Source of the DNA: Armatimonadota bacterium
Lineage (GTDB): Bacteria > Sysuimicrobiota > Sysuimicrobiia > Sysuimicrobiales > Sysuimicrobiaceae
Assembly (NCBI GenBank): GCA_031460175.1
Contig: JAVKGW010000005.1
Coordinates: 124,001-188,000 of the forward strand
Length of the DNA stretch: 64,000 bases
Direction: 5' to 3'
In this document: piece after piece, positions 1 to 64,000 of the stretch
How the letters are laid out: every line of letters begins with the position of its first letter
How positions within the stretch are numbered: position 1 is the stretch's first letter
Notes under the pieces: model-generated
The model's database searches: none
What the model was told of the DNA's origin: nothing
Seen by the model: only the letters and a program-made list of their open reading frames with translations
Made by a program: the position numbers and the translations under genes

Positions 1-2
1 TG

Positions 3-317
3 GCGGTCCTACTCGTTACAGGTGGGCTCGTGTGGGCTCACGGGCTCTCACAGACTGCCCCGCCCTCCGCAGGTCCCGCACACGGGCCCGGACAGATGCG
101 TGGGCCGATGAGCCCGACCACGCAGGATCCGGAGGCCATGCCGTCTATGGTGGACGCGTGCGTCCGGGCGATGCAGGACCCTCAGATGCAGCGGCACATG
201 CAGGACCACATGTCCGACCCGCGAATGCGGGACATGATGGCAGACATGATGCGGAGCATGATGCCCGGCATGCCCATGATGCCGATGATGCCCATGATGC
301 CGGGCCCGTCCCGGTGA
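3..317 (+). CDS. Met/His-rich secreted protein, 5' end outside window
   Basis: The reading frame is open to the left edge, so the start codon lies outside the window. The first visible residues (AVLLVTGGLVWAHG) look like the end of a signal peptide, followed by a Pro/Gly/His linker. The C-terminal half is dominated by methionine: DMMADMMRSMMPGMPMM and further Met-Pro repeats just before the stop, with scattered His. Such Met/His-rich periplasmic proteins commonly bind Cu(I). The CopCD, CcdA and TlpA genes downstream support a role in copper handling, but that is inference; no named family is recognised. The next gene begins 3 bases after the stop. Confidence 0.6.
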   Translation, partial: AVLLVTGGLVWAHGLSQTAPPSAGPAHGPGQMRGPMSPTTQDPEAMPSMVDACVRAMQDPQMQRHMQDHMSDPRMRDMMADMMRSMMPGMPMMPMMPMMPGPSR

Positions 318-320
318 GCC

Positions 321-1286
321 ATGGCAAAGCCCCGGAGGGAATCACGAACCCGAGGGCCTGCCGCTCCATGGGTGCTCGCCTTGCTGCTGCTGGGCACGGG
401 CGCGTGGACGGGCGATCGGTTCGCCGCCGGCCCGGCGGCTGCGGAGGTCCGCGACATCCCGGGGCCCCACATCCACGGTCTCGCGGTGGACCCCTTCGAG
501 CCGCAGCTGGTGTGGGTGGCCGCGCACGGGGCCCTGTTGCGCATCCGCGACGGCCGGTGGGAGCGGGTCGGCACCCACACGTACGACCACATGGGCTTCC
601 TGGTGCATCCCCGACAGCCCCGTGTCCTCCTGACCAGCGGCCACCCGGGGCCTCGGGATCGACGGTCGAACCCCCTCGGCATGGAGGTGAGCCGCGACGG
701 GGGGCTGAGCTGGCAACCGCTCGCCCTGGCCGGTGAAGCGGACTTCCACGCGGCGGCCCAGGGCTTCTCGGATCCCCAGGTGATCTACGGGTGGAACGTG
801 ACCGGGCGTACGGGCCTTTACCGGACCCGGGACGGCGGCCACACGTGGGCCTACCTGGGCGGGCGAGGGCTGTCAGGGGTGTTCTCGCTGGCCGTACACC
901 CCCGCGACCCCAGCACGGTGTTTGCCGCGACCGTGCAGGGGCTTGTGGTCAGCCGGGACGGGGGCGAGCGGTGGCAGAACTTCGACGGTCCGCTCGGCCG
1001 GGTTGCCGTGACGGCTGTGGCCTTCCACCCCCGGGAGCCGCAGCAGGTGTACGCATACGCAGCTTCCCCGGAACTGGGGTTGCTGCACAGCACGGACGGC
1101 GGCAGGACCTGGAACCCGCTGGGGTTGTTCTTCGGGCCGCGGGAGGGAGCCGCGCACCTGGCCCTGCACCCCGCGGACCCCAAGGTCGTCTACCTCAGTA
1201 CGTTCTCCGCGGACCTGTACCGGTCCACAGACGGCGGAAGGACGCTTCAGAAGCTCGTGGAGGCGGGGAGGGTCCTGGCCCCGTGA
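321..1286 (+). CDS. secreted beta-propeller protein with BNR/Asp-box repeats (F510_1955-type)
   Basis: A 321-residue exported protein. A basic N-terminus is followed by a hydrophobic segment (about residues 16-30) and an Ala-rich cleavage region. The mature part has repeated Asp-box motifs of the form S-x-D-G-G-x-x-W (SRDGGLSW, TRDGGHTW, SRDGGERW, STDGGRTW, STDGGRT), typical of sialidase/sortilin-like beta-propellers. The opening motif HIHGLAVDP matches the family annotated as F510_1955 glycosylhydrolase. No sialidase catalytic set is obvious, so an enzymatic activity is not supported. It ends in a GTGA overlap with the BlaI-type repressor, so the two are probably co-translated. Confidence 0.75.
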   Translation: MAKPRRESRTRGPAAPWVLALLLLGTGAWTGDRFAAGPAAAEVRDIPGPHIHGLAVDPFEPQLVWVAAHGALLRIRDGRWERVGTHTYDHMGFLVHPRQPRVLLTSGHPGPRDRRSNPLGMEVSRDGGLSWQPLALAGEADFHAAAQGFSDPQVIYGWNVTGRTGLYRTRDGGHTWAYLGGRGLSGVFSLAVHPRDPSTVFAATVQGLVVSRDGGERWQNFDGPLGRVAVTAVAFHPREPQQVYAYAASPELGLLHSTDGGRTWNPLGLFFGPREGAAHLALHPADPKVVYLSTFSADLYRSTDGGRTLQKLVEAGRVLAP

Positions 1287-1726
1287 CGCGTCCGCGGGAG
1301 GAACCCGAGCTCCACACGGTGCGCCTGGACCGGCCCGGGATCCGCTCGGCCCTGGGGGATCTGGAAGCCGAGATCATGGAGGTGATCTGGTCCCGGCCGC
1401 CGGGAGAAGGGGTCACGGTGCGGGAGGTGTTCGAGGAGCTGTACCGGCGCCGCCGCCTCGCCTACACCACCGTCATGAACACCATGGCGCGCCTGGCCCG
1501 CAAAGGGCTGCTGGTGGCGGAGCGGCGCGAACCCGCCTACGTGTACAGGGCCGCCCTCCAACGTGAGGCCTTCATCGAGCGCTTCGTCGGACGCGTCCTG
1601 GAGCGGCTTTTGGTGAACTTCGGCGGTGTCGCGGCCGAGAAGCTGCGTGAGCTCACCGATCCTGGGACGCGGCAGCGCCTCCTCCGGCTGGCGGAGGAGG
1701 CGAGGGCTCGCCGGCCGGGGCGATGA
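1283..1726 (+). CDS. BlaI/MecI/CopY-family transcriptional repressor
   Basis: A 147-residue winged-helix repressor. The N-terminal domain carries the family signature (LGDLEAEIMEVIWS, then TVREVFEEL, then AYTTVMNTMARLARKGLL), followed by the C-terminal dimerisation helix with VGRVLERLL. The GTG start at 1283 overlaps the previous stop; the longer upstream frame is a shadow of the propeller gene. BlaI/CopY proteins bind TACA-type palindromes and are released by proteolysis or by Cu(I). The next gene, overlapping by ATGA, is a membrane metalloprotease, which is the classical BlaI-BlaR1 arrangement. The typical CopY CxC copper motif is absent, so proteolytic relief looks more likely than direct copper sensing. 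Confidence 0.9.
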   Translation: MTRPREEPELHTVRLDRPGIRSALGDLEAEIMEVIWSRPPGEGVTVREVFEELYRRRRLAYTTVMNTMARLARKGLLVAERREPAYVYRAALQREAFIERFVGRVLERLLVNFGGVAAEKLRELTDPGTRQRLLRLAEEARARRPGR

Positions 1727-2670
1727 CGTACACGGAGTTCCTGCTGCGCTCCCTCGCGCTGGCCGCCCTCCTAAGCGCGGCGGCCAGCTGGATCGTCCCG
1801 CATGTGCCCGTGGGCAGCCGACGTCCTGTCGGCCTTTTGCTTTTGAGCCTCCCCCTGTTCGTCCTGGCCCTCGTGGCCGCCCACCTGCTCCCCAGGTACT
1901 GGAACGCCTGTGCCACGCTCACGGGATGGGATCCGCTGTTGAGCCTGGGGCTGCTCGTCGCCGTCTGGGGGACCGTACCGGGCGCCTTGATCCTGAACCT
2001 CGTCCGGCTCCGGAGGGCCCGGCGGCTCGTCCTCGCCTGCCCTCCCGTCCAGGACCCCGACCTGCTCGGGTGCTTCGCCACTCTCTCCCGCCGGCTGAAA
2101 GCACCCGTGCCGGAACTGCGCGTGCTTGGTCTCCCGGCGCCCGCGGCCTTCAGCGGGTGGGGGCCTAGACCCGTGGTGGTGATCTCCCGCTGGTTCCTGG
2201 ACCGTCTGGACCGTGCGGAGCTTCTCGCGGTACTGGCGCACGAACTGGGACATCTGGCCCGGCGGGCCCCGCAAGCTCTGTGGCTGGCGCGGGTCATGCG
2301 GGACGCGACCTGGTACCTTCCGTGGACCCGGCGGGTCCTGGAATCCCTCGAGGCCGAGGAGGAGCTGGAGGCCGACGCATTCGCCGTACGGCTCACGGGG
2401 CAGCCCATGGCCCTGGCCTCGGCCTTGGGCCGCCTTACGGAGCACGCCCTGCTGGCCGGCGCGCCGCTGCCGGCCTTTGGGAGCAGCCCCGAACGGGTCC
2501 TCGAGTACCGGCTGCGGTGCTTGCTGGAAGGCCGTGCGCGGCCCGACCGGGACCTCGGTGGAAGGCTCCTGGCCGGCGGCCTGGCTGTGGTGGCGGTGCG
2601 AGCCGTTCCTTCCATCGTCGCCAGCTCGGCTGCCGCTCTGCCCCTGTACTGCCGGATCGGACCCCTATAG
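1723..2670 (+). CDS. M56/M48-type membrane metallopeptidase (BlaR1-like, no sensor domain)
   Basis: A 315-residue protein with three hydrophobic N-terminal spans (about residues 10-28, 36-54 and 68-90), a cytoplasmic loop and the zinc-protease motif HELGH near residue 175. The sequence EEELEADAFA about 40 residues later supplies the third zinc ligand. A hydrophobic segment follows near residues 285-305. BlaR1-family proteins cleave the paired BlaI repressor on receiving a signal. This protein has the protease core but no extracytoplasmic penicillin-binding domain, so the signal is unknown. The start overlaps the repressor stop (ATGA), which fixes it. Confidence 0.85.
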   Translation: MTYTEFLLRSLALAALLSAAASWIVPHVPVGSRRPVGLLLLSLPLFVLALVAAHLLPRYWNACATLTGWDPLLSLGLLVAVWGTVPGALILNLVRLRRARRLVLACPPVQDPDLLGCFATLSRRLKAPVPELRVLGLPAPAAFSGWGPRPVVVISRWFLDRLDRAELLAVLAHELGHLARRAPQALWLARVMRDATWYLPWTRRVLESLEAEEELEADAFAVRLTGQPMALASALGRLTEHALLAGAPLPAFGSSPERVLEYRLRCLLEGRARPDRDLGGRLLAGGLAVVAVRAVPSIVASSAAALPLYCRIGPL

Positions 2671-2694
2671 CCGACTCGGGAGAGGTGAACCAAC

Positions 2695-3126
2695 ATGGAA
2701 AACTTGCTGCCCCTGCTGCTCTTGGTCGCCTGCCCCATCGGAATGGGAATCGCCATGTGGCTTTCCACGCGCGCGGGGCAACATCCGGCCGCAGCCCCAC
2801 CGGCCTCGGCCCCCGGCGGTGATTCGCTCCTTTCCCAACGCTCCGCCACCCCCGGCGTTCCCAGCGCGGGCCGGCGTCTTCTCTGCCTGGACGGGCGGGT
2901 CCTGGCCGGACTCGCAGCGCTGGCGGTGCTCCTCTGGGCCGTGGCGCCGCAACGGGTCCTGCCCGTTCTGGTCCTGCTGGCCCTGCTCGCCTGCCCCCTG
3001 TCTTATCTCCTCCTGATGCGGGGCGCTGGGGCCACGTCCTGTCACCCCACGGCCCACGACCCGTCCCGGACCCAGAGCCGGGGACAGGCCGCCGGGACGG
3101 CCGAGCCCCCGCGTACTGGGTCTTGA
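2695..3126 (+). CDS. small membrane protein of unknown function
   Basis: A 143-residue protein with a hydrophobic N-terminal span (about 4-24), a Pro/Ala-rich loop, and two closely spaced hydrophobic stretches (about 67-87 and 90-106). A hydrophilic tail contains one Cys-His pair (TSCHPT). A good ribosome binding site (GGGAGAGGTG) precedes the ATG. It is not recognised as a named family. Its place between a BlaR1-like protease and a TlpA thioredoxin suggests an accessory role in the metal/thiol island. Confidence 0.55.
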   Translation: MENLLPLLLLVACPIGMGIAMWLSTRAGQHPAAAPPASAPGGDSLLSQRSATPGVPSAGRRLLCLDGRVLAGLAALAVLLWAVAPQRVLPVLVLLALLACPLSYLLLMRGAGATSCHPTAHDPSRTQSRGQAAGTAEPPRTGS

Positions 3127-3127
3127 G

Positions 3128-3715
3128 GTGAGGGCCGCGGCGAAGCGTTACGCTGGTGGCGCGATGCGTTTTGCCCTGGTTGGCCTCCTCGTCGCCGGGC
3201 TCGTGGTGGTGTTCTCCTCCGCCCTGTTCCGCGGCGAAGCTCCGCGCCGGGGCGGACTTGCCGTCAACACCATGGGTCGCGCGGGGCAGGTGCGGGTGAG
3301 GCCCGCGCCCCAGTTTGCTCTGCGGCTGTTCGAGGGCGGCACGTTCCGGCTCGGAGACCACCGAGGTCGAATCGTGGTGGTGAACTTCTGGGCCTCGTGG
3401 TGTCCGCCGTGCCGGGAGGAGGCCCGGGAGCTGGAGGCGGCCTGGCAGGGGGTCCGGGACCGGGGTATCGTATTCGTGGGTGTGAACGTGTGGGATTCGG
3501 AGCCGGCGGCGCGGGCGTTCTTGCGCGCTTTCGGAATTACCTATCCCAACGGCTCCGATGCCCGTGGCCGGATCCTGGTGGAGTTCGGGGTCACGGGGAT
3601 CCCGGAGACGTATGTGGTGGATCCGGAGGGGAGAATCGTACAGCGTTGGATCGGACCCATCACCCGGGAAGGACTCTCAAACCTGCTGGAAAGTCTCCGG
3701 AGGTCGGCACCGTGA
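3128..3715 (+). CDS. TlpA-family membrane-anchored thiol-disulfide oxidoreductase
   Basis: A thioredoxin-fold protein facing outward on one N-terminal membrane anchor (about residues 13-30). The active site is WASWCPPC, with a cis-proline region further on (GVTGIPETYVVDPEG). TlpA/ResA/CcmG proteins reduce disulfides in cytochrome c, Cu(A) sites or other exported proteins, using electrons from CcdA, which is the next gene (GTGA overlap). The start is uncertain: GTG at 3128 lies just after the preceding stop, and ATG at 3164 gives a more usual signal anchor (MRFALVGLLVAG). A second TlpA with a different active site lies at 6623. Confidence 0.88.
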   Translation: MRAAAKRYAGGAMRFALVGLLVAGLVVVFSSALFRGEAPRRGGLAVNTMGRAGQVRVRPAPQFALRLFEGGTFRLGDHRGRIVVVNFWASWCPPCREEARELEAAWQGVRDRGIVFVGVNVWDSEPAARAFLRAFGITYPNGSDARGRILVEFGVTGIPETYVVDPEGRIVQRWIGPITREGLSNLLESLRRSAP

Positions 3716-4530
3716 ACCCGGAGGTCTCCCGTCGGATGCCCCTGGACTCTGCGGGAGTGGCCTTCGTGCTGGTGGGCCTCGTCCTGGGATGGGCTCTGAT
3801 CGCGTCCACGCAGGTCCTCTATCTCGCCCAGGGGCGGGTGGCCACCCTCCTCAGCTGGCTCCCCGTGGGGTACGCCTTCGCCGCGGGCATGGTGGCCGCG
3901 GTCAATCCGTGCGGGATCCTGCTTTTGCCCTCCCTGGCCGCCTACGCGCTCGCGCGGGAGGCCCCGGGGACTCCGGGCAGACGGGCGGCCCGGGCGCTCG
4001 CGTTCGGAGGCCTCGGTACCTTGGGCTTCGTGCTCCTCTTCGGGGCCGCGGGGCTGGCGATCGGTGCGGGCGGATACGTCCTCGCCCGCGCGTTCCCCTA
4101 CGGCGGCCTGTTGATCGGTGTCGCCCTCGTGCTGCTCGGCACCTGGCTTGCCCTCTCTGGCCGGGAGTTCGGCCTTCCCGTCGCGAGCCGGGTGTGGGAG
4201 CGGACGCGGCCCGGCAACGACCTCCTCTCCTTCTTCGGATTCGGCGTGGCATACGGAATCTGCTCCCTCGCGTGTACCCTGCCCGTGTTCCTGGCGGTGG
4301 TGGGAAGTGCGGTGGCTTCCGGGAGCTGGCTTGCCGCGGCCGGCCGGTTCTTGGGGTACGCGGTGGGTATGGGCACGGTCCTCACCGCGGTGCTGGTGGG
4401 CGTGGCCTTCTTCGAGGCCGCGGTCCACCGGTGGGTACGGGCCGTGGTCCCCTACGTGCACCGTCTCGCGGCCGCTTTCCTCATCGGCGCGGGGATCTTC
4501 ATGGTGGGTTACTGGTGGAGGGCGTTTTGA
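3712..4530 (+). CDS. ccdA: CcdA-family cytochrome c biogenesis / thiol electron carrier
   Basis: A 272-residue polytopic protein of the CcdA/DsbD transmembrane family, which carries electrons from cytoplasmic thioredoxin across the membrane. The two conserved redox cysteines lie in NPCGILLLP (early) and CSLACTLPVFLAVVG (late). About seven hydrophobic spans are visible, slightly more than the six of the minimal family because of an extra N-terminal segment. The GTG start overlaps the stop of the TlpA gene, and the next gene starts inside this stop, so the three are translationally coupled. The likely partners are the two flanking TlpA proteins. Confidence 0.9.
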   Translation: MNPEVSRRMPLDSAGVAFVLVGLVLGWALIASTQVLYLAQGRVATLLSWLPVGYAFAAGMVAAVNPCGILLLPSLAAYALAREAPGTPGRRAARALAFGGLGTLGFVLLFGAAGLAIGAGGYVLARAFPYGGLLIGVALVLLGTWLALSGREFGLPVASRVWERTRPGNDLLSFFGFGVAYGICSLACTLPVFLAVVGSAVASGSWLAAAGRFLGYAVGMGTVLTAVLVGVAFFEAAVHRWVRAVVPYVHRLAAAFLIGAGIFMVGYWWRAF

Positions 4531-6626
4531 CCTTCCCGCAGGCCCTTCTCCGAGGGCTTTGGCTCGCGGTGCTGATGGGCCTCCTGGTGGCGGGTCCCGC
4601 CCGGGGTCACGCGGTCCTGCTCCGCAGCAGTCCCCCGGACGGTACGCGGCTGGAAGCCTCTCCGCGACAGGTGGTCTTGGTGTTCAGCGAGACCGTGCAT
4701 CCCGGGCTGAGCACCGGGGAGGTGCTGGATCCTTCCGGGAAGGTGCGTTCCCTGCGGTCCGAGGTGGCGGGGGATGGCCGGACCCTGTTCATCTCCCTCC
4801 CGTCGCTTCCTGTCGGGACCTACGTGGTGCGGTGGCGGGTCCTCTCGCGGGTGGACGGCCACCTCACCACGGGGCTGATGGCATTCGGGGTGGGAGCGAC
4901 ACCCGACCGCAGGGGTGCACAGCCGGACCAGCCACCCCTGCTCCGGGTGGTGGTCCGGTGGGTCGCGTACACGGCCCTGGTAACGCTTGCGGGGTTCGCG
5001 GCCTTCTGGCACCTCGTGCTCAGACCTCTTCGGATCGCGCTCCCAGAGCCAGCAGATGCGGCGTTTCACCGGATTCCGCTGGCCGCCGCGCTCGCGGTAC
5101 TGACCACCGCCGGGCTCGAGATCGCCTTCCTGCTGGGAGGCCTCTCCCCCGCGCTTGGCGTACGGCTGCTGGCCTCCGGGCCGTCGGGATGGGCCCTGCC
5201 CCTCCGCATGGGAGCGGCCGCCGTCTTCCTCGGGCCAGACGCCATCCGGAAGCGGTGGTCCCTCCCCGTCGCAGCCCTCCTCCTCCTCACCTCCACCCTG
5301 GGATCCCACGCGTGGGGCGAAGGGGCGCCAGCGGCCCTCGCGGACTGGGTGCACCTCGCGGCTGCCGCGGTCTGGATGGGAGGGCTCGTGGGCCTCCTCG
5401 CCCTCCTCACCGCGGGCCGGGCATACCGCATGCATGCGGCGCAGGCAACGCTCCGCTACTCCAGGTGGGCGGGCTGGAGTCTGATCGCCGCGGTCCTCAC
5501 CGGCACGTACATGGCCGCTCGGCAGCTCCCTTCGCTCGGGGGCTTCCTCGGGACGGAGTGGGGAAAGTGGCTGTCGGGCAAGCTCGCCCTCGTCGCCGCG
5601 CTCGTGGCCCTGGGTGCCGTGAACCGGTACCGAAACGTCCCCCCACTGGCCTCGGGAAATCCCAGGGAAGGGGCCCTGCTCCGGATCCGGCGGGTGGCTC
5701 AGGCGGAGGCGGTGCTGGGAATCGCGGTGCTGCTCGCGGTGGGTGCCCTCACCATCACCCCCACCGCCCGCACGGTCCAGCTGCGCACCGCCCCTCCCCG
5801 CACCCTCGCCCTGGCCGCGATTTCGGACGGCCTGCAGGTCGTGCTGCGCGTCACGCCGGGGGAGCCGGGCTGGAACCGGTTCGAGGTCACGGCGCATCGT
5901 CTCGACAGGACCCCTGTGGACGCGGACCGGGTGATGGTGCGGCTGCGGAAGCTGGACGAGGAGGCGCTCCCCGCCACGGTTCGGCTTCCCCGGGAGGAAC
6001 CCGGCCGGTACGCGGGGGAGGGCGGGGAGCTCGGGCTTGCGGGCTACTGGGAGGCGGAAGTGGTGCTGCGGTGGCGGGGAAGGCCGGATGTCTCCGCGTC
6101 TTTTCCGCTACGCCTGGGCGAGTCTCGGCTGCGGTCGGAAGTGGAGGCGTTCCGGCTCCTCCAGGAAGCCCGGAAAGCCATGGAGACGGTCCGAACCTGG
6201 CGGGAGATCGAGCAGATCACGGACGGTTCGGGCAACGTGGTGGTGACCCGGTACAGCTTCCAGAAGCCGGACCGGGTGCGGTTCGAGGTGCAGGGCGGGA
6301 TGCGGGGCATTCTCGTCGGCCGGGATCGGTACGTGTGGACGGGCCGGGGATGGCACCGGGATCCCCTCCCGGAGCCCTTCGTGGCCCAAGGGGTGGCGGG
6401 ATACATGCGGAACCCGGTTCGTGCACAGGTGGGCCGCCGGGCCGCTTGCGGCGGGGAACCGTGCCGGGTGGTGCTGTGGGACAGTCCGGACGGCCTCGCC
6501 TCCTTCGCCGCCTGGATCGGGGAGCGCACCCACCGGCCCCATAAGCTCCTCATGTCCGCCCCCGCCCACTACATGATCACCCGGACCCAGGACTTCGATG
6601 TGGCACAGGAGGTGCGGCCTCCGTGA
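4527..6626 (+). CDS. CopC-CopD copper protein fusion with extra C-terminal domain
   Basis: A 699-residue protein. I chose TTG at 4527 because GGAGGG sits 4 bases upstream and it overlaps the ccdA stop; GTG at 4515 is an alternative. After a signal peptide, the predicted mature N-terminus begins with His (HAVLLRSSPPDG). Together with the His of VDGHLTTG this forms the Cu(II) site of CopC proteins. The CopD/YcnJ-like membrane part follows (about residues 135-420, about eight spans). The last 250 residues are outside the membrane. They start with an immunoglobulin-like stretch and end in a LolA/DUF4412-like domain (MRGILVGRDRYVWTG, ACGGEPCRVV) that is unusual in CopCD proteins. Confidence 0.85.
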   Translation: MTFPQALLRGLWLAVLMGLLVAGPARGHAVLLRSSPPDGTRLEASPRQVVLVFSETVHPGLSTGEVLDPSGKVRSLRSEVAGDGRTLFISLPSLPVGTYVVRWRVLSRVDGHLTTGLMAFGVGATPDRRGAQPDQPPLLRVVVRWVAYTALVTLAGFAAFWHLVLRPLRIALPEPADAAFHRIPLAAALAVLTTAGLEIAFLLGGLSPALGVRLLASGPSGWALPLRMGAAAVFLGPDAIRKRWSLPVAALLLLTSTLGSHAWGEGAPAALADWVHLAAAAVWMGGLVGLLALLTAGRAYRMHAAQATLRYSRWAGWSLIAAVLTGTYMAARQLPSLGGFLGTEWGKWLSGKLALVAALVALGAVNRYRNVPPLASGNPREGALLRIRRVAQAEAVLGIAVLLAVGALTITPTARTVQLRTAPPRTLALAAISDGLQVVLRVTPGEPGWNRFEVTAHRLDRTPVDADRVMVRLRKLDEEALPATVRLPREEPGRYAGEGGELGLAGYWEAEVVLRWRGRPDVSASFPLRLGESRLRSEVEAFRLLQEARKAMETVRTWREIEQITDGSGNVVVTRYSFQKPDRVRFEVQGGMRGILVGRDRYVWTGRGWHRDPLPEPFVAQGVAGYMRNPVRAQVGRRAACGGEPCRVVLWDSPDGLASFAAWIGERTHRPHKLLMSAPAHYMITRTQDFDVAQEVRPP

Positions 6627-7183
6627 GACGGTTCCCGGTGCTTCTCGCGGTCGCCCTCGCCTCCGTGGCCGTGGCCTGGATGTGGCAGCGGGCGCAGGAG
6701 GGCGGCGGCCTTCCCACCCGTCCCCGAACCCGGCCAGGCGCCCATACCCTCCCGGCCCGGCCCCCTGCCCCGGATTTCGTGCTGGAGACCCTGGACGGCC
6801 ACGAGCTCGCCCTCTCCGAGCTGCTTGGCAAACCCGTGGTGATGAACTTCTGGGCCTCCTGGTGCGTGCCGTGCCGGCTGGAGATGCCCATCCTGGAGGA
6901 CGCGGCCAGGCGCTACCGGGGGCGGGTCCACTTCCTCGGGGTGAACGCCCTGGACCGTCCCCCTCTTGCCAGGGAGTTTGCGCGCAAGCTCGGCATCACG
7001 TTTCCGTCCGTGGTGGACGAGGACGGCGTGGTGCTGGCGAAGTACCGGGTGGTGGGGCTTCCCACCACGGTGTTCATCACCCGTTCCGGACGCATCTTGG
7101 AAGTCCACGCGGGTCCCTTCGTGGGTCCGGAAGGAGCCCGGCGCCTGGAGGACTACATCACCCGACTCCTGCAGCAACCCTGA
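6623..7183 (+). CDS. second TlpA-family thiol-disulfide oxidoreductase
   Basis: A 186-residue protein with an N-terminal membrane anchor (about 4-20), a Pro/Arg-rich linker and a thioredoxin domain with active site WASWCVPC. The fold is supported by APDFVLETLDG at the start and VVGLPTTVFITRSG around the cis-proline. The GTG start overlaps the stop of the CopC-CopD gene. The active-site dipeptide (Val-Pro) differs from the first TlpA in this island (Pro-Pro), so the two probably have different redox potentials and clients. Last gene of the island. Confidence 0.9.
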   Translation: MRRFPVLLAVALASVAVAWMWQRAQEGGGLPTRPRTRPGAHTLPARPPAPDFVLETLDGHELALSELLGKPVVMNFWASWCVPCRLEMPILEDAARRYRGRVHFLGVNALDRPPLAREFARKLGITFPSVVDEDGVVLAKYRVVGLPTTVFITRSGRILEVHAGPFVGPEGARRLEDYITRLLQQP

Positions 7184-7252
7184 CCCCACGGCACAAGCCC
7201 CCTATTCCGTGCAACGGATCCCCTAAAATCTGAATTGCGGGAGGGCGGAGGG

Positions 7253-7843
7253 ATGGAGATCCACGAGTGGGCGGCGGGGGCGGCCGCATACGCGCTGGGC
7301 TCCGTCCTGCCCGCGGAGATCCTGGCCCGGCGGCTGGGTACCTCCCTGCTGCGGGTGGGAGAGAACCCGGGCGGCGCGGGAACGTGGCGCACTCTGGGCC
7401 CTCCGGCGGGCGTGGCCGTGGTCCTCTTCGACATGGGGAAGGGAGCGGTGGCAGCATGGCTCGCGCGCCGGGTGGCTGCTACCCTGGAAGGGTTCGTGCT
7501 CATCTGCACCGCGCCCGTGGCGGGCCACAACTGGCCCCTCTACCTCCTGTTCCGCGGGGGCCGCGGACTCGGCCCCGCGGCCGGGGTGCTCATGGTCCTG
7601 GCCGGGAAACCCTTCCTGCTTGCTTTCGGGCTGGGGGCGTTGGCGGCCCTGCGTACCCGGTGGGTTCCCACCGTGGGCATCGTGGCCCTGCCCACCTACC
7701 TGGGACTGCTCCTGGTGGGAGGATATCCTCCCCGCGAGCTGGCCGCCGCGGCCGCGGTGAGCCTCACCGTGGCGGTACGCCAGCTGCCTTGGGTTTGGGG
7801 TCGGCTCCAGGAGTGGAGACGCCCCGTGCCCGGATCCCCTTAG
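7253..7843 (+). CDS. PlsY-like glycerol-3-phosphate acyltransferase (divergent)
   Basis: A 196-residue membrane protein with about five hydrophobic spans. Three PlsY signature regions are recognisable: the N-terminal GSVLPAEILARRLG, the FDMGKGAVAAW region, and APVAGHNWPLYLLFRGGRG. PlsY transfers acyl groups from acyl-phosphate to glycerol-3-phosphate. The usual GSGNPGATN loop is changed to GENPGGAGTWRTLG, so substrate or activity may differ and a second, canonical PlsY may exist elsewhere. The ATG at 7253 has GGGAGGG 7 bases upstream, favouring it over the upstream TTG. The neighbours FakB and FakA supply acyl-phosphate in known systems, which fits. Confidence 0.75.
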   Translation: MEIHEWAAGAAAYALGSVLPAEILARRLGTSLLRVGENPGGAGTWRTLGPPAGVAVVLFDMGKGAVAAWLARRVAATLEGFVLICTAPVAGHNWPLYLLFRGGRGLGPAAGVLMVLAGKPFLLAFGLGALAALRTRWVPTVGIVALPTYLGLLLVGGYPPRELAAAAAVSLTVAVRQLPWVWGRLQEWRRPVPGSP

Positions 7844-7854
7844 GAGGCGGGTGC

Positions 7855-8706
7855 GTGGGACCGCCCGTGGCGGTGGTCGCGGAATCCGTCTGCTGCCTGC
7901 CTCCTTCCCTCTGCGCGGAATGGGGGATCCTCCTCGTGCCCATGTGGATCCTCCGAGGGGAGCGCGGATACCGGGATGGGATCGACGTCACAGCCCAGGA
8001 GGTTCTCGCCTGGCTCGAGCAGGGCCCGCCCTATCCCACGGCATCGGCCCCTTCCCCCGCGGACTACCTCACCGCCTTCGAGGAGGCCGCCCGGATGGGT
8101 GCCCAACGGGTGCTCACACTCACGGTGGCCCGGTGGCTCTCAGCCGCGCACGACCACGCCCGGCGGGCGGCGGCCCGAGCCCCGGTCCCTGTGGAGGTGG
8201 TGGATACCGGGACGGCCGCCGCCGCCCAGGGGCTGGTGGTGCGGGAAGCGGCCCGGCGCATCCGGGCGGGCACACCCGTGGAGGAGGTGGTTGGGTGGGT
8301 CGCCCAGGCGGGGGCGCGGGCCCGGCTGGTGGCCCTGGTACGTTCCCTGGAACACCTCGCCCGAAGCGGCCGGATTCCCCGCATCGTCCACCTCCTGAAC
8401 CGTCGCCTCGGAACCGTGCCCCTCCTCGCCATCGGGGAGGGCCGGGTCCGGCGAGCCGGGGTGGCGGCGGGGTACGAGGCCGCGGTCAGGCGGCTCGTGG
8501 GCGAGGTCCAGAGGGCCAGAAGGCGCGCGAGCCGGCTGTGGGTAGCGGTGACCGAGGCGGGGATGCGGGAGGAGGCAGAAGGGCTCGTGCGGACGCTGCA
8601 GGAGCTCCGGATTGCGGAGGCCCTCGACCTCTTTCCCTTCACGCCCGTCATGGTGGTGAACACGGGGCCGCAGGTACTGGGGGTGGCGTATCTGGCGGAG
8701 CCCTAG
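7855..8706 (+). CDS. DegV-family fatty-acid-binding protein (FakB-like)
   Basis: A 283-residue protein of the DegV/FakB fold. FakB proteins hold a fatty acid while FakA phosphorylates it. The start is GTG at 7855, with TAGGAGG 7 bases upstream. Visible family features are the N-terminal strand leading to AESVCCLPP (in place of the usual D-S-T/S-C-D-L), YRDGIDVTAQEV, TASAPSPADYLTAF (in place of TSQPSP), and the later LVRSLEHLARSGRI. The changed lipid-contact motifs make this a divergent member. It converges with the FakA-like gene on the other strand, sharing 4 bases at the stops. Confidence 0.85.
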   Translation: MGPPVAVVAESVCCLPPSLCAEWGILLVPMWILRGERGYRDGIDVTAQEVLAWLEQGPPYPTASAPSPADYLTAFEEAARMGAQRVLTLTVARWLSAAHDHARRAAARAPVPVEVVDTGTAAAAQGLVVREAARRIRAGTPVEEVVGWVAQAGARARLVALVRSLEHLARSGRIPRIVHLLNRRLGTVPLLAIGEGRVRRAGVAAGYEAAVRRLVGEVQRARRRASRLWVAVTEAGMREEAEGLVRTLQELRIAEALDLFPFTPVMVVNTGPQVLGVAYLAEP

Positions 8707-9653
8707 GATTCCGATCCGCCGGGACACTCCTCCCCGTCTCCGGAGGGCTCCTCCGGAAGCCGGGTCGCCCGGACCTGCTCCAAACTCCCCCAACGCAGGG
8801 CCCGCGACAGGACAAGGTGCGGGACGGAGGTATGGAGGTGGATCCGAAGCAGGCCGTCCCGTTCGGCCACCACCACCGCGTCTCCCATCCGCTGCAGGGC
8901 GCGCCGCACCCGGTCCATGGACACACGGCGCGTCTGGAGGAGCACCTCGGTGCAGTAGCGCGCGGTCGCGGGGAGGGGGGAGGCGGCCAAGGTCGGGATC
9001 CGGGCCACGGGTGCGGGAGGAGAGAGGGGCGGGGGGACCGTCCCCCGGGCGGCCCCTGCCATTGCTTCCAGCAAGGCCACCAGGCCGGCCGCACCTGCGT
9101 CTACCACGCCCGCGCGGCGCAATACGGGCAGCAGCCTGGGGGTCTGGATCCAGGCGGCCCGGGCCGCCGCGGCCGCGCGGTCCAGCACCTCCTGCGGACG
9201 GCGCATCTCCGCCTCCGCACCCGCCGCGGCCGCGTCCGCCACCGTCAGCATGGTCCCCTCCACCGGCTCCTGGACCGCGCCCCGCGCCGCCCGCGCGGCC
9301 ATCCGGAGGGCCGCCCGGATCCGCGCGGCATCGGCCTCCGCGAGATCTCTCCAGGCCTCGCTCAACCCGTAAAGGTACTCGGCCAGGATGGCTCCCGAGC
9401 TCCCTCGGGCTCCCAGAAACGCACCTCGGGCCGCCACGGCCGCGATTTTCCCCAGGTCGGCGCCCTCCGCGGCCTGCAACGCCTCCACGGCGGCGGCCAG
9501 GGTGGCGCACAGGTTCGATCCCGTATCGTGATCCGCCACCGGGAACACATTCAGGGCGTTCACCTCCGCGCAACACCGGCGGAGCTCAGCTAGCGCGGCT
9601 TTCAGGGCGGCGGCGAGATGGTTTCCGGTAAACCGCCCCTCGGTTTGCTCCAC
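8703..9653 (-). CDS. FakA-like (DhaL domain) fatty acid kinase, short form
   Basis: A 316-residue protein from GTG at 9653. This start places NALNVFPV about 30 residues in, as in FakA; GTG at 9707 is possible. The DhaL kinase domain is intact by motif: FPVADHDTGSN with the Mg-binding Asp residues, GARGSSGAILAEYL, PVEGTMLTV, and LPVLRRAGVVDAGAAGL. The FakA middle domain follows (YCTEVLL, MGDAVVVAERDG, IHLHTSVP). Canonical FakA has about 550 residues and a further C-terminal domain that docks FakB. That part is missing, so docking must differ or be supplied elsewhere. It is the last gene of the lipid operon, 62 bases after fabH. Confidence 0.82.
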   Translation of the reverse strand: MEQTEGRFTGNHLAAALKAALAELRRCCAEVNALNVFPVADHDTGSNLCATLAAAVEALQAAEGADLGKIAAVAARGAFLGARGSSGAILAEYLYGLSEAWRDLAEADAARIRAALRMAARAARGAVQEPVEGTMLTVADAAAAGAEAEMRRPQEVLDRAAAAARAAWIQTPRLLPVLRRAGVVDAGAAGLVALLEAMAGAARGTVPPPLSPPAPVARIPTLAASPLPATARYCTEVLLQTRRVSMDRVRRALQRMGDAVVVAERDGLLRIHLHTSVPHLVLSRALRWGSLEQVRATRLPEEPSGDGEECPGGSES

Positions 9654-9714
9654 GCCTCCGCCCGACCGCGGCCCCCGGGAACCGTAAGCGTCCGGGATCC
9701 CGCGCACGGACCCG

Positions 9715-10719
9715 CTACCGCCCCCACACCAGGGCACAGGCGGCCCAGGTGAAGCCGCCCCCGAACGCTACCAGCACCACCCGGTCGCCCTCACGGATGC
9801 GGCCGTCCCGGACTCCCTCCCAGAGGGCGAGCGGCACGGAGGCGGAGGAGGTATTCCCGTACCGGTCAATGTTGCAGAGGAACCGGTGGAACGGGAGCTC
9901 CAGGGCCCGGGCCACCGCCTCCACGATGCGCCGGTTTGCCTGGTGCGGCACGATCCAGTCCACCTCCTCGAGGGTCCACCCGGCCCTCCGGACCACCTCC
10001 GTCACGGCCTCCGGGACCACCCGCACCGCCAACCGGAAGAGGGTGCGGCCGTCCATACGGACGTAGTGGAGACGCTGGGCCACGGTTTCCGGACTCGCCG
10101 GCAAGCGCGTCCCTCCCGCGGGCATCTTGAGGACATCCCCCGCACTCCCGTCCGCCCCCACCACCACCGCCTGCACCCCCCGACCGGCCTGCGTGGGCCC
10201 CAGGACCACCGCCCCCGCCCCGTCTCCCACCAGCACGCAGAGGGTCCGGTCCGTCCAGTCCACGATCTTACTGAGCACCTCGGAGCCCACCACCAGCACG
10301 TACCGGGCCGCTCCGCCCGCGATCATCTGGGCGCCCAGGGCCACGCCGTACACGAAGCCGGAGCACGCGGCCAGGAGGTCGAAGGCGCCGGCCCGGCGGG
10401 CGCCGAGCCGATCCTGCACCAGGCATGCGGTGGCCGGCAGGAGGTGGTCGGGCATGGTGGTGGCGCAGATGATGAGGTCCAGCTCCTCCGGCAGCACCCC
10501 CGCGGACCGCAGGGCTTCCTCCGCCGCGGGGAGCGCCAGGTCCGAGGTGGCCACATCGGGATCCGCCACGTGCCGGGTGCGGATCCCCGTGCGCTCCGTG
10601 ATCCACTCGTCGGAGGTATCCACCATCCGCGCGAGGTCGTGGTTGGTCAGCACCCGGCCCGGCACGTAGGCTCCGACCCCCAGCACCGCGGCTCGGAGGG
10701 GGGATCCTGGCATGGCCAT
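9715..10719 (-). CDS. fabH: beta-ketoacyl-ACP synthase III
   Basis: A 334-residue thiolase-fold condensing enzyme that joins a short acyl-CoA to malonyl-ACP to start fatty acid synthesis. The catalytic triad is visible: Cys119 in LLAACSGFVYG, His in VPHQANRRI, and Asn in YGNTSSASVP. The substrate-side motif DEWITERTGIRTRH and the glycine-rich end FGGGFTWAACALVWGR are typical. The ATG at 10719 overlaps the upstream stop by one base and has GGAG 9 bases before it. The neighbouring FabL-like reductase and acyl-CoA dehydrogenase suggest a specialised acyl chain, for example branched or remodelled lipids. Confidence 0.92.
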   Translation of the reverse strand: MAMPGSPLRAAVLGVGAYVPGRVLTNHDLARMVDTSDEWITERTGIRTRHVADPDVATSDLALPAAEEALRSAGVLPEELDLIICATTMPDHLLPATACLVQDRLGARRAGAFDLLAACSGFVYGVALGAQMIAGGAARYVLVVGSEVLSKIVDWTDRTLCVLVGDGAGAVVLGPTQAGRGVQAVVVGADGSAGDVLKMPAGGTRLPASPETVAQRLHYVRMDGRTLFRLAVRVVPEAVTEVVRRAGWTLEEVDWIVPHQANRRIVEAVARALELPFHRFLCNIDRYGNTSSASVPLALWEGVRDGRIREGDRVVLVAFGGGFTWAACALVWGR

Positions 10720-11504
10720 CACGTCTCGCTCCGGGGGCGCTGGTAGGCGCCCATCAGGGTGAGGCCGCCATCCACCACGATGGTCTGCCCCACGATCCAC
10801 TCCGCGTCGTCGGAGCACAGGAAGGCGATGACCCTGGCGATGTCCTCCGGCGTGCCCATCCTCCCCTTCGGGGTGGAAGCCACCATGGCCCGGGTGAAGC
10901 CCTCCAGATCCCCTTCCGTATACACCTCCAGGGACTCCGTGTCCACGGCCCCCGGGCTCACCGCGTTCACCGTGATCCCCAGAGGTGCGGCCTCCACGGC
11001 CAGGTACCGGGTGAGAGCCTCCAGGGCGGCCTTGGCGCTTGCCAGGAGCGCGTAGTCCGGGAGGTACCGTTGGGTGGGGAATCCGGAGACCGTGACGATG
11101 CGGCCCCGGCGGCCCCGCATGAGCCGCATGGCCTCCTGGGCCGCCTGCACAAAGCTGAACACGTTCAGTTGGTACGTGCGGGCGAGGTGGTGGGGCTTGA
11201 GGGCTTCGATGCGTCGGAAGGCGGTGGCGGCCGCGTTGGCCACGAAGATGTCGAGGTATCCGAATTTCTCCTCCACGGCCCGGAACAGGGCAGAGACCTC
11301 CTCCGGCTGCTCCAGGTCCGCCTGCACCGCCTCTGCCCGGCGGCCCAGGGCGGTGATGGCCTCCACCACTTCCGAAGCCCGGTCCTCCCGCCTCCGGTAG
11401 TGCACCACCACGTCCGCGCCCCGCTCCGCCAGCACCATCGCGGTAGCCCGACCGATCCCTCGAGACGCTCCCGTGATCAGCGCAACTTTCCCCTGTAGCG
11501 TCAC
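10719..11504 (-). CDS. FabL-like enoyl-ACP reductase (SDR family)
   Basis: A 261-residue Rossmann-fold oxidoreductase with the NAD(P) motif TGASRGIG. The active site is not the usual SDR Y-x3-K but Y-x6-K (Tyr151, Lys158, in DYALLASAKAALEALTRYL). This is the mark of enoyl-ACP reductases such as FabI and FabL. The stretch RYLPDY...SAKAALEALTRYLAVE and the C-terminal GQTIIVDGG-like motif closely match Bacillus FabL, as I recall that sequence. It would reduce trans-2-enoyl-ACP in fatty acid elongation. The GTG start overlaps the dehydrogenase stop (GTGA), preceded by a GGAGGGAGG site. Confidence 0.82.
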   Translation of the reverse strand: MTLQGKVALITGASRGIGRATAMVLAERGADVVVHYRRREDRASEVVEAITALGRRAEAVQADLEQPEEVSALFRAVEEKFGYLDIFVANAAATAFRRIEALKPHHLARTYQLNVFSFVQAAQEAMRLMRGRRGRIVTVSGFPTQRYLPDYALLASAKAALEALTRYLAVEAAPLGITVNAVSPGAVDTESLEVYTEGDLEGFTRAMVASTPKGRMGTPEDIARVIAFLCSDDAEWIVGQTIVVDGGLTLMGAYQRPRSET

Positions 11505-12556
11505 GGTCCTCCCTCCGGTGTGATCACGTATCGGACGGTCTCCGGCGGACGGGCCCGCAGGGCTGCGAGGGCCTCGTGGATCCGCGTAAGCGGCCACGTG
11601 CGGGTCACGCTCCGGCTGAGGTCCAGCCGGCCGGAAGCCGCCAGGCCGATGACGGTGGCGATCTCGTGCGGGGTCGCCCCGAAGGCGGAGCGGATCTCGA
11701 TCTCCCGGCGCACGAGGTACGAGGAGCCCGGCAGCACCAGCGGCTCGTCCGAAACCCCCACGAGCACCACCCGGCCGCCGATGCGGGTGGCGCCGATGGC
11801 CGCCCGGACCGTCTCCGGCCGGGAGACGAAGTCCACGGTGAGGTCTGACCCTCGACCGTCCGTGAGGCTCCGGATTTCCCGCACGGGGTTGCGGCCCTGC
11901 GCCGCCACCACCACGTGGACCCCCAGGGGCTGCAGCCGCTCCGCGGTGGCCTCCCGTCGCACCACCACGATCACGGGATCCCCGCCGAAGAGCTTCGCCA
12001 GAAGGGCCCCGTGGGTTCCCACCCCGCCCGCTCCGTAGATCACCACGCTCTGCCCCGGCTGCAGCTGTCCCCGGGTGAGGACCGCGTGGAAGGCGGTGGC
12101 CACCGCGTCCGGCAGGATGGCCCCCACGGGAAACGGCAGCGCCCCGGGCAGGTGGAAGAGGTTCTGAGCGGGCACCACGATGTACTCCGCGAACCCCCCC
12201 GGCCGCGTAAGCCCGATGAGCTCGGGCGCGAGACACGCGGATTGCCGGCCATCCAGGCACGACCAGCACCGGCCGCATGCGACATAGGGGTTCACCACCA
12301 CCCGGTGGCCCGGCCGCCATGGCTCCGCATCCTCTCCCGCCTCCACTACTTCCCCGGCCACCTCGTGCCCCAACACCACGGGCCACCGAACCTCCGGCGG
12401 GAGCCGCAGGCCATCCAGGATCTCCAGGTCCGTCCCGCAGATCCCCGCGGCCCGCACCCGCACCAGCACCTCCCCTCGGGCTGGCCGGGGATCCGGTACC
12501 TGCTCCAGACGCAGTTCCCGCTCCGGAGACCGCTCGTACACCCGGGCCGCGAGCAT
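11501..12556 (-). CDS. zinc-dependent alcohol dehydrogenase (MDR family)
   Basis: A 351-residue medium-chain dehydrogenase. The catalytic zinc ligands are in AGICGTDLE (Cys) and VLGHEVAGEV (His-Glu). The structural zinc loop has the C-x2-C-x2-C-x7-C pattern (CGRCWSCLDGRQSAC). The NAD(P) motif is IYGAGGVGTHGALLAK. The substrate cannot be read from sequence. Its position between an acyl-CoA dehydrogenase and an enoyl reductase suggests oxidation of a hydroxyacyl or alcohol intermediate. It begins one base after the acyl-CoA dehydrogenase stop. Confidence 0.88.
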   Translation of the reverse strand: MLAARVYERSPERELRLEQVPDPRPARGEVLVRVRAAGICGTDLEILDGLRLPPEVRWPVVLGHEVAGEVVEAGEDAEPWRPGHRVVVNPYVACGRCWSCLDGRQSACLAPELIGLTRPGGFAEYIVVPAQNLFHLPGALPFPVGAILPDAVATAFHAVLTRGQLQPGQSVVIYGAGGVGTHGALLAKLFGGDPVIVVVRREATAERLQPLGVHVVVAAQGRNPVREIRSLTDGRGSDLTVDFVSRPETVRAAIGATRIGGRVVLVGVSDEPLVLPGSSYLVRREIEIRSAFGATPHEIATVIGLAASGRLDLSRSVTRTWPLTRIHEALAALRARPPETVRYVITPEGGP

Positions 12557-12557
12557 C

Positions 12558-13706
12558 CTACGCCTCCGCGTAGCCCGGATTGAACAGCGCCCGGGCGATC
12601 ACCAGCTTCTGGATCTCCGCGGTCCCTTCCTCGAACCACAGGGCCCGGGCGTCCCGGTAGATGCGTTCGATGGGGTGCCCTCGGAGGTACCCGATGCCGC
12701 CGCAGATCCGGAGGGCCCGGTCCGTCACCCGCCCCACCATCTCCAGGCCGAACAGCTTGGCCATGGCGGCCTCCGCGGTGCAGGGCTCGCCTGCATCCAC
12801 CTTCCGGGCCGCGTCCATCACCAGCAGACGCGCGGCCCGCACGTCCACCGCCATCTCCGCCAGGGCGAACTGGATGGCCTGCCGGGCCGCGATGGGCTTT
12901 CCGAAGGTCACCCGGCGCTGCGCGTGCTCTTTCGCCAGGTCCAGGGCCCGTTGGGCGAGGCCCACGCAGCTCGCGGCGATGGAAATCCGGCTCGGATCCA
13001 GAAACCCCCGCAGGACCATCTGAAGCCCCTGCCCCTCCTCCCCCAGAAGCGCCCCTTCGGGCACGAGACAATCCTCGAACTCCAGCAGGCCGTGCCCGGT
13101 GCCCACAAGGCCCATGCCGTCCGGCTGGAGGGTGATCCGCAACCCCGGAGCCCCCCGGGGAACGAGGAAGGCGGAGATCCCCGCAGCCCCCCGGCCGCGA
13201 TCCGTGTAGGCCACCACCACGAAGGCCTCCGCGACGTCCGCAAAGGTGATGAGCCACTTGCGCCCCCGCAGCACCCATCCGCCCGGTACCCGCCGGGCTT
13301 CCGTGCGGATGTCCGTCCCCGTCCCCGCGTCCGGCTCCGTGAGGGCGAACGCCAGTTTGCAATCCCCCGTGGCCCACCGGGAGAGATAGCGCCGTTTTTG
13401 CTCCTCGGTCCCGTAGCGGTCCAGCAGGCGCCAGAGGCCGTTGTGGACGTGCACCACCATGCGCACGGACCCGTGGGATTGGGCCACCACCTCCAGGATG
13501 GGAAGGTACTCCGTCATGCGCAGCCCCCACCCACCGTACCGGGGAGGCAACGTGAGGCGCAACAGGCCCTTTTGGGCGAGCCGATCCCAGAGGTCCGGGG
13601 GGACCGCCCGATTCCGCTCGATCTCCTGGGAGATCTCCTCCAGTTCCCCGAGCACGAAGGCCCGGATCTCCTCCTGGTAGGCACCCAGATCCTCAGGGCG
13701 CTCCAC
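12558..13706 (-). CDS. acyl-CoA dehydrogenase
   Basis: A 382-residue flavoprotein, the usual length, with the start taken at GTG 13706 (GGGGAGGG about 9 bases upstream). ATG at 13790 would add 28 unusual residues. The family motifs LAFALTEPDAGTGTDIRT, GRKWLITFADVAEAFVVVAY, FGKPIAARQAIQFALAEMA and RICGGIGYLRGHPIERIYRDAR are present. The C-terminal WFEEGTAEIQK carries the expected catalytic glutamate region. It oxidises acyl-CoA to enoyl-CoA and passes electrons to ETF, which is not in the window. First gene of the minus-strand operon ending in the FakA-like gene. Confidence 0.92.
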   Translation of the reverse strand: MERPEDLGAYQEEIRAFVLGELEEISQEIERNRAVPPDLWDRLAQKGLLRLTLPPRYGGWGLRMTEYLPILEVVAQSHGSVRMVVHVHNGLWRLLDRYGTEEQKRRYLSRWATGDCKLAFALTEPDAGTGTDIRTEARRVPGGWVLRGRKWLITFADVAEAFVVVAYTDRGRGAAGISAFLVPRGAPGLRITLQPDGMGLVGTGHGLLEFEDCLVPEGALLGEEGQGLQMVLRGFLDPSRISIAASCVGLAQRALDLAKEHAQRRVTFGKPIAARQAIQFALAEMAVDVRAARLLVMDAARKVDAGEPCTAEAAMAKLFGLEMVGRVTDRALRICGGIGYLRGHPIERIYRDARALWFEEGTAEIQKLVIARALFNPGYAEA

Positions 13707-13837
13707 GACCTTGCACCCTCCCCGCCCGTGCGCGCACAGGCGCCCTCTGCCAAACGCTCCGTCGGTACCGGTATCCGGAGTATTCTGCATGAGCCGGGAA
13801 AGTCCTACTCCACGTAGATCCCTCCGTTCGGGGATCG

Positions 13838-13866
13838 TTGCCCCCCGGGGAGCCCCGTGGTAGAGT
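13838..13866 (+). promoter_or_regulatory. predicted promoter of glnA
   Basis: TTGCCC at 13838-13843 and TAGAGT at 13861-13866 are separated by exactly 17 bases. They sit about 35 bases before the glnA ATG in the divergent intergenic region. Both hexamers match the sigma-70 consensus at four of six positions. Confidence 0.5.
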
Positions 13867-13899
13867 GCTGGACGGAGTGCACGCTCGAGAGGGCTGACC

Positions 13900-15222
13900 A
13901 TGGACAAACGGACGGTACTCGACCGGGCCGAGGAACTCGGCGTCCGGTTTGTGCGGCTGCAGTTTACGGACATTTTCGGCACCCTGAAGAACGTGGAGAT
14001 CCCCGTGGACCTCCTGGAGCGGGCCCTGGACGGCGAGATCATGTTCGACGGGTCCTCCATCGAGGGATTCGTGCGCATCGAGGAGTCGGACATGTACCTG
14101 ATGCCCGATCCCTCCACCTTCGCCGTCTTCCCGTGGAAGGAGGGCGAGGGGAAGACGGCCCGACTCATCTGCGACGTGTACACCGCGGACGGCGAGCCCT
14201 TTGAGGGGGACCCCCGGTACGTGCTGAAGCGCATGGTCCGGCGGGCGGCCCAATTGGGATACACCATGATGGCCGGGCCCGAGTGTGAGTTCTTCCTGTT
14301 CCCCGTGAACGCGGAGGGGGAACCCGTGCTCACCACCCACGACCGGGCAGGCTACTTCGATCTGGCCCCCATCGATCAGGGGGAGGAGGCGAGGGCGGAC
14401 ATGATCACCGCCCTGCGGGCCATGGGGTTCGAGGTGGAGGCCGGACACCACGAGGTAGCCCACGGCCAGCACGAGATCGACTTCAAGTATGCGGATGTGC
14501 TGCGCACCGCGGACAACGTGGCGACCTTCCGGTTCGTGGTCCGCACCATCGCCCGCCGCCACAACCTCCACGCCACCTTCATGCCCAAGCCCATCGCGGG
14601 CATCAACGGGAGCGGCATGCACACGCATCAGTCCCTCTTCCGGGACGGCCGCAACGCCTTTTACGACCCGGAGGGGGCATACCAGCTGAGCAAGGAGTGC
14701 CTGTGGTACATCGGAGGGCTCCTGACCCACGCCCGGGGGATGGCCCTGGTGACCAACCCCCTCGTGAACTCCTACAAGCGGCTGGTCCCAGGCTATGAGG
14801 CGCCCGTCTACATCGCGTGGGCGGAGCGTAACCGCTCCCCCCTTGTTCGGGTCCCCGCGGCCCGGGGAGAGGGAACCCGGGTGGAGCTGCGCATGCCGGA
14901 CCCCTCCTGTAACCCCTACCTGGCCTTCGCGGTGATGCTGGCCGCAGGACTGGACGGCATCGAGCGCCGCATCGATCCCGGCCCTCCCCTCAACCGCAAC
15001 ATCTACGCCATGACGGAGGAGGAGCTGGAGCGCCTGCAGATCCGGGTTCTCCCCCGTAACCTCGGAGAGGCGATGGAGGCGTTCCTCGCGGACGAGGTGG
15101 TGTGCGAGGCCCTGGGCTCCCACATCGTCTCCGACCTGGTTCGGGCCAAGCGGCAGGAGTGGCGGGAGTACTCCGCCCAGGTCCACGCCTGGGAGATCGA
15201 GCGCTACCTCACCCGATACTAG
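13900..15222 (+). CDS. glnA: glutamine synthetase type I (alpha subgroup)
   Basis: A 440-residue ammonia-assimilating enzyme that makes glutamine from glutamate, NH4+ and ATP. Seen are the N-terminal FTDIFGTLKNVEIP, the latch DGSSIEGF, metal-ligand regions AGPECEFFLF and GHHEVAHGQHEID, the ATP loop KPIAGINGSGMHTHQSL, and NRSPLVRVP. The length and the C-terminal segment RNIYAMTEEELERLQI fit the GSI-alpha group, which lacks the adenylylated tyrosine motif of enterobacterial enzymes. It is probably controlled by feedback or transcription. A GAGAGGG site precedes the ATG, and a promoter is predicted upstream. Confidence 0.96.
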   Translation: MDKRTVLDRAEELGVRFVRLQFTDIFGTLKNVEIPVDLLERALDGEIMFDGSSIEGFVRIEESDMYLMPDPSTFAVFPWKEGEGKTARLICDVYTADGEPFEGDPRYVLKRMVRRAAQLGYTMMAGPECEFFLFPVNAEGEPVLTTHDRAGYFDLAPIDQGEEARADMITALRAMGFEVEAGHHEVAHGQHEIDFKYADVLRTADNVATFRFVVRTIARRHNLHATFMPKPIAGINGSGMHTHQSLFRDGRNAFYDPEGAYQLSKECLWYIGGLLTHARGMALVTNPLVNSYKRLVPGYEAPVYIAWAERNRSPLVRVPAARGEGTRVELRMPDPSCNPYLAFAVMLAAGLDGIERRIDPGPPLNRNIYAMTEEELERLQIRVLPRNLGEAMEAFLADEVVCEALGSHIVSDLVRAKRQEWREYSAQVHAWEIERYLTRY

Positions 15223-15231
15223 GAGGTCCTG

Positions 15232-15519
15232 CTGGCGCGGAAGTTGCACACCCACCGGAGCAGGATGCACTGCCCACGGTGTGGAGGTGCGCTGCAGACC
15301 TTCATCTCCGGCCGGTTCGTCCGGTCCGGGGATGGGTGGGCGTGGGTGCGGAGCGTCCGGAAGGCCTGCACCGGGTGCGGGGCGGAGTGGCCGGAGCAGG
15401 ATCTTTTCCTGCGGTGCACCCCGGTTCCGGAGTTCACCGAGAGCCTGCGGGGGCTGCAACGCTCAGGGGATCTCATCGTGGTCCGGCACCCGGACGGGAG
15501 CCTGGAGGTGGTGAGCTGA
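15232..15519 (+). CDS. small zinc-ribbon protein
   Basis: About 95 residues with the pattern CPRCGG and CTGCGAEW, plus a later Cys, as expected for a small zinc ribbon. The start is doubtful. A perfect AGGAGGT (15221-15227, overlapping the glnA stop) is correctly spaced for a CTG at 15232. TTG at 15244 and ATG at 15265 are in the same frame. It lies directly behind glnA and is probably co-transcribed. Function unknown. Its last 57 bases overlap the convergent YihY gene. Confidence 0.6.
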   Translation: MARKLHTHRSRMHCPRCGGALQTFISGRFVRSGDGWAWVRSVRKACTGCGAEWPEQDLFLRCTPVPEFTESLRGLQRSGDLIVVRHPDGSLEVVS

Positions 15520-16317
15520 GCGGCTGACCTCTGCCCCGAGGAGGAAGATGGCGGCCACCACATACCCCCAGATCAGGAAGACCACCACGCCCGCGAGGGA
15601 CCCGTACACCAGCTGGTACTGGACCAGGCGGCTGACTCCCCACAACATCCCCTGCCGGGCCAGCTCGAAGAGGATGGCTGCGGTGAGGGTTCCGGGCCAG
15701 AGGGCCTGCCAGAAGATCCTCCGGTTCGGGAGGAGCCAGTACGCGGTGAGGAACGCGAGAAAGGCGAGGATGAAGGGGAGGAATACCCGAAGCCCCCACC
15801 CCCCGAGAATCCCTCGGGCCCACCGTACCGATTCCTCCGGCGCGAACCGCTCCGCGAGCCCGAGGGCCACGGACCACACGAGGGACGCCCCCAGGATGGT
15901 CCCCAGGAGGAGGGTGGCCCCGATCTCCAGGAGCTTGCGCTGCCAATAGGCTCGGGGATGCTTCACCTCCCAGACGCGGTTCAAGGCATGGCGGGCCACG
16001 CCTGCCGCGGCGCTGGCGCTCCACAGGAACGTCCCGATGGCCGCCGCGCCCACGCTCCCCCGGGCCCGGGTGGCTTCCTCTACGTTCCGGAAGATCACCT
16101 CCGCGGCCTGTGGAGGGAGGTACAGGGTGAGGGTATCCGCCAGGAGGGTGCGGACTTGGGATTCCTCCACCAAGAAGGCTGCCGTGGCCACAGCCCCGAG
16201 GAGGAGGGGGAAGACGGAGAGCAGGACGTGGTACGCGATGGCCGCGGCCAGAACCGGCCCGTCGTGGTCCACAAAGCCCTTGAGGGCAGTCCACGCGACC
16301 CGCGTAAACGGCCTCAT
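15463..16317 (-). CDS. YihY/UPF0761-family inner membrane protein
   Basis: A 284-residue protein with six or so hydrophobic spans. Family features are the N-terminal DGPVLAAAIAYHVLLSVFPLLL, the central GTFLWSASAAAGVARHALNRVWEV, and RIFWQALWPGTLTAAILFE. Members were once called ribonuclease BN but are now treated as membrane proteins of unknown, possibly envelope-related, function. Convergent with the small zinc-ribbon gene. Its start faces the tRNA-Val promoter. Confidence 0.88.
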   Translation of the reverse strand: MRPFTRVAWTALKGFVDHDGPVLAAAIAYHVLLSVFPLLLGAVATAAFLVEESQVRTLLADTLTLYLPPQAAEVIFRNVEEATRARGSVGAAAIGTFLWSASAAAGVARHALNRVWEVKHPRAYWQRKLLEIGATLLLGTILGASLVWSVALGLAERFAPEESVRWARGILGGWGLRVFLPFILAFLAFLTAYWLLPNRRIFWQALWPGTLTAAILFELARQGMLWGVSRLVQYQLVYGSLAGVVVFLIWGYVVAAIFLLGAEVSRSAHHLQAPVRVPDHDEIP

Positions 16318-16336
16318 GGCCTCATTGTAGGCCCCG

Positions 16337-16365
16337 TTGTCGGGGGGGGAGGACTCTCCTATAAT
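16337..16365 (+). promoter_or_regulatory. strong promoter of tRNA-Val
   Basis: TTGTCG at 16337-16342, a 17-base spacer, then a perfect TATAAT at 16360-16365. The tRNA begins 14 bases further on. Confidence 0.75.
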
Positions 16366-16379
16366 GAATGCTGGTACGC

Positions 16380-16454
16380 GGGCGGTTAGCTCAGCGGGAG
16401 AGCGCCTGCTTCACACGCAGGAGGTCAGAGGTTCAAGTCCTCTACCGCCCACCA
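16380..16454 (+). tRNA. tRNA-Val (anticodon CAC)
   Basis: A complete cloverleaf. The acceptor GGGCGGT pairs with ACCGCCC. The D-arm is GCTC...GAGC. The anticodon stem CCTGC/GCAGG holds the loop TTCACAC (anticodon CAC, reading GTG). The T-arm is AGAGG-TTCAAGT-CCTCT. Discriminator A is followed by an encoded CCA. Confidence 0.95.
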
Positions 16455-16504
16455 CCTCTGGGCAGGACCCACGGTGGGAGGCACGCTGTAGGGGAGATGC
16501 AGGG

Positions 16505-16810
16505 GTGCGCGCGCTCTATGTCTTGGCAGCCCTGAACCTCGCCGACGGTACCCTGACCGCTCTGTGGATCCGCTGGTTTCCCCATCTTGAGTGGAATCCC
16601 CTCTTCCGCGCCCTTGTGGAAACCTACGGGGTGGGGGGGTCCTTTTTGGTCAAGGCGGCCCTGTCGGGGACTCTGGTGTTGCGGGCCCAAACGGCCCGCA
16701 CCCTCCACCGATGGGAGATCGTGGTCCTCCGGGGACTCAGCTGGGTATATGCGGCCGCGGTGGCCCAGCAGGTCCCCATTGTGATCTGGCTGGCCTTACG
16801 GTTCCTGTAG
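16505..16810 (+). CDS. small membrane protein, DUF5658-like
   Basis: A 101-residue protein with three hydrophobic spans. The opening LAALNLADGTLTALWI, then EWNPLFRAL and a lysine inside the second span (SFLVKAALSG), resemble the DUF5658 pattern of small integral membrane proteins. The GTG at 16505 was chosen because the longer frame runs backwards through the tRNA gene. The next gene follows after 11 bases. Function unknown. Confidence 0.65.
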   Translation: MRALYVLAALNLADGTLTALWIRWFPHLEWNPLFRALVETYGVGGSFLVKAALSGTLVLRAQTARTLHRWEIVVLRGLSWVYAAAVAQQVPIVIWLALRFL

Positions 16811-16821
16811 GGGGAGAGGCC

Positions 16822-17925
16822 ATGGATCCCAGAGTCACCAAGCTGGCACAGGTCCTGGTCCAGTACTCCCTGGAGGTCCGGCCGGGACAACTCGTGCGCA
16901 TCGCGGGCCCCGCGATTGCGGAGCCCCTCCTCGTGGAGGGCTACCGGCAGGTGCTTCGGGCCGGAGCCCACCCCCTCCTGCGCGTTACCCTGGACGGCAT
17001 CGACGAGGTCTTCTACAAGGAGGCCACGGAGGCCCAGCTGCGGTACGTGCCGGAGCTGCAGAAGCTGGAGGTGGAGCACATCGATGCCTCCCTGGGGGTC
17101 TGGGCCAACTACAACACCCGGGCTCTCACGAACACCCCGCCCGAGCGCCAGCGGATCCGGCGCGAGGCCTTGCGGGAGGTAAGCCAGCGGTTCCTGGAGC
17201 GGGCGGCCACGGGGGAACTGCGGTGGGTGGGGACCCAGTACCCTACCCAGGCGGACGCCCAGGAGGCGGAGATGTCCCTGCGGGAGTACGAGGACTTCGT
17301 GTACGGCGCGGGGCATCTCGATGCCCAGGATCCCGTGGCGGTGTGGCGGGAGATCCGCGCGCGGCAGCAGCGCATCGCGGACTTCCTCGGCACCAAGCGC
17401 ACCCTCCGCATTCTGGCGGAGGGGACGGACCTCACGGTGGGGGTGGCGGGTCGCACGTGGGTCAACGCGGCGGGCGAACACAATTTCCCCGATGGGGAGG
17501 TGTTCACCGGCCCGGAAGAGGACCGCACGGAAGGACACGTGCAGTTCTCCTTCCCCGCCATCTACGGAGGGCGGGAGGTGAGCGGGGTACGGCTGGTGTT
17601 CGAACGGGGGCGGGTGGTGCACGCGGAGGCCACCAAGGGACAGGACTTCCTGCAGGAGATGCTGGGCGTAGACGAGGGGGCCCGGGTGCTGGGAGAATTC
17701 GCCTTCGGGCTGAACGAGAACATCCAGCGGTTCACCCGGAACATCCTCTTCGACGAGAAGATCGGGGGCACCATCCACATGGCCCTCGGGTCCAGCTACC
17801 CGGAGACGGGCGGACGGAATCAATCGGGCCTGCACTGGGACATGATCTGCGACCTCCGGAGAGGCGGGGAGGTCTACGCGGACGGGGAGCTTGTCTACCG
17901 GGACGGGAAGTTCCTGCTACCCTGA
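16822..17925 (+). CDS. M29-family metallo-aminopeptidase
   Basis: A 367-residue enzyme of the AmpS/AmpT (thermophilic aminopeptidase) family, which removes N-terminal residues using two metal ions. C-terminal metal-ligand regions are recognisable: NFPDGEVFTGP, LGEFAFGLNENI, GGTIHMALG and SGLHWDMICDL, giving the expected Glu, Glu, His, His and Asp set. GGGGGAGAGG precedes the ATG. The stop overlaps by 9 bases with a convergent small gene. Confidence 0.92.
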   Translation: MDPRVTKLAQVLVQYSLEVRPGQLVRIAGPAIAEPLLVEGYRQVLRAGAHPLLRVTLDGIDEVFYKEATEAQLRYVPELQKLEVEHIDASLGVWANYNTRALTNTPPERQRIRREALREVSQRFLERAATGELRWVGTQYPTQADAQEAEMSLREYEDFVYGAGHLDAQDPVAVWREIRARQQRIADFLGTKRTLRILAEGTDLTVGVAGRTWVNAAGEHNFPDGEVFTGPEEDRTEGHVQFSFPAIYGGREVSGVRLVFERGRVVHAEATKGQDFLQEMLGVDEGARVLGEFAFGLNENIQRFTRNILFDEKIGGTIHMALGSSYPETGGRNQSGLHWDMICDLRRGGEVYADGELVYRDGKFLLP

Positions 17926-18198
17926 CCCTTCCGGCTCGAACTGAGCAATGAGAGCCTCGAAGAGGCGGCGCTGCTCCTCCGCCACCTCCTCTGCCCGGGC
18001 TGCGTAGAAGGGGTGCTCGGTCGCCTTCAGCTCGATGTTCTGCAGCACCCGGGACTGGATCTCGCGGAGGAACGCGGCCACCTCCTGCGGATCGAAGGGG
18101 CCGAACTCCCCGGCCCGGATCCGCTCCACGAACTCCTGGATGGGCCGCATCTCGTCCATGCACACCCGCTCGTAGGCCTCCCAGAGTTCCGCCTTCAT
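17917..18198 (-). CDS. small acidic helical protein of unknown function, coupled to pyk
   Basis: A 93-residue soluble protein, rich in Glu, Ala and Arg and probably all-helical (MKAELWEAYERVCMDE..., EVAAFLREIQSRVLQNIELK, EEVAEEQRRLFEALIAQFE). It is not recognised. The ATG overlaps the pyk stop (ATGA) with GGGAGG 7 bases upstream, so it is translated with pyruvate kinase. Confidence 0.7.
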   Translation of the reverse strand: MKAELWEAYERVCMDEMRPIQEFVERIRAGEFGPFDPQEVAAFLREIQSRVLQNIELKATEHPFYAARAEEVAEEQRRLFEALIAQFEPEGSG

Positions 18199-19658
18199 GC
18201 CCGACCTCCCTCCCGACGTCGGATCCGGTGTACCTTTAGGAAGTTCGTGCGACCGCGGGCGATGATGGGACTGGACCCCGTGAACACCACCACGTCTCCG
18301 GGCTCCACCAGCCCAGCTCTCAAGAGCACCTCCTCCGTGTGGGCCACCATGGCGTCCGTGTCCTCCCGGAAAGGGGTGACCACGGGTTCCACCCCCCACC
18401 ACAGGGCGAGGGACCGCGCCACGCGGGGGTCTTCCGTGACGGCGAGGATGGGCTCCGCGGGGCGGTTCTTGGAGACGAGTTGCGCGGTGCGGCCGCTCCG
18501 GGTGATCACCACGATGGCCTTGGCCCGTACATCCCGGGCGAGCGCACAGGCCGCCGCGGCCACCGCTTCCGCGATCCCCATCCGACGGGTGTGCGAGAGC
18601 CCCGCTTGGTAGAGCTCAGGGTGGGCGCTTTCCACCTCTACCGCGATGCGGTCCATCATGCGGACGGCTTCCACAGGGTATGCTCCCACCGCGGTCTCGT
18701 CGCTCAGCATCACCGCGTCCGTGCCGTCCAGGATGGCGTTCGCCACGTCCGAGACCTCCGCCCGGGTGGGGCGCGGGTGGTGGACCATGGACTCCAGCAT
18801 CTGGGTGGCGGTGATGGCGGGAATGCCGAACTCGTTGGCCTTCCGGAGGATCGTCTTCTGGAGCACCGGAACCCGCTCCAGGGGGACCTCTACTCCCAGG
18901 TCTCCCCGCGCCACCATGACCCCGTCACTGCTGGCCAGGATCTCCTCCAGGTGGTCCAGGGCCTCCGCCCTCTCCAGCTTCGCGATGAGGGGGATCTCCG
19001 CGCCCAGGCGTTCCAGCTCCGCCCGGGCGGAGAGCACGTCCTCCGCCCGCCGCACGAAGGAGAGGGCGATCATGTCTACCCCCTGTGCGATCCCGAAACG
19101 CAGGTCCTCCAGGTCCTTTTGGGTGAGGGCGGGGATCCGGGTCCGTACCCCTGGGAGGCTCATCCCCTTGTGCTCCTCTACCCGTCCCCCGCGCACCACC
19201 TGGGCCTCGATCCCGCTTTCCCGGACCGCGGTCACGCTCAGCTCCATCTGCCCATCCGCGAGCAGGATGCGATCGCCGGGGCGCACCTCCCGCAGGAGAT
19301 CCGGAGCCGTGGTGGTGAGCACCCGATCCTCCACATCCCCGGCCTCCGCGCGGATGAAAATCCGTTCCCCCTCTCGGAGCTCCACGGGCCGGTGCTCCGG
19401 GAGTTCCCCCACCCGCACCTTCGGACCCTGCAGGTCCTGGAGGAGGGCCACGGTCCGACCCAGCTCCTCCGCCGCCCGGCGCACCTCCCGCATCCGGCGG
19501 GCGTGCTCCTCCCGGGTACCGTGGGAGAAGTTGAACCGGAACACGTCCACCCCGGCCCGCACGAGCTCCCGGATGCGCCCGGGAGCGTCCGTGGCCGGGC
19601 CGAGGGTGGCCACGATCTTCGTCCGACGCCGCCGAGGGGGCTGGTATTTCGCCACCAT
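18195..19658 (-). CDS. pyk: pyruvate kinase
   Basis: A 487-residue glycolytic enzyme that makes pyruvate and ATP from phosphoenolpyruvate and ADP. Family motifs are TKIVATLGPAT, FRFNFSHGTREEH, LLQDLQGPKVRVG, the catalytic lysine region IPLIAKLERAEALDH, VMVARGDLGVEVPLE, and ATQMLESMVHHPRPTRAEV. A C-terminal allosteric domain (AIVVITRSGRTAQLVSKNRP) is present. The ATG at 19658 has AAGGGAGG 8 bases upstream; the GTG at 19682 is less likely. Coupled to the small gene downstream. Confidence 0.96.
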   Translation of the reverse strand: MVAKYQPPRRRRTKIVATLGPATDAPGRIRELVRAGVDVFRFNFSHGTREEHARRMREVRRAAEELGRTVALLQDLQGPKVRVGELPEHRPVELREGERIFIRAEAGDVEDRVLTTTAPDLLREVRPGDRILLADGQMELSVTAVRESGIEAQVVRGGRVEEHKGMSLPGVRTRIPALTQKDLEDLRFGIAQGVDMIALSFVRRAEDVLSARAELERLGAEIPLIAKLERAEALDHLEEILASSDGVMVARGDLGVEVPLERVPVLQKTILRKANEFGIPAITATQMLESMVHHPRPTRAEVSDVANAILDGTDAVMLSDETAVGAYPVEAVRMMDRIAVEVESAHPELYQAGLSHTRRMGIAEAVAAAACALARDVRAKAIVVITRSGRTAQLVSKNRPAEPILAVTEDPRVARSLALWWGVEPVVTPFREDTDAMVAHTEEVLLRAGLVEPGDVVVFTGSSPIIARGRTNFLKVHRIRRREGGRA

Positions 19659-19743
19659 GGGTACCGCCTCCCTTTCACTCACCTCCCTGCAGGAACGATG
19701 CCAGAGGGCGGGCTGTTCCCCGGGGTGGCGTTACGGTGGAATC

Positions 19744-19752
19744 TGGTATAAT
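19744..19752 (+). promoter_or_regulatory. extended -10 promoter of tRNA-Thr
   Basis: TGGTATAAT is a perfect extended -10 (TGn plus TATAAT), 8 bases before the tRNA. No clear -35 hexamer is seen at the normal distance, as is usual for extended -10 promoters. Confidence 0.65.
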
Positions 19753-19760
19753 GCGGCAGG

Positions 19761-19836
19761 GCCGGCGTAGCTCAGCTGGCAGAGCGGGCGATTCGTAATC
19801 GCCAGGTCAGGGGTTCGAATCCCCTCGCCGGCTCCA
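19761..19836 (+). tRNA. tRNA-Thr (anticodon CGT)
   Basis: Cloverleaf: acceptor GCCGGCG/CGCCGGC, D-arm GCTC...GAGC, and anticodon stem GGCGA/TCGCC with loop TTCGTAA (anticodon CGT, reading ACG). The T-arm is AGGGG-TTCGAAT-CCCCT. Discriminator T is followed by an encoded CCA. Confidence 0.95.
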
Positions 19837-19887
19837 GCCGAAACCCGCGTCCTGCAGGGATTCCGGCCAGCCCAATCGTCGCATCCG

Positions 19888-20049
19888 TCATCTCCTCCCG
19901 GGCCGCAACCACATCCGCCGTACCAGGGTCCGACCAATGGCCTTGTTCACGGCCCGCCGGAGGGTCCGCCGCGGATCTCCGGAGCTTATGACCTCCACGT
20001 CTCGGGCAACGCGGGCAAGTCGGTAGAGCCACCGCACGAAACCACGCAT
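19888..20049 (-). CDS. very small basic protein (53 residues)
   Basis: A 53-residue frame starting MRGFVRWLYRLARVARD and containing ISSGDPRRTLRRAVNKAIG, with about a quarter Arg/Lys. AAAGGGG lies about 8 bases before the ATG. The amphipathic N-terminus followed by SGDP-R-LRRA-NKA-GR resembles small conserved proteins of unknown function that I recall from several Gram-positive thermophiles. The neighbouring nuclease-like gene ends 13 bases upstream on the same strand, so the two may be one unit. The function is unknown; nucleic-acid or membrane binding is possible given the charge. Confidence 0.6.
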   Translation of the reverse strand: MRGFVRWLYRLARVARDVEVISSGDPRRTLRRAVNKAIGRTLVRRMWLRPGRR

Positions 20050-20061
20050 GGACCACCCCTT

Positions 20062-20958
20062 TCAGTCCAGGAGCCCTGCGGGCTGGAACACCTCCCCCCG
20101 GGAGCCCAGAAGACCCAACCCGGCTTCCCGGGCCGCCTCCTCTACCGCCCGATCCATCCGGATCCCGAACACGTAGGCAAGGTAAGGCCCTCCCAGCCCT
20201 GCCTCCACGAGCTTGCGGCGGAACTCAGGAGATCCGATCCGGTTGGCCCACCGCCGCACCGCGGACACCGTGAGCCGTGCCTTGGCTTCCACCACCACCG
20301 TGATCCGTCTTCCCTGGGGGTCGCGGCAGACCGTCGCCAGGTCAACCTGCCCCTCCGTGTCCACCGGGACGGATCGGGGATCTTCCAGAATCTCCAGCCC
20401 CTTTTCCCGGAGTACAAGCCGCAGGATGTCCTCCGCGTGCTCCTCGATCGTTAACCCCAGGATATCTTCCAGGCGCCCCAGGCGGAGATTGATGACCCGC
20501 TGCGCCTCTACGAGCTCCCGCACCTGCTCCTCGGTCCGGACCTGGGCCTCCGTGAGGCGGGCCAGAGCCTGCTCCAGGCGGTCCGTCCGCTCCTCCAGCC
20601 GACCCAGCCGCTCCTCGGTCCGGACCTGGGCCTCCGTGAGACGGGCCAGAGCCTGCTCCAGGCGGTCCGTCCGCTCCTCCAGCCGACCCAGCCGCTCCTC
20701 GGTCCGGACCTGGGCCTCCGTGAGACGGGCCAGAGCCTGCTCCAGCTCGCCCATGCGCCGCTCGGTCTCGGTCTGGGCCCGGGCGAGGGTACGAATTTGC
20801 CGGTTGGTGGCCTGCTGGGCCTGCACCAGCCGTTGGACCAATCGGGGAAGCGCGAGAAACTCCTCCCCCAGCAGGGAGGTGCGCAGGGCATCCTTCCATT
20901 CCGGCTTCCGGTCCAGCAGCCGCAATAGAGACTGGAAATCCTTTACGGTAAAGGCCAT
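20062..20958 (-). CDS. coiled-coil protein with PD-(D/E)XK nuclease-like domain (DUF3782-type)
   Basis: A 298-residue protein. Residues about 1-60 are helical. Residues about 60-170 form a long coiled coil built from a 28-residue unit (EQALARLTEAQVRTEERLGR...) encoded by an 84-bp tandem repeat. Residues about 185-298 look like a restriction-endonuclease-type fold, with VDTEGQVDLATV supplying an Asp and VVVEAKARL an E-x-K. This architecture is common in thermophiles as DUF3782 proteins of unknown role. I chose the ATG at 20958. A TACAAT hexamer 9 bases before it would give a leaderless transcript, as there is no ribosome binding site. Confidence 0.78.
   Translation of the reverse strand: MAFTVKDFQSLLRLLDRKPEWKDALRTSLLGEEFLALPRLVQRLVQAQQATNRQIRTLARAQTETERRMGELEQALARLTEAQVRTEERLGRLEERTDRLEQALARLTEAQVRTEERLGRLEERTDRLEQALARLTEAQVRTEEQVRELVEAQRVINLRLGRLEDILGLTIEEHAEDILRLVLREKGLEILEDPRSVPVDTEGQVDLATVCRDPQGRRITVVVEAKARLTVSAVRRWANRIGSPEFRRKLVEAGLGGPYLAYVFGIRMDRAVEEAAREAGLGLLGSRGEVFQPAGLLD
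20527..20745. repeat. 84-bp tandem repeat inside the coiled-coil gene
   Basis: About 2.6 nearly identical copies of an 84-bp unit. The marker CTCCTCGGTC recurs at 20527, 20611 and 20695. The only difference noticed between copies is GAGGCGGG versus GAGACGGG. Each unit encodes 28 residues, i.e. four heptads, so copy changes keep the coiled-coil register. Confidence 0.92.
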
Positions 20959-21285
20959 CTCAAGGGTATTGTACCGCTCCGTGCATCCCACTACGCCTAC
21001 AGGGGAAGGCGGGGGCTGGCTTGTCGCCCGCTTCTCCGACCTGTCCGGGGCCGACCGCACGGCCCTCTGCTCGTCGGTAAGCACCGGGAGGAACGGCTCA
21101 GACGGGCGGTGCTGGAGCCCAAGCCCGGACTGGGCCCGAATGCCCGGATGACCTCACCGTGTTCCACGTGACCGCGGGGCCGCTCTCACCTGCCGAGCAG
21201 CAGACCTTCGAGCGCCACCTCCTTGACGGGGCCTCCACCCTCCATAGAGAGGCCTGACCGAGGTGCGTGACCCGGTCCGGGGGTC
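20959..21285. other. 327 bases without an intact gene; decayed coding remnants
   Basis: No convincing full gene on either strand. A short plus-strand stretch ending at the stop before 21260 reads like a C-terminal protein tail (VFHVTAGPLSPAEQQTFERH...), but it has no start and no recognisable upstream domain. Together with the TauE/SafE fragment that follows, this looks like a deletion scar where older genes have decayed. Confidence 0.45.
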
Positions 21286-21510
21286 TTGCTCGTGAACGGG
21301 GACCGGGGTCGGCGGAGCGCCCGCGTCGCCTTCGTCGTCGGGCTTGCCGTTGGCGTCCTAGGCGGCTTGATCGGCCTGGGAGGGGCCGAGTTCCGCCTTC
21401 CCACCCCCGTAGGTCTCCTCGGCTACCCGGTTCGGCAGACGATCCCCCCCAACCTGGCCGTGAGCCTACTTACCCTTGCGGCCTCCCTCGCGGTGCGGAG
21501 CCAGACCTGA
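21286..21510 (+). pseudogene. truncated TauE/SafE (TSUP) sulfite/anion exporter
   Basis: A 74-residue frame whose middle reads AVGVLGGLIGLGGAEFRLP, followed by GLLGYPVRQ and PNLAVSLLTLAASLAVR. This is the N-terminal signature of TSUP-family membrane transporters, normally about 250 residues with seven or eight spans. Only about two spans remain before the stop and nothing homologous follows, so I call it a remnant. It is interesting that a sulfite-oxidase-like gene lies next to it. Confidence 0.7.
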
Positions 21511-21672
21511 CGGTGGTCTTTGCCCTGCGCACGCGTCTTCCGCAGCCGACCCGGCAAGGGATTGTTGCACATGAGCCCGGCGATCGCCCTGGTGACCGTG
21601 CCGCTGTCGTATGCTCCAGTTGCCAGCTTGCTCGGCTCCCGTTTTTTCTGCCGTTTCCCGCCGCGCCGCGGC
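21511..21672. other. intergenic remnant region
   Basis: Between the exporter fragment and the end of the sulfite-oxidase-like gene. I see no gene, terminator or repeat that can be supported. Confidence 0.4.
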
Positions 21673-22257
21673 CTACTCATCCTCCCAGAACCGCTGCTCC
21701 CGCCACGGATCCCCGCGCATGTGGTAGCCCGCCCGCTCCCAGAACCCCGGCCGGTCCTCCGTGAGGAACTCCAGCCCCCGCACCCACTTGGCGCTCTTCC
21801 AGAAGTACAGGTGCGGGACCACGAGGCGCAGGGGCCAGCCGTGCTCCGGAGTGAGGGGCTCCCCGTCGTGCTTGTAGGCGAAGAGGACGTCCTCCCGGTC
21901 CAGGTCGCGGATGTGCAGGTTGGTGGTGTAGCCCTGTTCCGCGTGCACCATGACCCAGTCCGCACCCGGCTTGCGCCGGATCTGCTGGAGCACCGCCCGG
22001 GCCGGAACCCCTTCGAAGACGTTGTCCAGCCGGCTCCAGTGGGTGACGCAGTGCACGTCGCACCGCACCACGGCGTGCCCCAACCGCAGGAACTCCTCGT
22101 ACGTCCAGCTCCGTTCCTCCTCCACGGCTCCGAAGACCCGGAAGGTCCACCTCGCGAGGTCCACCTCCGGGACAGAACCGTAGTGCAGCACCGGCCACTT
22201 CTCCGTCACGTACTGCCCGGGGGGGATGCGGCTTTTGATCGTGCCGTGGGTATCCAT
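21673..22257 (-). CDS. sulfite-oxidase-like molybdopterin oxidoreductase
   Basis: A 194-residue protein of the SUOX-fold molybdopterin family. The Mo-ligating cysteine is in the conserved stretch VVRCDVHCVTHWS. GYTTNLHIRDL, PLTPEHGWPLRLVVPHLYFWKSAKWVRGLEF and the C-terminal PGFWERAGYHMRGDPWREQRFW match the short cytoplasmic-type members. There is no signal peptide, so it probably acts in the cytoplasm despite following tatC. The ATG lies one base after the tatC stop, so the two are co-transcribed. The physiological substrate of these short forms is not established. Confidence 0.88.
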   Translation of the reverse strand: MDTHGTIKSRIPPGQYVTEKWPVLHYGSVPEVDLARWTFRVFGAVEEERSWTYEEFLRLGHAVVRCDVHCVTHWSRLDNVFEGVPARAVLQQIRRKPGADWVMVHAEQGYTTNLHIRDLDREDVLFAYKHDGEPLTPEHGWPLRLVVPHLYFWKSAKWVRGLEFLTEDRPGFWERAGYHMRGDPWREQRFWEDE

Positions 22258-22258
22258 C

Positions 22259-22996
22259 CTACGCCTCCAGGGCCGCGTCCTGTGCTTTCTGTGCCCGCCG
22301 GCGCACGATGAGGAAGGAGACGAGCACCGCCCCCTCGTAGAGGACGATCATGGGGAGGGCCAGCAAGAACATGGTCACGGGGCTCCAGTCCGGGGTGACG
22401 GCCGCGGAGAGCACCAGGATGGCCAGCACCGCGGTGCGCCACTCCCGCTGCAGCCGCTGAGGGGTCACGATGCCGAGGGCACACGCGGCCACCACCAGGA
22501 GCGGCGTCTCGAATCCCAGCCCCGTGGCCACCAAAAACCACGTGACGAAGGAGAGGTAGTTGAGGGCGGTGATCTGGACCCGGATCACCTCACCCGCCTG
22601 GGAGAGGAGCCACTTGCTCGCGGAAGGCAGAAGGAAAAAATACCCGAACACCACCCCGAAGGCGAACAGACCCCCCGCGGCCAACGCGACCGGGATCAGC
22701 ACCCGCCGCTCGTGGGGCTCCAGGGCCGGATCGATGAACCGGAAGACGTGGTACACGATCCAGGGCATGGAAAGCACAAGCCCTCCGGTAACCGCCACCC
22801 GGAACCGGGCCAAAAAGGGCTCCAGCATGCCGATGGCGTGGAGCTGGATGCCGCCACTTGGCCGCAGCAGGATCCGCAGGAGGGCATCCGAAAAGGACCA
22901 GGAGAGAGCGGTGCCGAGGGCAAGGCCCACCACGCTCCACAGGAGCCGCTGACGCAGCTCCTCCAGGTGCTCGATCCAGGTCATGGGGGCGCCCAC
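22259..22996 (-). CDS. tatC: Sec-independent (twin-arginine) translocase subunit TatC
   Basis: A 245-residue polytopic protein with six spans. It begins MTWIEHLEELRQRLLWS, the signature by which TatC recognises twin-arginine signals, and has the conserved region LPFLARFRVAV-like (MLEPFLARFRVAVTGG) and FRFIDPALEPHERR with the functional Glu. The start is GTG 22996 or ATG 22984. TatA/B are not in this window. A likely client here is the flavin amine oxidase at 26075, which carries a Tat motif. Confidence 0.94.
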   Translation of the reverse strand: MGAPMTWIEHLEELRQRLLWSVVGLALGTALSWSFSDALLRILLRPSGGIQLHAIGMLEPFLARFRVAVTGGLVLSMPWIVYHVFRFIDPALEPHERRVLIPVALAAGGLFAFGVVFGYFFLLPSASKWLLSQAGEVIRVQITALNYLSFVTWFLVATGLGFETPLLVVAACALGIVTPQRLQREWRTAVLAILVLSAAVTPDWSPVTMFLLALPMIVLYEGAVLVSFLIVRRRAQKAQDAALEA

Positions 22997-23006
22997 GGTT
23001 CCTATC

Positions 23007-23588
23007 CTACACCCGCTCCGAGAGGACCTGGGCGCGGCGGTTGTAGCGGTTCATGGCCGCCTCTAGTCCCTCCCGCAGGATGGTCTCCACCGCGTCCGCG
23101 GCCCGCTCCACCGCCTCCCTGATCAAAGGCCGCTCCTCGGGCGAAAACCGCGAGAGCACGTACTCCGCGGCGTCCCCGGAGGGTCGTCCGATCCCCACCC
23201 GCACCCGGGGGATCTCGGAAGTCCCCAGTGCCTCGAGAACGGATGCCATCCCGTGATGGCCGCCGGAGCTTCCCCGTGGCCGGATGCGGATGGCCCCGAC
23301 CGGAAGATCCACGTCGTCGTAAATCACGAGGACCTCCTGCGGACGCACCCCGTAGCGGTCCACAAGCCCCCGCACCGCCTCCCCGCTCCGGTTCATGTAC
23401 GTCAGGGGCTTCGCAAGCAACACCGCCAGCCCCCCGATCTCTCCCTTTCCCACCAGGGCCTCTTCCTCTTGCTGGGAGACCCCGATGCCCCACCGCGCGC
23501 ACAGGCGGTCCACCACCTCCCATCCCACGTTGTGGCGGGTTCCCCGGTACCGGCGGCCGGGGTTCCCCAGACCCACCACGAGCCACAT
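23007..23588 (-). CDS. pth: peptidyl-tRNA hydrolase
   Basis: A 193-residue enzyme that frees tRNA from stalled peptidyl-tRNA. Conserved features: VVGLGNPGRRYRGTRHNVGW with the catalytic His, KPLTYMNRSGEAV, VIYDDVDLPVGAIRIRPRGSSGGHHG, and RVRVGIGRP. The ATG directly abuts the L25 stop, the common rplY-pth arrangement. Confidence 0.96.
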   Translation of the reverse strand: MWLVVGLGNPGRRYRGTRHNVGWEVVDRLCARWGIGVSQQEEEALVGKGEIGGLAVLLAKPLTYMNRSGEAVRGLVDRYGVRPQEVLVIYDDVDLPVGAIRIRPRGSSGGHHGMASVLEALGTSEIPRVRVGIGRPSGDAAEYVLSRFSPEERPLIREAVERAADAVETILREGLEAAMNRYNRRAQVLSERV

Positions 23589-24230
23589 CTACTCCTCCGC
23601 CCGCCCCCGGCGGATGACCTCGGGCTGGGTGGCTCCCTCGGCTTCGGGGGGAGCCTCCTCCACCGCCTCCGGCGCGGACACCGTCACCAGGGTCTCGTCC
23701 CCGGGCGTGAGGACGGTGACCCCCTCCGGGGGCCGGATGTCCCGCACGTGCAGCACCTGCCCTACCTGGAGGCTGCTCACGTCCACCTCGAGGTGGGCGG
23801 GGAGGTCCGCGGGAAGGGCCTCGATCTCCACTTCCCGGAGGTGCTGCTCGAGGACCCCGCCCGCCCGGACCCCGGGGGCCTCACCCCGAAGCAGCACGGG
23901 GACCCGGGCCCGGACCCGCTCCTCGAGGCTCACCCGGTGCAGGTCCACGTGGAGGATGTCCCGGCGCAGGACGTGCCGCTGCACCTCCGCGATCATGGCC
24001 AGCTCGCTGCGCTCCGCGCCATTCTCCCGGATGGCAACGTCCAGGAGGACGTTACCGCCCGCGGCGGTGCGCAGGGCCGCCTCCAGGGACTTCGCCTCCA
24101 CCGCGAGGGGCAGGGGCGCGATCCCTCGGCCATAGAGGATCGCAGGGATCTTCCCCTGGGCCCGGAGCTTCCGAGCAATCTCTTTTCCGACTTTTTTACG
24201 GACTTCGGCCTCCAGACGAACCCGCTCCAT
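23589..24230 (-). CDS. rplY: ribosomal protein L25, long CTC form
   Basis: A 213-residue protein: an N-terminal L25 domain binding 5S rRNA (VRKKVGKEIARKLRAQGKIPAILYGRG) plus the C-terminal TL5/CTC beta domain (VDVSSLQVGQVLHVRDIRPPEGV). An acidic tail follows. GGAGGGGG precedes the ATG at 24230. The two-domain form is typical of Gram-positive bacteria and Thermus, not enterobacteria. Confidence 0.94.
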   Translation of the reverse strand: MERVRLEAEVRKKVGKEIARKLRAQGKIPAILYGRGIAPLPLAVEAKSLEAALRTAAGGNVLLDVAIRENGAERSELAMIAEVQRHVLRRDILHVDLHRVSLEERVRARVPVLLRGEAPGVRAGGVLEQHLREVEIEALPADLPAHLEVDVSSLQVGQVLHVRDIRPPEGVTVLTPGDETLVTVSAPEAVEEAPPEAEGATQPEVIRRGRAEE

Positions 24231-24289
24231 GCTCCCCCTCCGGGAAACCGGGGTGGCACGCGCTCGGTCCTTCCATTCTAGCAACCGGA

Positions 24290-24961
24290 TCAGACGTTGA
24301 GCTCCCGCAGCTCACCCGTGACCATGTAGATCACGCGCTCCGCGATGTTCGTCACGTGGTCCGCGGCCCGCTCCAGGTGCTGCGCCACCAGCAGGAGATC
24401 CAGGGCCCGGGAGATGGTGCGGGGGTCCTCCATCATGTAGGTGATGAGCTCCCGGAACACCTGGCTGCGGAGATCGTCCACCTGGTCGTCCTTTGTCGCC
24501 AGGGCCTCCGCCCGCTGTGGGTCCCGCTGCGCGAAGGCCTGCAAAGCCTCCTGCAGCATCTCCTGCACCAGCTGCTCCATCCGGGGGATGTCCACGAGCG
24601 GCTTTACGGGCGGCTGGTTCGCCAAGCGCCGCACCGCCTTTGCGATCCCCTCTCCGTGATCCGCGAGCCGCTCGAGGTCGATGGAGATGGCCAGGACGGA
24701 GGTGAGCACCCGGAGGTCCCCGGCCATGGGCTGCTGGGTGGCCAAAAGCTTCACCACTCGGTCCTCAATCTGGAGGTGCAGGCGGTCCACCACGTCGTCC
24801 TCCGCGATGACCGCCTCCGCGGCCTCCGCATCCTGCCGTCGCAGGGCCTCCACCGCCCGATGGATGAGGTCTCCCGCGAGGCTGCCCATGCGCAGGACGT
24901 CCTCCTCCAGGGCCTGCAGGGCCTCGTCGAATGCCTCCCGGATGTGCCGCAATGTCCCCAT
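24290..24961 (-). CDS. phoU: PhoU phosphate-signalling protein
   Basis: A 223-residue all-helical protein of two PhoU repeats, each with the E/D-x3-D metal-binding pattern (AVIAEDDVVDRLHLQIEDRV; ALATKDDQVDDLRSQVF). It negatively regulates phosphate uptake and PhoR signalling. No pst transporter or phoR/phoB is adjacent. GGGGAGGTGG precedes the ATG. Confidence 0.93.
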   Translation of the reverse strand: MGTLRHIREAFDEALQALEEDVLRMGSLAGDLIHRAVEALRRQDAEAAEAVIAEDDVVDRLHLQIEDRVVKLLATQQPMAGDLRVLTSVLAISIDLERLADHGEGIAKAVRRLANQPPVKPLVDIPRMEQLVQEMLQEALQAFAQRDPQRAEALATKDDQVDDLRSQVFRELITYMMEDPRTISRALDLLLVAQHLERAADHVTNIAERVIYMVTGELRELNV

Positions 24962-24993
24962 GCCCCACCTCCCCTGTTCGGAGGGCCCCCGCT

Positions 24994-25209
24994 TTACGTC
25001 TCCGCCGTGCCCTGTAGCCGGCAGCAGTTCGGCCCGCAGGGAGCCAGGTCTCCGTTCCCCTCCGCCCGGCCCACCGCGAACACGGAAATCACCCGCCGGA
25101 CCTGCTGCGATCCGCAGCTCGCGCAGGTCACGGTCTGCCACGAGCGCCCCAGCACGAGCTCCTCAAACCGCTCCCCACACGTCTCGCACACGTACTCGTA
25201 GATGGGCAT
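24994..25209 (-). CDS. FmdB-type zinc ribbon protein
   Basis: A 71-residue protein with MPIYEYVCETCGERFEEL and a second CASCGS pair, the FmdB regulatory zinc-ribbon signature. The C-terminus adds CGPNCC. The ATG at 25209 has GGAGG upstream; the longer frame is not needed. The role of the family is poorly known. Confidence 0.9.
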   Translation of the reverse strand: MPIYEYVCETCGERFEELVLGRSWQTVTCASCGSQQVRRVISVFAVGRAEGNGDLAPCGPNCCRLQGTAET

Positions 25210-25292
25210 CTCCGCACACCTCCGCCAGGATCTTACCACAGGGCCTTGTGGTCACCGTACCCGTCCCCCTCCCAGTAAAATGGGAGCACGGC

Positions 25293-25985
25293 ATGAGCCC
25301 GGTGCCTTTCTGGGAACGGCCTGAGGTGGTGGAGCGGTTCGCCTCCCGCCCGCCGGACGACCGCATGGTGCGTCTCCTCTCCCCCCTCCCCCGCACCACC
25401 CGGATCCTGGACCTGGGATGCGCCGCGGGCCGCAACACGGAGTGGATGGCGCGGGAGGGATTTGACGTGTACGCGTGTGATGGTTCCGAGGCCATGGTGG
25501 CCTACACCCGGAACCGGCTGCGGCCCTACCTGCCGGAAGAGGAGCTCGCCCGACGGGTGATCCGCTGCCGCATGGACGACCTCTCCGCCTTTCCCGATGC
25601 CTTCTTCGACGTGGTGGTGGCCCTGGGCATCTACCAGCAGGCGGAGCACGCGGAGGAGTGGCACCGGGCCGTGGCGGAGACCGCCCGGGTCCTCCGCTCG
25701 GGCGGCCACCTCCTCGTCCAGCATTTCGCGGTGGGATCCCAACCCTGGGCAGGACCTCTGCGGGAGGTAGAGCCCTGGGTGTTCGAGGCGGAGGCGCCAG
25801 AGGGCGAGAGGCGACGGTTCGTGCTCCTGGATGAGACCACCCTCAACGCCTGGATGGACCAACACGGGCTCTCCCCCGAAGGCCCCGCCCGACTCACCAC
25901 CCGGCCGACCGAGGAAGGAGGGTTCTGGCACAACCTCCACGCCCACTACCGGAAGCGTGACATAGGCACGTTAAGCGGATTTTAA
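25293..25985 (+). CDS. class I SAM-dependent methyltransferase
   Basis: A 230-residue methyltransferase. Motif I is RILDLGCAAGRNTEWMAREG, then VYACDGSEAMV (motif II acid), MDDLSAFPDAFFDVVVALGIYQQ (motif post-II/III) and ARVLRSGGHLLVQ. The substrate is unknown. GGGAG lies 6 bases before the ATG. The stop codon is embedded in the first half of a regulatory direct repeat (25971-25987) serving the next gene. Confidence 0.9.
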   Translation: MSPVPFWERPEVVERFASRPPDDRMVRLLSPLPRTTRILDLGCAAGRNTEWMAREGFDVYACDGSEAMVAYTRNRLRPYLPEEELARRVIRCRMDDLSAFPDAFFDVVVALGIYQQAEHAEEWHRAVAETARVLRSGGHLLVQHFAVGSQPWAGPLREVEPWVFEAEAPEGERRRFVLLDETTLNAWMDQHGLSPEGPARLTTRPTEEGGFWHNLHAHYRKRDIGTLSGF

Positions 25986-25987
25986 GG
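25971..25987 (+). promoter_or_regulatory. TTAAG-N6-TTAAG direct-repeat operator, site A
   Basis: TTAAGCGGATTTTAAGG: two TTAAG half-sites exactly 11 bp apart, overlapping the methyltransferase stop. Ten bases after it comes TACCCT, a possible -10. The flavin amine oxidase starts 87 bases downstream. One of five such elements in the window (see 31152, 33898, 42893, 42932). Confidence 0.65.
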
Positions 25988-26074
25988 GGTACCGTCCTAC
26001 CCTCAGCTCCGCAGAAGGCCATGAGGGGAGTATCCCCACGTGGTCTAACGCCCGCAAAGTTCTGGAGGAATCGG

Positions 26075-27664
26075 ATGCGGGTCGCCAAGGGTAGCCGGAC
26101 CGTCACCTTCTCCTGGATCCAGCGGTGGCTACGTCTCGCGGACCTCGCCAACCGGCCCGGGGCTCCGCCGGTGGAGGAGCTGGTGGAGCGGAGCTGGGAG
26201 GCTCCGATGAGCCGGCGGGAATTCCTGCGGGCCGCGGGCGGTGCGGCTCTGGCGGCCACGGCGGGAGGACTCCTCCAACCCCTCGAGGTGCTGGCGGGCC
26301 CGCAAGCCCCACGGGTGGTCATCGTGGGAGCCGGCATCGCGGGCTTAAGTGCGGGGTACGCCTTGCGGCAAGCCGGGATCCGACCCCAGATCTACGAGGC
26401 CAGCACCCGCACGGGCGGCCGCATCTTCTCCGTGCGGGACGCGGTGGTGCCGGGGCTCGTGACGGAGTTCGGAGGGGAGTTCATCGATTCCGGACACGAG
26501 GAGATGCACCGGTTCGTGCGCCTGTTCGGGCTGCGGTTGATCGATCTGAAAGCCGGGGAGGAGGCCCGGCTGCGGCCCACCTTCTACTTCAACGGCCGCC
26601 GGATCTCCGAGGCAGAGGTGGTGCGGGCCTTCCGACCGCTGGCCCGGCGCATCCGGCAGGACCAGGATGCGGTGGGAGATATGGTCACGTACCGGCAGCA
26701 CACCCCCCGGGCCCGGGAACTTGATCGCCTCTCCATCTCCGAGTACCTGGACCGCATCGGTGCGGCCGGGTGGGTGAAGGAGCTGCTGGAGGTGGCATAC
26801 GTGGGGGAGTACGGGCTGGAGGCGGGGGAGCAGTCTGCCCTCAACCTCGTCCTTCTCATCGGCACAGAGCCCGGTACGACCTTCGAGGTGTACGGCGAGA
26901 GCGACGAGCGCTACAGCGTGCGGGGCGGAAACCAGCAGGTCCCGAACCGGCTGGCACAGCTCCTGGAGTCTTCCCTACACCTGGAACACCGCCTCGTGGC
27001 GCTGCGGCAGCGGGGAAACGGCTACCGCCTGGTCTTCGAACGACGGGGCGCGGGCACCGTGGAGGTGGACGCGGACTTCGTGATCCTCACCGTCCCCTTC
27101 ACCATCCTCCGGGAACTGGAACTCAAGGTGGACCTGCCGCCCGTCAAGCGACGCGCCATCCGGGAACTCGGCTACGGCACCAACAGCAAGCTCATCCTGG
27201 GGTTCCGGGAGCGGGTGTGGCGGAAGGGGGGCTCTTCGGGCGAACTCTTCACGGACCTGCCGTGGCAGAGCGGGTGGGACAGCAGCCGCGGCCGGCCCGG
27301 GAAGGCGGGGACCTACACGGTCTTTCTGGGAGGACGGGCAGGCGTGGAGGTGGGCGAGGGGCTGGCGCGAGAGCAGGCGGAAAGGGTACTCCCAGGCCTC
27401 GAACGCATCTTCCCCGGCGCCCGGGCGGCCTACGCGGGGCGGGTGGCCCGGTGGCACTGGCCCTCGGACCCCTTCGTCCGCGGGAGCTACGCGTGCTGGA
27501 AGGTGGGCCAGTACACCAGCATCGCGGGGGCGGAGTTCGAGCCCGTGGGGCGACTCCTGTTCGCGGGGGAGCACACGAGCCTCGAATCCCAGGGGTATAT
27601 GAACGGGGCCGCAGAGACCGGCCGGCGGGCCGCCCAGATCGTCCGGAGGAGGGTGCGGAGGTAG
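26075..27664 (+). CDS. Tat-exported flavin monoamine oxidase family protein
   Basis: A 529-residue FAD enzyme. After a 45-residue N-terminal extension comes a twin-arginine signal (MSRREFLRAAGGAALAATAGG). The FAD motif VVIVGAGIAGLSAGYALRQAG follows, then EASTRTGGRIFSV and the C-terminal FAD-contact RLLFAGEHTSLESQGYMNGA. It oxidises an amine or amino acid outside the membrane; the substrate is unknown. The ATG at 26075 has GGAGGAA 4 bases upstream. The Tat motif is followed by a hydrophobic run, so it may stay anchored. Confidence 0.9.
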   Translation: MRVAKGSRTVTFSWIQRWLRLADLANRPGAPPVEELVERSWEAPMSRREFLRAAGGAALAATAGGLLQPLEVLAGPQAPRVVIVGAGIAGLSAGYALRQAGIRPQIYEASTRTGGRIFSVRDAVVPGLVTEFGGEFIDSGHEEMHRFVRLFGLRLIDLKAGEEARLRPTFYFNGRRISEAEVVRAFRPLARRIRQDQDAVGDMVTYRQHTPRARELDRLSISEYLDRIGAAGWVKELLEVAYVGEYGLEAGEQSALNLVLLIGTEPGTTFEVYGESDERYSVRGGNQQVPNRLAQLLESSLHLEHRLVALRQRGNGYRLVFERRGAGTVEVDADFVILTVPFTILRELELKVDLPPVKRRAIRELGYGTNSKLILGFRERVWRKGGSSGELFTDLPWQSGWDSSRGRPGKAGTYTVFLGGRAGVEVGEGLAREQAERVLPGLERIFPGARAAYAGRVARWHWPSDPFVRGSYACWKVGQYTSIAGAEFEPVGRLLFAGEHTSLESQGYMNGAAETGRRAAQIVRRRVRR

Positions 27665-27682
27665 CCCTTCTCCGCACCCTCC
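27648..27682 (+). terminator. hairpin terminator overlapping the oxidase stop
   Basis: A perfect 13-bp inverted repeat, GGAGGGTGCGGAG (27648-27660) and CTCCGCACCCTCC (27670-27682), with a 9-base loop containing the stop codon. There is no clear U-tract, so termination may be factor-assisted. Confidence 0.6.
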
Positions 27683-27773
27683 TGGTTCCGAGGGAGCGGG
27701 TGTGGTATTCTGTATTGAAATTCGGCTCCGGTAGCGGGCCAGGACCCGACCCCGGACCGAACGGGGGTAGCGT

Positions 27774-28292
27774 ATGCGGCAGGTGATGGGTCTACTGTTT
27801 CTGCTCTGCCTGGGACTGGGGACGCCGCTCCTGAGCCAGCCTGTTTCCACGGCCATCCTACCCGGGGAGGCCATTGGCCCCATCCGCATCGGGATGTCCA
27901 TGGACGATGCCGCCCAGCTGGTCCAGTCCCTGGGAGCCACCCGAGACGAGAACAACGAGGAGGGGCGTCGGGTGTGCAATACGGAGGCCAAGGTGGGGTT
28001 CTGCGTCTTCGACTACTACCAGTACGGGGAAGAGGCGGAAGCGGTGAAGACGCCGGGGCAGGTCCTGGCCATCGCTACGGACGATCCCCGCTTTAAGTTC
28101 TCCAACGGCGCGGGTGTGGGAAGCCCCATGATGGATCTGCTGCGCATGGTGGACGTGAACCCCGAGTTCGTGTTCACGGGGCCCGGAGAGGTGCTGTTCG
28201 AGTGGCCCTCCCGGGGGTTGCTCCTGGGAGTTCGGCAGGGCCAGAACGGCGCGGAGATCAGCTTCATCCTCGTGTTCCGACCCAGACGATGA
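27774..28292 (+). CDS. small secreted protein of unknown function
   Basis: A 172-residue protein with a signal peptide (hydrophobic to about residue 19, cleavage near LLSQPVS). The mature part opens with ILPGEAIGPIRIGMSMDDA, a glycine-rich motif seen at the start of many secreted proteins of unknown function in which the phrase G-x-I-x-(I/L)-G-M-S recurs. Two cysteines (VCNTEAKVGFCVF) could form a disulfide. A possible extended -10 (TGGTATTCT) lies about 65 bases upstream. It converges with the membrane-protein operon on the minus strand. Confidence 0.65.
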   Translation: MRQVMGLLFLLCLGLGTPLLSQPVSTAILPGEAIGPIRIGMSMDDAAQLVQSLGATRDENNEEGRRVCNTEAKVGFCVFDYYQYGEEAEAVKTPGQVLAIATDDPRFKFSNGAGVGSPMMDLLRMVDVNPEFVFTGPGEVLFEWPSRGLLLGVRQGQNGAEISFILVFRPRR

Positions 28293-28302
28293 TCTGCGGT
28301 AA

Positions 28303-28358
28303 CCAAACTCAAACCAACAAACCCGCCTTACTTTCTTTAAATAAAAAGGAGCAGGCGG
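28303..28358 (-). terminator. terminator of the minus-strand membrane operon
   Basis: Read on the minus strand, CCGCCT (28358-28353) pairs with AGGCGG (28328-28323) around an AT-rich loop that contains the stop codon. A T-rich tract (GTTTGTTGGTTTGAGTTT) follows. It is AT-rich compared with its surroundings. The loop is long, hence moderate confidence. Confidence 0.4.
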
Positions 28359-30208
28359 CACCACCCGAACCACACCGCAGCCGCCACAAGCCACCGCACT
28401 CGCCCGCGGGCCAGGACCGCGGTCGTGCCCGCTCCGGCTGCTCCCAGCCAGGCCAGGAACTGGGCCCAGCTCAGCATCTCCGTGGCCTGGACCTGGCCCA
28501 GTCGCCGGAGGAGGGTTTCGGTCCACGGCACGAAAGGCACCGGTAGGAAGAGGGGATCGTAGTAAAACGCCAGGGTGCCGGAAGCCAGAAGTAGCCCGGT
28601 GGCCACGCGGAGTCCAGGAGAGGCCGGATCCTCCCACCGGGCGACCCGCAGCGCAAGAGGCCAGAGCAGGACCGCCAGTGCCGGGGACCCCGTGCGGAGA
28701 GACGGGGCCAGCGCGGCTGCGGGAAGGGCCGAGAAGTACCCCGCGAAGAACAGGCGGGCGGAGGGAACTTCCACGCTCCAGCCCGCGACCAGGCGCGCGA
28801 GGAGGTGCGGCACCCCCCACAGGACCATCCCGAGGAACGGGTAAAGGGTGGTGGTCCGCACCGCGGCCTGCGGATCCGCGGCGAACCGGAAGCCCGTGGT
28901 GGCAAGCCCCAGGAGGGAGACGGCCGCGACCAATAGCGCCTTCTCCCCCCGCACGCCCTTTGCCGCCTGCTTGAACTCTTCCAGGAGCACGGGGGCCGAA
29001 GCGAGCAGCAGGGGCCACCACCCCGAGGGTGCTTCGACCTCCGAAAGCGCCGACCAGGCCTGTGCACCTCCCCAGTACACCAGGGCGAGCACCAGCCCTG
29101 AGGCGAGCCCGTCGCTGGCCGCGTCCACGGGGTCGTACCCTCGCAGCGCGCGCCAACCGGTCAGCAGGCCGACCAGCAAAAACAGAAAGCCGCACAGGGC
29201 CAGTCCTCCGGTCCAGGCGTCCTGGAGAAACCCCGAGACCGGACGCAACAGGAAAAGCGGCAGGAGGTCCAGCACCGCGGCCGGGGCAAGGGCGAGCCCG
29301 AGGGCCAGAATCCCCAACCCTGCGAGCATGAGAGCTACCACGGCGGGGACCTGTCGTCTACCGAGCACCTTCCGGACCCGGCCGACCAGACGACCGGCCA
29401 GCTCCGAGGCATCGTCCACCAGATCTGCGGCAAGCCACATCCAGAAGAGCCCCAAGAACGTGAAGAGGGCCGAATACCCCATCTGCAGGGCTTCCCCGAA
29501 CCGGGCAGGGCCGCGGGCGATTCCCCCTCCGTATGCCACCGCCATCCCGGCGAAGAGCACGGCCCGCTCCGGAAGCGGAAACCGAGGAGGCCGCCGGGAC
29601 AGGGCGAGCCCCGCCCCCGCGTACACCACCGTCCAGAGTGCCACCGAAGCCCACAGGGGCTTGACCACCCCGGGGCTCAAGCGTCCCAGCAGGAGAACCC
29701 AGGGGAAAAGCCACAAAGGGCTTGCGCGGTCCGCGCGAAGCCGCAGGACCTCCAGGAGGTACAGGGTGAAGGCCGGGACCAGCGCCACCACCCGGGGCAA
29801 GGCGAGGACGGGCGGCAGCAACAGGTACCACAGGGTGTAGAGGGCCATCCCGAACCGCAGGGCGGGATGGGCCGGACGCACTTCCGCGTTGAGCAGCGCG
29901 AAGACGAAGGCAGCGATGGCGCCGAGGAGCGCCTGAGCCGCGGCCCCCCGGAGCATCCATGCGCGCTGCGCCTCGCCCGCGAACACCACGGTGCCGAAAC
30001 CTGCAAGCCCGCACACGAGGAGGACGAACCCTCCCACGCCCCACGGGCCGAGCCGAAGCAGGGCAAAGGCACCCGATACGGCCGTCTGGAGGTCTTTCCA
30101 CTTGATCCCTAGGCCCAGGGCCTGGACCAGCTGATCCAGCCCGGCCACCGCGACCCCGAGCAACCTGCGCGCCCGGGTGGAAGCGGCCTCCCGTCGGTCC
30201 TCCTTCAT
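28337..30208 (-). CDS. large multi-pass membrane protein of unknown function
   Basis: A 623-residue protein made almost entirely of hydrophobic spans, perhaps 14-17, with short Arg-rich loops. It begins with a basic cytoplasmic region (MKEDRREAASTRARR). No transporter or enzyme motif is recognised. One acidic loop, VLLEEFKQAAKG, contains an E-E-x-x-K pattern like that of PrsW proteases, but without the other PrsW motifs, so this may be chance. The start overlaps the stop of the PrsW-like gene upstream (ATGA). It therefore belongs to the operon facing site B. Confidence 0.7.
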   Translation of the reverse strand: MKEDRREAASTRARRLLGVAVAGLDQLVQALGLGIKWKDLQTAVSGAFALLRLGPWGVGGFVLLVCGLAGFGTVVFAGEAQRAWMLRGAAAQALLGAIAAFVFALLNAEVRPAHPALRFGMALYTLWYLLLPPVLALPRVVALVPAFTLYLLEVLRLRADRASPLWLFPWVLLLGRLSPGVVKPLWASVALWTVVYAGAGLALSRRPPRFPLPERAVLFAGMAVAYGGGIARGPARFGEALQMGYSALFTFLGLFWMWLAADLVDDASELAGRLVGRVRKVLGRRQVPAVVALMLAGLGILALGLALAPAAVLDLLPLFLLRPVSGFLQDAWTGGLALCGFLFLLVGLLTGWRALRGYDPVDAASDGLASGLVLALVYWGGAQAWSALSEVEAPSGWWPLLLASAPVLLEEFKQAAKGVRGEKALLVAAVSLLGLATTGFRFAADPQAAVRTTTLYPFLGMVLWGVPHLLARLVAGWSVEVPSARLFFAGYFSALPAAALAPSLRTGSPALAVLLWPLALRVARWEDPASPGLRVATGLLLASGTLAFYYDPLFLPVPFVPWTETLLRRLGQVQATEMLSWAQFLAWLGAAGAGTTAVLARGRVRWLVAAAVWFGWCRLLLFI

Positions 30209-31113
30209 CCCGCCCTCCGGAGTCTCCGCACCCGGTCCCGCCAGGCCTCCACCTCATCCTCCCGTCCCAAGCCCCGCACCGCCCGCCACTTCGCGGACGC
30301 AAGCCGGAAGAGCGCCTGACGCAGCGGCTTCGAAAGCCCCCGGTCATCCACCAGGAGGGAGAGGAACTCCTCCTCCGTCACCACGTCCGCGACAACCTCC
30401 TCCCGCAGGAACCGAACAAGGAGCTCCCGATCCTGCCGTCGGGCCCACGCGTGCACGAGAACCAGCAGACCGATGGGTGCCCACTCCCAGAGCAGGAGCC
30501 CCGCCGCTGCCAGGGGTTGCCAGGGGCCGGAAACCAGGGAGACGCGGGCGACCTGGAGGAATGCGACGGATCCCGCCGCTCCCGCCGCCCATCCGATCAC
30601 AGCAAATCCCCACTGGAGCAGGCCTCGGAGCCCCCACTCCCGTCCAAACCCCAGCAGGGCGCCGTATAGGGCCGGGAGCATCGCCTGAGCCAGGCCGGCT
30701 CCCAGGATGTGGAGTTGCATCCCCAACTCCAGGAGCGAGCCCGGGAGGAGGGAGATGCCCAGGCCCACGAGGGCGTAACCGACTCCCACCCCAAGGCCGT
30801 AGAGAACGCCGTCCAGCCCGCTCTGGTATTGCCGCCGTAGTCCAACGTAGCAGGCCAGCACCGCCGCCGCCTTGCCCGCCTCCTCCATCACGGCCAGCCG
30901 AGCCGTAGGGGCGGAGTACCAGACGTGGACGAACCCGGGCCAGCCCTCCCACCCTCCGAAAACCCCAGCCAGTAGCCGCGCCACGACGGGCGCCAGCACC
31001 CCTCCCCCAAGCAGGGCTGCCGCCACCACGGTGCCGGGCTGCCTTCCAAAGCGTGCCGCGTGCGCGACAAACCCCAAGTAGGCCACCGTGAAGAGCACTG
31101 GAAGCAGCCTCAC
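30205..31113 (-). CDS. degenerate PrsW-family membrane protein
   Basis: A 302-residue polytopic protein related to the three PrsW proteins of this region. The EExxK motif is kept (MEEAGK, Glu77-Glu78-Lys81), and DGVLYGLGVGVGYAL corresponds to the second motif. However, its closing Glu is replaced (VG) and the histidine motif is AQAMLPALYG, with no His. It is probably not a working protease. The C-terminal cytoplasmic tail (SAKWRAVRGLG...WRDRVRRLR) is clearly shared with its paralogs. GTG start at 31113 with AAGGGG upstream. Divergent from the SARP-type regulator, with site B between them. Confidence 0.72.
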   Translation of the reverse strand: MRLLPVLFTVAYLGFVAHAARFGRQPGTVVAAALLGGGVLAPVVARLLAGVFGGWEGWPGFVHVWYSAPTARLAVMEEAGKAAAVLACYVGLRRQYQSGLDGVLYGLGVGVGYALVGLGISLLPGSLLELGMQLHILGAGLAQAMLPALYGALLGFGREWGLRGLLQWGFAVIGWAAGAAGSVAFLQVARVSLVSGPWQPLAAAGLLLWEWAPIGLLVLVHAWARRQDRELLVRFLREEVVADVVTEEEFLSLLVDDRGLSKPLRQALFRLASAKWRAVRGLGREDEVEAWRDRVRRLRRAG

Positions 31114-31151
31114 CTTCCACCCCTTGCCCGGCCCATTCTCCTTGCAAGCCG

Positions 31152-31168
31152 CCTTAAAATTCGGTTAA
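31152..31168 (-). promoter_or_regulatory. TTAAG-N6-TTAAG direct-repeat operator, site B
   Basis: Read on the minus strand: TTAACCGAATTTTAAGG, two half-sites 11 bp apart, best matching site A. It lies 38 bases before the PrsW-like gene and 12 bases before the SARP-type regulator, so it could control both, including autoregulation. Confidence 0.6.
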
Positions 31169-31180
31169 AGGCGGTGTGAG

Positions 31181-33901
31181 ATGCCTGGGGGCGTGTGGCT
31201 CGTACGGACGCGCTTGCTGGACCGACTCCCGCGGGAGCCCCGCTACGTGGTGTGGTTGCAGGCCCCGTACGGCTTCGGGAAGACCGTCCTGCTCCGGCAG
31301 TGGGCAGACCAGCTTAGGGAGAAAGGGTGGCGGGTCGTCTGGGCGAGCGGGGCAGCGGGTTCTCTTTCCGAGCAGATCGCTCGGTCCCTGGGGGCCGACC
31401 CCACGGCCAGATGGGGGCTTCTTCGGGTGCTCCTTGAGGATCGGCCCACGCTCCTCGTGCTGGACGACGTGGCTCTGGATGCGACCTTGGACCTGCGGCT
31501 TCCCGCGGACGGGCTCCTCGTGGGGCTCAGCAGCCGCGCGGAGCTCAGCTGGCCGGAGCTCCCCCGGATGCACACCCAGGGAAGGCTTGTGCGGCTCACC
31601 GCGGAGGAGCTGCGGTTCACCCTCGCGGAGGTCCGGGAGCTCATCGCCGACGACCGTCGGGCCTACGAGGTTTGGGAGAGCTCAGGCGGGTGGCCCATCG
31701 CGGTGCACATGGCGGCCCTCACGGGCACCTTGGACCTCCACCGGGCCTTGGTCCAGGGGGTAAGGGAATCCCTGGGATCGCAGGAGTGGGAGACCCTCCT
31801 GCTCCTCTCCGCCCTTCCCACCCTTCCGGACTCCGCGGAGGACAGGGGACTCCGGCGTCTTGAGGAGTCCGGATTCGTGCAGCGCACCCCGGAGGGCTTC
31901 CGGATCCACGCCCTCTTCGCGGAGGTCCTCCACGCCACCGCCCTGGCGGAGATCCAGGAAGCGGTGCGCAGGCGGGCTTCGCAGCTTTCTCCGGAGCTTC
32001 GGGCAGAGGCGTACTTTCGCTCCGGCCTATGGCAGGAACTGGAGCGCCTGCTCGACAGCCCCGAAGCCCTGGATCTGGCCGGCATCTCCCCTTCTGGCCT
32101 CCTCCGGTGGTGCCGGGCGCTCCCCGGGCTTGGCGGGCCGTGGCGGCGGCTGGCATACGGGATGACCCTGTGCCTACAGGGGAAACTCCAGGAGGCCTTT
32201 GCGCGGCTGGAGGCCCTCGCCCGCGACGTGGAGGCGACGCATCCCGAAGTCGCCATCCGGGCCTGGGGACTCGTGGCGTACAACGCGCCGGAGGTAGACC
32301 TGCAACGGGCGCTCAACGCCGTGGAGCGGGGATGGCGGCTCGTGGACCGGGTAGAGCCGCATGCCGCTGCCCGGTTCCTCAACTGGGCGGTCTGGCCCCT
32401 CTGGAAGGCCGGGCACCTGGACCGGTTTGAGGCCGCACTCCAAGAGGCCTCCAGACGCCTGCCGCCGGACGACCCGTACCTCTTCCACCCCATCGGCTAC
32501 AACCTGGCCTTTCTCCGCTGGCAGAAGGAAGGGAATCTGGAACACTACCTCGCCTGGAACCGGCGCACCGCGGAACACCAGGAGCGCACCCGCTCCCACA
32601 ACCTCCCCCTCACCCTGCTCGAGACCGGCCGCCTGCTCGTCCTTGCGGGTCGGTCCGAAGAAGCCCTGGCCTGCTTCCGCAGAGCACAGGCTCACCCCGG
32701 ATGGAACTTCTGGGCGGAGGCCCTGGCTGCCGCCTGGGCAGCCTACCTGGAGCGGGATACCAGGCCCTTCGAGCGGCTTGCGAGCCTCGCGGAGGCGGAC
32801 GAGAACCCGGAACTGCTGGATGCGATCCGGGGTCTGTGGGCGCGTACCCTGAGGGAAAGCGGCTCCCCCGACCTTGCCCTCGCGGTGACGCAGCCCGTCC
32901 GAGGCTTCTGGACCGCGCTGGAGGCGGCCTTGACCCTGTGGGAGCTGGGGCGACCCGAAGAAGCCCAGGTTTACCTTCCACCAGAACCCAGGGATCGGGA
33001 GGAGCGGGCCTATTACCACGCAGCCCGGTACCGGATCCTGCGGTCCGAGGTAGACCTGGAAGCCCTGGTCCGGCTCACCTCCCTCGGGCCCCGGATCCTC
33101 CCGGCGCTCCTGCCCGTGCACGAGCTGCCCCGGCACCGGCCGGAGCTCGCGGACTTCTACCCGATTGAGGAGGTGCTCCGCTGCGGCTGGAAGGAGGCCA
33201 TAGAGCGGCGCCTGGACGAAATCCCACTCCTCGCGGTGGAGCTGCTGGGACGGTTTCGGGTCCGCCGTCTGGGACAGGAGGTCTTGCTCTCTCCCACCGC
33301 CCGCAACCTGCTCGTCCTCCTCCTTTTGGGCCGGGACCGGGAAGCCATCGCGGAGGACCTGTGGCCGGAAGCAGCGCCCGGGCAGGCCCGCAACAACCTC
33401 CACGTCCACCTCCACCACCTCCGCCGGGCGCTGGAACCATGGGGAGTTCCCACTTACCTCACGCCCACCGGGTTCCGGAGGACCCGGGTGGACCTCTGGG
33501 ACCTCCAGGAAGCGTTGGACCGGCAGGATGCGGAGGCCGTCCTCCGGTTGTACCGGGAGCCCGTGGCTCCCGGGGTGGACCTCCCCGCGGTGGACGAAGT
33601 CCGGTACGCCCTCCAGCAACGGGTCGTGGACCTCCTCCACCGGCGGGGGAGCGCTTCCGAGTCTGAAGAGGGCATCCGGTACCTGGAGCGGGTGCTGGAG
33701 CTGGACCCTCTGCACGAGCCCGCCCTCCAGGCCCTCCTGCGCTGCCTACTGAGTCTGGGCCGTCGGGAGGCAGCCCTGCGGGCCTACCGGGCCTTTGCGG
33801 AGAGGTTGCGGGCCGAGCTGGACACCGACCCCCTCCCCGAGACCCAGGCCCTTCTGGATTCCGTACCAACCGGAACCTCCTCCCGCAGGAGGCGGTCTTA
33901 A
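31181..33901 (+). CDS. STAND ATPase / SARP-type transcriptional regulator
   Basis: A 906-residue protein. The N-terminus has a MalT/LuxR-LAL-like STAND NTPase: Walker A APYGFGKT (residues 28-35), Walker B LLVLDD (91-96), and the winged-helix marker GGWPIAVHMAAL. The middle (about 250-680) is helical, TPR-like, as in MalT. The C-terminus is not the LuxR helix-turn-helix but an OmpR-type winged helix (about 686-765, ELLGRFRVRRLGQ... LHVHLHHLRRAL) followed by a BTAD domain (about 770-895), i.e. the SARP architecture. Such proteins activate transcription from 11-bp-spaced direct repeats; five such repeats occur in this window. The gene ends inside site C. Confidence 0.88.
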   Translation: MPGGVWLVRTRLLDRLPREPRYVVWLQAPYGFGKTVLLRQWADQLREKGWRVVWASGAAGSLSEQIARSLGADPTARWGLLRVLLEDRPTLLVLDDVALDATLDLRLPADGLLVGLSSRAELSWPELPRMHTQGRLVRLTAEELRFTLAEVRELIADDRRAYEVWESSGGWPIAVHMAALTGTLDLHRALVQGVRESLGSQEWETLLLLSALPTLPDSAEDRGLRRLEESGFVQRTPEGFRIHALFAEVLHATALAEIQEAVRRRASQLSPELRAEAYFRSGLWQELERLLDSPEALDLAGISPSGLLRWCRALPGLGGPWRRLAYGMTLCLQGKLQEAFARLEALARDVEATHPEVAIRAWGLVAYNAPEVDLQRALNAVERGWRLVDRVEPHAAARFLNWAVWPLWKAGHLDRFEAALQEASRRLPPDDPYLFHPIGYNLAFLRWQKEGNLEHYLAWNRRTAEHQERTRSHNLPLTLLETGRLLVLAGRSEEALACFRRAQAHPGWNFWAEALAAAWAAYLERDTRPFERLASLAEADENPELLDAIRGLWARTLRESGSPDLALAVTQPVRGFWTALEAALTLWELGRPEEAQVYLPPEPRDREERAYYHAARYRILRSEVDLEALVRLTSLGPRILPALLPVHELPRHRPELADFYPIEEVLRCGWKEAIERRLDEIPLLAVELLGRFRVRRLGQEVLLSPTARNLLVLLLLGRDREAIAEDLWPEAAPGQARNNLHVHLHHLRRALEPWGVPTYLTPTGFRRTRVDLWDLQEALDRQDAEAVLRLYREPVAPGVDLPAVDEVRYALQQRVVDLLHRRGSASESEEGIRYLERVLELDPLHEPALQALLRCLLSLGRREAALRAYRAFAERLRAELDTDPLPETQALLDSVPTGTSSRRRRS

Positions 33902-33914
33902 GCCGGTTTTAAGT
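33898..33914 (+). promoter_or_regulatory. TTAAG-N6-TTAAG direct-repeat operator, site C
   Basis: TTAAGCCGGTTTTAAGT overlaps the stop codon of the regulator gene. TAATGT follows 10 bases later as a likely -10, and the next gene starts 45 bases after the site. It would drive the long operon from 33960 to about 42298. Confidence 0.65.
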
Positions 33915-33959
33915 CCGGCTGGCCTAATGTGGCCCCGACGGAGCGGACCGGAGGCGGCC

Positions 33960-34313
33960 ATGGAGACCGGTGCTCAACAGTCCTTTACCTCGGCCCAGAA
34001 GATCGTGGCCATCGGCGGGTGGTGGCTGTGGTGGATCGCGCTCGGCGGGTTCTTCCTGCAGCCCCCGCATCCTCTCGTCCGCCGCCACACGCTCTGGGCC
34101 CTGGGGTGGGGAATCCTCCTCTCCGTGGTGTTCGGGTTCTTTCCCCTGCTGTTTTTACTGATCGCAGGGGCCACGGGCAACCGGACGTTTGCGGGAATCG
34201 CTACCCTTGGGGGTCTTGGCTGGAACTTCCTCGGAGTTCTGGTTTGGTTCGCGGCTGCCGCGGTGAACACCTACGCCTTCCTCCAGGGAAAGGGGCCCTG
34301 GCTGAGACCTTAA
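33960..34313 (+). CDS. small membrane protein, first gene of the PrsW operon
   Basis: A 117-residue protein with three hydrophobic spans (about 14-34, 43-68 and 78-105), rich in Trp in the first (GGWWLWWIALGGFFLQP). GGAGG lies 5 bases before the ATG at 33960. It is not recognised. It directly follows site C and precedes the first PrsW gene by 21 bases. Confidence 0.65.
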   Translation: METGAQQSFTSAQKIVAIGGWWLWWIALGGFFLQPPHPLVRRHTLWALGWGILLSVVFGFFPLLFLLIAGATGNRTFAGIATLGGLGWNFLGVLVWFAAAAVNTYAFLQGKGPWLRP

Positions 34314-34334
34314 GCCACAGATGGAGGGATTCCG

Positions 34335-35387
34335 ATGCGCTGGCTTCTCGCAGCCGTAGATCAACCCCGCCCGCTCCTCCCGTCGCCACAGACCGTGAGC
34401 CCACCGCCTGAGGCCGCCGGTGCCGTGACGGGAGGATCCGGGGTGATCCTGGGAGCCCTCATCGTCCTCGTGCTCACCGCCCTGTACGTGGCCATCCTGT
34501 ACTGGGCGGACCGGCACGAGAAGGAGCCCGGAAGCGTGCTGGCGGCAGCCCTGTTGGGAGGGGCCATCGCGGCACCGGTCCTCACCGTGGTCCTGGAGCG
34601 GCTTGCAGGGATCCGCATGTCCGTCTACCCGGCCTCCTTCCACGCCCTCAACGCCGCCTTCTTCGGTCCCAACCCCGCAGGGGCCGTGGTGGAGGAGGGC
34701 ATGAAGGCCCTGGTGATCCTCGTCCTCTTCCGGGCCCTGCCGCGGGAGTTCGACGGGGTGCTGGACGGCGTGGTGTACGGGGGGATCGTGGGAGCCGGGT
34801 TCGCCCTGGCGGAGTCCGCGGTGTACCTGTGGGACCTCTCGCGCCTGGGGCCTGCGGCAGCCCCCGGGGTCGGCATGTTCTTCGGCATCCTCCTCACCGG
34901 CCTCACCCACTGCGCGTTCGGGGCCATCTTCGGCGCCTCCCTCGGCGCCGTGCGGGAGTTCGGGCTTTCCGGATCTGGAAGCTGGTGGCTGCCGGTGGGC
35001 GGGTTCGGGGTCGCAGCCCTGTACCACGCGGCCTATGACGCCCTGGCGGCCCTGCTGGCCTCCGGCACGGGGCCGGTGGCCCTCGTGGGGCTCGCCCGCA
35101 CCGCGGCGGACTGGGCCGGGGTCATCGCCCTGGTGATCACCGTGGCCTGGGCCCTGCGGCACGAACGGAGCGTGATGAGCCGCTACCTGCCCCTGGAGGC
35201 GGAGGAGGGCCACGTCCCGCGGGAGTACGTGGACGCCGTCCTGCAGGGCCGGTGGTCCAACCTGCCCGGGCCTGCGCGACAGCCTCTGGCCGAGCTGGCC
35301 TTCGCCCGCAGGCGCCTGGAGCGGGGGCTCACCAACGAAGCGGAACTGCAGCTGTACCGTGACCGGATCCGGGAGGTCGCCCGATGA
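34335..35387 (+). CDS. PrsW-family intramembrane metalloprotease 1
   Basis: A 350-residue polytopic protein. PrsW (M82) proteases cleave membrane-anchored substrates such as anti-sigma factors. All motifs are present: RHEKEPGSVL (59-69), VVEEGMK with Glu120-Glu121-Lys124, DGVVYGGIVGAGFALAES with Glu160, THCAFGAIFGA with His192, and ALYHAAYDAL with His231. The N-terminus is Pro-rich and outside the membrane. The cytoplasmic tail ends with the shared module AELAFARRRLERG...YRDRIREVAR. The stop overlaps the next gene (ATGA), an anchored secreted protein that is a candidate substrate. Confidence 0.88.
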   Translation: MRWLLAAVDQPRPLLPSPQTVSPPPEAAGAVTGGSGVILGALIVLVLTALYVAILYWADRHEKEPGSVLAAALLGGAIAAPVLTVVLERLAGIRMSVYPASFHALNAAFFGPNPAGAVVEEGMKALVILVLFRALPREFDGVLDGVVYGGIVGAGFALAESAVYLWDLSRLGPAAAPGVGMFFGILLTGLTHCAFGAIFGASLGAVREFGLSGSGSWWLPVGGFGVAALYHAAYDALAALLASGTGPVALVGLARTAADWAGVIALVITVAWALRHERSVMSRYLPLEAEEGHVPREYVDAVLQGRWSNLPGPARQPLAELAFARRRLERGLTNEAELQLYRDRIREVAR

Positions 35388-36007
35388 ACCGTAGTCTTCT
35401 GATCGGCGGCGGTCTGGGCTGTGGGTGCCTCACGCTGCTCGCGGTGGTCGCGGTGGTGGCAGGACTCGTGGTCTTCGCACGGCCGAAGTCCGTGCCGACT
35501 CCGCAGCCCACGGTGAGTCCTCCGCCCGCGCCGAGCCCTGCCCCGACAGGTCTCGGTCCCACGCCACAGCCCAGCCCTGTTCCCACGCCTCCGCCGCCCG
35601 GTGGCCGGTGCCCGCAGCAGCCCGTGGCCCAGGGACCGGAGGCGCTGGGGAAGGGGATCTGCCCCCAGCAGGTGCCGGGGGTGGAGATTGGAGGCGGAAT
35701 GACCGTGCGGCTCGGACCGGATGGGATGCCTACGGAGCCGGCGGGCGTGTTCCGGGTGGGAGAGCGCGTAGGGGTGGACTACACCATCCTTCGCATGGAC
35801 ACGCAGGTGGTCAGGGTGGTCGTCAGGGTAGAGTCTCAGGAGCGTGTGATTCCGGTTAACCAGCCGGAGCCTGAGGACAAACCTGGACGGTTCCTCTACC
35901 GCCTGGACACCGGCGGCGGTTCTCCTGGACTCTACGCCTTTGCCCTTGCCGTACCCCAGGGAGGCCAGCCCGCGGTGGTGCTGGTGATCCCCTTCGCCCT
36001 CCAGTAG
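35384..36007 (+). CDS. membrane-anchored secreted protein, GCGCLTL type (a)
   Basis: A 207-residue protein: a short N-terminus, one membrane span starting GGGLGCGCLTLLAVVAVVAG, a Pro-rich linker of about 45 residues, and a beta-rich external domain that begins with a Cys-Pro motif (GRCPQQP... GICPQQV). The external domain matches that of the protein at 41768 (PTEPAGVFRVGERVGVDYT versus EPTGLFQRDRDRALVVGFSY). Single-span proteins beside PrsW proteases are natural substrate candidates; this is inference. Translationally coupled to PrsW 1. Confidence 0.7.
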   Translation: MNRSLLIGGGLGCGCLTLLAVVAVVAGLVVFARPKSVPTPQPTVSPPPAPSPAPTGLGPTPQPSPVPTPPPPGGRCPQQPVAQGPEALGKGICPQQVPGVEIGGGMTVRLGPDGMPTEPAGVFRVGERVGVDYTILRMDTQVVRVVVRVESQERVIPVNQPEPEDKPGRFLYRLDTGGGSPGLYAFALAVPQGGQPAVVLVIPFALQ

Positions 36008-36016
36008 GAGCTCGGC

Positions 36017-37183
36017 GTGGCGACCTCGGCGGCTCGTCCCTCCTTCGGCGTGGACACGTTCCTGAAGGCCGTCGGGCTTGCGGGCTTCGGCTTCGTGCTG
36101 CTCGTACTCGCGCTTCTGCAGATGCTCCTCTTCTACCAGAAGGCCGGAGGGGTGTTGCAGTTCCTCATGGCCAGTTTTGCCGCCCTTTCCGTGGTCCCCT
36201 TCTACACCGGGCTCATCCTCCTCCTGGACCGCCACGAGAAGGAACCGGGCTGGCTCCTCTTGGGCGCGTTGCTGTGGGGAGGGGTCGTGGCCACCTTCTT
36301 CAGCCTGATCTTCAACTCCATCGGGAGCGCCATCCTGGTGGCCGTCTTCGGACCCCGGCTCGGCGAGCAGCTCAGTGCGCCCTTCGTGGCACCCGTGGTG
36401 GAGGAGACCTCCAAGGGACTCGCGGTTCTCCTGATCTTCTTGCTGTGGCGCCGGGAGTTCACCAACACCGTGGACGGCCTCGTGTACGGGGCCCTGGCCG
36501 GCCTGGGGTTTGCGGCTACGGAGAACATCCTGTACTTCGCCCGCTTCGTCCGGGAGGGCGGAGCCGGCGGGCTCGCCGTTGGCTTCGTGATCCGGGCGGT
36601 CCTCGGAGGTCTCTCGCACTCGGTCTACACCGCGTGCACCGGTGCGGGCCTCGGGTACGCCCGGGAGACGCGGGGCGTTGGCCGGTTCCTCGCGCCCGTG
36701 GTCGGTTACTTCTGCGCCATGTTCCTCCACTTCCTTTGGAACTTCTCCGCCACCTTCGCCCTGCCCGCGGTCGCGCGATCTGCGGGTAACGCGGCACTCC
36801 TGATGCTCCCCGTGATGTCGTTTTTCATCGAGGGGATCCCGCTCCTTCTGCTCGTGGTGATCGCGTACTTCGCCTGGAAACGGGAGGTGGCGGCCATCCG
36901 AGAGGGACTCGCGGACGAGGTCCAGGCGGGCACCCTCTCGCCGGAGGAGGTGGAAGTGCTCACCCGACCGCGGGAGCGGTCCCGGCACCTGTGGCAGGTT
37001 CTGACGACGAGAGGACCCCTTGCCTGGAACGCGGTGCGCCAGCTGTACGACGCCCAGGTGGATCTCGCCTTCGCCCTGTGGCGACTCCGGCGGGGCGAGC
37101 CGGTGGAACAGGACGTGCAGGCCCTCCGGGAACGGGTCCGGGTGTTGCGGGAGCGGGCCCGGGGAATGGGGGTGGCGGCATGA
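36017..37183 (+). CDS. PrsW-family intramembrane metalloprotease 2
   Basis: A 388-residue protein with about eight spans and the most canonical motif set of the group: DRHEKEPGWLLLG, PVVEETSKGLAVL with Glu129-Glu130, VDGLVYGALAGLGFAATENILYF with Glu169, LSHSVYTACTGAGLG with His201, and FLHFLWNF with His238. The tail carries the shared module (AVRQLYDAQVDLAFALWRLRRG...LRERVRVLRERA). GTG start with GGAG upstream. The stop overlaps the next anchored protein (ATGA). Confidence 0.9.
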   Translation: MATSAARPSFGVDTFLKAVGLAGFGFVLLVLALLQMLLFYQKAGGVLQFLMASFAALSVVPFYTGLILLLDRHEKEPGWLLLGALLWGGVVATFFSLIFNSIGSAILVAVFGPRLGEQLSAPFVAPVVEETSKGLAVLLIFLLWRREFTNTVDGLVYGALAGLGFAATENILYFARFVREGGAGGLAVGFVIRAVLGGLSHSVYTACTGAGLGYARETRGVGRFLAPVVGYFCAMFLHFLWNFSATFALPAVARSAGNAALLMLPVMSFFIEGIPLLLLVVIAYFAWKREVAAIREGLADEVQAGTLSPEEVEVLTRPRERSRHLWQVLTTRGPLAWNAVRQLYDAQVDLAFALWRLRRGEPVEQDVQALRERVRVLRERARGMGVAA

Positions 37184-37947
37184 GGCAGGCCCGGACAGGC
37201 CAGGCCGGCGTTAGCGTTTGGGTCGTGGTGGCCGTTCTCGCGGCTCTGGTATTCGGATTCCTCGTACTGCTCGGAATGGGTGGGGTGGCCTGGTACCTGA
37301 TCTCGCACCGCCCGAGCCCCCCACCGCCGGTCCCTGTTCCTTCCGGGCAATCTCCGACTGCCGCGCCCACCGGGCCTGCGCCGCAGCCCTCAGCTCCTCT
37401 TCCGCAGCCACCTGGTCCTATACGCTACGCCCGATACATAGACCCCGACGGCGAGTTCGCGGTGGACTACCCGGACACCTGGCGGGTTTTCCCAAACCGC
37501 CAAGGTGTGGTCTTCTCTCCTCCCACAGAGGACCCGCGCGAGGGGACCCAGGCTTTCTTCAGCAAGCTCGTCGGTCAGACCGGCCGAGGCCTAATTCCGG
37601 CCCAACAGCTGCTGGACGAAGTCGTCCAAGGCGAGCGGAGGCGGTATCCGGACTATCAGGTGGTGCAGCGGTGGGTACGTCCTGGGCCGTTCCGGGAGAC
37701 GGAAGAAGCGTACCTCGAAGCCGTGTGGACGAACGCACGGGGTGAGCGGATGCACGGGGCGGGCCGCTTCCTCCTGCTCCACTCCGCAACGGTACAGGCC
37801 AGCATGTGGCGCCTCATTTTCTACCGCTCCCAGGAGACGGCCTGGCTCAGCCTCCTTCCCGTGTTCCAACACATGGAACAGAGCTTCCAGCCCGGCAGCA
37901 CGGGCCCTGGCCCGGGACCATCTCCGAGCCCGACACCGACGCCGTAA
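37180..37947 (+). CDS. membrane-anchored protein with PsbP/DUF1795-like domain
   Basis: A 255-residue protein: one N-terminal span (about 11-35), a Pro/Ser linker of about 35 residues, then a domain starting YIDPDGEFAVDYPDTWRVFPNRQGVVF, the usual opening of PsbP-like/DUF1795 folds. It ends in a Pro-Ser tail. Its function is unknown. Together with the genes at 35384 and 41768 it forms a set of single-span external proteins interleaved with PrsW proteases. The ATG overlaps the PrsW 2 stop. Confidence 0.72.
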   Translation: MRQARTGQAGVSVWVVVAVLAALVFGFLVLLGMGGVAWYLISHRPSPPPPVPVPSGQSPTAAPTGPAPQPSAPLPQPPGPIRYARYIDPDGEFAVDYPDTWRVFPNRQGVVFSPPTEDPREGTQAFFSKLVGQTGRGLIPAQQLLDEVVQGERRRYPDYQVVQRWVRPGPFRETEEAYLEAVWTNARGERMHGAGRFLLLHSATVQASMWRLIFYRSQETAWLSLLPVFQHMEQSFQPGSTGPGPGPSPSPTPTP

Positions 37948-37962
37948 GAGGGGACCCCAGCC

Positions 37963-39114
37963 ATGCAAGGAGTCTCACACACACCCCTTCGTAAGGGCTA
38001 CCTGGCCCTCCAGTTGGCCCTCCTCGGCGTTTTCGCCCTCGTTGGGCTTTTGGTCCTGCTGATCCTGGTGGGAGAGACCGGAGGGGTACTTCCCTTCCTC
38101 CTCGGGTCTGTTCTGTCCGTGCTCCCGGTTCCCCTCTACGTGGCGTTGATCCTGTGGATCGACCGGCACGAGAAGGAGCCGGGGTGGCTGCTGCTCGCGG
38201 CCTTCTTCTGGGGCTCCACCGTCGCCATCCTCTTCAGCTACATCTTCAACTCTCTCCTGGCGGAAATCCTGCGGGCCCTTCTGGGTCCCCTCTGGGCCAC
38301 ACGGGTCACGCTCGGCATCGTGACGCCCCTTGTGGAGGAGACCGCCAAGGGGGTGGCGCTTCTGGGCATGGCGTTTGCGGTGCGGGACGAGTTCGACAAC
38401 CTCACCGACGGCCTCGTCTACGGAGCGCTGGTGGGCCTGGGCTTCGGGGTTGTGGAGAACGTCCTGTACCTGGGGCGCGCCTTCAAAGCGGGAGGCCTCG
38501 GAGGCTTGACCGTGCTGTTCTTCCTCCGGGTGATGCTTCTCGGCCTCATGCACTCCATCTGGACGGGATGCACGGGCGCAGGCGTCGGCTATGCCCGGGA
38601 GCGCGGGGGAGCCGCCCGGTTCCTCGCGCCCGTGGGCGGGTACCTGGCCGCGGTGTTCCTGCACGCCCTGTGGAACTCCAGCAGCGTGGGGCTCGAGGCC
38701 GCGGTCGGACCGAGGGCTTTGCTGCTCGTCCCGGTCCTCTTCGGGGTGATCCTCCTGCCGGGCGTACTCGTCCTCGGAGTGCTCGCTTACCTGTGCGAGC
38801 GGCGGGAGCGGGAGGTCCTGCGCTCTCACCTCCTGGACTTGGTGGCCTCCGGGGAGCTCTCGGAAGAAGAGCTGCGGGTGGTCGCGGGCCGGGAGAAGTC
38901 CAGGCGGCTTTGGCGCGCCTGGGCGCAGAAGGGACCGTCCGGGTGGCTCGCCCTCCGCCAGTTCTACGACGCCCTGGCGGAACTGGCCTTCGCCCGGTGG
39001 AGGGCCGCGCAGGGCAGGCCTTCGGGAATCTCGGAGGAGGAACTGCGGGCTCGGATCCGCGAGCTCCGGGAACGGCTGAAGGCGCTGGGCCTGGAAGGGC
39101 CCACGAGGGGGTAA
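37963..39114 (+). CDS. PrsW-family intramembrane metalloprotease 3
   Basis: A 383-residue protein closely related to PrsW 2: IDRHEKEPGWLLLA, TPLVEETAKGVALL with Glu125-Glu126, LTDGLVYGALVGLGFGVVENVLYL with Glu165, LMHSIWTGCTGAGVG with His197, and FLHALWNSS with His234. The tail module is ALRQFYDALAELAFARWRAAQG...LRARIRELRERL. PrsW 2 and 3 look like a tandem duplication that includes the linked anchored protein between them. Confidence 0.9.
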   Translation: MQGVSHTPLRKGYLALQLALLGVFALVGLLVLLILVGETGGVLPFLLGSVLSVLPVPLYVALILWIDRHEKEPGWLLLAAFFWGSTVAILFSYIFNSLLAEILRALLGPLWATRVTLGIVTPLVEETAKGVALLGMAFAVRDEFDNLTDGLVYGALVGLGFGVVENVLYLGRAFKAGGLGGLTVLFFLRVMLLGLMHSIWTGCTGAGVGYARERGGAARFLAPVGGYLAAVFLHALWNSSSVGLEAAVGPRALLLVPVLFGVILLPGVLVLGVLAYLCERREREVLRSHLLDLVASGELSEEELRVVAGREKSRRLWRAWAQKGPSGWLALRQFYDALAELAFARWRAAQGRPSGISEEELRARIRELRERLKALGLEGPTRG

Positions 39115-39121
39115 ACGGAAG

Positions 39122-40264
39122 GTGGACCCGGAAACCCTGTTCCAGGGAGCAGAGCGCTCCATTGCCGCTCGGCTTGCTTCCGCCCTCCCGCGTCTGCGGC
39201 CCGTGCTGCCTGCCCTGGAGGCGCAGCGGCGGCGGTGGGCGCGGGTCGTGTGGGCCGCCCTGACGCCGCCAGCGCTCATGGCGGCCTTCCTGGCGGGGAG
39301 CCTCGCTATCGGGCTTCTCCTGCTCGTCCTGGGGCTGCTGGCCTCTGCGGTCGCCCCGGAAGTCGGCGCTTCCCTGACGGCTCTCTCGCTCTCGACGCTG
39401 GCCCTCATGTCCGCCTTCGTCCCGTTTATCTCGTTTGTTCTCGGTCCCGTGTACGTGTTCGCGCTCGTGGTGGGCTGGATTCTCCTCGTACCCTACCGCG
39501 ACCGGGTTTCCAGCGAGATCCGGACAAAACTCCTGGAAGAACTGGCTCCCCTCCCGGGCCTGCGGCCATCACACGCCGGGGCTGCTGAGTTCGGGACGGG
39601 GTTTGCCGACCTCGTCCGCGGCCTCGTGGGAGGCCGGCCCCCTCGCGTCAACCTGGCCATGGTGGGAGAACTCGCGGGCCGCCGGCTCGCGTTCGCGGAG
39701 GTGGACGTCCTCCCCACCATCCCCCGGCGGCGGGGCTTTCTCTACCCCGGCCCTCCCGGCCGAGGGGGCCGGCAGTTCTACGGGCTCGTGGCGGCCGTCG
39801 AGATGGACCCGCCCGGGAGCCCGACCGTGCTGGTCACCTGGGCGGGGTTCTGGGCGCGGGTCAGCCTGTGGGACCTGAACCTCTCGAGTGCCCGAAAGCG
39901 CTTGCAGAAACTCCCTCTGCAGGACCCGGCCTTCGACGCGCACTACGAGGTCCACACGGACCACGTCGAGCAGGCGCGGACCTTCCTCCGACCGGAGCTG
40001 CGGGGAGCCCTCCTGTACCTAGCGCGGCAGCTTCCCTGGAAGCCGCTGCTGGCCTTGGGAGGCGGCCACGCGTATGCCTTCGTGCCGTGGCGAGGGTTCC
40101 TGGAAATGTCGCCCTTCCGGCGGCTCGACGAGCGGTGGGTCCAGAACAAGGCACTTGCGGACCTCCGGGCCCTCCTCCGGGCGGTGTGCCTGGCCGCCGT
40201 GGCCGCGGGAGTTTCCGCACGGGATGTCGCGGACGCGTTCATGAAGGAGGCCCGGGCGTCATGA
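39122..40264 (+). CDS. DUF3137-like membrane protein (a)
   Basis: A 380-residue protein: an N-terminal helical region, two hydrophobic spans (about 55-80 and 95-125), then a cytoplasmic domain. DPAFDAHYEVHTDHVEQARTFL followed by LALGGGHAYAFVPW is the recognisable DUF3137 (galanin-like) pattern. It ends ALLRAVCLAAVAAGVSARDVADAFM, matching the end of the gene at 40795. Function unknown. The GTG start has GGAAG upstream, and the stop overlaps the next gene (ATGA). Confidence 0.7.
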   Translation: MDPETLFQGAERSIAARLASALPRLRPVLPALEAQRRRWARVVWAALTPPALMAAFLAGSLAIGLLLLVLGLLASAVAPEVGASLTALSLSTLALMSAFVPFISFVLGPVYVFALVVGWILLVPYRDRVSSEIRTKLLEELAPLPGLRPSHAGAAEFGTGFADLVRGLVGGRPPRVNLAMVGELAGRRLAFAEVDVLPTIPRRRGFLYPGPPGRGGRQFYGLVAAVEMDPPGSPTVLVTWAGFWARVSLWDLNLSSARKRLQKLPLQDPAFDAHYEVHTDHVEQARTFLRPELRGALLYLARQLPWKPLLALGGGHAYAFVPWRGFLEMSPFRRLDERWVQNKALADLRALLRAVCLAAVAAGVSARDVADAFMKEARAS

Positions 40265-40788
40265 CCTCTGTGTCGCTGCTGCTCGCGGTTTCCACCCTGA
40301 CCCGGCTGGTCCCTTACACGGACGCGGAAGCCCGTTTCCGGGTGCTGCGTCCTGCCGCCTGGCAGGTGGAACGTGTCCGGGTCAACCTCATGGAAACCGT
40401 GTTCTACCGAGACCACCCCCGTCGGGGTCCGCGGGCAGTGGTCGTCCCGCAGGCTCAGGTGGCGGCCTCCACCCTCCGGGAGGCGGCCTGTCTTATGCTG
40501 CAGTACGTCCGGCCCGCGGACATCGTTCCACCGCGGTCCGGCCCCTGGCCCCGGAGGCGGTGCGGTTTCCCTTGGTCCTTTCACACCGCCGCCACGACCT
40601 CCGGGGAAGGCGAAGCCGCCTGGCAGGCCGGGCGCGCGCGGGAGAGGACTCTCTACCGGATCCGGCTGATCCAAAAGTCGGGCGGTGTGCTCCAGGTGGA
40701 CTTCCTGGCGGGCGTGGCGCCCGCAGACGAGTTCATCTCTCTCCGGCCCATCTTCCGGCAGGTGATCCGTTCGTACCGGGCCCCCTGA
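40261..40788 (+). CDS. small secreted protein with PsbP-like opening motif
   Basis: A 175-residue protein. A short hydrophobic N-terminus may be a signal peptide. The domain opens YTDAEARFRVLRPAAWQVE, similar to the PsbP/DUF1795 start in the 37180 protein but without a span and linker. It contains a Cys-rich patch around residues 75-105. Function unknown. Coupled to the DUF3137-like gene upstream by an ATGA overlap. Confidence 0.6.
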   Translation: MTSVSLLLAVSTLTRLVPYTDAEARFRVLRPAAWQVERVRVNLMETVFYRDHPRRGPRAVVVPQAQVAASTLREAACLMLQYVRPADIVPPRSGPWPRRRCGFPWSFHTAATTSGEGEAAWQAGRARERTLYRIRLIQKSGGVLQVDFLAGVAPADEFISLRPIFRQVIRSYRAP

Positions 40789-40794
40789 CCCGCC

Positions 40795-41757
40795 ATGACG
40801 TCGTCTTGGACCGAACTCCAGCAAGCCGTCCGTCGGGCCCTCCGGTCGGTCCCCGATCTCGCGGCGGTGCTGCAGGCGGCAGAGGCCGAGCACCGGCGGT
40901 TGACCCCCTACGGCATTCTCATGCTTCTCGCTCTCCTCCTGCCGTTCGTGGGGTTCGTCCTGGGCTCTCCCTTCGGCCGTTGGGGCGGGTGGATCGGCTT
41001 TGGGGCAGGGGCTCTGCTGCTCGTGGCGTACTGGATCTGGTACTCCAACCGCGTGGACGCTCTCACCACCGCGGTCAAAGAGAGGGCGGTGGTCCCGGCT
41101 CTCGGAGCGCTGGGCTTCCGACTCCAGGAGACGGTGCCGGAAGAGCTGGCATCCCGGCAAAGAGTCGTCCTCGCCGACGTCTTCTCCGCCCCGAAGGTCG
41201 AACTGCACCATCCCACAGCGGCGACTCTGGGCGGGCGGGCGATTCAGGTGGCGCACGCGGCGGCCCAGAGATACATGGGGCGTGGTCTGTACCGTACCGT
41301 CTTCTCCGGGCTCGTGGCCACGGCGGCCGCTCCCACAGTCGGACAGCGCGTCCTCGTGGTCCGGGAGATGGGGGTCCTCGGGGCGCTCGAGGACGTGAAA
41401 CGCAGGCTGGCGGGACTCAGGCGGGTGGAACTCCCGGACCCGACCTTCGAGGCCCTGTACACCGTGTACGCGCAGTCCGAGGACCTGTCCGCGGCCCTGC
41501 ACCCCTTCTTCCGAGACGCCCTCGTCCAGCTCGGCCAGGTCCCGCGCGCAAGGCCCGTGGTCGCCTTCCACGAAGGCCAGGTCCACGTCTTCCTCCCCCG
41601 GCGGGAGTGGCTGAACCCAGCCGCTTGGGATCGGGTCTCGGAGGACCAGCTGAGCTCGGACCTGGAAGCGCTTCTCCAGGCCAGCTTCCTCGCGGCGGTG
41701 GCCGCGGGCGCTTCCCCGCAAGAAGTGCTGGCGTCGGTGCGGGAACTCACGGTGTAG
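40795..41757 (+). CDS. DUF3137-like membrane protein (b)
   Basis: A 320-residue paralog of the 39122 protein: an N-terminal helix, two spans (about 38-60 and 62-80), then a cytoplasmic domain with DPTFEALYTVYAQSEDLSAALHPFF and VVAFHEGQVHVFLPRREW. It ends ALLQASFLAAVAAGASPQEVLASV. Starts 6 bases after the previous stop. Function unknown. The DUF3137 pair and the PrsW pair suggest repeated duplication within this operon. Confidence 0.7.
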   Translation: MTSSWTELQQAVRRALRSVPDLAAVLQAAEAEHRRLTPYGILMLLALLLPFVGFVLGSPFGRWGGWIGFGAGALLLVAYWIWYSNRVDALTTAVKERAVVPALGALGFRLQETVPEELASRQRVVLADVFSAPKVELHHPTAATLGGRAIQVAHAAAQRYMGRGLYRTVFSGLVATAAAPTVGQRVLVVREMGVLGALEDVKRRLAGLRRVELPDPTFEALYTVYAQSEDLSAALHPFFRDALVQLGQVPRARPVVAFHEGQVHVFLPRREWLNPAAWDRVSEDQLSSDLEALLQASFLAAVAAGASPQEVLASVRELTV

Positions 41758-41767
41758 GAGGGACGGC

Positions 41768-42247
41768 ATGCGCGGTTGCCTCGTGGGCTGCGGCTGCCTC
41801 ACGTTGGCGGTGACGGTCGTCCTCGGCCTCGTGGTGGTGGGCGCGGTGGCCCTCTTCTACCCCTACTACCGGGCGGGTAAGGAAGTCGCCGCCACCGGCT
41901 GCCCTCAACAGGCTCCGGCGCAGGCCCCGCTCGGCCGCGCGGTCTGTCCTGTCCGGATCGAGGGGCTCGAGTTCACGGGCGGCCGCTCCTACCGTCTTCG
42001 GGGCGTGGGTCCGGGCGAGCCCACGGGCCTGTTCCAGAGAGACCGCGATAGGGCCCTCGTGGTGGGCTTCAGCTACCGGTCCACGATTCCGGCCTCGTTG
42101 CAGGCCTCCCTTGCGGCCCTGCGGGACGGGCGCGTGGTCCCCGTGGCACCTGTGGGAGGAATAACCTTGAGGGCCAGCAGCGAGGGCTGGCGCTTCCAGG
42201 CGGTGTCCCTGCCGGACTCGGCAGGCCGCTACGCAGCCATCCTGTAG
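41768..42247 (+). CDS. membrane-anchored secreted protein, GCGCLTL type (b), with premature amber stop
   Basis: A 159-residue protein as read. It has one span beginning GCLVGCGCLTLAVTVVLGL, then a Cys-Pro-containing beta domain homologous to the 35384 protein, without the Pro-rich linker. The frame stops at a TAG (42245-42247) and stays open for another 16 codons (PSSGSAVVFLLPFEVR) to a second TAG at 42296-42298. Those 16 residues match the last strand of the paralog (PQGGQPAVVLVIPFALQ). Either the last strand is lost, or the amber codon is a recent mutation, sequencing error or readthrough site. GGAGGG precedes the ATG. Confidence 0.7.
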   Translation: MRGCLVGCGCLTLAVTVVLGLVVVGAVALFYPYYRAGKEVAATGCPQQAPAQAPLGRAVCPVRIEGLEFTGGRSYRLRGVGPGEPTGLFQRDRDRALVVGFSYRSTIPASLQASLAALRDGRVVPVAPVGGITLRASSEGWRFQAVSLPDSAGRYAAIL

Positions 42248-42316
42248 CCCTCCTCGGGTTCCGCCGTCGTCTTCCTGCTCCCCTTCGAGGTTCGCTAGGG
42301 AGTGGTCCCTGTCGCC

Positions 42317-42868
42317 TTACGGCACCACCCGGACCTGGTAGCGCCGGAGGGTCTGGAGGATCCGCACCTTCTGGGGGTCGCCGATCCGCACGAAGTCGAA
42401 CTTCAGCAGGCGCGTGGCCCGGCTGTAGGCGATCACGAAGATGGCGGTCTCCGTCACGAGGAAGTAGCCGGGCTCCCGGGTCACCCCGTCTCCGTCCAGG
42501 TCCAGGTCTACCGTACCCCGCCGCAGGGGAAGCACCGCCTTCGGGTCGTCCCGCTTGAGCGCCACGAGGATCCGGGGCTTTTCGGGGTCCACGGGGCACA
42601 GCCAGGCGTCCAGACCCGTGGGCTTCCCGGAAGGATCCAGCACCTCGCAGCGCGGGGTCAGCAGCAGATTCTGGGCCGCGTTGCGGTAGCGACCTTCCGG
42701 GGTGCGCTCCAGCCGGAAGAACACCTTCTGGCCCACGGGCGACGTGCGCACCACCACCTCCCCCCGCAGCTCCCGCTCCCACCCTCCCACGGTCCGCACC
42801 TCGTAGGCTCGGGATACCAGACCCGCGGGGGCCGCCGCGAGGAACGCCGCCAGAACCAGGAGCCGCAT
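42317..42868 (-). CDS. secreted protein of unknown function under site D
   Basis: A 183-residue protein with a signal peptide (MRLLVLAAFLAAAPAG). The mature part is beta-rich, with two cysteines (PRCEVLDPSGKPTGLDAWLCP) and an Asp-rich loop DLDLDGDGVTREPG that resembles a calcium-binding DxDxDG motif. It is not recognised. It starts 24 bases downstream of site D, so the promoter is very close, and it converges with the PrsW operon. Confidence 0.65.
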   Translation of the reverse strand: MRLLVLAAFLAAAPAGLVSRAYEVRTVGGWERELRGEVVVRTSPVGQKVFFRLERTPEGRYRNAAQNLLLTPRCEVLDPSGKPTGLDAWLCPVDPEKPRILVALKRDDPKAVLPLRRGTVDLDLDGDGVTREPGYFLVTETAIFVIAYSRATRLLKFDFVRIGDPQKVRILQTLRRYQVRVVP

Positions 42869-42892
42869 GACACGGCCAGTAAACCCCGGGGG

Positions 42893-42909
42893 CCTTAAGG
42901 TCCGCTTAA
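42893..42909 (-). promoter_or_regulatory. TTAAG-N6-TTAAG direct-repeat operator, site D
   Basis: On the minus strand: TTAAGCGGACCTTAAGG, nearly identical to site A. TTTACT follows 9 bases later as a possible -10, and the ATG of the minus-strand gene is 24 bases away. Confidence 0.65.
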
Positions 42910-42931
42910 AGCGCAGGACGGGCCGGAGACT

Positions 42932-42948
42932 TTAAGTGGGGCTTAAGG
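42932..42948 (+). promoter_or_regulatory. TTAAG-N6-TTAAG direct-repeat operator, site E
   Basis: TTAAGTGGGGCTTAAGG, facing the gene at 42998, 49 bases upstream of its start. Sites D and E stand back to back in one divergent intergenic region, each oriented towards its own gene. Confidence 0.65.
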
Positions 42949-42997
42949 TCTTTGTGCCACGTTGTGAGCACAACTCCCTCTCTGTGGAGGGAGCACT

Positions 42998-43675
42998 GTG
43001 AGCCCCAAGCCGCTACCGACCCTGGTGCTGGCCGTCGCGTTGGCCCTGGGGGTCCTCTCAGCCGCCGGAGCCGAGGACCCACCCCTGGAGCGCCCCACCT
43101 GGCGGGTGGGGGATCGGTGGGTCTTCCAGGCCGACGGGCCGCCTGGAAAAGCCCGGGTTACCGACACGGTGAAGCGGGTCGGCTCGTACGAGGGCCGACC
43201 CGCCTACTTCCTGGAGAGGGTCACGGAACTGCTGGACGGCTCCAGGCGCTGGGTGTTCACCGTCGTTTTCGACCTCGACCTCAACTTCCTGGCACGGTTC
43301 GACGAACGGGGTCGGCTCCTCAACAAGATCACGTGGCAGTATTTCCGCTGGCCGAGGAGGCCGGGAGACTCCTACGAGTCCGAGTACACCTACCAGGACC
43401 GGCTGGAGGACGGGACGTGGGACGTCGGAAGAGGCAGGCTCCACGTCTGGGTCTTCGGCTGGGAGGTCATCGAGACACCCGCCGGGAGACTCCGAGCCCT
43501 CCGGCAGCACGTGATCTTCCGAGACTACGACCTGAGGGGGCAAGCCATCGGCCACGCCCTGGAGGACAGCTGGGTGTCGCCGGACGCCCGCTGGTTGGTG
43601 CGCGGTCGTTACAAGAACTACACCACTGGCGACTGGGACGAGTACGAGTTGGTGGAATTCCAGCCGGCGCGGTAA
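42998..43675 (+). CDS. secreted protein of unknown function under site E
   Basis: A 225-residue protein with a signal peptide (about 1-25, ending SAAGAED). The mature region opens RPTWRVGDRWVFQADGPPG, the phrase W-x-x-G-D-x-W found in many bacterial outer-surface beta proteins of unknown role. The rest is beta-rich and aromatic (WQYFRWPRRPGDSYESEY, ETPAGRLRALRQ). GTG start with GGAGGGAG upstream. Function unknown. Confidence 0.7.
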   Translation: MSPKPLPTLVLAVALALGVLSAAGAEDPPLERPTWRVGDRWVFQADGPPGKARVTDTVKRVGSYEGRPAYFLERVTELLDGSRRWVFTVVFDLDLNFLARFDERGRLLNKITWQYFRWPRRPGDSYESEYTYQDRLEDGTWDVGRGRLHVWVFGWEVIETPAGRLRALRQHVIFRDYDLRGQAIGHALEDSWVSPDARWLVRGRYKNYTTGDWDEYELVEFQPAR

Positions 43676-43746
43676 GGCGAGAGGGATGTTTCGCGAGGCT
43701 TCTCCCCGGCAGGCCGGAGCGTGCGAAACTAAAGAGGGAGGGGCTC

Positions 43747-44421
43747 GTGGAGTCCGACCAGGAGACCTTGGTGGAAGTGCCAGCCGCGGGGGTCCTCCTC
43801 CACGGCGACCTGGGGATTCCCCCGCAGGCGGGGGGCATCGTCCTGTTCGCCCACGGGAGCGGCAGCAGCCGCCACAGCCCCCGCAACCGGTTCGTGGCCG
43901 CGGCGCTCCGGCGCCGGGGGCTCGCCACCCTCCTCACCGACCTCCTCACACCCGAGGAGGAGGCAACCGACCTGCGAACCGCCCGGTACCGGTTCGACAT
44001 CCCGCTTCTGGGCCGGCGGCTCGTGGGTCTGGTGGACTGGCTCATGGAACACCCACAGACGAAGGCGCTGCGCATCGGTCTCTTCGGCGCGAGCACGGGG
44101 GCGGCCGCGGCTCTCATCGCGGCCGCGGAGCGGCCCGAGGCCGTCCATGCGGTGGTCTCCAGAGGAGGACGTCCCGATCTCGCCGCGCACGTTCTCCCTC
44201 AAGTCCGGGCCCCCACCCTCCTCATCGTGGGCGGGGCGGACCTCCCGGTGCTCCGGCTGAACGAGAAAGCCCTGCAAAAGCTCCGGTGCGAGAAGCGCCT
44301 TGCGGTGGTGCCGGGTGCAGGACACCTCTTCGAGGAACCCGGAGCTCTGGAGGAAGTGGCCCGGCTCGCCGCGGAGTGGTTCGGGCAGTACCTGGCCGGT
44401 GACGCGGCGGGAACCCCGTAG
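43747..44421 (+). CDS. dienelactone-hydrolase-like alpha/beta hydrolase
   Basis: A 224-residue hydrolase. The nucleophile elbow is GLFGASTGAAAAL (Ser), the acid region is LLIVGGADLPVL, and the catalytic His is in PGAGHLFEE. The oxyanion part is LFAHGSGSSRHSPRN, as in the group often found fused or next to phosphoribosyltransferases. No signal peptide. The GTG at 43747 has GGGAGG 6 bases upstream. It may be read through from the 42998 gene. Substrate unknown. Confidence 0.85.
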   Translation: MESDQETLVEVPAAGVLLHGDLGIPPQAGGIVLFAHGSGSSRHSPRNRFVAAALRRRGLATLLTDLLTPEEEATDLRTARYRFDIPLLGRRLVGLVDWLMEHPQTKALRIGLFGASTGAAAALIAAAERPEAVHAVVSRGGRPDLAAHVLPQVRAPTLLIVGGADLPVLRLNEKALQKLRCEKRLAVVPGAGHLFEEPGALEEVARLAAEWFGQYLAGDAAGTP

Positions 44422-44468
44422 ATGGACGGCGCGTATTCGGTGAACGGAACTTCTCCGGAGGTCGGAGG

Positions 44469-45410
44469 ATGACCATAGGCCGGCGGTGGGGAGTTTATCT
44501 TTCCGTCTGGATCACCATCGCGCTGTCCCTCCGTCCGGCCACCTCCGCACCCCACGGGGACCACCACCGGCCACCCGGAAGCGCTCCGCTGGATGGCCAG
44601 CTAGAGCAGGTCCGGCACCACACGGCCCGCTACCGCGATCACCGCACCGCCGTCCTCGACGGCTTCCGCCGGTTCGGAGACGAAGCGCCGCTCGTGGGCG
44701 AGCACTGGTACCACCCGGACCGGGCGAGACGTCCCCTCGATCTGGAACACCCCTCCACCCTCCTGTACGCGAGGATCCGCGGCCGCATGGAGCTCGTGGG
44801 GGTGGCGTTTACGGTCTACCGCCGGCCGGGTGAACCGATGCCGGAGGGGTTTGCGGGCAACCTGGACCGCTGGCACGTGCACGACGTCGAGAAGATCGCC
44901 CGAGCGCTCGCGGAGGGCCGGCCGCTCCTCCAGCGGCTCGTGGACGAGCGAATCCGAACGGGTCGGCTCGGCGGAGGAGAGGGCCGCACCCTCCTCACCA
45001 TGACCCACGCCTGGGTCTGGCTCCCGAACCCCGATGGGGCATTCGCGCACTACAATCGGGTCCTGCCCTACCTGAAGGCAGGGCTTCCCGCCTCCGATGC
45101 CCAGGGAGGAACCCTGGACGCCGCGTGGGGGATCGCGCTCCTCACGAACGCCTGCCCGCACGACCTCCGGGTGCTCCGCGTCGCGGCTCGGGCGGACACG
45201 GAACAACTCCGCGTCCTCCGGGAGGCCTGCGCGGCGGCCCGCGCGCGGGTGCGGACCGCCCTCCAGGCACAGGCCGGCCCGGAAGCGCTCAACGCGGCGG
45301 CGGAGCGCGCCTGGCGAGGGTACGTCGCGGCCCGGGACAGAATCCTCACTGAGGAGCAGAAAGCCCGAGTGCGCGTGTGGGTAGAGCCCGATACTCTGCC
45401 GCACCCCTGA
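44469..45410 (+). CDS. secreted His/Arg-rich protein of unknown function
   Basis: A 313-residue protein with an N-terminal signal (hydrophobic to about residue 26, then APHGDHHRPPG). The mature region includes LVGEHWYHPDRARRPLDLEHPSTLLY and MTHAWVWLPNPDGAFAHYN. The several His, Trp and Asp residues could make a metal site, but no family is recognised. The C-terminal third is a charged helical region. Possibly the last gene of this transcription unit; it converges with the next operon. Confidence 0.65.
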   Translation: MTIGRRWGVYLSVWITIALSLRPATSAPHGDHHRPPGSAPLDGQLEQVRHHTARYRDHRTAVLDGFRRFGDEAPLVGEHWYHPDRARRPLDLEHPSTLLYARIRGRMELVGVAFTVYRRPGEPMPEGFAGNLDRWHVHDVEKIARALAEGRPLLQRLVDERIRTGRLGGGEGRTLLTMTHAWVWLPNPDGAFAHYNRVLPYLKAGLPASDAQGGTLDAAWGIALLTNACPHDLRVLRVAARADTEQLRVLREACAAARARVRTALQAQAGPEALNAAAERAWRGYVAARDRILTEEQKARVRVWVEPDTLPHP

Positions 45411-45413
45411 GGC

Positions 45414-45803
45414 TTACTGTCCTGGGTGCTGGTGGGTTCCCATCCCCCGGGCCTCCCACGCGGCCGCCGCGAATCGCCAGGCCGCAAGCAGGACTCCCGT
45501 CACCCCGAGACTCACTAGGGCAAAGGTGGCGGTGCCCGTGCTCCAGAGCGGCCGTCCCAGGAGGGCCTGCCGCAAGAACACTCCCGCCAGGATCCCCACG
45601 GGCCAGGCCCCGAGCCACCCCGTGCGCACGGGCCGGCGGTACGTCCCCAGGGCCCAGCTCGCCGCGGCCCACGAGAGGAGGAGAGGGACCGCGGTGCGCA
45701 GCAGGCGATCAGGGTCGGGGATTCCACCGTGAGCCCGTACGCCGAGGAGGGTGAAGAGCACGAGCACAACCCCGTCCCCGAGCGCGAGCGCAAAACGGCT
45801 CAT
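45414..45803 (-). CDS. DUF3054-family membrane protein
   Basis: A 129-residue protein with four hydrophobic spans. It begins MSRFALALGDGVVLVLFTLLGVRAHG and contains LSWAAASWALGTYRR, matching the DUF3054 pattern. The ATG overlaps the upstream amidotransferase stop (ATGA), which sets the start. Function unknown. Confidence 0.78.
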   Translation of the reverse strand: MSRFALALGDGVVLVLFTLLGVRAHGGIPDPDRLLRTAVPLLLSWAAASWALGTYRRPVRTGWLGAWPVGILAGVFLRQALLGRPLWSTGTATFALVSLGVTGVLLAAWRFAAAAWEARGMGTHQHPGQ

Positions 45804-46501
45804 GGGAGGAGAGCCGCCCACCGTCCGAACACCTGCGAGCCCAGGTCCCGCAGGGCAGGCAGATACCGCTCAGATGCGGAGGTCATCGCCTCAGGATCCA
45901 GTCCGGCCCGCCTGAGGTCCTCCGGGAAAGCCCGCACCATGGCTCGGATCGTGGCCTCTGTGGCCTCCAGGTGAAAGAGGAGCCCGTACGCGCGGTGGCC
46001 ATACCGGAACGCCTGGTACAGCGTGCGTTCGCTGCGGGCGAGCCAGGTGGCTCCGGCGGGGAGGTCGAAGACGTCCCCGTGCCAGTGGAAGGCCACGAAC
46101 GAGGAGGGCAACCCGGCGAACAGCCGGTCCTCCGTCGCCGCCTCCTCAAGCGTGACGGGATGCCATCCAAGCTCCGGTCCCGGGCCCGGCCCCACGCGGG
46201 CTCCGAGCACGGCCGCCAGGAGCTGGCTACCCAGGCACACGCCGAGAACGGGGAAATCCCGACGCAGGGCTTCCTCGATCAGGCGCATCTCCGCCCGCAG
46301 GAACGGGTAGCGCTCCTGCTCGTACACACCCATCGGCCCTCCCATGAGCACAAGCCCCGCGACCTCCCGGAGGGATTCGGGGACGGGCTCTCCTGCGAAA
46401 GGGCGGAGGATGCGCAGGGTGTGGCCACGTGTCTGAAGGATTTCGCCGATGAGCCCCGGAGGCTCCACCTCCGCATGCTGGATCACCAGGACTTCCGCCA
46501 C
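45800..46501 (-). CDS. class I glutamine amidotransferase (GMP synthase-like)
   Basis: A 233-residue protein with the catalytic nucleophile in VLGVCLGSQLLAAVLG and the His-x-Glu pair in GLLFHLEAT. The oxyanion motif is LVLMGGPMGVYE. The synthetase partner domain is absent, so this is one of the stand-alone amidotransferase-like proteins whose substrate is usually unknown. GTG start 4 bases after the amidohydrolase stop. Confidence 0.87.
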   Translation of the reverse strand: MAEVLVIQHAEVEPPGLIGEILQTRGHTLRILRPFAGEPVPESLREVAGLVLMGGPMGVYEQERYPFLRAEMRLIEEALRRDFPVLGVCLGSQLLAAVLGARVGPGPGPELGWHPVTLEEAATEDRLFAGLPSSFVAFHWHGDVFDLPAGATWLARSERTLYQAFRYGHRAYGLLFHLEATEATIRAMVRAFPEDLRRAGLDPEAMTSASERYLPALRDLGSQVFGRWAALLP

Positions 46502-46504
46502 CCT

Positions 46505-47404
46505 TCACCGTCCTGCAGCCGCAGGCGCTTCAAGCCGGAACAGCCGCCGGGCGTTTCCGCCCATCACCGCGGCCCGCTCCTCCTCCGAAAGCCCCAGGCG
46601 CTCCAGGATCTCCATCTGCTCCTGCAAAATCTGCCCCCGGTACGGCCCCACCGCGGTATCGGTTCCGAACACCACCCGGTACGGCCCGAAGGCCCGCAGG
46701 GCATCCGCGAACACGGACTCCAAGGAAGGGTTGCCGGGGTGGTAGTGCCGCCAGTTGTTCGTCCCGGAGGTGTCCACGAAGAGGTTCTCCGTGTGGTAGG
46801 CGAGGAGCAGGGTCTCCCGTAAGAACCCGGCCCCGAAGTGGGCGATCCCGAAGGTCACCTCCGGGAACTGCTTGAGGGCCGCGGAGAGGGCGAGGGGGTT
46901 CGCGTAGGTGAGGTCGCAGATGGGCGAGACCGTTACGCCGAAGTGGAAGAGCACCGGGATCCCGAGTTCCGCGGCTTTCTCGTACACGGGGAACAGGGCC
47001 CGGTCGCTCGCGTGGAACCGCTGGGTGGGCGGATAGAGCTTCAACCCCCTCAGCCCCCATTCCGGGAACCGGGCCACGATGCGGGCCGCATCCGGATGGA
47101 GGGGATCCGGAAGGCTCCCCCAACCGAAGAAGCGCCCGGGGTTGAGGGCGCAGAAGGCAGCCAGCTCCTCGTTCGCCTCTCCCACCGCGATGAAGAAGGC
47201 AGCCCGGACCCCGTGGGCATCCAGCTGACGCTCCCACCACGCGGCGATCTCCTCCAGGGTCTGGCCCGCGAGATCCCGCATCCGCCGCTGTCGGGCCTGG
47301 GAAGCGGCTTCCAGGGCCCGGGCACGCACCCCCGCGGCCCACCGGGTCGCCCGTTCCGCCATGCGGGGCGTCACAAGATGCACGTGCGCGTCGATGATCT
47401 CCAC
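46505..47404 (-). CDS. amidohydrolase-2-family metal-dependent hydrolase
   Basis: A 299-residue TIM-barrel protein. The metal ligands start with IIDAHVHLVTP, then VLFHFGVT (His), FGIAHFGAGF (His) and VVFGTDTAVGPYRG (Asp). MGGNARRLFRLE is the usual end. Members hydrolyse or decarboxylate small ring compounds; the substrate is unknown. It is followed closely by the amidotransferase, and the adenosine-kinase-like gene lies just upstream. Confidence 0.87.
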   Translation of the reverse strand: MEIIDAHVHLVTPRMAERATRWAAGVRARALEAASQARQRRMRDLAGQTLEEIAAWWERQLDAHGVRAAFFIAVGEANEELAAFCALNPGRFFGWGSLPDPLHPDAARIVARFPEWGLRGLKLYPPTQRFHASDRALFPVYEKAAELGIPVLFHFGVTVSPICDLTYANPLALSAALKQFPEVTFGIAHFGAGFLRETLLLAYHTENLFVDTSGTNNWRHYHPGNPSLESVFADALRAFGPYRVVFGTDTAVGPYRGQILQEQMEILERLGLSEEERAAVMGGNARRLFRLEAPAAAGR

Positions 47405-47416
47405 GCCGACCTCCCC

Positions 47417-47902
47417 CTACAACTTGTACCCGAACCGCCGCAGGAGATCCTTCCGCCAAGCCACCTCCGCATCGTCCTCCACGCCGAGGGGGCTGAACCC
47501 ATCCATCACCCCCAGGATCCCTCGACGCTCGCCCTCCTCCGCCACCACCACCAGCAGGGGGTTTGCGGTGGCCGCGAAGATCCGCACCACCTCCGGGCAG
47601 GCCTTCACCGCGGGGAGGACGTTGATGGGGTAGTAGCCCTCGCCCAGGACGATCAGGAAGGTGTGGCCGGCGCCGATGGTGAGCACGTTGCGGACCGCCA
47701 GATCCACGAGCTGCGGGTCCGTGCCGGACCGGCGCACCAGGCGCTTGCCGCTGGCTTCCGAGAAGGCGAGCCCGAACTTGATCCCGGGCACTGCGGTCAC
47801 CAGGGCCTCGTGCAGGTCCTCCACGGTCTTGATGAAGTGCGCCTGCCCGAGGATGACGTTCAACGCGTCCGGTTTCTCGATGGGGACCAGCTTGAGCTCC
47901 AT
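47417..47902 (-). CDS. adenosine-specific kinase (PF04008-type)
   Basis: A 161-residue protein closely matching the compact adenosine-specific kinase family. It has NVILGQAHFIKTVEDLHEAL, GIKFGLAFSEASGKRLVRRSG, GYYPINVLPAVKACPEV and LGVMDGFSPLGVE. The family is found mainly in archaea and thermophilic bacteria. First gene of the minus operon, divergent from a metallo-beta-lactamase-fold gene. Confidence 0.88.
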   Translation of the reverse strand: MELKLVPIEKPDALNVILGQAHFIKTVEDLHEALVTAVPGIKFGLAFSEASGKRLVRRSGTDPQLVDLAVRNVLTIGAGHTFLIVLGEGYYPINVLPAVKACPEVVRIFAATANPLLVVVAEEGERRGILGVMDGFSPLGVEDDAEVAWRKDLLRRFGYKL

Positions 47903-47958
47903 GCCTCTTATTGTAGGAATTCACGGGGCTTCAGACCAGGTCACCCTCCTCCCGGAAC

Positions 47959-47987
47959 TCGACGGACGGAGGAGCTCCTGGTATACT
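47959..47987 (+). promoter_or_regulatory. promoter giving a leaderless transcript
   Basis: TCGACG (47959-47964), a 17-base spacer, then TATACT (47982-47987) preceded by TG one base earlier (extended -10). The ATG of the next gene is only 9 bases after the -10 hexamer, so transcription would start at or next to the start codon. Confidence 0.6.
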
Positions 47988-47996
47988 TTCTGCCGC

Positions 47997-48710
47997 ATGC
48001 GGATCGCGGAGGGCGTCGAGGTCCTGTCCGTGGACGGGGTGTGGCGCGGGAACCCCATGCGGGTCCATCCCGTGCTTTTGCGGGAGGGCGATCAGATCGT
48101 CCTGGTGGACACCGCGTTTCCCGGCCAGGTGGAGGCATTGCGGCAGGCCATACGCGCCTGCGGGGTGGAGATCTCCCAGATCCGCACGGTCCTCCTCACC
48201 CACCAGGACCTGGATCACATCGGGAACGCGCCCGCCCTCGTGCGGGAGAGCGGAGCCGAGGTGTGGGCCCACCCGGAGGAGGTTCCCTACATCGAGGGTG
48301 CGCGGACGCTGCTGAAGTTCGACCCAGCGCGCCTTTCGCCGGAGCAGCGGGAGGCCCTCGACCCCGTGCTGCGGGACCGTCCCAGGGTGAAGGTGACCCG
48401 CTACCTCGTGGACGGGGAGCGCCTTCCCCTGTGTGGCGGCGTCCGGGTGGTGCACACCCCAGGGCACACACCCGGTCACCTCAGCCTGTTCTTAGAACTT
48501 CCCCGCATCCTGATCTCCGGGGACGCCCTGGTGGTGACGGACGGTCAACTCCGGGGGCCCATCCCGGAGTTCACCCCCGATCGAGCGACCGCCATGGCCT
48601 CCGTGCGCAAGCTGGCGGATCTGGAGCCGGACGTGGTGGTGTGCTACCACGGCGGGGTCTACGGCCCCGGTGCGGCCCGGCGCCTGCGCGAGCTGGCGGT
48701 CGGCGATTGA
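47997..48710 (+). CDS. metallo-beta-lactamase-fold hydrolase
   Basis: A 237-residue protein with the zinc motif TVLLTHQDLDHIGNAP (H-x-D-x-D-H), a second His in VHTPGHTPGHLSL, Asp in ISGDALVV, and a final His in VVCYHGGVYGPG. This resembles lactonase/glyoxalase II-like family members. The substrate is unknown. No ribosome binding site precedes the ATG at 47997, consistent with the leaderless promoter described. Confidence 0.9.
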   Translation: MRIAEGVEVLSVDGVWRGNPMRVHPVLLREGDQIVLVDTAFPGQVEALRQAIRACGVEISQIRTVLLTHQDLDHIGNAPALVRESGAEVWAHPEEVPYIEGARTLLKFDPARLSPEQREALDPVLRDRPRVKVTRYLVDGERLPLCGGVRVVHTPGHTPGHLSLFLELPRILISGDALVVTDGQLRGPIPEFTPDRATAMASVRKLADLEPDVVVCYHGGVYGPGAARRLRELAVGD

Positions 48711-48805
48711 CCCGGACCCTCCCCCGCTGCTTCTGCTTTCCCCCCTCACGCGGGCGTTACGGTTCTCCGGTTCTCATGGAGGCAAAGCCGAGCGGGAGGT
48801 GGCAC

Positions 48806-49570
48806 ATGCGGAGGTTGATCGCCACGGTGGCCCTCGTGGTCACGGGTGCCGTTCTGGGAGCGCAAGGAGCACCGCGCACGGGGAGTGTGATGATTCGCTA
48901 CTACGGCCATGCCTTCTTCGTGATCACGGCACCGGACGGGATCCGGTTCGCCATCGACCCCTACGGCGAGATCGGCTACCCGCTCCCCCAGGTGACCGCG
49001 GAGGTGGTCCTCGTGACCCACGAGCATCGGGACCACAACAACGTGAGGCTCGTGCAGGGCGCGCGCCGCGTACTTCGGGGCCTCACCCCGGATGGCCGGA
49101 GCTGGAACCGCTTCCGCGAGCGGGTGGGCCGAACCACAGTGACCTCCATCCCCTCCTTCCACGATGACCAGGGCGGCACAAGCCCCCGCGGTCTCAACAC
49201 GCTGTTCCTGCTGGAGATGGACGACCTGCGGCTTGCGCACCTGGGGGACCTGGGCCAGAGCACCCTGACGGAGGGGCAGCGGCGGGCCCTCGGTCGGCTG
49301 GACGTGCTCATGATCCCCGTGGGCGACGGCCCCTTCACCATCGGCGCGGCGGAGGCAACCCGGATCACCGAGCAGCTCCGGCCGGCGGTGGTCATCCCCA
49401 TGCACTACAAGACCTCCGCGCGGCCGGACTGGCCGGGCACGGACGAGGGGCCGTTCCTCGAGGGGAAGCGGGATGTGGTGCGCGTGGGAGGGACCTACGA
49501 AATCCGCAAGGACCAGTTGCCGCCGCCCACGCGGGTGGTGGTCATGGACTGGCGGTCAGGGTCCCGGTGA
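48806..49570 (+). CDS. secreted UlaG-like metallo-beta-lactamase-fold protein
   Basis: A 254-residue protein with a signal peptide (MRRLIATVALVVTGAVLGAQG). The catalytic fold is UlaG/YtkL-like: IRYYGHAFFVITAP, the metal motif LVTHEHRDHNN, IPSFHDDQGG, LAHLGDLGQ, and VVIPMHYKT. GGGAGGTGG precedes the ATG. Followed by a perfect palindromic terminator. Confidence 0.88.
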   Translation: MRRLIATVALVVTGAVLGAQGAPRTGSVMIRYYGHAFFVITAPDGIRFAIDPYGEIGYPLPQVTAEVVLVTHEHRDHNNVRLVQGARRVLRGLTPDGRSWNRFRERVGRTTVTSIPSFHDDQGGTSPRGLNTLFLLEMDDLRLAHLGDLGQSTLTEGQRRALGRLDVLMIPVGDGPFTIGAAEATRITEQLRPAVVIPMHYKTSARPDWPGTDEGPFLEGKRDVVRVGGTYEIRKDQLPPPTRVVVMDWRSGSR

Positions 49571-49595
49571 GCACAGCGCTTCCTGGGCTCGATGC

Positions 49596-49627
49596 GGCCA
49601 CCCGACCCACGCGTGGGTCGGGTGGCC
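49596..49627. terminator. perfect 32-base palindrome, bidirectional terminator
   Basis: Left arm GGCCACCCGACCCACG (49596-49611) and its exact reverse complement at 49612-49627, with no mismatch. It lies between two convergent genes (stops at 49570 and 49648). There is no U-tract on either side. A cruciform or protein-binding role is the alternative. Confidence 0.7.
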
Positions 49628-49647
49628 GTCTCAGGGGGTGGCGGAGG

Positions 49648-50160
49648 CTACGTCCGGGCCGTGGCGTGGGGTGCAGGGACACGGGCAGCGAGGATCAGCT
49701 CGAGCACGAGGATGGCCGCGATCCCCCACCCCAGGATCGGAAGCACCGGCAGGCTCACGTTCCAGGCCGCGTCCAGGGCGTATACGCCGGGACCCGTGAG
49801 CGCCACGCCCAGGGCCGTGGCGGCGAGCACGAGGTTGTACTCGTAGCCGCCCCGGTCAATCCACAGCCCCCGGGGCGCGTGAACCCGCGCGATGGCGGTG
49901 GCCATCACCGCGGTAAGCAGCAGTGCACTCACGGGAACGAGCAAACCGAGCGCGAACAGGGCGCCGCCTGCAACTTCCGCGGCCCCCGCCACGAACGCCC
50001 AGAACCGGCCCGGCCGCAGGCCCAGGGACTCCAACCACTGCCCGGTGCCCCGGAGTCCTGCTCCGCCGAACCACCCTGCGAGCTTCTGGAGCCCGTGCCC
50101 GACGAAGAGGAGACCGATGACCAGACGAATCAGCAATAGCCCCAGATCCGCCTGCATCAT
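49648..50160 (-). CDS. DoxX-family membrane protein
   Basis: A 170-residue protein with four spans. It begins LLLIRLVIGLLFVGHGLQKLAGWFGG, and GRFWAFVAGAAEVAGGALFALG completes the DoxX pattern. GGGGAGGTGAGG precedes the ATG. Members are linked to redox stress or quinone/thiosulfate metabolism, but the role here is not known. Confidence 0.9.
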   Translation of the reverse strand: MMQADLGLLLIRLVIGLLFVGHGLQKLAGWFGGAGLRGTGQWLESLGLRPGRFWAFVAGAAEVAGGALFALGLLVPVSALLLTAVMATAIARVHAPRGLWIDRGGYEYNLVLAATALGVALTGPGVYALDAAWNVSLPVLPILGWGIAAILVLELILAARVPAPHATART

Positions 50161-50220
50161 GCCTCACCTCCCCGAGCACAGGGTGATGCCCCGCCCGGGT
50201 CCTACCCGGGCGGGGGAACC

Positions 50221-50655
50221 TCACGCGGCGATCTCAACAGGAATCTTCCTCGGCCGCAGCTCCTGCTCGACCGGAATCCGGATCTCCAGGATCCCATCGA
50301 GCCACTGCGCCTTCACCCCGTCCACGTCCAGGCCCTCCGGCAGGGTCACGGTGCGCTCGAAGCGGCCGTACGGGATGCCGCGCAGGAGCACGTCATCCCG
50401 CGCCACCTCCGGCGCCTTCCGCTCGCCCCGGATGGTCAGGACGTTGCCGTGGAGGAGGATCTCCACGGCCTTGGGGTCCACCCCTGCCAGATCGGCCCGG
50501 ACGACGCAGTGCCCGTCCTGGAAGTACACGTCCAGGGCGGGCACAAAGCCCTCCGAACCCGGCCCTTCAAATCCGAAGACTCGGTCGAGCAGGCCGGCGA
50601 GCTCCTGCTGGATCGCCCGGAGCTCCGCGACGAGGGGGCTCCGACGTACCAGCAC
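50221..50655 (-). CDS. Hsp20/alpha-crystallin small heat-shock protein
   Basis: A 144-residue chaperone. The alpha-crystallin domain runs from VPALDVYFQDGHCVVRADLAGVD to the A-x-x-x-x-G-V/I-L motif (AQWLDGILEIRIP), and the C-terminus carries the I/V-x-I/V dimer motif (KIPVEI). A strong AAGGAGGTGAGG precedes the GTG start. No CIRCE element is seen upstream. Confidence 0.94.
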   Translation of the reverse strand: MLVRRSPLVAELRAIQQELAGLLDRVFGFEGPGSEGFVPALDVYFQDGHCVVRADLAGVDPKAVEILLHGNVLTIRGERKAPEVARDDVLLRGIPYGRFERTVTLPEGLDVDGVKAQWLDGILEIRIPVEQELRPRKIPVEIAA

Positions 50656-50793
50656 CGCACCTCACCTCCTTTCGATCGAATCTTCGGCCTCCGCACGGGC
50701 CGGGGATCCGCCCGGAGGCTGTCTCCGGATCCTCCCCGGAATGACCGCCTCCGGGGCAGTCCCACTTTAGACATACGGGGTGGGATTCCGGGC

Positions 50794-52014
50794 CTATTCC
50801 CGCTGCAGGGCCCGAAACGCGAGGCGCGCCCCAATGAGCAGCGCCGCGGAACACAGCGGTACCAGCCGCAGTCCCAGGTCCTCTCCCGGCGTGTATCCCA
50901 AGGTGAGGAGGAAGCCGCTAAGCGCCGCGGCCATGGCATTGGCCAGGTTCAGGGTTACCCCCTGGAGGGCAAAGTGCAGGGCCTCGTGTCCCCCGTCCCT
51001 TTCCGCAATCTCCCCGAGCACCGCGTTGGGGAGGGCGTAGAGACCCGCGAGGGGAAGCCCCGCGAGGGCAACGAGCCCGTACCCGTGCCACAGGGCCGGG
51101 ATCCCCGGCAGGAGGCCGATGAGGGAGATGAGCGGCAGCATCGGCACCGCGAGCCCCAGCACCCGCATGAGGGCCCGGCCGGGGCCGAGCCGTCGACCCC
51201 AGGCCAGGACCACGGGAAGCCCGCAGAGGGTCGAGAGGAGCGCAAGACCCAAAACGCTCCCCACGGATTCCCGCGCCACGCCCATGAGCACCGTGGCGAG
51301 GAACACGAGAACCGGGGGGAGCAGGCTCAGTCCTACCCAGGCAAGCCCCAGAATCAACAGGTACACCCGAAGGTCCCGCCGACCGAGGACCGCGGCGAGG
51401 GCCCGCACGAACGGCTCGGAGTGCCCGCGCCCCTCCTCCCGCACCGCGAGGCCCGCGACCCATAGGAGGAGCACCGCCGCCCCCGCGAAGATCCCGCCCA
51501 GGGCGGGGAAGCCGAACGCGTGCACAAGCCAGGCGGAGAGGGTGTAGGCGAAACCGGTTCCCACCACGTTTCCCGCCGCCTGCGCCACCGCGGCGGACAC
51601 CCGTCCGGTCCCCTCGAACTCCGTCAGCAAGGCCAGGTAAGGGTTCACCACCAGGGAGAACAGGAAAAAGAAGGCGCACAGGAGTGCCGCCAGGTACGCG
51701 AACCGGTGCGCGGCGGGCGGCACCCACACCAGTGCGAAGGCCAGGGCCAGGAGCGGCGCCCCGCCGATGACGAACGGCCGTCGGCGGCCCCAAGGGGATC
51801 GGAACCGGTCGCTCCAGGAAGCTACGAGCGGCTCCGCCACCGCGTTCGTAAGCCGGCCCAGGGCGAGGGCCAGCCCCACCTGCTCCGGAGGCAGCAGGCG
51901 GTCTGCTGTGGGCGGCGCGTAAAAGGGGTAGACCCAGAGCACCAGGGTCTGGATCAGCAGGGACGCCCCGAGACCTCCCAGGGCGTACCGTTCAGGTCGC
52001 GCCCGCTCCGCCAC
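50794..52014 (-). CDS. MFS / GPH-type transporter
   Basis: A 406-residue protein with 12 predicted spans. SDRFRSPWGRRRPFVIGGAP between spans 2 and 3 is the marker of the GPH (melibiose-like) branch of the major facilitator superfamily. The substrate is unknown; the phosphoribosyltransferase gene directly upstream in the operon makes a nucleobase or nucleoside a reasonable guess, though GPH proteins mostly carry sugars. Confidence 0.85.
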   Translation of the reverse strand: MAERARPERYALGGLGASLLIQTLVLWVYPFYAPPTADRLLPPEQVGLALALGRLTNAVAEPLVASWSDRFRSPWGRRRPFVIGGAPLLALAFALVWVPPAAHRFAYLAALLCAFFFLFSLVVNPYLALLTEFEGTGRVSAAVAQAAGNVVGTGFAYTLSAWLVHAFGFPALGGIFAGAAVLLLWVAGLAVREEGRGHSEPFVRALAAVLGRRDLRVYLLILGLAWVGLSLLPPVLVFLATVLMGVARESVGSVLGLALLSTLCGLPVVLAWGRRLGPGRALMRVLGLAVPMLPLISLIGLLPGIPALWHGYGLVALAGLPLAGLYALPNAVLGEIAERDGGHEALHFALQGVTLNLANAMAAALSGFLLTLGYTPGEDLGLRLVPLCSAALLIGARLAFRALQRE

Positions 52015-52020
52015 GCGGGT

Positions 52021-52602
52021 TCAGCCTGCGGTGAACACGGGGAGCCGTTCCAGGTGGATGAGCTCCGGGTCGTGGTATGCATCCCCCTCCAGCAGGACCG
52101 CGGCCTTCGCGGAGATGCGGGCCCCGAGCCGCTCCATGAGGGCCGCCGCGGCCCGGAAGGTCCCGCCCGTGCTCACCACGTCGTCCACCACCGCCACCCG
52201 CTTCCCACGCACCACCTCCGCGTCGAGGCCGTTGAGCACGAGGGTATAGGCTTCGGGCTCCATGATGGACCGGGCCTCCACCGTCACGGGGTTGCGCATG
52301 TACCGTTTGACCGTCCGTCGGCACACCACGTACGGGAAGAACTGCCCGTGCCGGGGCTCCGAGAGGTAGGTGGAGATCATGTGGGCGAGGGCCGCGGACT
52401 TCATGGCCAGGGCCACCAGGACCTCGAACTCGCACTGCCGCAGCTCCGCCGCGAGCGCCCGGGCGCACGCATTGGTGAGCTCCACGTCCCCCACCATCCG
52501 GAAGAACGGCACCCACACGCCGGGGCGCACCTCCTCCACGGGCAGCAACCTCCGGACCCCCGCCACCCGGAGCTCGTAATGGGTTTGACCCTCGTAGCGC
52601 AT
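52021..52602 (-). CDS. phosphoribosyltransferase (adenine PRT-like)
   Basis: A 193-residue protein with the PRPP-binding motif VAVVDDVVSTGGTFRAAA. It has the type I PRTase layout with an N-terminal hood and FEVLVALAMKSAALAHMIS. It would salvage a nucleobase or act in regulation. First gene of the operon with the transporter; a promoter with an overlapping inverted repeat lies about 50 bases upstream. Confidence 0.85.
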   Translation of the reverse strand: MRYEGQTHYELRVAGVRRLLPVEEVRPGVWVPFFRMVGDVELTNACARALAAELRQCEFEVLVALAMKSAALAHMISTYLSEPRHGQFFPYVVCRRTVKRYMRNPVTVEARSIMEPEAYTLVLNGLDAEVVRGKRVAVVDDVVSTGGTFRAAAALMERLGARISAKAAVLLEGDAYHDPELIHLERLPVFTAG

Positions 52603-52622
52603 AGTCTTCCCTCGGGAGCGAG

Positions 52623-52666
52623 AGCGTGAGGTGTGTTGTTATCTGCTAATGCTAGCACTTCACGCT
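52623..52666. promoter_or_regulatory. inverted repeat overlapping the promoter, possible operator
   Basis: AGCGTGA (52623-52629) and TCACGCT (52660-52666) form a 7-bp inverted repeat. Nested inside it is TGCTA-atgc-TAGCA (52644-52657), which covers the -10 element. The position suits a repressor site or a structured leader. Confidence 0.45.
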
Positions 52667-52677
52667 TTCCCTGTCAG
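52649..52677 (-). promoter_or_regulatory. promoter of the phosphoribosyltransferase operon
   Basis: On the minus strand: CTGACA (52677-52672), a 17-base spacer, then TAGCAT (52654-52649). The start codon is at 52602, giving a leader of about 40 bases. Confidence 0.6.
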
Positions 52678-52863
52678 CCCCCACGGGCGGCGGAGTGCAA
52701 GCCCTGGGTCGCGGAGGACCCGGCCCGGCTCCCGAGCGGTCGGCGGCACGAAATCGACCAAGAGGGAGAGCCTCATCGCGGCTCCGGCGGGACCCAGGCA
52801 CGAGGGGCCGTGGCGCGAATCACGTAGGCCCTCCGAAGCCCCGCAGATCTGCCCGGCCGACTC

Positions 52864-53367
52864 TCACCTGGGCAGGATCTGGCCCCGGATCTCCCCTCCC
52901 GGATGGGCCACGGTGTGCACGTTGACGTACGCGTTGAGGTTGCGGATCTCCGCGAGGAGCGCGGCGAGGGGTCGGCCCGCGAGGGGTCCGGTGAGGCTTG
53001 CGGCCGTGATGGTGCCGCTGCTCAGCTCGCCCTCGAACCGGCCCGGGATCAGGCGGGGCGGCGGGGCGGAGGGGTAAAGCCACACCACGATGGGCCCGTT
53101 GCTGCCCGGCGGAGCCAGGTGGATGTGGGCCATCTGCACGTTCACCGACCGTGAGAGGACCAGGCGGAAGGCGATGCTGTTGCCGTCCGGCGCCACCACG
53201 AAGGTGGCCACCCCCGTGGCCTTCGTCTCCACGGCGGGCACTTGCTCCCGCCCCCACAGGTGCGCCACGAACTCCACGGGCGCTTGGGCCCGACCGGGCT
53301 CTCCCCCGAGCAGGGCCAGGACCCCCGCCGTCACCCCCAGAAACCGGATCCACCTCGCGCCGCTCAT
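52864..53367 (-). CDS. secreted CHRD-domain protein
   Basis: A 167-residue protein with a signal peptide (about 1-28). The CHRD domain is marked by FVAHLWGREQVPAVETKATGVATFVV, MAHIHLAPPGSNGPIVVWLYP, and the final NVHTVAHPGGEIRGQI. The ATG at 53367 has GGGAGGGGGAGG directly upstream. CHRD domains occur in chordin and in many bacterial secreted proteins of unknown function. Confidence 0.9.
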   Translation of the reverse strand: MSGARWIRFLGVTAGVLALLGGEPGRAQAPVEFVAHLWGREQVPAVETKATGVATFVVAPDGNSIAFRLVLSRSVNVQMAHIHLAPPGSNGPIVVWLYPSAPPPRLIPGRFEGELSSGTITAASLTGPLAGRPLAALLAEIRNLNAYVNVHTVAHPGGEIRGQILPR

Positions 53368-53451
53368 CCTCCCCCTCCCTGGGAACTCCGGGGTCACTTT
53401 ACAGGACTCGGATCACGGGATTGTCACGGCTTAAAATGGAAAGCAAAAGCC

Positions 53452-54318
53452 ATGGAGATTCCGCCCGGAACGCAACTCGTGGCCCTGCTGGGCGACCCCG
53501 TGGCCCACAGCCTCTCGCCCCGGATGCACGCCGCGGCCTTCGCGGCCCTGGGGCTGCGGTGGGCGTACGTGGCCCTGCGGGTTCTCCCCTCGGACCTGCC
53601 GGAGGCGGTGCGGGGGCTACGGGCTTTGGGATTTGCGGGGGCCAACATCACCGTCCCCCACAAGGAGGCGGCCGTGCAGCTCGTGGACCGGCTGGACGAG
53701 GTGGCCCGGGCGTGCGGGGCCGTCAACACCATCGTCTTCGGGGAGGGCCGGCGGACGTACGGCTACAACACGGACGTGACAGGCGTGCGCCGCACCCTGG
53801 AGCACGTGGGCTTCCGGGCCGCGGGAAGCCGGGCCGCGGTGCTGGGGGCCGGTGGATCGGCCCGGGCGGTGTGCGTGGCCCTGGCCCAGGAGGGCGTGGC
53901 GGAGGTCCTCCTCTTCGCCCGGCGGGTGGAGCGGGCGGAGTTCCTGGCCGGGCAGATGAGCACGCTCTTTCCGCGGGTGCGCTTTGCGGCCCACCCGCTC
54001 GAGCCCGGCGCCCTGCGGGCTCACCTGGGGGAAGCCGACCTTCTCGTGAACGCCACGCCCGTGGGCATGCACCCGGACCGGGACGGGAGTCCCGTCTCTT
54101 CCCCGGAGTTCCTGCACCCCCGCATGGCGGTGTTCGATCTCGTGTATAACCCCCCCCGCACGCGCCTGTTGCAGCTCGCGCGGCAGGTCGGAGCCCGGAC
54201 CATCGGAGGCCTCCTGATGCTGGCCTACCAGGGTGCGGCGAGCTTCGAGCTGTGGACCGGAAAGCCCGCGCCGGTGGAGGTCATGCTGCGGGCCATCGGC
54301 GCCCCGGTGGAGGGATAG
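53452..54318 (+). CDS. aroE: shikimate dehydrogenase
   Basis: A 288-residue enzyme that reduces 3-dehydroshikimate to shikimate with NADPH. It has the substrate motif GDPVAHSLSPRMH, the catalytic lysine in ANITVPHKEAA, VNTIVFGEGRRTYGYNTD, the nucleotide loop VLGAGGSARAV, and VNATPVGMHP. First gene of the aro operon. The ribosome binding site is weak (GGAAA), and TAAAAT lies 14 bases before the ATG. Confidence 0.95.
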   Translation: MEIPPGTQLVALLGDPVAHSLSPRMHAAAFAALGLRWAYVALRVLPSDLPEAVRGLRALGFAGANITVPHKEAAVQLVDRLDEVARACGAVNTIVFGEGRRTYGYNTDVTGVRRTLEHVGFRAAGSRAAVLGAGGSARAVCVALAQEGVAEVLLFARRVERAEFLAGQMSTLFPRVRFAAHPLEPGALRAHLGEADLLVNATPVGMHPDRDGSPVSSPEFLHPRMAVFDLVYNPPRTRLLQLARQVGARTIGGLLMLAYQGAASFELWTGKPAPVEVMLRAIGAPVEG

Positions 54319-54321
54319 CCC

Positions 54322-55452
54322 GTGGCGCTGCGTCTGGTGACCGCGGGGGAGTCGCACGGCCGGGGGCTCGTGGCGGTGGTGGAGGGGCTCCCCGCGGGGC
54401 TCCCGGTGGACGTGTCGGCCATCGACCACCAGCTGGCGCGACGACAGGCCGGTTACGGCCGGGGCGGCCGGATGCAGATCGAGCACGACCGGGCGGAGAT
54501 CCTCTCCGGGGTGCTGGACGGCCACACCATCGGCGCGCCGGTGGCCGTCCTCGTGTGGAACCGGGACTGGCGGGCCCAGGAAAACCCCATCACCCGTCCC
54601 CGGCCGGGTCACGCGGACCTCGTGGGTGCTCTGAAGTACGGATTCGACGATGTCCGGTACGCGCTCGAGCGCGCGAGCGCCCGGGAGACCGCGGCCCGGG
54701 TGGCAGGCGGCACCCTGGCCCGCCTGTTGCTGGAGCAGTTCGGAATTCGGGTCTTCAGCCACGTGATCTCCCTGGGCGAGGTCACCGTGCGGCACCTCCC
54801 GGATTCCTGGGAGGCCATCGCGCAGGCCGCGGAGACCAGTGAGGTGCGGTGCGCGGATGCGGAGGCCGCCGCCCGCATGCGGGAGGTGATTGACGAAGCG
54901 CGGGCCCGGGGGGACACCCTGGGCGGGGTCGTGGAGATCGTGGCCCTCGGGGTACCGCCGGGCCTGGGATCCTACGTGCACTGGGATCGGAGGCTCGATG
55001 GCCGCCTCGCGCAGGCGGTGATGAGCGTGCAGGCCATCAAGGGGGTTGCCATCGGCGACGCGTTTGCCGTCGCGGCCACTCCGGGCTCCCTGGCCCACGA
55101 CGAAATCCACTACGACCCAGACCGCGGGTTCTACCGGGAGACGAACCGGGCCGGGGGACTTGAAGCAGGGGTCACGAACGGCATGCCCCTCGTGGTACGG
55201 GCAGCCATGAAACCCCTCGCCACCCTGCGCTCACCCCTCCACTCCGTGGACCTGCGCACCCTGGAGCCAAGCCCCGGGGCCGTGGTCCGCTCCGACGTCA
55301 CCACGGTGCCCGCGGCCGGGGTGGTGTGCGAGGCCATGGTGTGCCTGGTGCTCGCGGACGCCCTCTGTGAGAAGTTCGGCCAGGATACCCTCCAGGAGAT
55401 GCGGGAGGCCTACGACCGCTACCTCCGCCGCATCCGCTGGAGCCCCCGGTAG
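54322..55452 (+). CDS. aroC: chorismate synthase
   Basis: A 376-residue FMN enzyme that makes chorismate from EPSP. Family signatures: [69 protein letters not shown]-like with the R-x-x-ERAS-RETA core, GVEAGVTNG-type ([11 protein letters not shown]), and the final [19 protein letters not shown] start 3 bases after aroE. Confidence 0.96.
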
Positions 55453-55455
55453 CCC

Positions 55456-57042
55456 ATGCGGAACATCGCCCTCATCGGGTTCATGGGAAGCGGGAAGACC
55501 AGCGTGGGTCGGGAGCTCGCGCGCCGCCTGGGGTGGCCGTTCGTGGACACGGACGAGCTCGTGGAACGGCGGACAGGACGCTCTGTCCCGGAGATCTTTG
55601 TGCAGGACGGGGAGGCCGCCTTCCGGGCCCTGGAGCGGGAGGCGGTGCGGGAGGCGGCGCGTATGCGGCCCGCGGTCATCGCCTGCGGAGGCGGGGTGCC
55701 GATGGACTCCGCGAACGTACGGGAGCTGCGCCGCACCTGCCGCCTCGTGCTCCTGGAGGCCGATCTCGAGACGGTCCTGGCCCGGGTGGGAGGCGGCGAG
55801 CACCGGCCGCTCCTGCACGGAGATCCGGAGGGTCGGGCACGGCAGTTGCTCCTCGAGCGCGCGCCCCGCTACCGGGAGGTGGCGGATCTGGTGGTGGACA
55901 CCTCGGGCCTTACGGTGACCGTGGCCGCGGAACGCATCCTCGAAGGGATTGCGAACCAGGAGCGCCACACCCTGGAGGTCGTCCTCCCGGACCATCGCTA
56001 TCCCGTCCACGTGGGAGACGGGATCCTGCCGCTCGTGGCCCTGGACCTGCTTCGGACCGGGGTGCGCCGGGCGGCCCTCGTGACCCACCCCCATCTCTTG
56101 CGGCGCTACGGCGAGGGGCTCGTGGCGTCCCTCCGGGCCTGGGGGATGGAGCTATACCCGGTTCCCGTGCCCTCCGGGGAGCGCAGCAAGACCCTCTCCG
56201 CCGCCCGCCGGGTGTACGAGGCCATGGCCGCCGCCCGGCTGGACCGGGCCTCCGGCCTCCTCGCCTTGGGCGGAGGGGTGGTGGGGGACCTCGGGGGGTT
56301 CGTGGCCGCCACGTACATGCGCGGGATTCCGCTTTTCCTCCTCCCCACCACCCTCCTCGCGCAGGTGGACGCCAGCATCGGCGGGAAGACCGCCCTGAAC
56401 CTCACCGCCCGAAACCTCATCGGGGCGTTCTGGCAACCCGTGGCGGTGCTGTCGGACGTGGCCACGCTGCGCTCCCTTCCCCGACGGGAGCTGCGGGCAG
56501 GTTTGGCGGAGGCCATCAAGCACGCGGCCATCGCGGACGGGGAACTTTTCGCGTGGCTGGAGGGACATCTGCCGGAAGTCCTCCGGCGGAATCCGGAAAC
56601 CCTGGCGGAGCTCGTGACCCGCAACGTGGCCATCAAGGCCCGGTTCGTCACCGCGGATGAGCGGGAGACGGCCGGGGCCCGGGAGGCCCTCAACTTCGGA
56701 CACACGGTGGCCCACGCCCTGGAGGCCGCCCTGGAGTACCGGATCTCCCACGGGGAGGCGGTGGCCCAGGGCATGGTGGTGGAAGCACGGCTTGCGGTGC
56801 GGCTCGGTCTGCTCGGGGACGAAGAAGCGGCCCGGCTGGAAGCGCTCATCGCGCGGGTCGGTTTACCGACCCGCCTGCCGCCCATCGCCGTCGACGACCT
56901 CCTGGACCGGATGTTCCTGGACAAGAAGGTGCGGCACGGCCGGCTGCGGTTCGCGCTTCTCGAGGGCATCGGCCGGGTGCGGACGGGGGTAGCCGTGGAG
57001 CCCGAACTCGTGCGGGAGACCCTCCAGGAGCTCCGGAGATGA
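55456..57042 (+). CDS. aroKB: bifunctional shikimate kinase / 3-dehydroquinate synthase
   Basis: A 528-residue fusion. Residues about 1-165 are shikimate kinase: P-loop [24 protein letters not shown], and CGGGVPMD. Residues about 175-528 are 3-dehydroquinate synthase: [69 protein letters not shown] and [12 protein letters not shown]. The two steps are not consecutive in the pathway (steps 5 and 2). Similar aroKB fusions are known in Thermotoga. The stop overlaps aroQ. Confidence 0.95.
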
Positions 57043-57494
57043 AAATCCTCGTGCTCTCGGGGCCGAACCTGAACCTGCTTGGGGAGCGGGAGCCGGAGGT
57101 CTACGGGGCCACGCCCCTCGCGGAAATCCACGAGCGGGTGCGCCGGCGGGCGGAGGAGTTGGGGGTGGAGGTGCAATTTCTGCAGTCCAACCACGAGGGA
57201 GAACTCCTCGACGCCCTCCACGCGGCCCGGAGGGACTGCGCCGCGGTGGTTCTGAATCCCGGAGCCTTTGCCCACACCTCCGTGGCCCTCCGGGACGCCA
57301 TCGCAGCCCTCCGGATCCCCGTGGTCGAAGTTCACCTCACGAACGTCTACGCGCGGCAGGCCGAACCCTTCCGCCGGCGGCTGGTGCTGGCTCCCGTGGT
57401 CCGGGGGGTCATCATGGGGTTCGGGCCGGAGAGCTACATCCTGGGACTGGAGGCGGCGGTGCGGCTTGCGCGCGAACAGGAGGGAAGCCGGTGA
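57039..57494 (+). CDS. aroQ: type II 3-dehydroquinate dehydratase
   Basis: A 151-residue enzyme that dehydrates 3-dehydroquinate. It has [19 protein letters not shown] with the catalytic Tyr, [31 protein letters not shown] with the catalytic His, and [17 protein letters not shown] overlaps the aroKB stop. Confidence 0.96.
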
Positions 57495-57859
57495 TGGTGC
57501 GAGGGATCCGCGGGGCCATCCGGGTGGAAGCCAACACCGCGGAAGCCATCCTCGATGCGTCCCGTCGGTTGCTCCAGGAGATGATCCGAGCCAACGCGGT
57601 CGCGCCGGAGGACATCGCCGCGGTGATCTTCACCTGTACCCCGGACCTCAACGCCACCTTCCCCGCGGAGGCCGCGCGCGGCCTGGGGTGGAACCGGGTG
57701 CCGCTGCTGTGCGCCCAGGAGATGGGCGTGCCCGGGGCCATGACCCGGGTATTGCGGGTTCTCATGCTGGTCAACACCACCCTTGCCCAAGAGGAGATCA
57801 TTCACGTCTACCTGGGAGAGGCCGAGAATCTGCGGCCCGACCTCAACAGCGCCCAGTGA
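57491..57859 (+). CDS. aroH: chorismate mutase, AroH type
   Basis: A 122-residue monofunctional chorismate mutase of the trimeric Bacillus AroH fold: [63 protein letters not shown] and [14 protein letters not shown]. The start is GTG 57491 or the adjacent ATG 57494. It commits chorismate to Phe/Tyr. The stop overlaps aroA. Confidence 0.94.
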
Positions 57860-59139
57860 TGTCCGAGCTCGTGATCCGCCCCGCCCGTCCGCGCGGCCGC
57901 CTCCGACCGCCCCCCGACAAGTCCATCTCCCACCGGGCGGCCCTCCTGGGCGCCATCGCTTCCGGCACCACCAGGGCCCGGAGGTTTCTCGTGGCCGCGG
58001 ACACCCTGTCCACCGTGCATTGCCTGCGGGCCCTCGGGGTAGAAGCAGAACTGCAAGGGGACACCCTCACCGTGCGCGGGCGCGGGATTCGGGGGTTTCG
58101 GCCGCCTGAAGGCGTTCTGGATGTGGGCAACTCCGGCACCACCATCCGCCTGCTGTGCGGGCTTCTGGCGCAGCACGCCTTTGAGGCCACCCTCGACGGA
58201 GACGACTCCATCCGCCGCCGGCCCATGGACCGGGTGATCCAACCCCTCCGGGAGATGGGCGCGTGGTTCGAGGCGCGGATGGACCGGTTTGTCCCCCTCC
58301 GGGTGAGGGGCGGAGCGTTGCGGCCCATCCGGTACTCCCTCCCCGTGGCCAGCGCCCAGGTCAAATCGGCCATCCTGCTTGCAGGCCTTGCCGCGGAGGG
58401 GAAGACCACGGTCATCGAGCCCCAGGCCTCCCGGGATCACACGGAGCGCCTGCTGGGGGCCATGGGCGTACCCGTGGAGGAAGACGGACAAGGGGTCTCG
58501 GTGGTGGGCCCTGCCCAGCCCCGGGCCGTGGAGCTGGCCGTGCCTGGAGACCTCTCCTCCGCGGCCTTCTTCCTGGTGGCGGCCGCGGCCCGGCCCGGCT
58601 CCGAGCTCGTCGTGGAGGATGTGGGCCTCAATCCCACCCGCACCGGGATCCTGGAGGTCCTGCGCGCCATGGGCGCGCACCTGGGGATCACCGACCTGCG
58701 GGAGGAGGGAGGAGAGCCCGTGGGGACCGTGGTGGTGCGGGGAGGCGAGCTGCAGGGCGTCGAGATCCGGGGCGAGATCATCCCCCGGCTCATTGACGAG
58801 ATTCCGGCCCTCGCGGTGGCCGCGGCGGTGGCGGAGGGAGAGACGGTGATCCGGGATGCCGCGGAGCTGCGGGTGAAGGAATCCGACCGCATCCGCGCTC
58901 TCGTCTCTAACCTGCGGGCCGTGGGCGTCCACGCGGAAGAGCTCCCGGACGGTCTTCGCATCCGTGGGAGTCGGATCCGGGGCGGCGTGGTGGACTCCTT
59001 CGGGGACCACCGCATCGCCATGGCCTTCGCGGTGGCGGGCCTCCTCTCCGAGGAAGGGGTCGTCGTCCGGGACACCGCCTGCATCGCCACCAGCTTCCCC
59101 GAATTCGGGCGGGTGCTGAGGTCCCTGTGCGGGAGGTGA
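57859..59139 (+). CDS. aroA: EPSP synthase
   Basis: A 426-residue enzyme: 3-phosphoshikimate 1-carboxyvinyltransferase. PPPDKSISHRAALLGAIASGTT gives the substrate-binding Lys and Ser. DVGNSGTTIRLLCGLLA is the PEP loop. LPVASAQVKSAILLAGL, LRVKESDRIRAL and FGDHRIAMAFAVAG complete the set. The loop has Gly where many glyphosate-sensitive enzymes do (GNSGTT). ATG overlaps the aroH stop. Last gene of the aro operon. Confidence 0.96.
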   Translation: MSELVIRPARPRGRLRPPPDKSISHRAALLGAIASGTTRARRFLVAADTLSTVHCLRALGVEAELQGDTLTVRGRGIRGFRPPEGVLDVGNSGTTIRLLCGLLAQHAFEATLDGDDSIRRRPMDRVIQPLREMGAWFEARMDRFVPLRVRGGALRPIRYSLPVASAQVKSAILLAGLAAEGKTTVIEPQASRDHTERLLGAMGVPVEEDGQGVSVVGPAQPRAVELAVPGDLSSAAFFLVAAAARPGSELVVEDVGLNPTRTGILEVLRAMGAHLGITDLREEGGEPVGTVVVRGGELQGVEIRGEIIPRLIDEIPALAVAAAVAEGETVIRDAAELRVKESDRIRALVSNLRAVGVHAEELPDGLRIRGSRIRGGVVDSFGDHRIAMAFAVAGLLSEEGVVVRDTACIATSFPEFGRVLRSLCGR

Positions 59140-60014
59140 GGGAAGGCCGCGTCCCGGCAGGAGGCGTACCGGTCCGGTTCCTGGAGGCCGGCTCGGGTCC
59201 GCCCGTCGTCCTCCTGCACGGGGCGGACGTGGGGAGCGCAGACCTCACCTGGCGGCCTACCGTCCCTGTCCTCGCCGAACGCTTCCACGTGATCGCCCCG
59301 GACCTCCCCGGCCACGGTCACACCCCGCCGCTTCCTCGTCCGCCTGCCACCGAGGCTTACGTCCGGTGGCTTGGGGCCTTCGTGGATGTCCTGAGACTGG
59401 ACCGGTTCTCCCTCGTGGGGCTCTCCCTGGGCGGCGCCGTCTCCCTCGGGTTCGCGCTGCAAAACCCGGATCGGGTGAGCCGGCTCGTGCTGGTGGCCAG
59501 TTACGGTCTCATGCGTCGGGTGCCCCTCCACGCCCTCGCCCACCGCCTCGTGCGTATCCCACCCCTCCCCTCCCTCCTCGCCCGCCTGCGGTCCTCCGCT
59601 CACCCCTTCCCTCTCCGCATCGCCCTCCGGTGGATCGTGGGAGACCCGCGGACCCTCACTCCGGATCTTCTGCAGGAGGTCGCCGGGGCGGTTCGGGCGC
59701 GGGGGCGAAAGAACCTGTTTTACGCGTGGCTCGCCACGGAGCTGAACCGGAAGACCGTGCGCACCTGTTACCTGGACCGGCTGCCCGAACTCCGCGCTCC
59801 CACCCTCCTCCTCCACGGCGACCGGGACCGGCTGGTGCCGGTGGGATGGGCCCGGGAGGCGGCCCGCCGGATCCCCCACGCACGCCTCGTGGTCTTCCCG
59901 GGGTGCGGGCACTGGGTGCCCCGGGAGCGACCGGAGGAATTCCACCGGGAGCTCCTGGCGTTTTTAGCAGACCAAAACGGGGCAGGAAGGCGGGAGAGCT
60001 CCCTCAGAGCCTGA
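59127..60014 (+). CDS. alpha/beta hydrolase
   Basis: A 295-residue hydrolase: oxyanion loop VVLLHGADVGSADLTW, nucleophile elbow FSLVGLSLGGAVSLG (Ser), acid LLLHGDRDRLVPV (Asp), and catalytic His in FPGCGHWVPRERP. No signal peptide. The GTG at 59127 lies inside the end of aroA, so it is probably read with the aro operon. Substrate unknown. Confidence 0.88.
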   Translation: MREVREGRVPAGGVPVRFLEAGSGPPVVLLHGADVGSADLTWRPTVPVLAERFHVIAPDLPGHGHTPPLPRPPATEAYVRWLGAFVDVLRLDRFSLVGLSLGGAVSLGFALQNPDRVSRLVLVASYGLMRRVPLHALAHRLVRIPPLPSLLARLRSSAHPFPLRIALRWIVGDPRTLTPDLLQEVAGAVRARGRKNLFYAWLATELNRKTVRTCYLDRLPELRAPTLLLHGDRDRLVPVGWAREAARRIPHARLVVFPGCGHWVPRERPEEFHRELLAFLADQNGAGRRESSLRA

Positions 60015-60019
60015 ATCCG

Positions 60020-60985
60020 ATGCCCCCGTCCACTCAGGAATCCCTCTTCGAGGACCGGCCTCCGGCCCGCCCGATCCGGTTGGGGCGGGCTGAGGTCTAC
60101 GTGGGTACGTGCTCCTGGGCCGACCCCCACTTCGTGCGGGAAGGTGACTTCTACCCCCGCAGGGTGCGTGCCAAGCCGGATCTCCGGTTGCGGTACTACG
60201 CCTCCGTGTTCCCCACCGTGGAACTGGACGCCACCCACTACGCCCTGCTCCCCCCGGACCTCGCCCGCCGCTACGCCCAGTGGACCCCGGAAGGGTTCTT
60301 GCTGCACGTGAAGGCCTTCGGGCTCCTGACCGGCCACGACGTGGATCCCCGACGGCTTCCGCCCCACATCCGGACCTTTCTCCCCGAAGAGATCCTCCGC
60401 AAGCCCCGGGTGGGCCGGGAGGAGGTTCCGGAGGAAGCCCAGACCCTGTGCTGGGAAGCGTTTCTGGAGTTCCTGCGGGTCCTGCGGGAAGATGGTCGGC
60501 TCGGATACGTGCTCTTCCAGTTCCCTCGATGGACGACCTTCTCCGCGAGGGCCCTACAGGAGCTGGAGCACATCCGGGCCGTGCTGCCGGGGTACCGGGT
60601 GGCGGTGGAGTTCCGGCACCGCTCCTGGCTGGCCCCCCAAAACCGCGAGAAAACCCTGGATGCCCTTCGATCTCTGGACCTTATCTACACGGTGCCGGAC
60701 GAGCCGCAGCTCCCCTGGACCGTGCCGCCGGAGGTGGCGGTGACCTCCAACTGGTCCGTGGTGCGGTTCCACGGCCGTAACGCCGCGGCCTGGAGCCGAC
60801 GAGGAGCCACGACCCTGGAGGTCTACGACTATCTCTACTCCGAGGAGGAGCTGTGGCCGTGGGCCCGGAAGGTTCGATCCCTCGCCCGGGAGGTGGACCG
60901 CTTGTTTCTCATGTTCAACAACCACGTGCGGGGCAGCAGCGCCAAGAACGCCCGGATGCTCCTGGGGCTTTTGCAGGAACCGTGA
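60020..60985 (+). CDS. DUF72-family TIM-barrel protein
   Basis: A 321-residue protein with VYVGTCSWADPHFV, LRYYASVFPTVELDATHYALLPP, LGYVLFQFPRW, VAVEFRHRSWL, VRFHGRNAAAWSRRG and LFLMFNNHVRGSSAKNARML, the standard landmarks of DUF72. Its biochemical role is unknown. ATG 6 bases after the hydrolase stop. Confidence 0.92.
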   Translation: MPPSTQESLFEDRPPARPIRLGRAEVYVGTCSWADPHFVREGDFYPRRVRAKPDLRLRYYASVFPTVELDATHYALLPPDLARRYAQWTPEGFLLHVKAFGLLTGHDVDPRRLPPHIRTFLPEEILRKPRVGREEVPEEAQTLCWEAFLEFLRVLREDGRLGYVLFQFPRWTTFSARALQELEHIRAVLPGYRVAVEFRHRSWLAPQNREKTLDALRSLDLIYTVPDEPQLPWTVPPEVAVTSNWSVVRFHGRNAAAWSRRGATTLEVYDYLYSEEELWPWARKVRSLAREVDRLFLMFNNHVRGSSAKNARMLLGLLQEP

Positions 60986-61040
60986 ACCGGTCCCACCTCG
61001 GCCGCGTACACTGGAAGGGAAACCCTTCGGAGGGGACGTC

Positions 61041-61487
61041 ATGGGGAAGCGCACGGCTGTCGTCCTGGTCCTGTGTCTTGCCCTCGCCGCGGGGGGGACG
61101 CTCGCCTACGCCCAGGACATCATCTCCCTCGTCAAGGTCATCGGGATCGGGGCCGCGGTGCGGATGTTCGGCCCGCAGATCAACGACTTCATCAACAACC
61201 TCCTGCTCTCCCGGGACGCCGCCACGCGTCAGACCACGAAGGTGGTCCCCATCCTCAGCGTCTCCATCGGCATCAACAACCCGGGCCGGGCCGCCATCGG
61301 CGCCGCTCAGGTGGCGGGGCCGGCCGCCGCGGTCCAGCGGGTGCAGGCGGTGGCCGCCCTGGACGCCAACTACCGGGGGGTGTTCCAGATCCGGGCCCTC
61401 ATCCCTGTGGATAGCCTGGAGCCCTGGCGGAGCCTCCGGCGGGTGGTGGGGGTAGGCGTCTCCGCCATCATCGACATCCAGATCTAG
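61041..61487 (+). CDS. conserved secreted protein of unknown function
   Basis: A 148-residue protein with a signal peptide (MGKRTAVVLVLCLALAAGGTLAYA). The mature part has AAVRMFGPQINDFINNLLL, TRQTTKVVPILSVSIG, IGAAQVAGPAAAVQRVQAVA, IRALIPVDSLEP and GVGVSAIIDIQI. I recall similar short secreted proteins in thermophilic Gram-positive relatives, without known function. The final beta segment and glycine-rich core suggest a membrane-associated or surface role. Confidence 0.75.
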   Translation: MGKRTAVVLVLCLALAAGGTLAYAQDIISLVKVIGIGAAVRMFGPQINDFINNLLLSRDAATRQTTKVVPILSVSIGINNPGRAAIGAAQVAGPAAAVQRVQAVAALDANYRGVFQIRALIPVDSLEPWRSLRRVVGVGVSAIIDIQI

Positions 61488-61491
61488 GGCG

Positions 61492-62433
61492 GTGGAGCGG
61501 GCGCTGCCGGGCCTCCCGGACGTCCAGGACGCGGCCCGCCGGATCGAGGGGTGGGTGGTACGTACACCGGTTGTGCGTCCGTGGGCCGCGGAGTTCCCGC
61601 TCTTCCTCAAGCTGGAATCCCTGCAGGTCACGGGGTCCTTCAAGCCGCGGGGGGCATTCAACCACATCCTCCGGAACTCAGAAGCGTGCGCGGGCGGGGT
61701 GATTACCGCCAGCAGCGGAAACCACGGGCAGGCGGTGGCATATGCGGCCCGGAAGCTGGGGTTGCGGTGCGTGGTGGTGGTCCCCGAAGACGTGGTGGCT
61801 GCCAAGCTGCACGTGATGGAGCGCTTGGGGGCCGAGGTGATCCGGTGCGGCCACACCACCGCGGAGCGCATCGGTCTCGCCCTGCGGCTCGCGGAGGAAC
61901 GGGGTCTGCACTACGTCCCGCCCTTCGACGATCCCGAGGTGATCGCGGGCCAGGGGACGATCGGGCTGGAGATCCTGGACCAGTGCCCGGAGGTCAGGAC
62001 GGTGTACGTGCCCTGCGGTGGCGGTGGCCTCATCTCCGGGATCGCGGTGGCGATAAAGGCCCTGAACCCCGAGGTGCGCCTTGTGGGGGTGGAGCCCGAA
62101 GGGGCAGCCTGCTTTTTTGCCTCCTGGCGGGCCGGAAGACGGGTGCAGCTGGGGCGGGCGGAGACAGTGGCCGACGGGCTTCGGGCCGTGGAGCCCGGGC
62201 AGCTCCCGTGGGAGATCGCCTCCCGGCTCGTGGACGCCTTTACCACGGTCACCGAGCCCGAGATCCTCTCCGCCATGCGCTGGCTGCTGCTGGAAGCAAA
62301 GGTTGTGGCGGAACCCTCTGGCGCGGTCTCCGTGGCCGCGGCCCTCCGGGAGGCCCCCCAGAACCCCTCCGCAGCCGTGGTGAGCGGCGGGAACCTAGAG
62401 CCTGTCCTGCTCTCTTCCCTCCTGACCCCTTAA
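61492..62433 (+). CDS. PLP-dependent threonine/serine dehydratase-like enzyme
   Basis: A 313-residue fold-type II PLP enzyme. The PLP lysine is in LKLESLQVTGSFKPRGAF, the phosphate/substrate loop is ASSGNHGQAVAYAA, and the glycine-rich PLP phosphate loop is VPCGGGGLISGIAVAI. It ends without the ACT regulatory domain of biosynthetic IlvA, as in catabolic threonine dehydratases and serine racemases. Start 4 bases after the preceding stop, so co-transcribed. Confidence 0.9.
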   Translation: MERALPGLPDVQDAARRIEGWVVRTPVVRPWAAEFPLFLKLESLQVTGSFKPRGAFNHILRNSEACAGGVITASSGNHGQAVAYAARKLGLRCVVVVPEDVVAAKLHVMERLGAEVIRCGHTTAERIGLALRLAEERGLHYVPPFDDPEVIAGQGTIGLEILDQCPEVRTVYVPCGGGGLISGIAVAIKALNPEVRLVGVEPEGAACFFASWRAGRRVQLGRAETVADGLRAVEPGQLPWEIASRLVDAFTTVTEPEILSAMRWLLLEAKVVAEPSGAVSVAAALREAPQNPSAAVVSGGNLEPVLLSSLLTP

Positions 62434-62490
62434 GGCACACATCTGTTCGCGTACCGGCGTACGCCCAGATTCTCCGGCTCATTTTCAGGC

Positions 62491-62519
62491 TTGACATGCG
62501 AATATATGTTCGCTATCCT
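62491..62519 (+). promoter_or_regulatory. lexA promoter
   Basis: A perfect TTGACA (62491-62496), a 17-base spacer, then TATCCT (62514-62519). The LexA box fills the spacer. Confidence 0.85.
62499..62512. promoter_or_regulatory. LexA (SOS) box
   Basis: CGAATATATGTTCG matches the Gram-positive box CGAAC-N4-GTTCG with one change. It lies between -35 and -10 of the lexA promoter, the ideal place for autorepression. Confidence 0.88.
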
Positions 62520-62537
62520 CTCGGGCAGGAGGTGCCT

Positions 62538-63149
62538 ATGAAGACCCTCAGCCGGCGCCAGCGGGAGGTTCTGGAGTTCGTGACCAGGTGCATCCGGGAG
62601 CGGGGAGTGGTCCCGTCTGTGCGGGAGGTGGCCGAGCACCTGGGGCTGCGGTCCTCCGCCACGGCCCAGCGCCACCTCCGGGCCCTGGTGGAGAAGGGCT
62701 ACCTGCGCAGGATCCCCCGCCGGATGCGAGGCCTGGAACTCGTACACCCGGGAGGCGTCCGCGAGGTGGTTCACCTGCCCCTCCTGGGCCGGGTGGCCGC
62801 GGGCCGGGGAGCCGTGGCGGAGGAGGTCGTCGAGGAGTTCCTCCCCGTGCCGAGGCATCTCGGCTGGCAGGAGGGATGCTTCCTCCTCCGGGTTCGGGGG
62901 GACAGCATGGTCGGGGCCGGGATCTTCGAGGGAGATCTCGTGGTCGTGCGCCGTCAGCAGACTGCCCTCCCCGGAGACCTCGTGGTGGCCCTGGTGGGAG
63001 AAGAGGCCACGGTGAAGCGGCTCGGAAACGAGGCCGGGCAGTTCGTCCTCTACGCGGAGAACCCCGCCTACCCTCCCATCCGGGAAGCCTTCCAGATCGT
63101 GGGCAAGGTGGTGGGGCTGCTGCGGCGGTACCCGGAGGTGCGGTCATGA
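62538..63149 (+). CDS. lexA: LexA SOS repressor
   Basis: A 203-residue repressor and latent protease. The N-terminal winged helix has LSRRQREVLEFV, PSVREVAEHLGLRSSATAQRHL. The self-cleavage site is GRVAAGRG (Ala88-Gly89), and the catalytic pair is Ser123 (RGDSMVGAGI) and Lys160 (ATVKRL). After RecA activation it cuts itself and releases the SOS genes. AGGAGG lies 5-6 bases before the ATG. The stop overlaps the next small gene, so that gene should be SOS-induced. Confidence 0.96.
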   Translation: MKTLSRRQREVLEFVTRCIRERGVVPSVREVAEHLGLRSSATAQRHLRALVEKGYLRRIPRRMRGLELVHPGGVREVVHLPLLGRVAAGRGAVAEEVVEEFLPVPRHLGWQEGCFLLRVRGDSMVGAGIFEGDLVVVRRQQTALPGDLVVALVGEEATVKRLGNEAGQFVLYAENPAYPPIREAFQIVGKVVGLLRRYPEVRS

Positions 63150-63286
63150 CGGCACCGGTTCGGAGCGTCCGGCGTGGCCTCGACCTGTGGTCCCTGTGGT
63201 GCGACGACCGCCGCGGCGTGAGGTTCAAGGTGGGCTTAATCGGCCTGCTGTTCGCCCTTGGACTCCTGCTGGAGAGGTGGCTGTGA
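63146..63286 (+). CDS. 46-residue single-span membrane protein, SOS-coupled
   Basis: A small gene. It starts MTAPVRSVRRGLDLW in a basic, Trp-containing cytoplasmic-type N-terminus and ends in one hydrophobic span (FKVGLIGLLFALGLLLERWL). The ATG overlaps the lexA stop (ATGA), so it is translated with LexA. Small single-span proteins next to lexA or under LexA control include known SOS division inhibitors (for example YneA, SidA). By position and topology this is a candidate; there is no LysM domain and no sequence proof. Confidence 0.65.
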   Translation: MTAPVRSVRRGLDLWSLWCDDRRGVRFKVGLIGLLFALGLLLERWL

Positions 63287-63290
63287 GGAG

Positions 63291-63737
63291 ATGGAGGCAT
63301 ACCGGGTGCATGTGCTCGTGAGCGCCGCAGAGCGAGAGGGCCGGTTCGCCTACGGCATCGTGATCCGCTCGGGCCGGGGCCGCGTCCTGCGCCAGCTGGG
63401 CCGCGCGGTAGAAGGCGACGACGTGCGCGGGGTGCTGCTGCGGGCCGTGCTGCGGGCCCTGTGGATCGCCCGCCGCTACGGCCGCACGATCCGCGTGGCC
63501 CTGGATCACCCGGAGGTGGTGCGGTGGCTATCGCACGCGGAGGAGGTCGCCCCTCAGTTCCTGGGCACCTACCTCCAGATCCGCGCCCTCGTGCACACCT
63601 ACCGCCGGGTGGACGTGGGAGTTGCGAGCGAGGAAGAGCGGAGCCGTAGTCAGCGGGTCGCCCGCCACTTCCTGGGAGAGCCCACCCGCCCCGCGGATTC
63701 TCCCCTCTGGACCGGTTCCTGCGCCTCCATCGCGTAA
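63291..63737 (+). CDS. protein of unknown function, possibly degenerate RNase H-like
   Basis: A 148-residue soluble protein. The order strand-rich YRVHVLVSAAEREGRFAYGIVI, a long helix VRGVLLRAVLRALWIARRYG, then TIRVALDHPEVVRWL resembles the RNase H fold seen in reverse-transcriptase-like RNase HI proteins. The first Asp and the helix Glu of that active site are missing; only the Asp of ALDHPEVV fits. The ATG at 63291 follows GAGAGG and is 4 bases after the small SOS gene, so it is probably in the lexA operon. Confidence 0.6.
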   Translation: MEAYRVHVLVSAAEREGRFAYGIVIRSGRGRVLRQLGRAVEGDDVRGVLLRAVLRALWIARRYGRTIRVALDHPEVVRWLSHAEEVAPQFLGTYLQIRALVHTYRRVDVGVASEEERSRSQRVARHFLGEPTRPADSPLWTGSCASIA

Positions 63738-64000
63738 GGGACCAGCCGATCCGTCACCGTCGTCGACCCCCTGTGGCGTCGCCCGTACGCCCGGCGCCTC
63801 CCGACCGCGTTTGGGAGACCGGGCAGGCCTACCCCTAGGCCTCCTCGAGCCGGCACCCCGCGGGACAGGTCCTCCGGGACCCTGGCCGCCTGTTGGGGCA
63901 AACCCCGGAAGCGTTTCCTACTGTGGTTGGGAACCCCTTCCGATGCTGAGCCGGAGGCCCCCGCCTAGGTTGGTGTTGATGGGTACGTGGCACCGGGTTT
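63738..64000. other. right-edge non-coding region with several short hairpins
   Basis: No convincing gene on either strand. Short perfect hairpins follow one another: AGGCCTA-cccc-TAGGCCT (63825-63842), then GGGG-caaa-CCCC near 63895-63906, then GGTT-ggg-AACC near 63924-63934. They may be a terminator followed by a structured leader of a gene beyond the edge. I do not recognise a known RNA family. Confidence 0.4.

Follow-up and report, generated by a model that had tools for sequence, protein, structure and literature searches.

The TTAAG-N6-TTAAG repeat, which occurs five times around the gene at positions 31181-33901 of an Armatimonadota genome, is best explained as the putative operator and core promoter of the SARP-type activator that this gene encodes, which would control a small envelope or secretome regulon; we put the probability of this reading as a whole at roughly 0.88. 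It builds on the sites themselves, their spacing and conservation, their linkage to the regulator gene, the position of the -10-like hexamers, and the domain identity of the encoded protein. The sequence-only reading of this DNA had taken the repeats for OmpR/SARP-type activator sites read by the 31181 protein. Linkage, conservation, geometry, and domain identity all favor this, and it is from the linkage that we infer binding of the boxes by the protein.

Sites and genes in the window

The window, i.e., the whole 64-kb stretch of DNA that was analyzed, has a GC content of 70% and contains the following sites and genes:

25971..25987, +, site A, TTAAGCGGATTTTAAGG, with -10-like TACCCT at 25998-26003, predicted to serve the Tat-type flavin amine oxidase gene
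26021..27664, +, flavin amine oxidase with Tat signal, downstream of site A (Amino_oxidase 4e-64; weak TAT_signal)
28337..31113, -, operon under site B: PrsW-like protein (30205-31113) and 623-aa membrane protein (28337-30208)
31152..31168, -, site B, TTAACCGAATTTTAAGG, between the divergent SARP and PrsW-a genes, with weak -10-like GAGAAT at 31135-31140
31181..33901, +, proposed activator, 906 residues: N-terminal STAND NTPase, TPR, winged helix (~684-770), BTAD (~771-893)
33898..33914, +, site C, TTAAGCCGGTTTTAAGT, with -10-like TAATGT at 33925-33930, predicted to serve the 33960 gene and the PrsW operon
33960..34313, +, 117-aa open frame with ATG at 33960, the first gene past site C
34335..39114, +, region past site C: three PrsW-like proteases alternating with secreted proteins
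39122..42247, +, cluster end past site C: two DUF3137 membrane proteins and a secreted 159-aa protein
42317..42868, -, secreted 183-aa protein under site D
42893..42909, -, site D, TTAAGCGGACCTTAAGG, with -10-like TTTACT at 42878-42883
42932..42948, +, site E, TTAAGTGGGGCTTAAGG, with weak -10-like CACGTT at 42958-42963, predicted to serve the secreted 225-aa protein
42998..43675, +, secreted 225-aa protein under site E

All five 17-bp elements lie, to the base and on the same strands, where they had originally been placed, and the TTAAC half-site reported for site B is present, the first half-site of B being the degenerate one. Two sites had been said to overlap a stop codon; these are A and C, each of which runs into the end of the gene before it, in the case of C the SARP gene, and site D lies ~24 bp ahead of the start of the secreted 183-aa protein. 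There are 19 TTAA words in the window, of which 10 are half-sites of the five sites; the remaining words had been described as having no partner at 11 bp, and indeed none of them (0/9) is paired. The -10-like hexamers proposed 9 to 10 nt past the 17-bp element at A, C, and D hold up, and the restriction to these three sites has been lifted, with candidates now also assigned at the other two: CACGTT at site E is weak, with an offset of 10 counted from the last G, and GAGAAT at site B is one base further off, at an offset of 12.

The true start of the flavin amine oxidase is likely near 26075. The four PrsW paralogs exceed the Pfam cutoff of 23.5, with scores from 26.7 to 166.7 bits (PrsW-protease 4.6e-6 for 30205-31113 and 7e-27, 6e-49, and 1e-45 for 34335-35387, 36017-37183, and 37963-39114, respectively), and the 36017 paralog lies under the NCBIfam PrsW equivalog cutoff (50 of 225 bits). 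A Pfam search with the 117-aa frame at 33960-34313 gave no match. Between 30205 and 39114, the four diverged PrsW-like paralogs alternate with small secreted proteins, in a local expansion that is unusual and is found in synteny across the family. In both phyla considered here, the genes downstream of boxes mostly code for membrane proteins and for proteins with a signal peptide or lipoprotein signal, as judged by eye; a peptidase S46 gene is found behind a box in the relative G002. With exported and membrane products prevailing behind the boxes, the likeliest role of the system would be an envelope or secretome response.

Rarity, conservation, and linkage of the sites

When up to 2 mismatches are allowed on both strands, TTAAG-N6-TTAAG has 14 matches in the window versus a mean of 2.5 in shuffled versions (100 shuffles, with a maximum of 7 matches, so that none reached 14). 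Pattern searches of the whole genome (2.49 Mb; 98.9% complete) yielded 7 TTAA(G/C)-N6-TTAAG sites versus 0 for the reversed-pattern control; five of the seven are the window sites, within 17 kb around the gene at 31181-33901. Across the five family genomes that carry the SARP, 23 of 33 TTAAG pairs have a spacer of exactly 6 (phase 11) when spacers from 0 to 30 are allowed, and 18 of the 23 exact sites fall in the 1.4% of the sequence around the regulator gene. The sites are thus rare and clustered genome-wide rather than randomly scattered, and the shuffles, reversed-pattern controls, and spacer test together rule out an origin by chance or composition. Sites with 1 mismatch elsewhere in the source genome were considered as regulon members and set aside; control matches are equally frequent, and hence we claim no further members.

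The regulator is present in five of six relatives within the family (G001, G002, G004, G005, and G006), all of which have sites; the sixth, G003, has neither the regulator nor an exact site. The orthologs in the named relatives, 63 to 69% identical, belong to Armatimonadota MAGs. Sites A to D recur at orthologous positions while their spacer letters vary between relatives, which answers the question, raised at the outset, of whether the sites are conserved. A box precedes the amine oxidase ortholog (site A) in G001, with 1 mismatch, and in G004, G005, and G002, in the last ~400 bp upstream. Site C has an exact counterpart at the same place in G001, G002, G004, and G005, and in the same four genomes a box lies 24 to 28 bp before the ATG of the ortholog under site D. 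Site B has a degenerate counterpart at the same place, again in these four, such that its half-site is degenerate in all five genomes; for site E, no orthologous site was identified in the relatives. A distant site on contig C4 of the source genome precedes a gene for a secreted 524-aa protein, and the G001 ortholog of this protein is part of the cluster and has a site as well.

SARP homologs with ~35 to 42% identity occur in Deinococcota. In a Thermaceae MAG, exact boxes flank the homolog gene on both sides, and G103 has just two boxes in 3.4 Mb, one 134 bp ahead of the homolog gene and the other 1.6 kb behind it. The link was examined further in six held-out genomes, which were found by a homolog search of the phylum of G103 and were not used to define it: here, 10 of 18 boxes fall within 5 kb of homologs, a span that makes up 0.75% of the sequence (binomial P of ~2e-17), with 2 of these 10 near boxes (both in G195) being orthologous to G103/G104 boxes and therefore not fully independent. 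The association between regulator and box proposed from the window thus extends to a second phylum, at loci that did not define it, and this held-out linkage is the strongest evidence that the SARP family in question would read the box. It is not universal: exact sites are absent within 1.5 kb of the genes in a clade of 13 homologs (genomes of ~2.2 to 2.4 Mb) and from the entire genome of G189 despite its homolog, from which we conclude that specificity or local targets have changed there.

These data also bear on the possibility that the sites are bound by a different winged-helix protein, for instance a response regulator of the PhoB/OmpR type, and that the SARP gene is merely a conserved target. 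OmpR/PhoB-type proteins likewise use direct repeats 11 bp apart, and a response regulator of the OmpR type is encoded in a region of G016 with TTAAG pairs (see below). In addition, AfsR and PhoP have a common site at afsS (PMC10972967). However, the box stays linked to the SARP gene across two phyla at 35 to 42% identity while the other neighbors differ, the family member lacking the SARP (G003) also lacks the exact box, and none of the proteins scanned within the window cluster (24 to 46 kb) is a response regulator. We hence regard this alternative as improbable and favor the 31181 protein as the reader of the box.

The regulator and the predicted promoter mechanism

The sequence-only reading had posited a winged-helix domain in the 31181 protein; what we found there is an AfsR-like module, in which an OmpR-like winged helix is directly followed by a BTAD, a feature of the SARP type. 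Pfam recognizes the BTAD (6.8e-14), and Trans_reg_C (9e-5) stays under its cutoff. A profile of five orthologs compared against solved structures recovered AfsR (E value of 1.3e-6), EmbR, and MalT. Likewise, Foldseek with the AF2 model (mean pLDDT of 89.6) matched AfsR, with a TM score of 0.61, along with EmbR, MalT, and a STAND-TPR protein. The SARP module occupies residues ~684 to 893 of 906, i.e., the C-terminal part, whereas SARP domains are described as N-terminal in the literature (PMC10972967). The LuxR-type HTH of MalT/LAL regulators was sought with Pfam, and no GerE match was obtained. Hence, the protein joins a SARP-type effector to a MalT-like sensor chassis, and its modules come in the opposite order to those of AfsR. 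It is the single strong BTAD protein of the source genome, the second match being partial.

As to the promoter, an xAxxxT hexamer (often TAnnnT) begins 10 to 11 nt after the second TTAAG in 14.1 of 21 ortholog groups, with only 0 to 2 groups at any other offset; none of 2,000 within-group permutations reached 14.1. About 10 of 12 further sites also show the hexamer at the expected offset; at a site on contig C6, upstream of a histidine kinase gene, the -10 is absent from the expected place. In published SARP promoters, the repeats are 11 bp apart and the 3' repeat lies 8 bp from the -10 (PMC10936776; PMC7040171). If TTAAGNN is taken as a 7-base repeat, the distance here becomes 8 to 9 bp, which matches this rule and bears out the original notion of an OmpR/SARP-type placement. 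On these grounds, the promoter is predicted to work like a SARP promoter.

A fixed upstream motif with a -10 at a fixed distance is also reminiscent of a sigma signature, and PrsW proteins elsewhere act in anti-sigma pathways; both points would suit an alternative (ECF) sigma factor that recognizes these sites as its -35 and -10 elements. Yet a direct repeat of two equal half-sites in 11-bp phase is not sigma-like, the -10 retains a loose, housekeeping-like TAnnnT, and the conserved linked gene is the SARP gene, with no sigma gene among the scanned proteins of the window cluster, making such a factor very unlikely. That the repeats are mobile-element or composition artifacts, as their clustering within 17 kb might suggest, is barely credible given a window GC of 70%, flanks and spacers that differ between sites, orthologous positions in relatives, and control patterns that give 0.

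Taking these findings together, we propose that a side-by-side dimer of the C-terminal winged-helix and BTAD domains of the 31181 protein would bind the two half-sites, one helical turn apart. With the second half-site so near a poor -10 (10 to 11 nt ahead of it), the dimer would stand in for the -35 element and hold sigma region 4/RNA polymerase, as AfsR does. The AfsR dimer spans -40 to -19 in the solved structure and substitutes for the -35 contact, in keeping with the absence of a good -35 at the boxes studied here. The N-terminal MalT-like STAND ATPase and the TPR array probably sense a signal and control dimerization. The regulon of the source genome would be small, with some five promoters near the regulator and a single conserved one elsewhere in the genome; its products being membrane (PrsW-like and DUF3137) and exported proteins, it probably mounts an envelope or secretome response. 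In a Thermaceae-type case, the box lies 23 to 24 bp before the start of the regulator gene itself, which we read as autoregulation.

Relation to known systems and further occurrences of the repeat

Several parallels are offered by known regulators. AfsR of Streptomyces coelicolor (PDB codes 8hvr and 8k60; PMC10936776) also combines a winged helix and BTAD with an NTPase and TPR, and its afs box, placed between the -35 region and a poor -10, is likewise a pair of direct repeats in 11-bp phase. In contrast, the SARP module here is C-terminal, the half-site is TTAAG rather than CGTT(T/C)ATCG, the hosts are Armatimonadota and Deinococcota, and the targets are exported and membrane proteins. The small SARPs (ActII-ORF4, DnrI, and RedD) share the direct repeats in 11-bp phase near the -10 but lack the STAND/TPR part and control antibiotic clusters in actinobacteria. 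MalT/LAL regulators have an N-terminal STAND ATPase with helical repeats and a C-terminal DNA-binding domain (fold match 8bob), which is, however, a LuxR-type HTH in MalT versus a winged helix plus BTAD in the 31181 protein. The winged-helix and BTAD fold also occurs in EmbR of Mycobacterium tuberculosis (2fez), which has an FHA domain at its C terminus and lacks a STAND ATPase.

According to a 2024 review, SARPs are restricted to actinobacteria (PMC10972967). The homologs studied here occur in Armatimonadota and Deinococcota, with genes for PrsW-like and exported proteins as neighbors in place of a secondary-metabolism role, so that membership in the narrow actinobacterial SARP group fails on two features, the N-terminal module and the host/function; the mechanism is unaffected. 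Thus, fold, box geometry, and mechanism are of an already known kind, and the reversed domain order, the TTAAG half-site, the conservation across phyla, and the secretome regulon appear to be new; our literature search found no paper joining PrsW and SARP. We consider it reasonably probable that these proteins form a non-actinobacterial SARP branch with reversed order and a MalT-like chassis, which uses one operator (in full, TTAAG-N6-TTAAG-N10/11-TAnnnT) across Armatimonadota and Deinococcota and controls the envelope or secretome rather than antibiotics. If so, SARP-type promoter activation would be a general bacterial mechanism. The regulator, its DNA word, and the promoter spacing can be read from genomes of two non-actinobacterial phyla, making the regulon directly testable. 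This offers a first regulatory handle on the envelope proteins of a lineage that is uncultured, and it is a clean case in which an operator is conserved although the proteins share only 35 to 42% identity.

The repeat is also found in other settings. In two genomes of the same order, exact TTAAG-N6-TTAAG pairs, six in G014:C21:21795-42171 (L131 and L132) and five in G016:C3:111408-126292 (L133), are packed in one 15- to 20-kb region each, around a molybdopterin oxidoreductase region, with an OmpR-type response regulator present in that of G016. We do not count these clusters as the same system: they have no SARP ortholog at the cutoff used, their spacers are AT rich, and most of them run on the opposite strand from the genes that follow. 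A different regulator there apparently relies on an identical half-site. In G209:C1, there are 27 matches versus 1 for the control; many of the 27 are palindromes with CTTAAG at each end, which may point to a separate CTTAAG-based system; with the motif so common, the site near the homolog of this genome may be due to chance. In G004, G005, and G002, triple GTAAGG-N5-TTAAGA-N5-GTAAAG-like repeats, 11 bp apart (L083:5726-5752, L085:4657-4683, and L078:2960-2986), are perhaps three-repeat operators.

A strict motif-free scan for 6-base repeats beside the homologs recovered TTAAG at one and TTAAA at another only, and no paper on TTAAG repeats in Thermus was found in the literature. In a homolog tree built as a test of transfer between phyla, the Armatimonadota copies form one clade and the backbone is not resolved; two rows with very long branches (L153 and L157) may be wrong frames. 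A 40%-identical homolog with a near box in a MAG named Burkholderiales (L092; JAIXKN010000012.1) possibly reflects transfer or misbinning. Finally, a conserved protein of 63 to 84 aa is encoded divergently from the SARP homolog (L134:8707-8961, L135:6927-7181, and L174:5634-5825), and in several Deinococcota it sits 24 to 36 bp past a box.

Follow-up and report, generated by a model that had tools for sequence, protein, structure and literature searches.

The 64-kb stretch of DNA analysed here (the window) carries a large regulatory gene, REG, with copies of an 11-bp direct repeat close to it, raising the question of what kind of regulator REG is and whether it reads these repeats. The sequence-only reading had proposed a MalT-like ATPase sensor fused to a SARP output that does so. 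The REG features are listed with window coordinates or protein residues.

31181-33901, + strand: REG, a 906 aa STAND-SARP hybrid; ORF open, ATG start
31220-31483, + strand: nSTAND NTPase match, residues 14-101 (Pfam)
Residues 28-35: Walker A, APYGFGKT; invariant or nearly so in the alignment
Residues 91-96: Walker B, LLVLDD; invariant or nearly so in the alignment
Residues 169-172: STAND GxP-type motif GGWP, outside the Pfam nSTAND match; invariant or nearly so in the alignment
31991-33160, + strand: helical TPR-like middle, about residues 271-660 (AlphaFold2 secondary structure; weak TPR matches in Pfam)
33230-33484, + strand: OmpR/SARP-type winged helix, residues 684-768 (Pfam, profile, structure model)
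33377-33433, + strand: long helix with the recognition helix, ...ARNNLHVHLHHLRRAL..., residues 733-751 (C-terminal model residues 74-92, offset 659; conservation)
33524-33856, + strand: BTAD, residues 782-892 (Pfam)

Both the start and the length of the REG ORF are kept in the orthologue alignment. Pfam assigns nSTAND_NTPase5 to residues 14-101 (34.3 bits, cut-off 34) and BTAD to residues 782-892 (52.9 bits, cut-off 22.1), with Trans_reg_C at 698-753 (22.9 bits) alone falling under its cut-off of 26.2. A profile built from five orthologues and compared with solved structures matched MalT over residues 6-189 and AfsR over residues 682-897. Walker A (as APYG[FY]GKT), Walker B and GGWP are all retained in the orthologues, and a STAND ATPase at the N-terminus, its Walker motifs intact, is what characterises the MalT/LAL regulators. 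The LuxR-type helix-turn-helix sought at the REG C-terminus gave no Pfam match; the SARP module is found there instead, with an OmpR-type winged helix followed directly by BTAD as is typical of that family. Nor did Pfam match a receiver domain in REG, as a PhoB/OmpR response regulator would possess. The helical TPR-like middle is presumed to be the sensor. REG itself is the sole strong SARP/BTAD match in its genome.

The C-terminal 247 residues were modelled with AlphaFold2 using an alignment of 11 homologues, giving a pLDDT of 91.5. Foldseek ranked AfsR and EmbR top for this model, and VIA-align returned Z scores of 15.7 for AfsR and 14.5 for EmbR; no other row, single OmpR-type domains included, exceeded 8.6. 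Structure prediction of the C-terminus, suggested earlier as a check, thus yields a confident SARP fold for the protein alone. AlphaFold2 performed poorly on the complete protein (pLDDT 71, pTM 0.37; best match the STAND-TPR protein 6mfv), and hence we rely on the C-terminal model only. Profiles and C-terminal model together bear out the proposed hybrid, which is real: MalT-type at the front and SARP at the back, the order opposite to AfsR. Large SARPs usually carry the SARP module at the N-terminus with extra domains behind it. Given that the module of REG spans residues 682-897 of 906, we file the protein as a reversed-order variant and not as an AfsR-type large SARP.

The distribution of the repeats was assessed against shuffled sequence. 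TTAA-N7-TTAA occurs 5 times in the 64-kb window (0.01 expected) and TTAAG-N6-TTAAG 4 times (0.00 expected). The whole 2.49 Mb genome holds 8 TTAA-N7-TTAA places (control 1), five of which fall in the 17 kb around REG. Exact TTAAG-N6-TTAAG is found 6 times, with four sites within the same 17 kb (25971, 33898, 42894 on the minus strand and 42932). All five window sites are intergenic or lie across a stop codon.

25971-25986, + strand: site A, TTAAGCGGATTTTAAG; -10-like TACCCT 11 bp on (25998-26003); 5' of a Tat-type amine oxidase gene
31153-31169, either strand: site B, aberrant, TTAAAATTCGGTTAAA (+, 31154-31169) or TTAACCGAATTTTAAG (-, 31153-31168); between the divergent PrsW0 and REG
33898-33913, + strand: site C, TTAAGCCGGTTTTAAG; across the REG stop codon; -10-like TAATGT 11 bp on (33925-33930)
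42894-42909, - strand: site D, TTAAGCGGACCTTAAG; -10-like TTTACT; faces the 42868-42317 gene
42932-42947, + strand: site E, TTAAGTGGGGCTTAAG; -10-like CACGTT (weak); faces the 42998 gene

Site C overlaps the stop codon exactly as previously described, at 33898-33913, while sites D and E sit between two divergent exported-looking genes. Outside the window, the fifth exact genomic site is 5' of an exported-protein gene with a subtilase lipoprotein gene next to it, and the sixth is 5' of a histidine kinase-NarL pair. The latter site (L035:3047, L045:3241) is kept in both species of the window's genus and has no convincing -10. The genes near the window sites, putative targets among them, are as follows.

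26021-27664, + strand: flavin amine oxidoreductase, Tat-signal match under cut-off; putative site A target
28337-30208, - strand: polytopic membrane protein gene after PrsW0; no NCBIfam match
30205-31113, - strand: PrsW0, a PrsW-type intramembrane protease, divergent from REG
33960-34313, + strand: small membrane protein, first operon gene behind site C
34335-35387, + strand: PrsW1
36017-37183, + strand: PrsW2
37963-39114, + strand: PrsW3
39122-40264, + strand: DUF3137 protein
40795-41757, + strand: DUF3137 protein
42317-42868, - strand: exported-looking protein, putative site D target; site kept in orthologues
42998-43675, + strand: exported-looking protein, putative site E target

Behind site C runs a series of about ten genes that includes three PrsW and two DUF3137 genes. 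Overall, the putative targets comprise subtilases (S8), an S46 peptidase, the Tat-type amine oxidase, PrsW and DUF3137 proteins, and lipoproteins. Their shared export or membrane location suggests that the putative regulon serves cell envelope upkeep or the breakdown and use of extracellular peptides. The four PrsW-type proteases (34335-41757 and 30205-31113) have EExxK-like motifs and, together with the two DUF3137 genes, are interleaved with short exported proteins; the number of gene copies at this PrsW/DUF3137 locus differs among relatives.

A scan of genome contigs with the single REG protein found no relative; the five-row alignment did find relatives. Full-length orthologues with 63-70% identity are present in four genomes of the same family, and the gene is split in a fifth; those relatives that have names are Armatimonadota MAGs. 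Sites A, B, C and D lie before the same genes in G001, G002, G004 and G005 (site D of G004 on another contig), with changed spacer bases. The same-family genome G003, 100% complete, has no REG, no PrsW gene and none of the sites.

The position of the repeats relative to the promoter was determined for 32 training sites, each oriented by the gene behind it. Base 5 of the repeat, which the search pattern specified for just two of the 32, is G in 31/32 for one repeat and 30/32 for the other. In 29/32 sites, a gap of 10-11 bp separates the second repeat from a -10-like hexamer, counted at a score of 2 or more, that follows it. Other gaps reach at most 8/32 where the bins do not overlap, with 13 and 23 in the adjacent overlapping bins, and the opposite-strand control gave 2/32 at 10-11 bp. 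As the training sites and their strands had been chosen by the analyst, the test was repeated on 16 fresh Deinococcota sites from one Thermaceae MAG and two Trueperaceae-type genomes, with TTAA-N7-TTAA as the sole selection criterion. All 16 have a -10-like hexamer at 10-11 bp against a background rate of 0.14, although the two Trueperaceae-type genomes share several promoters and the sites are hence not fully independent. Some trans sites (L045, L053) lack a good -10. SARP promoters have direct repeats spaced by 11 or 22 bp near the -10, a layout shared by the TTAAG sites with their 11-bp spacing. Counted from one or other of the two Ts in the second TTAAG, the -10-like hexamer comes 15-16 bp later; in AfsR, whose repeats are 11 bp apart, 15 bp lie between the -10 and T-27, the contacted base of the 3' repeat (PMC10936776).

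Aligned along its whole length, REG shares 35-40% identity with homologues from Deinococcota and a small number of other MAGs; a strong homologue is present in 46 of the 111 Deinococcota genomes searched. In the Thermaceae MAG locus L087, one site is found just 5' of the regulator and another spans its stop codon, the arrangement seen in the window, and one-mismatch sites adjoin the regulator in L092 and L086. The composite pattern TTAAG-N6-TTAAG-N10/11-YANNNT yields 87 promoters across the Deinococcota genomes that carry the regulator; 22 are no more than 2.5 kb from a homologue, against 0.33 expected if kinship is ignored. Again ignoring kinship, composite promoters are present in 35/46 genomes with a strong homologue and 21/65 without, and other regulators may therefore read similar sites in the latter. 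Co-location and co-loss within the family, the Deinococcota layout and a -10 at the distance known from SARPs thus support the proposal, by analogy and from sequence, that REG is the probable reader of the TTAAG repeats.

We put at roughly 85% the probability that REG is a one-component activator of reversed SARP order that reads TTAAG-N6-TTAAG upstream of a weak -10. The computations establish the domain make-up, the sites, their co-conservation with the gene and the fixed -10 distance; binding, activation, the nucleotide switch and the signal are what we infer. By analogy with MalT, which responds to a small-molecule inducer and undergoes ATP-driven oligomerisation (PMC10427625), the STAND ATPase and helical sensor would bind a ligand, swap ADP for ATP and oligomerise. 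This switch may free or stabilise the C-terminal SARP module, allowing two SARP protomers to sit side by side on TTAAG-N6-TTAAG, as in AfsR. Placed 10-11 bp upstream of the weak -10, the pair would take the place of a -35 element in drawing RNA polymerase to the promoter.

Direct repeats of 11 bp are bound by OmpR-type factors too, and PhoB/PhoP, known readers of direct repeats, resemble REG in having a winged helix of the same fold, differing in the presence of a receiver domain and the lack of BTAD. The TTAAG repeats could hence be boxes for a response regulator such as PhoP, leaving the STAND-SARP gene a bystander or a target. The window does contain phoU (24290-25141), and TTAA-N7-TTAA accompanies the pst operons of further families in the order (L042-L044); within the window's own family, five genomes have it between pstS and pstC. 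However, the pst-linked box reads TTAAC-N6-TTAAC in 5/5 genomes, whereas the regulon sites are TTAAG. Two G000 response regulators are missing in certain site-bearing members of the family, while the two OmpR-type regulators common to all such members are also kept in the site-less G003, so that a PhoP-type reader suits the pst sites and not the TTAAG set. The sites furthermore accompany REG homologues into Deinococcota. A different OmpR/PhoB-type reader, the finding that the sequence-only reading said would overturn its proposal, thus fits poorly, and we consider it improbable. Even less credible is that the repeats are AT-rich spots without a reader of their own, conserved for some other reason, for instance as a promoter element of a sigma factor: the second repeat does fall roughly at the -35 position, but the repeats occur at a handful of promoters, cluster at REG, are absent from the sister genome that lacks it, and have both halves equally conserved across sites.

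Site B bears on whether REG might bind its sites and yet repress, or mainly autoregulate its own divergent promoter. A repeat site is indeed present there as had been claimed, although it reads TTAAA-N6-TTAAA on the REG strand and TTAAC-N6-TTAAG on the other, with only one repeat being TTAAG; the TTAAA first repeat on the REG strand recurs in 5/5 family genomes (the window genome and four relatives). The 11 bp that separate it from the start codon of REG leave no room for a -10, and bound protein could block transcription, making repression at this site possible. Site B was rejected as a genuine class-II site for REG because the -10 would, at the required spacing, hit the start codon. At most other sites the repeats are at activator distance from the -10, and AfsR, itself a SARP, activates transcription (PMC10936776), so that repression or autoregulation as the main role of REG appears unlikely, more so than a PhoP-type reader. 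Control of the downstream operon is supported, while autoregulation, also part of the original proposal, is less certain given an aberrant site B without a -10 at the right distance.

The activator model places REG among known systems as follows. AfsR of Streptomyces coelicolor and the large SARPs share the OmpR-type winged helix plus BTAD in the AfsR fold; AfsR also combines a STAND ATPase with TPR in one polypeptide, and its sites are direct repeats of 11-bp period with about 15 bp from core base to -10. It differs in its N-terminal SARP and its antibiotic genes, whereas the putative REG targets are exported or membrane proteins and the repeat core is TTAAG. MalT/LAL regulators have the same N-terminal STAND, helical sensor and C-terminal DNA-binding output, but that output is a LuxR-type helix-turn-helix. 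PimR, a SARP-LAL protein, unites SARP and LAL-type parts (PMC3367932), with the SARP N-terminal and a guanylate-cyclase/LAL-like half behind. The COG3947 CheY-SARP of Deinococcus (Deide_19260, PMC3564903) has a C-terminal SARP-type output, again in Deinococcota, preceded by a receiver domain instead of a STAND ATPase. No description of the REG architecture with its regulon was found in the open-access papers searched, an absence that is not proof; what is new is known parts in a new order, a new site and a new regulon. This ties an unstudied regulator family in two phyla to a specific DNA code and defined putative targets, away from the antibiotic clusters of actinobacteria that are the usual setting for work on SARPs. 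It suggests that a MalT-type sensor can acquire a SARP module as its output, and provides a sharp specificity contrast between TTAAG and Pho-type TTAAC, with Deinococcota homologues available to experimenters.

Specificity is not uniform in the family, as most Thermus-type homologues have no TTAAG or [TGC]TAAG pairs nearby (the "Thermus" label of these loci being our assignment). The recognition helix contains W in most Thermus-type homologues (NNLYVWLARLR) and mainly Q or H in site-bearing ones (NNLHVQLN.LR), with exceptions both ways (L115, L126; L102, L106, L125). On balance we favour the view that REG represents an undescribed class of reversed-order STAND-SARP activators in an Armatimonadota lineage and Deinococcota, using TTAAG-N6-TTAAG-N10/11-(-10) to control an exported peptidase/lipoprotein/PrsW regulon, and split by recognition helix into TTAAG readers (NNLxVQ or VH) and a Thermus branch (NNLxVW) that recognises another site. 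The Thermus-type homologues (L107-L131) are about 870-920 aa long, and several have a GGTCAAG...TAGAAT-like promoter 5' of the gene.

Further TTAA-N7-TTAA clusters in the order were not counted as additional cases, those of L042-L044 because they are at pst operons, and those of L038-L041 being at cupredoxin, cytochrome, Mo-oxidoreductase-like and peptidase genes. The L038-L041 contigs, from families of the order other than the window's, gave no SARP match, and L040 has an OmpR-type regulator close by. The conserved TTAAC-N6-TTAAC boxes between pstS and pstC (L033:2088, G000:C1:16087; L047, L050, L051, L054) are likely an internal Pho promoter. In L154:1-2530 (G042:C36), a STAND-like gene is divergent from a lipoprotein gene, and TTAAC-N6-TTAAC with a -10 at 11 bp is located 5' of two lipoprotein genes; the STAND-like gene is possibly a paralogue with changed specificity. 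In the Trueperaceae-type loci L145-L153, many sites precede lipoproteins sharing an N-terminal LPxGxxxDLxxLxVxTPxGxYPV motif, which may constitute an uncharacterised family.
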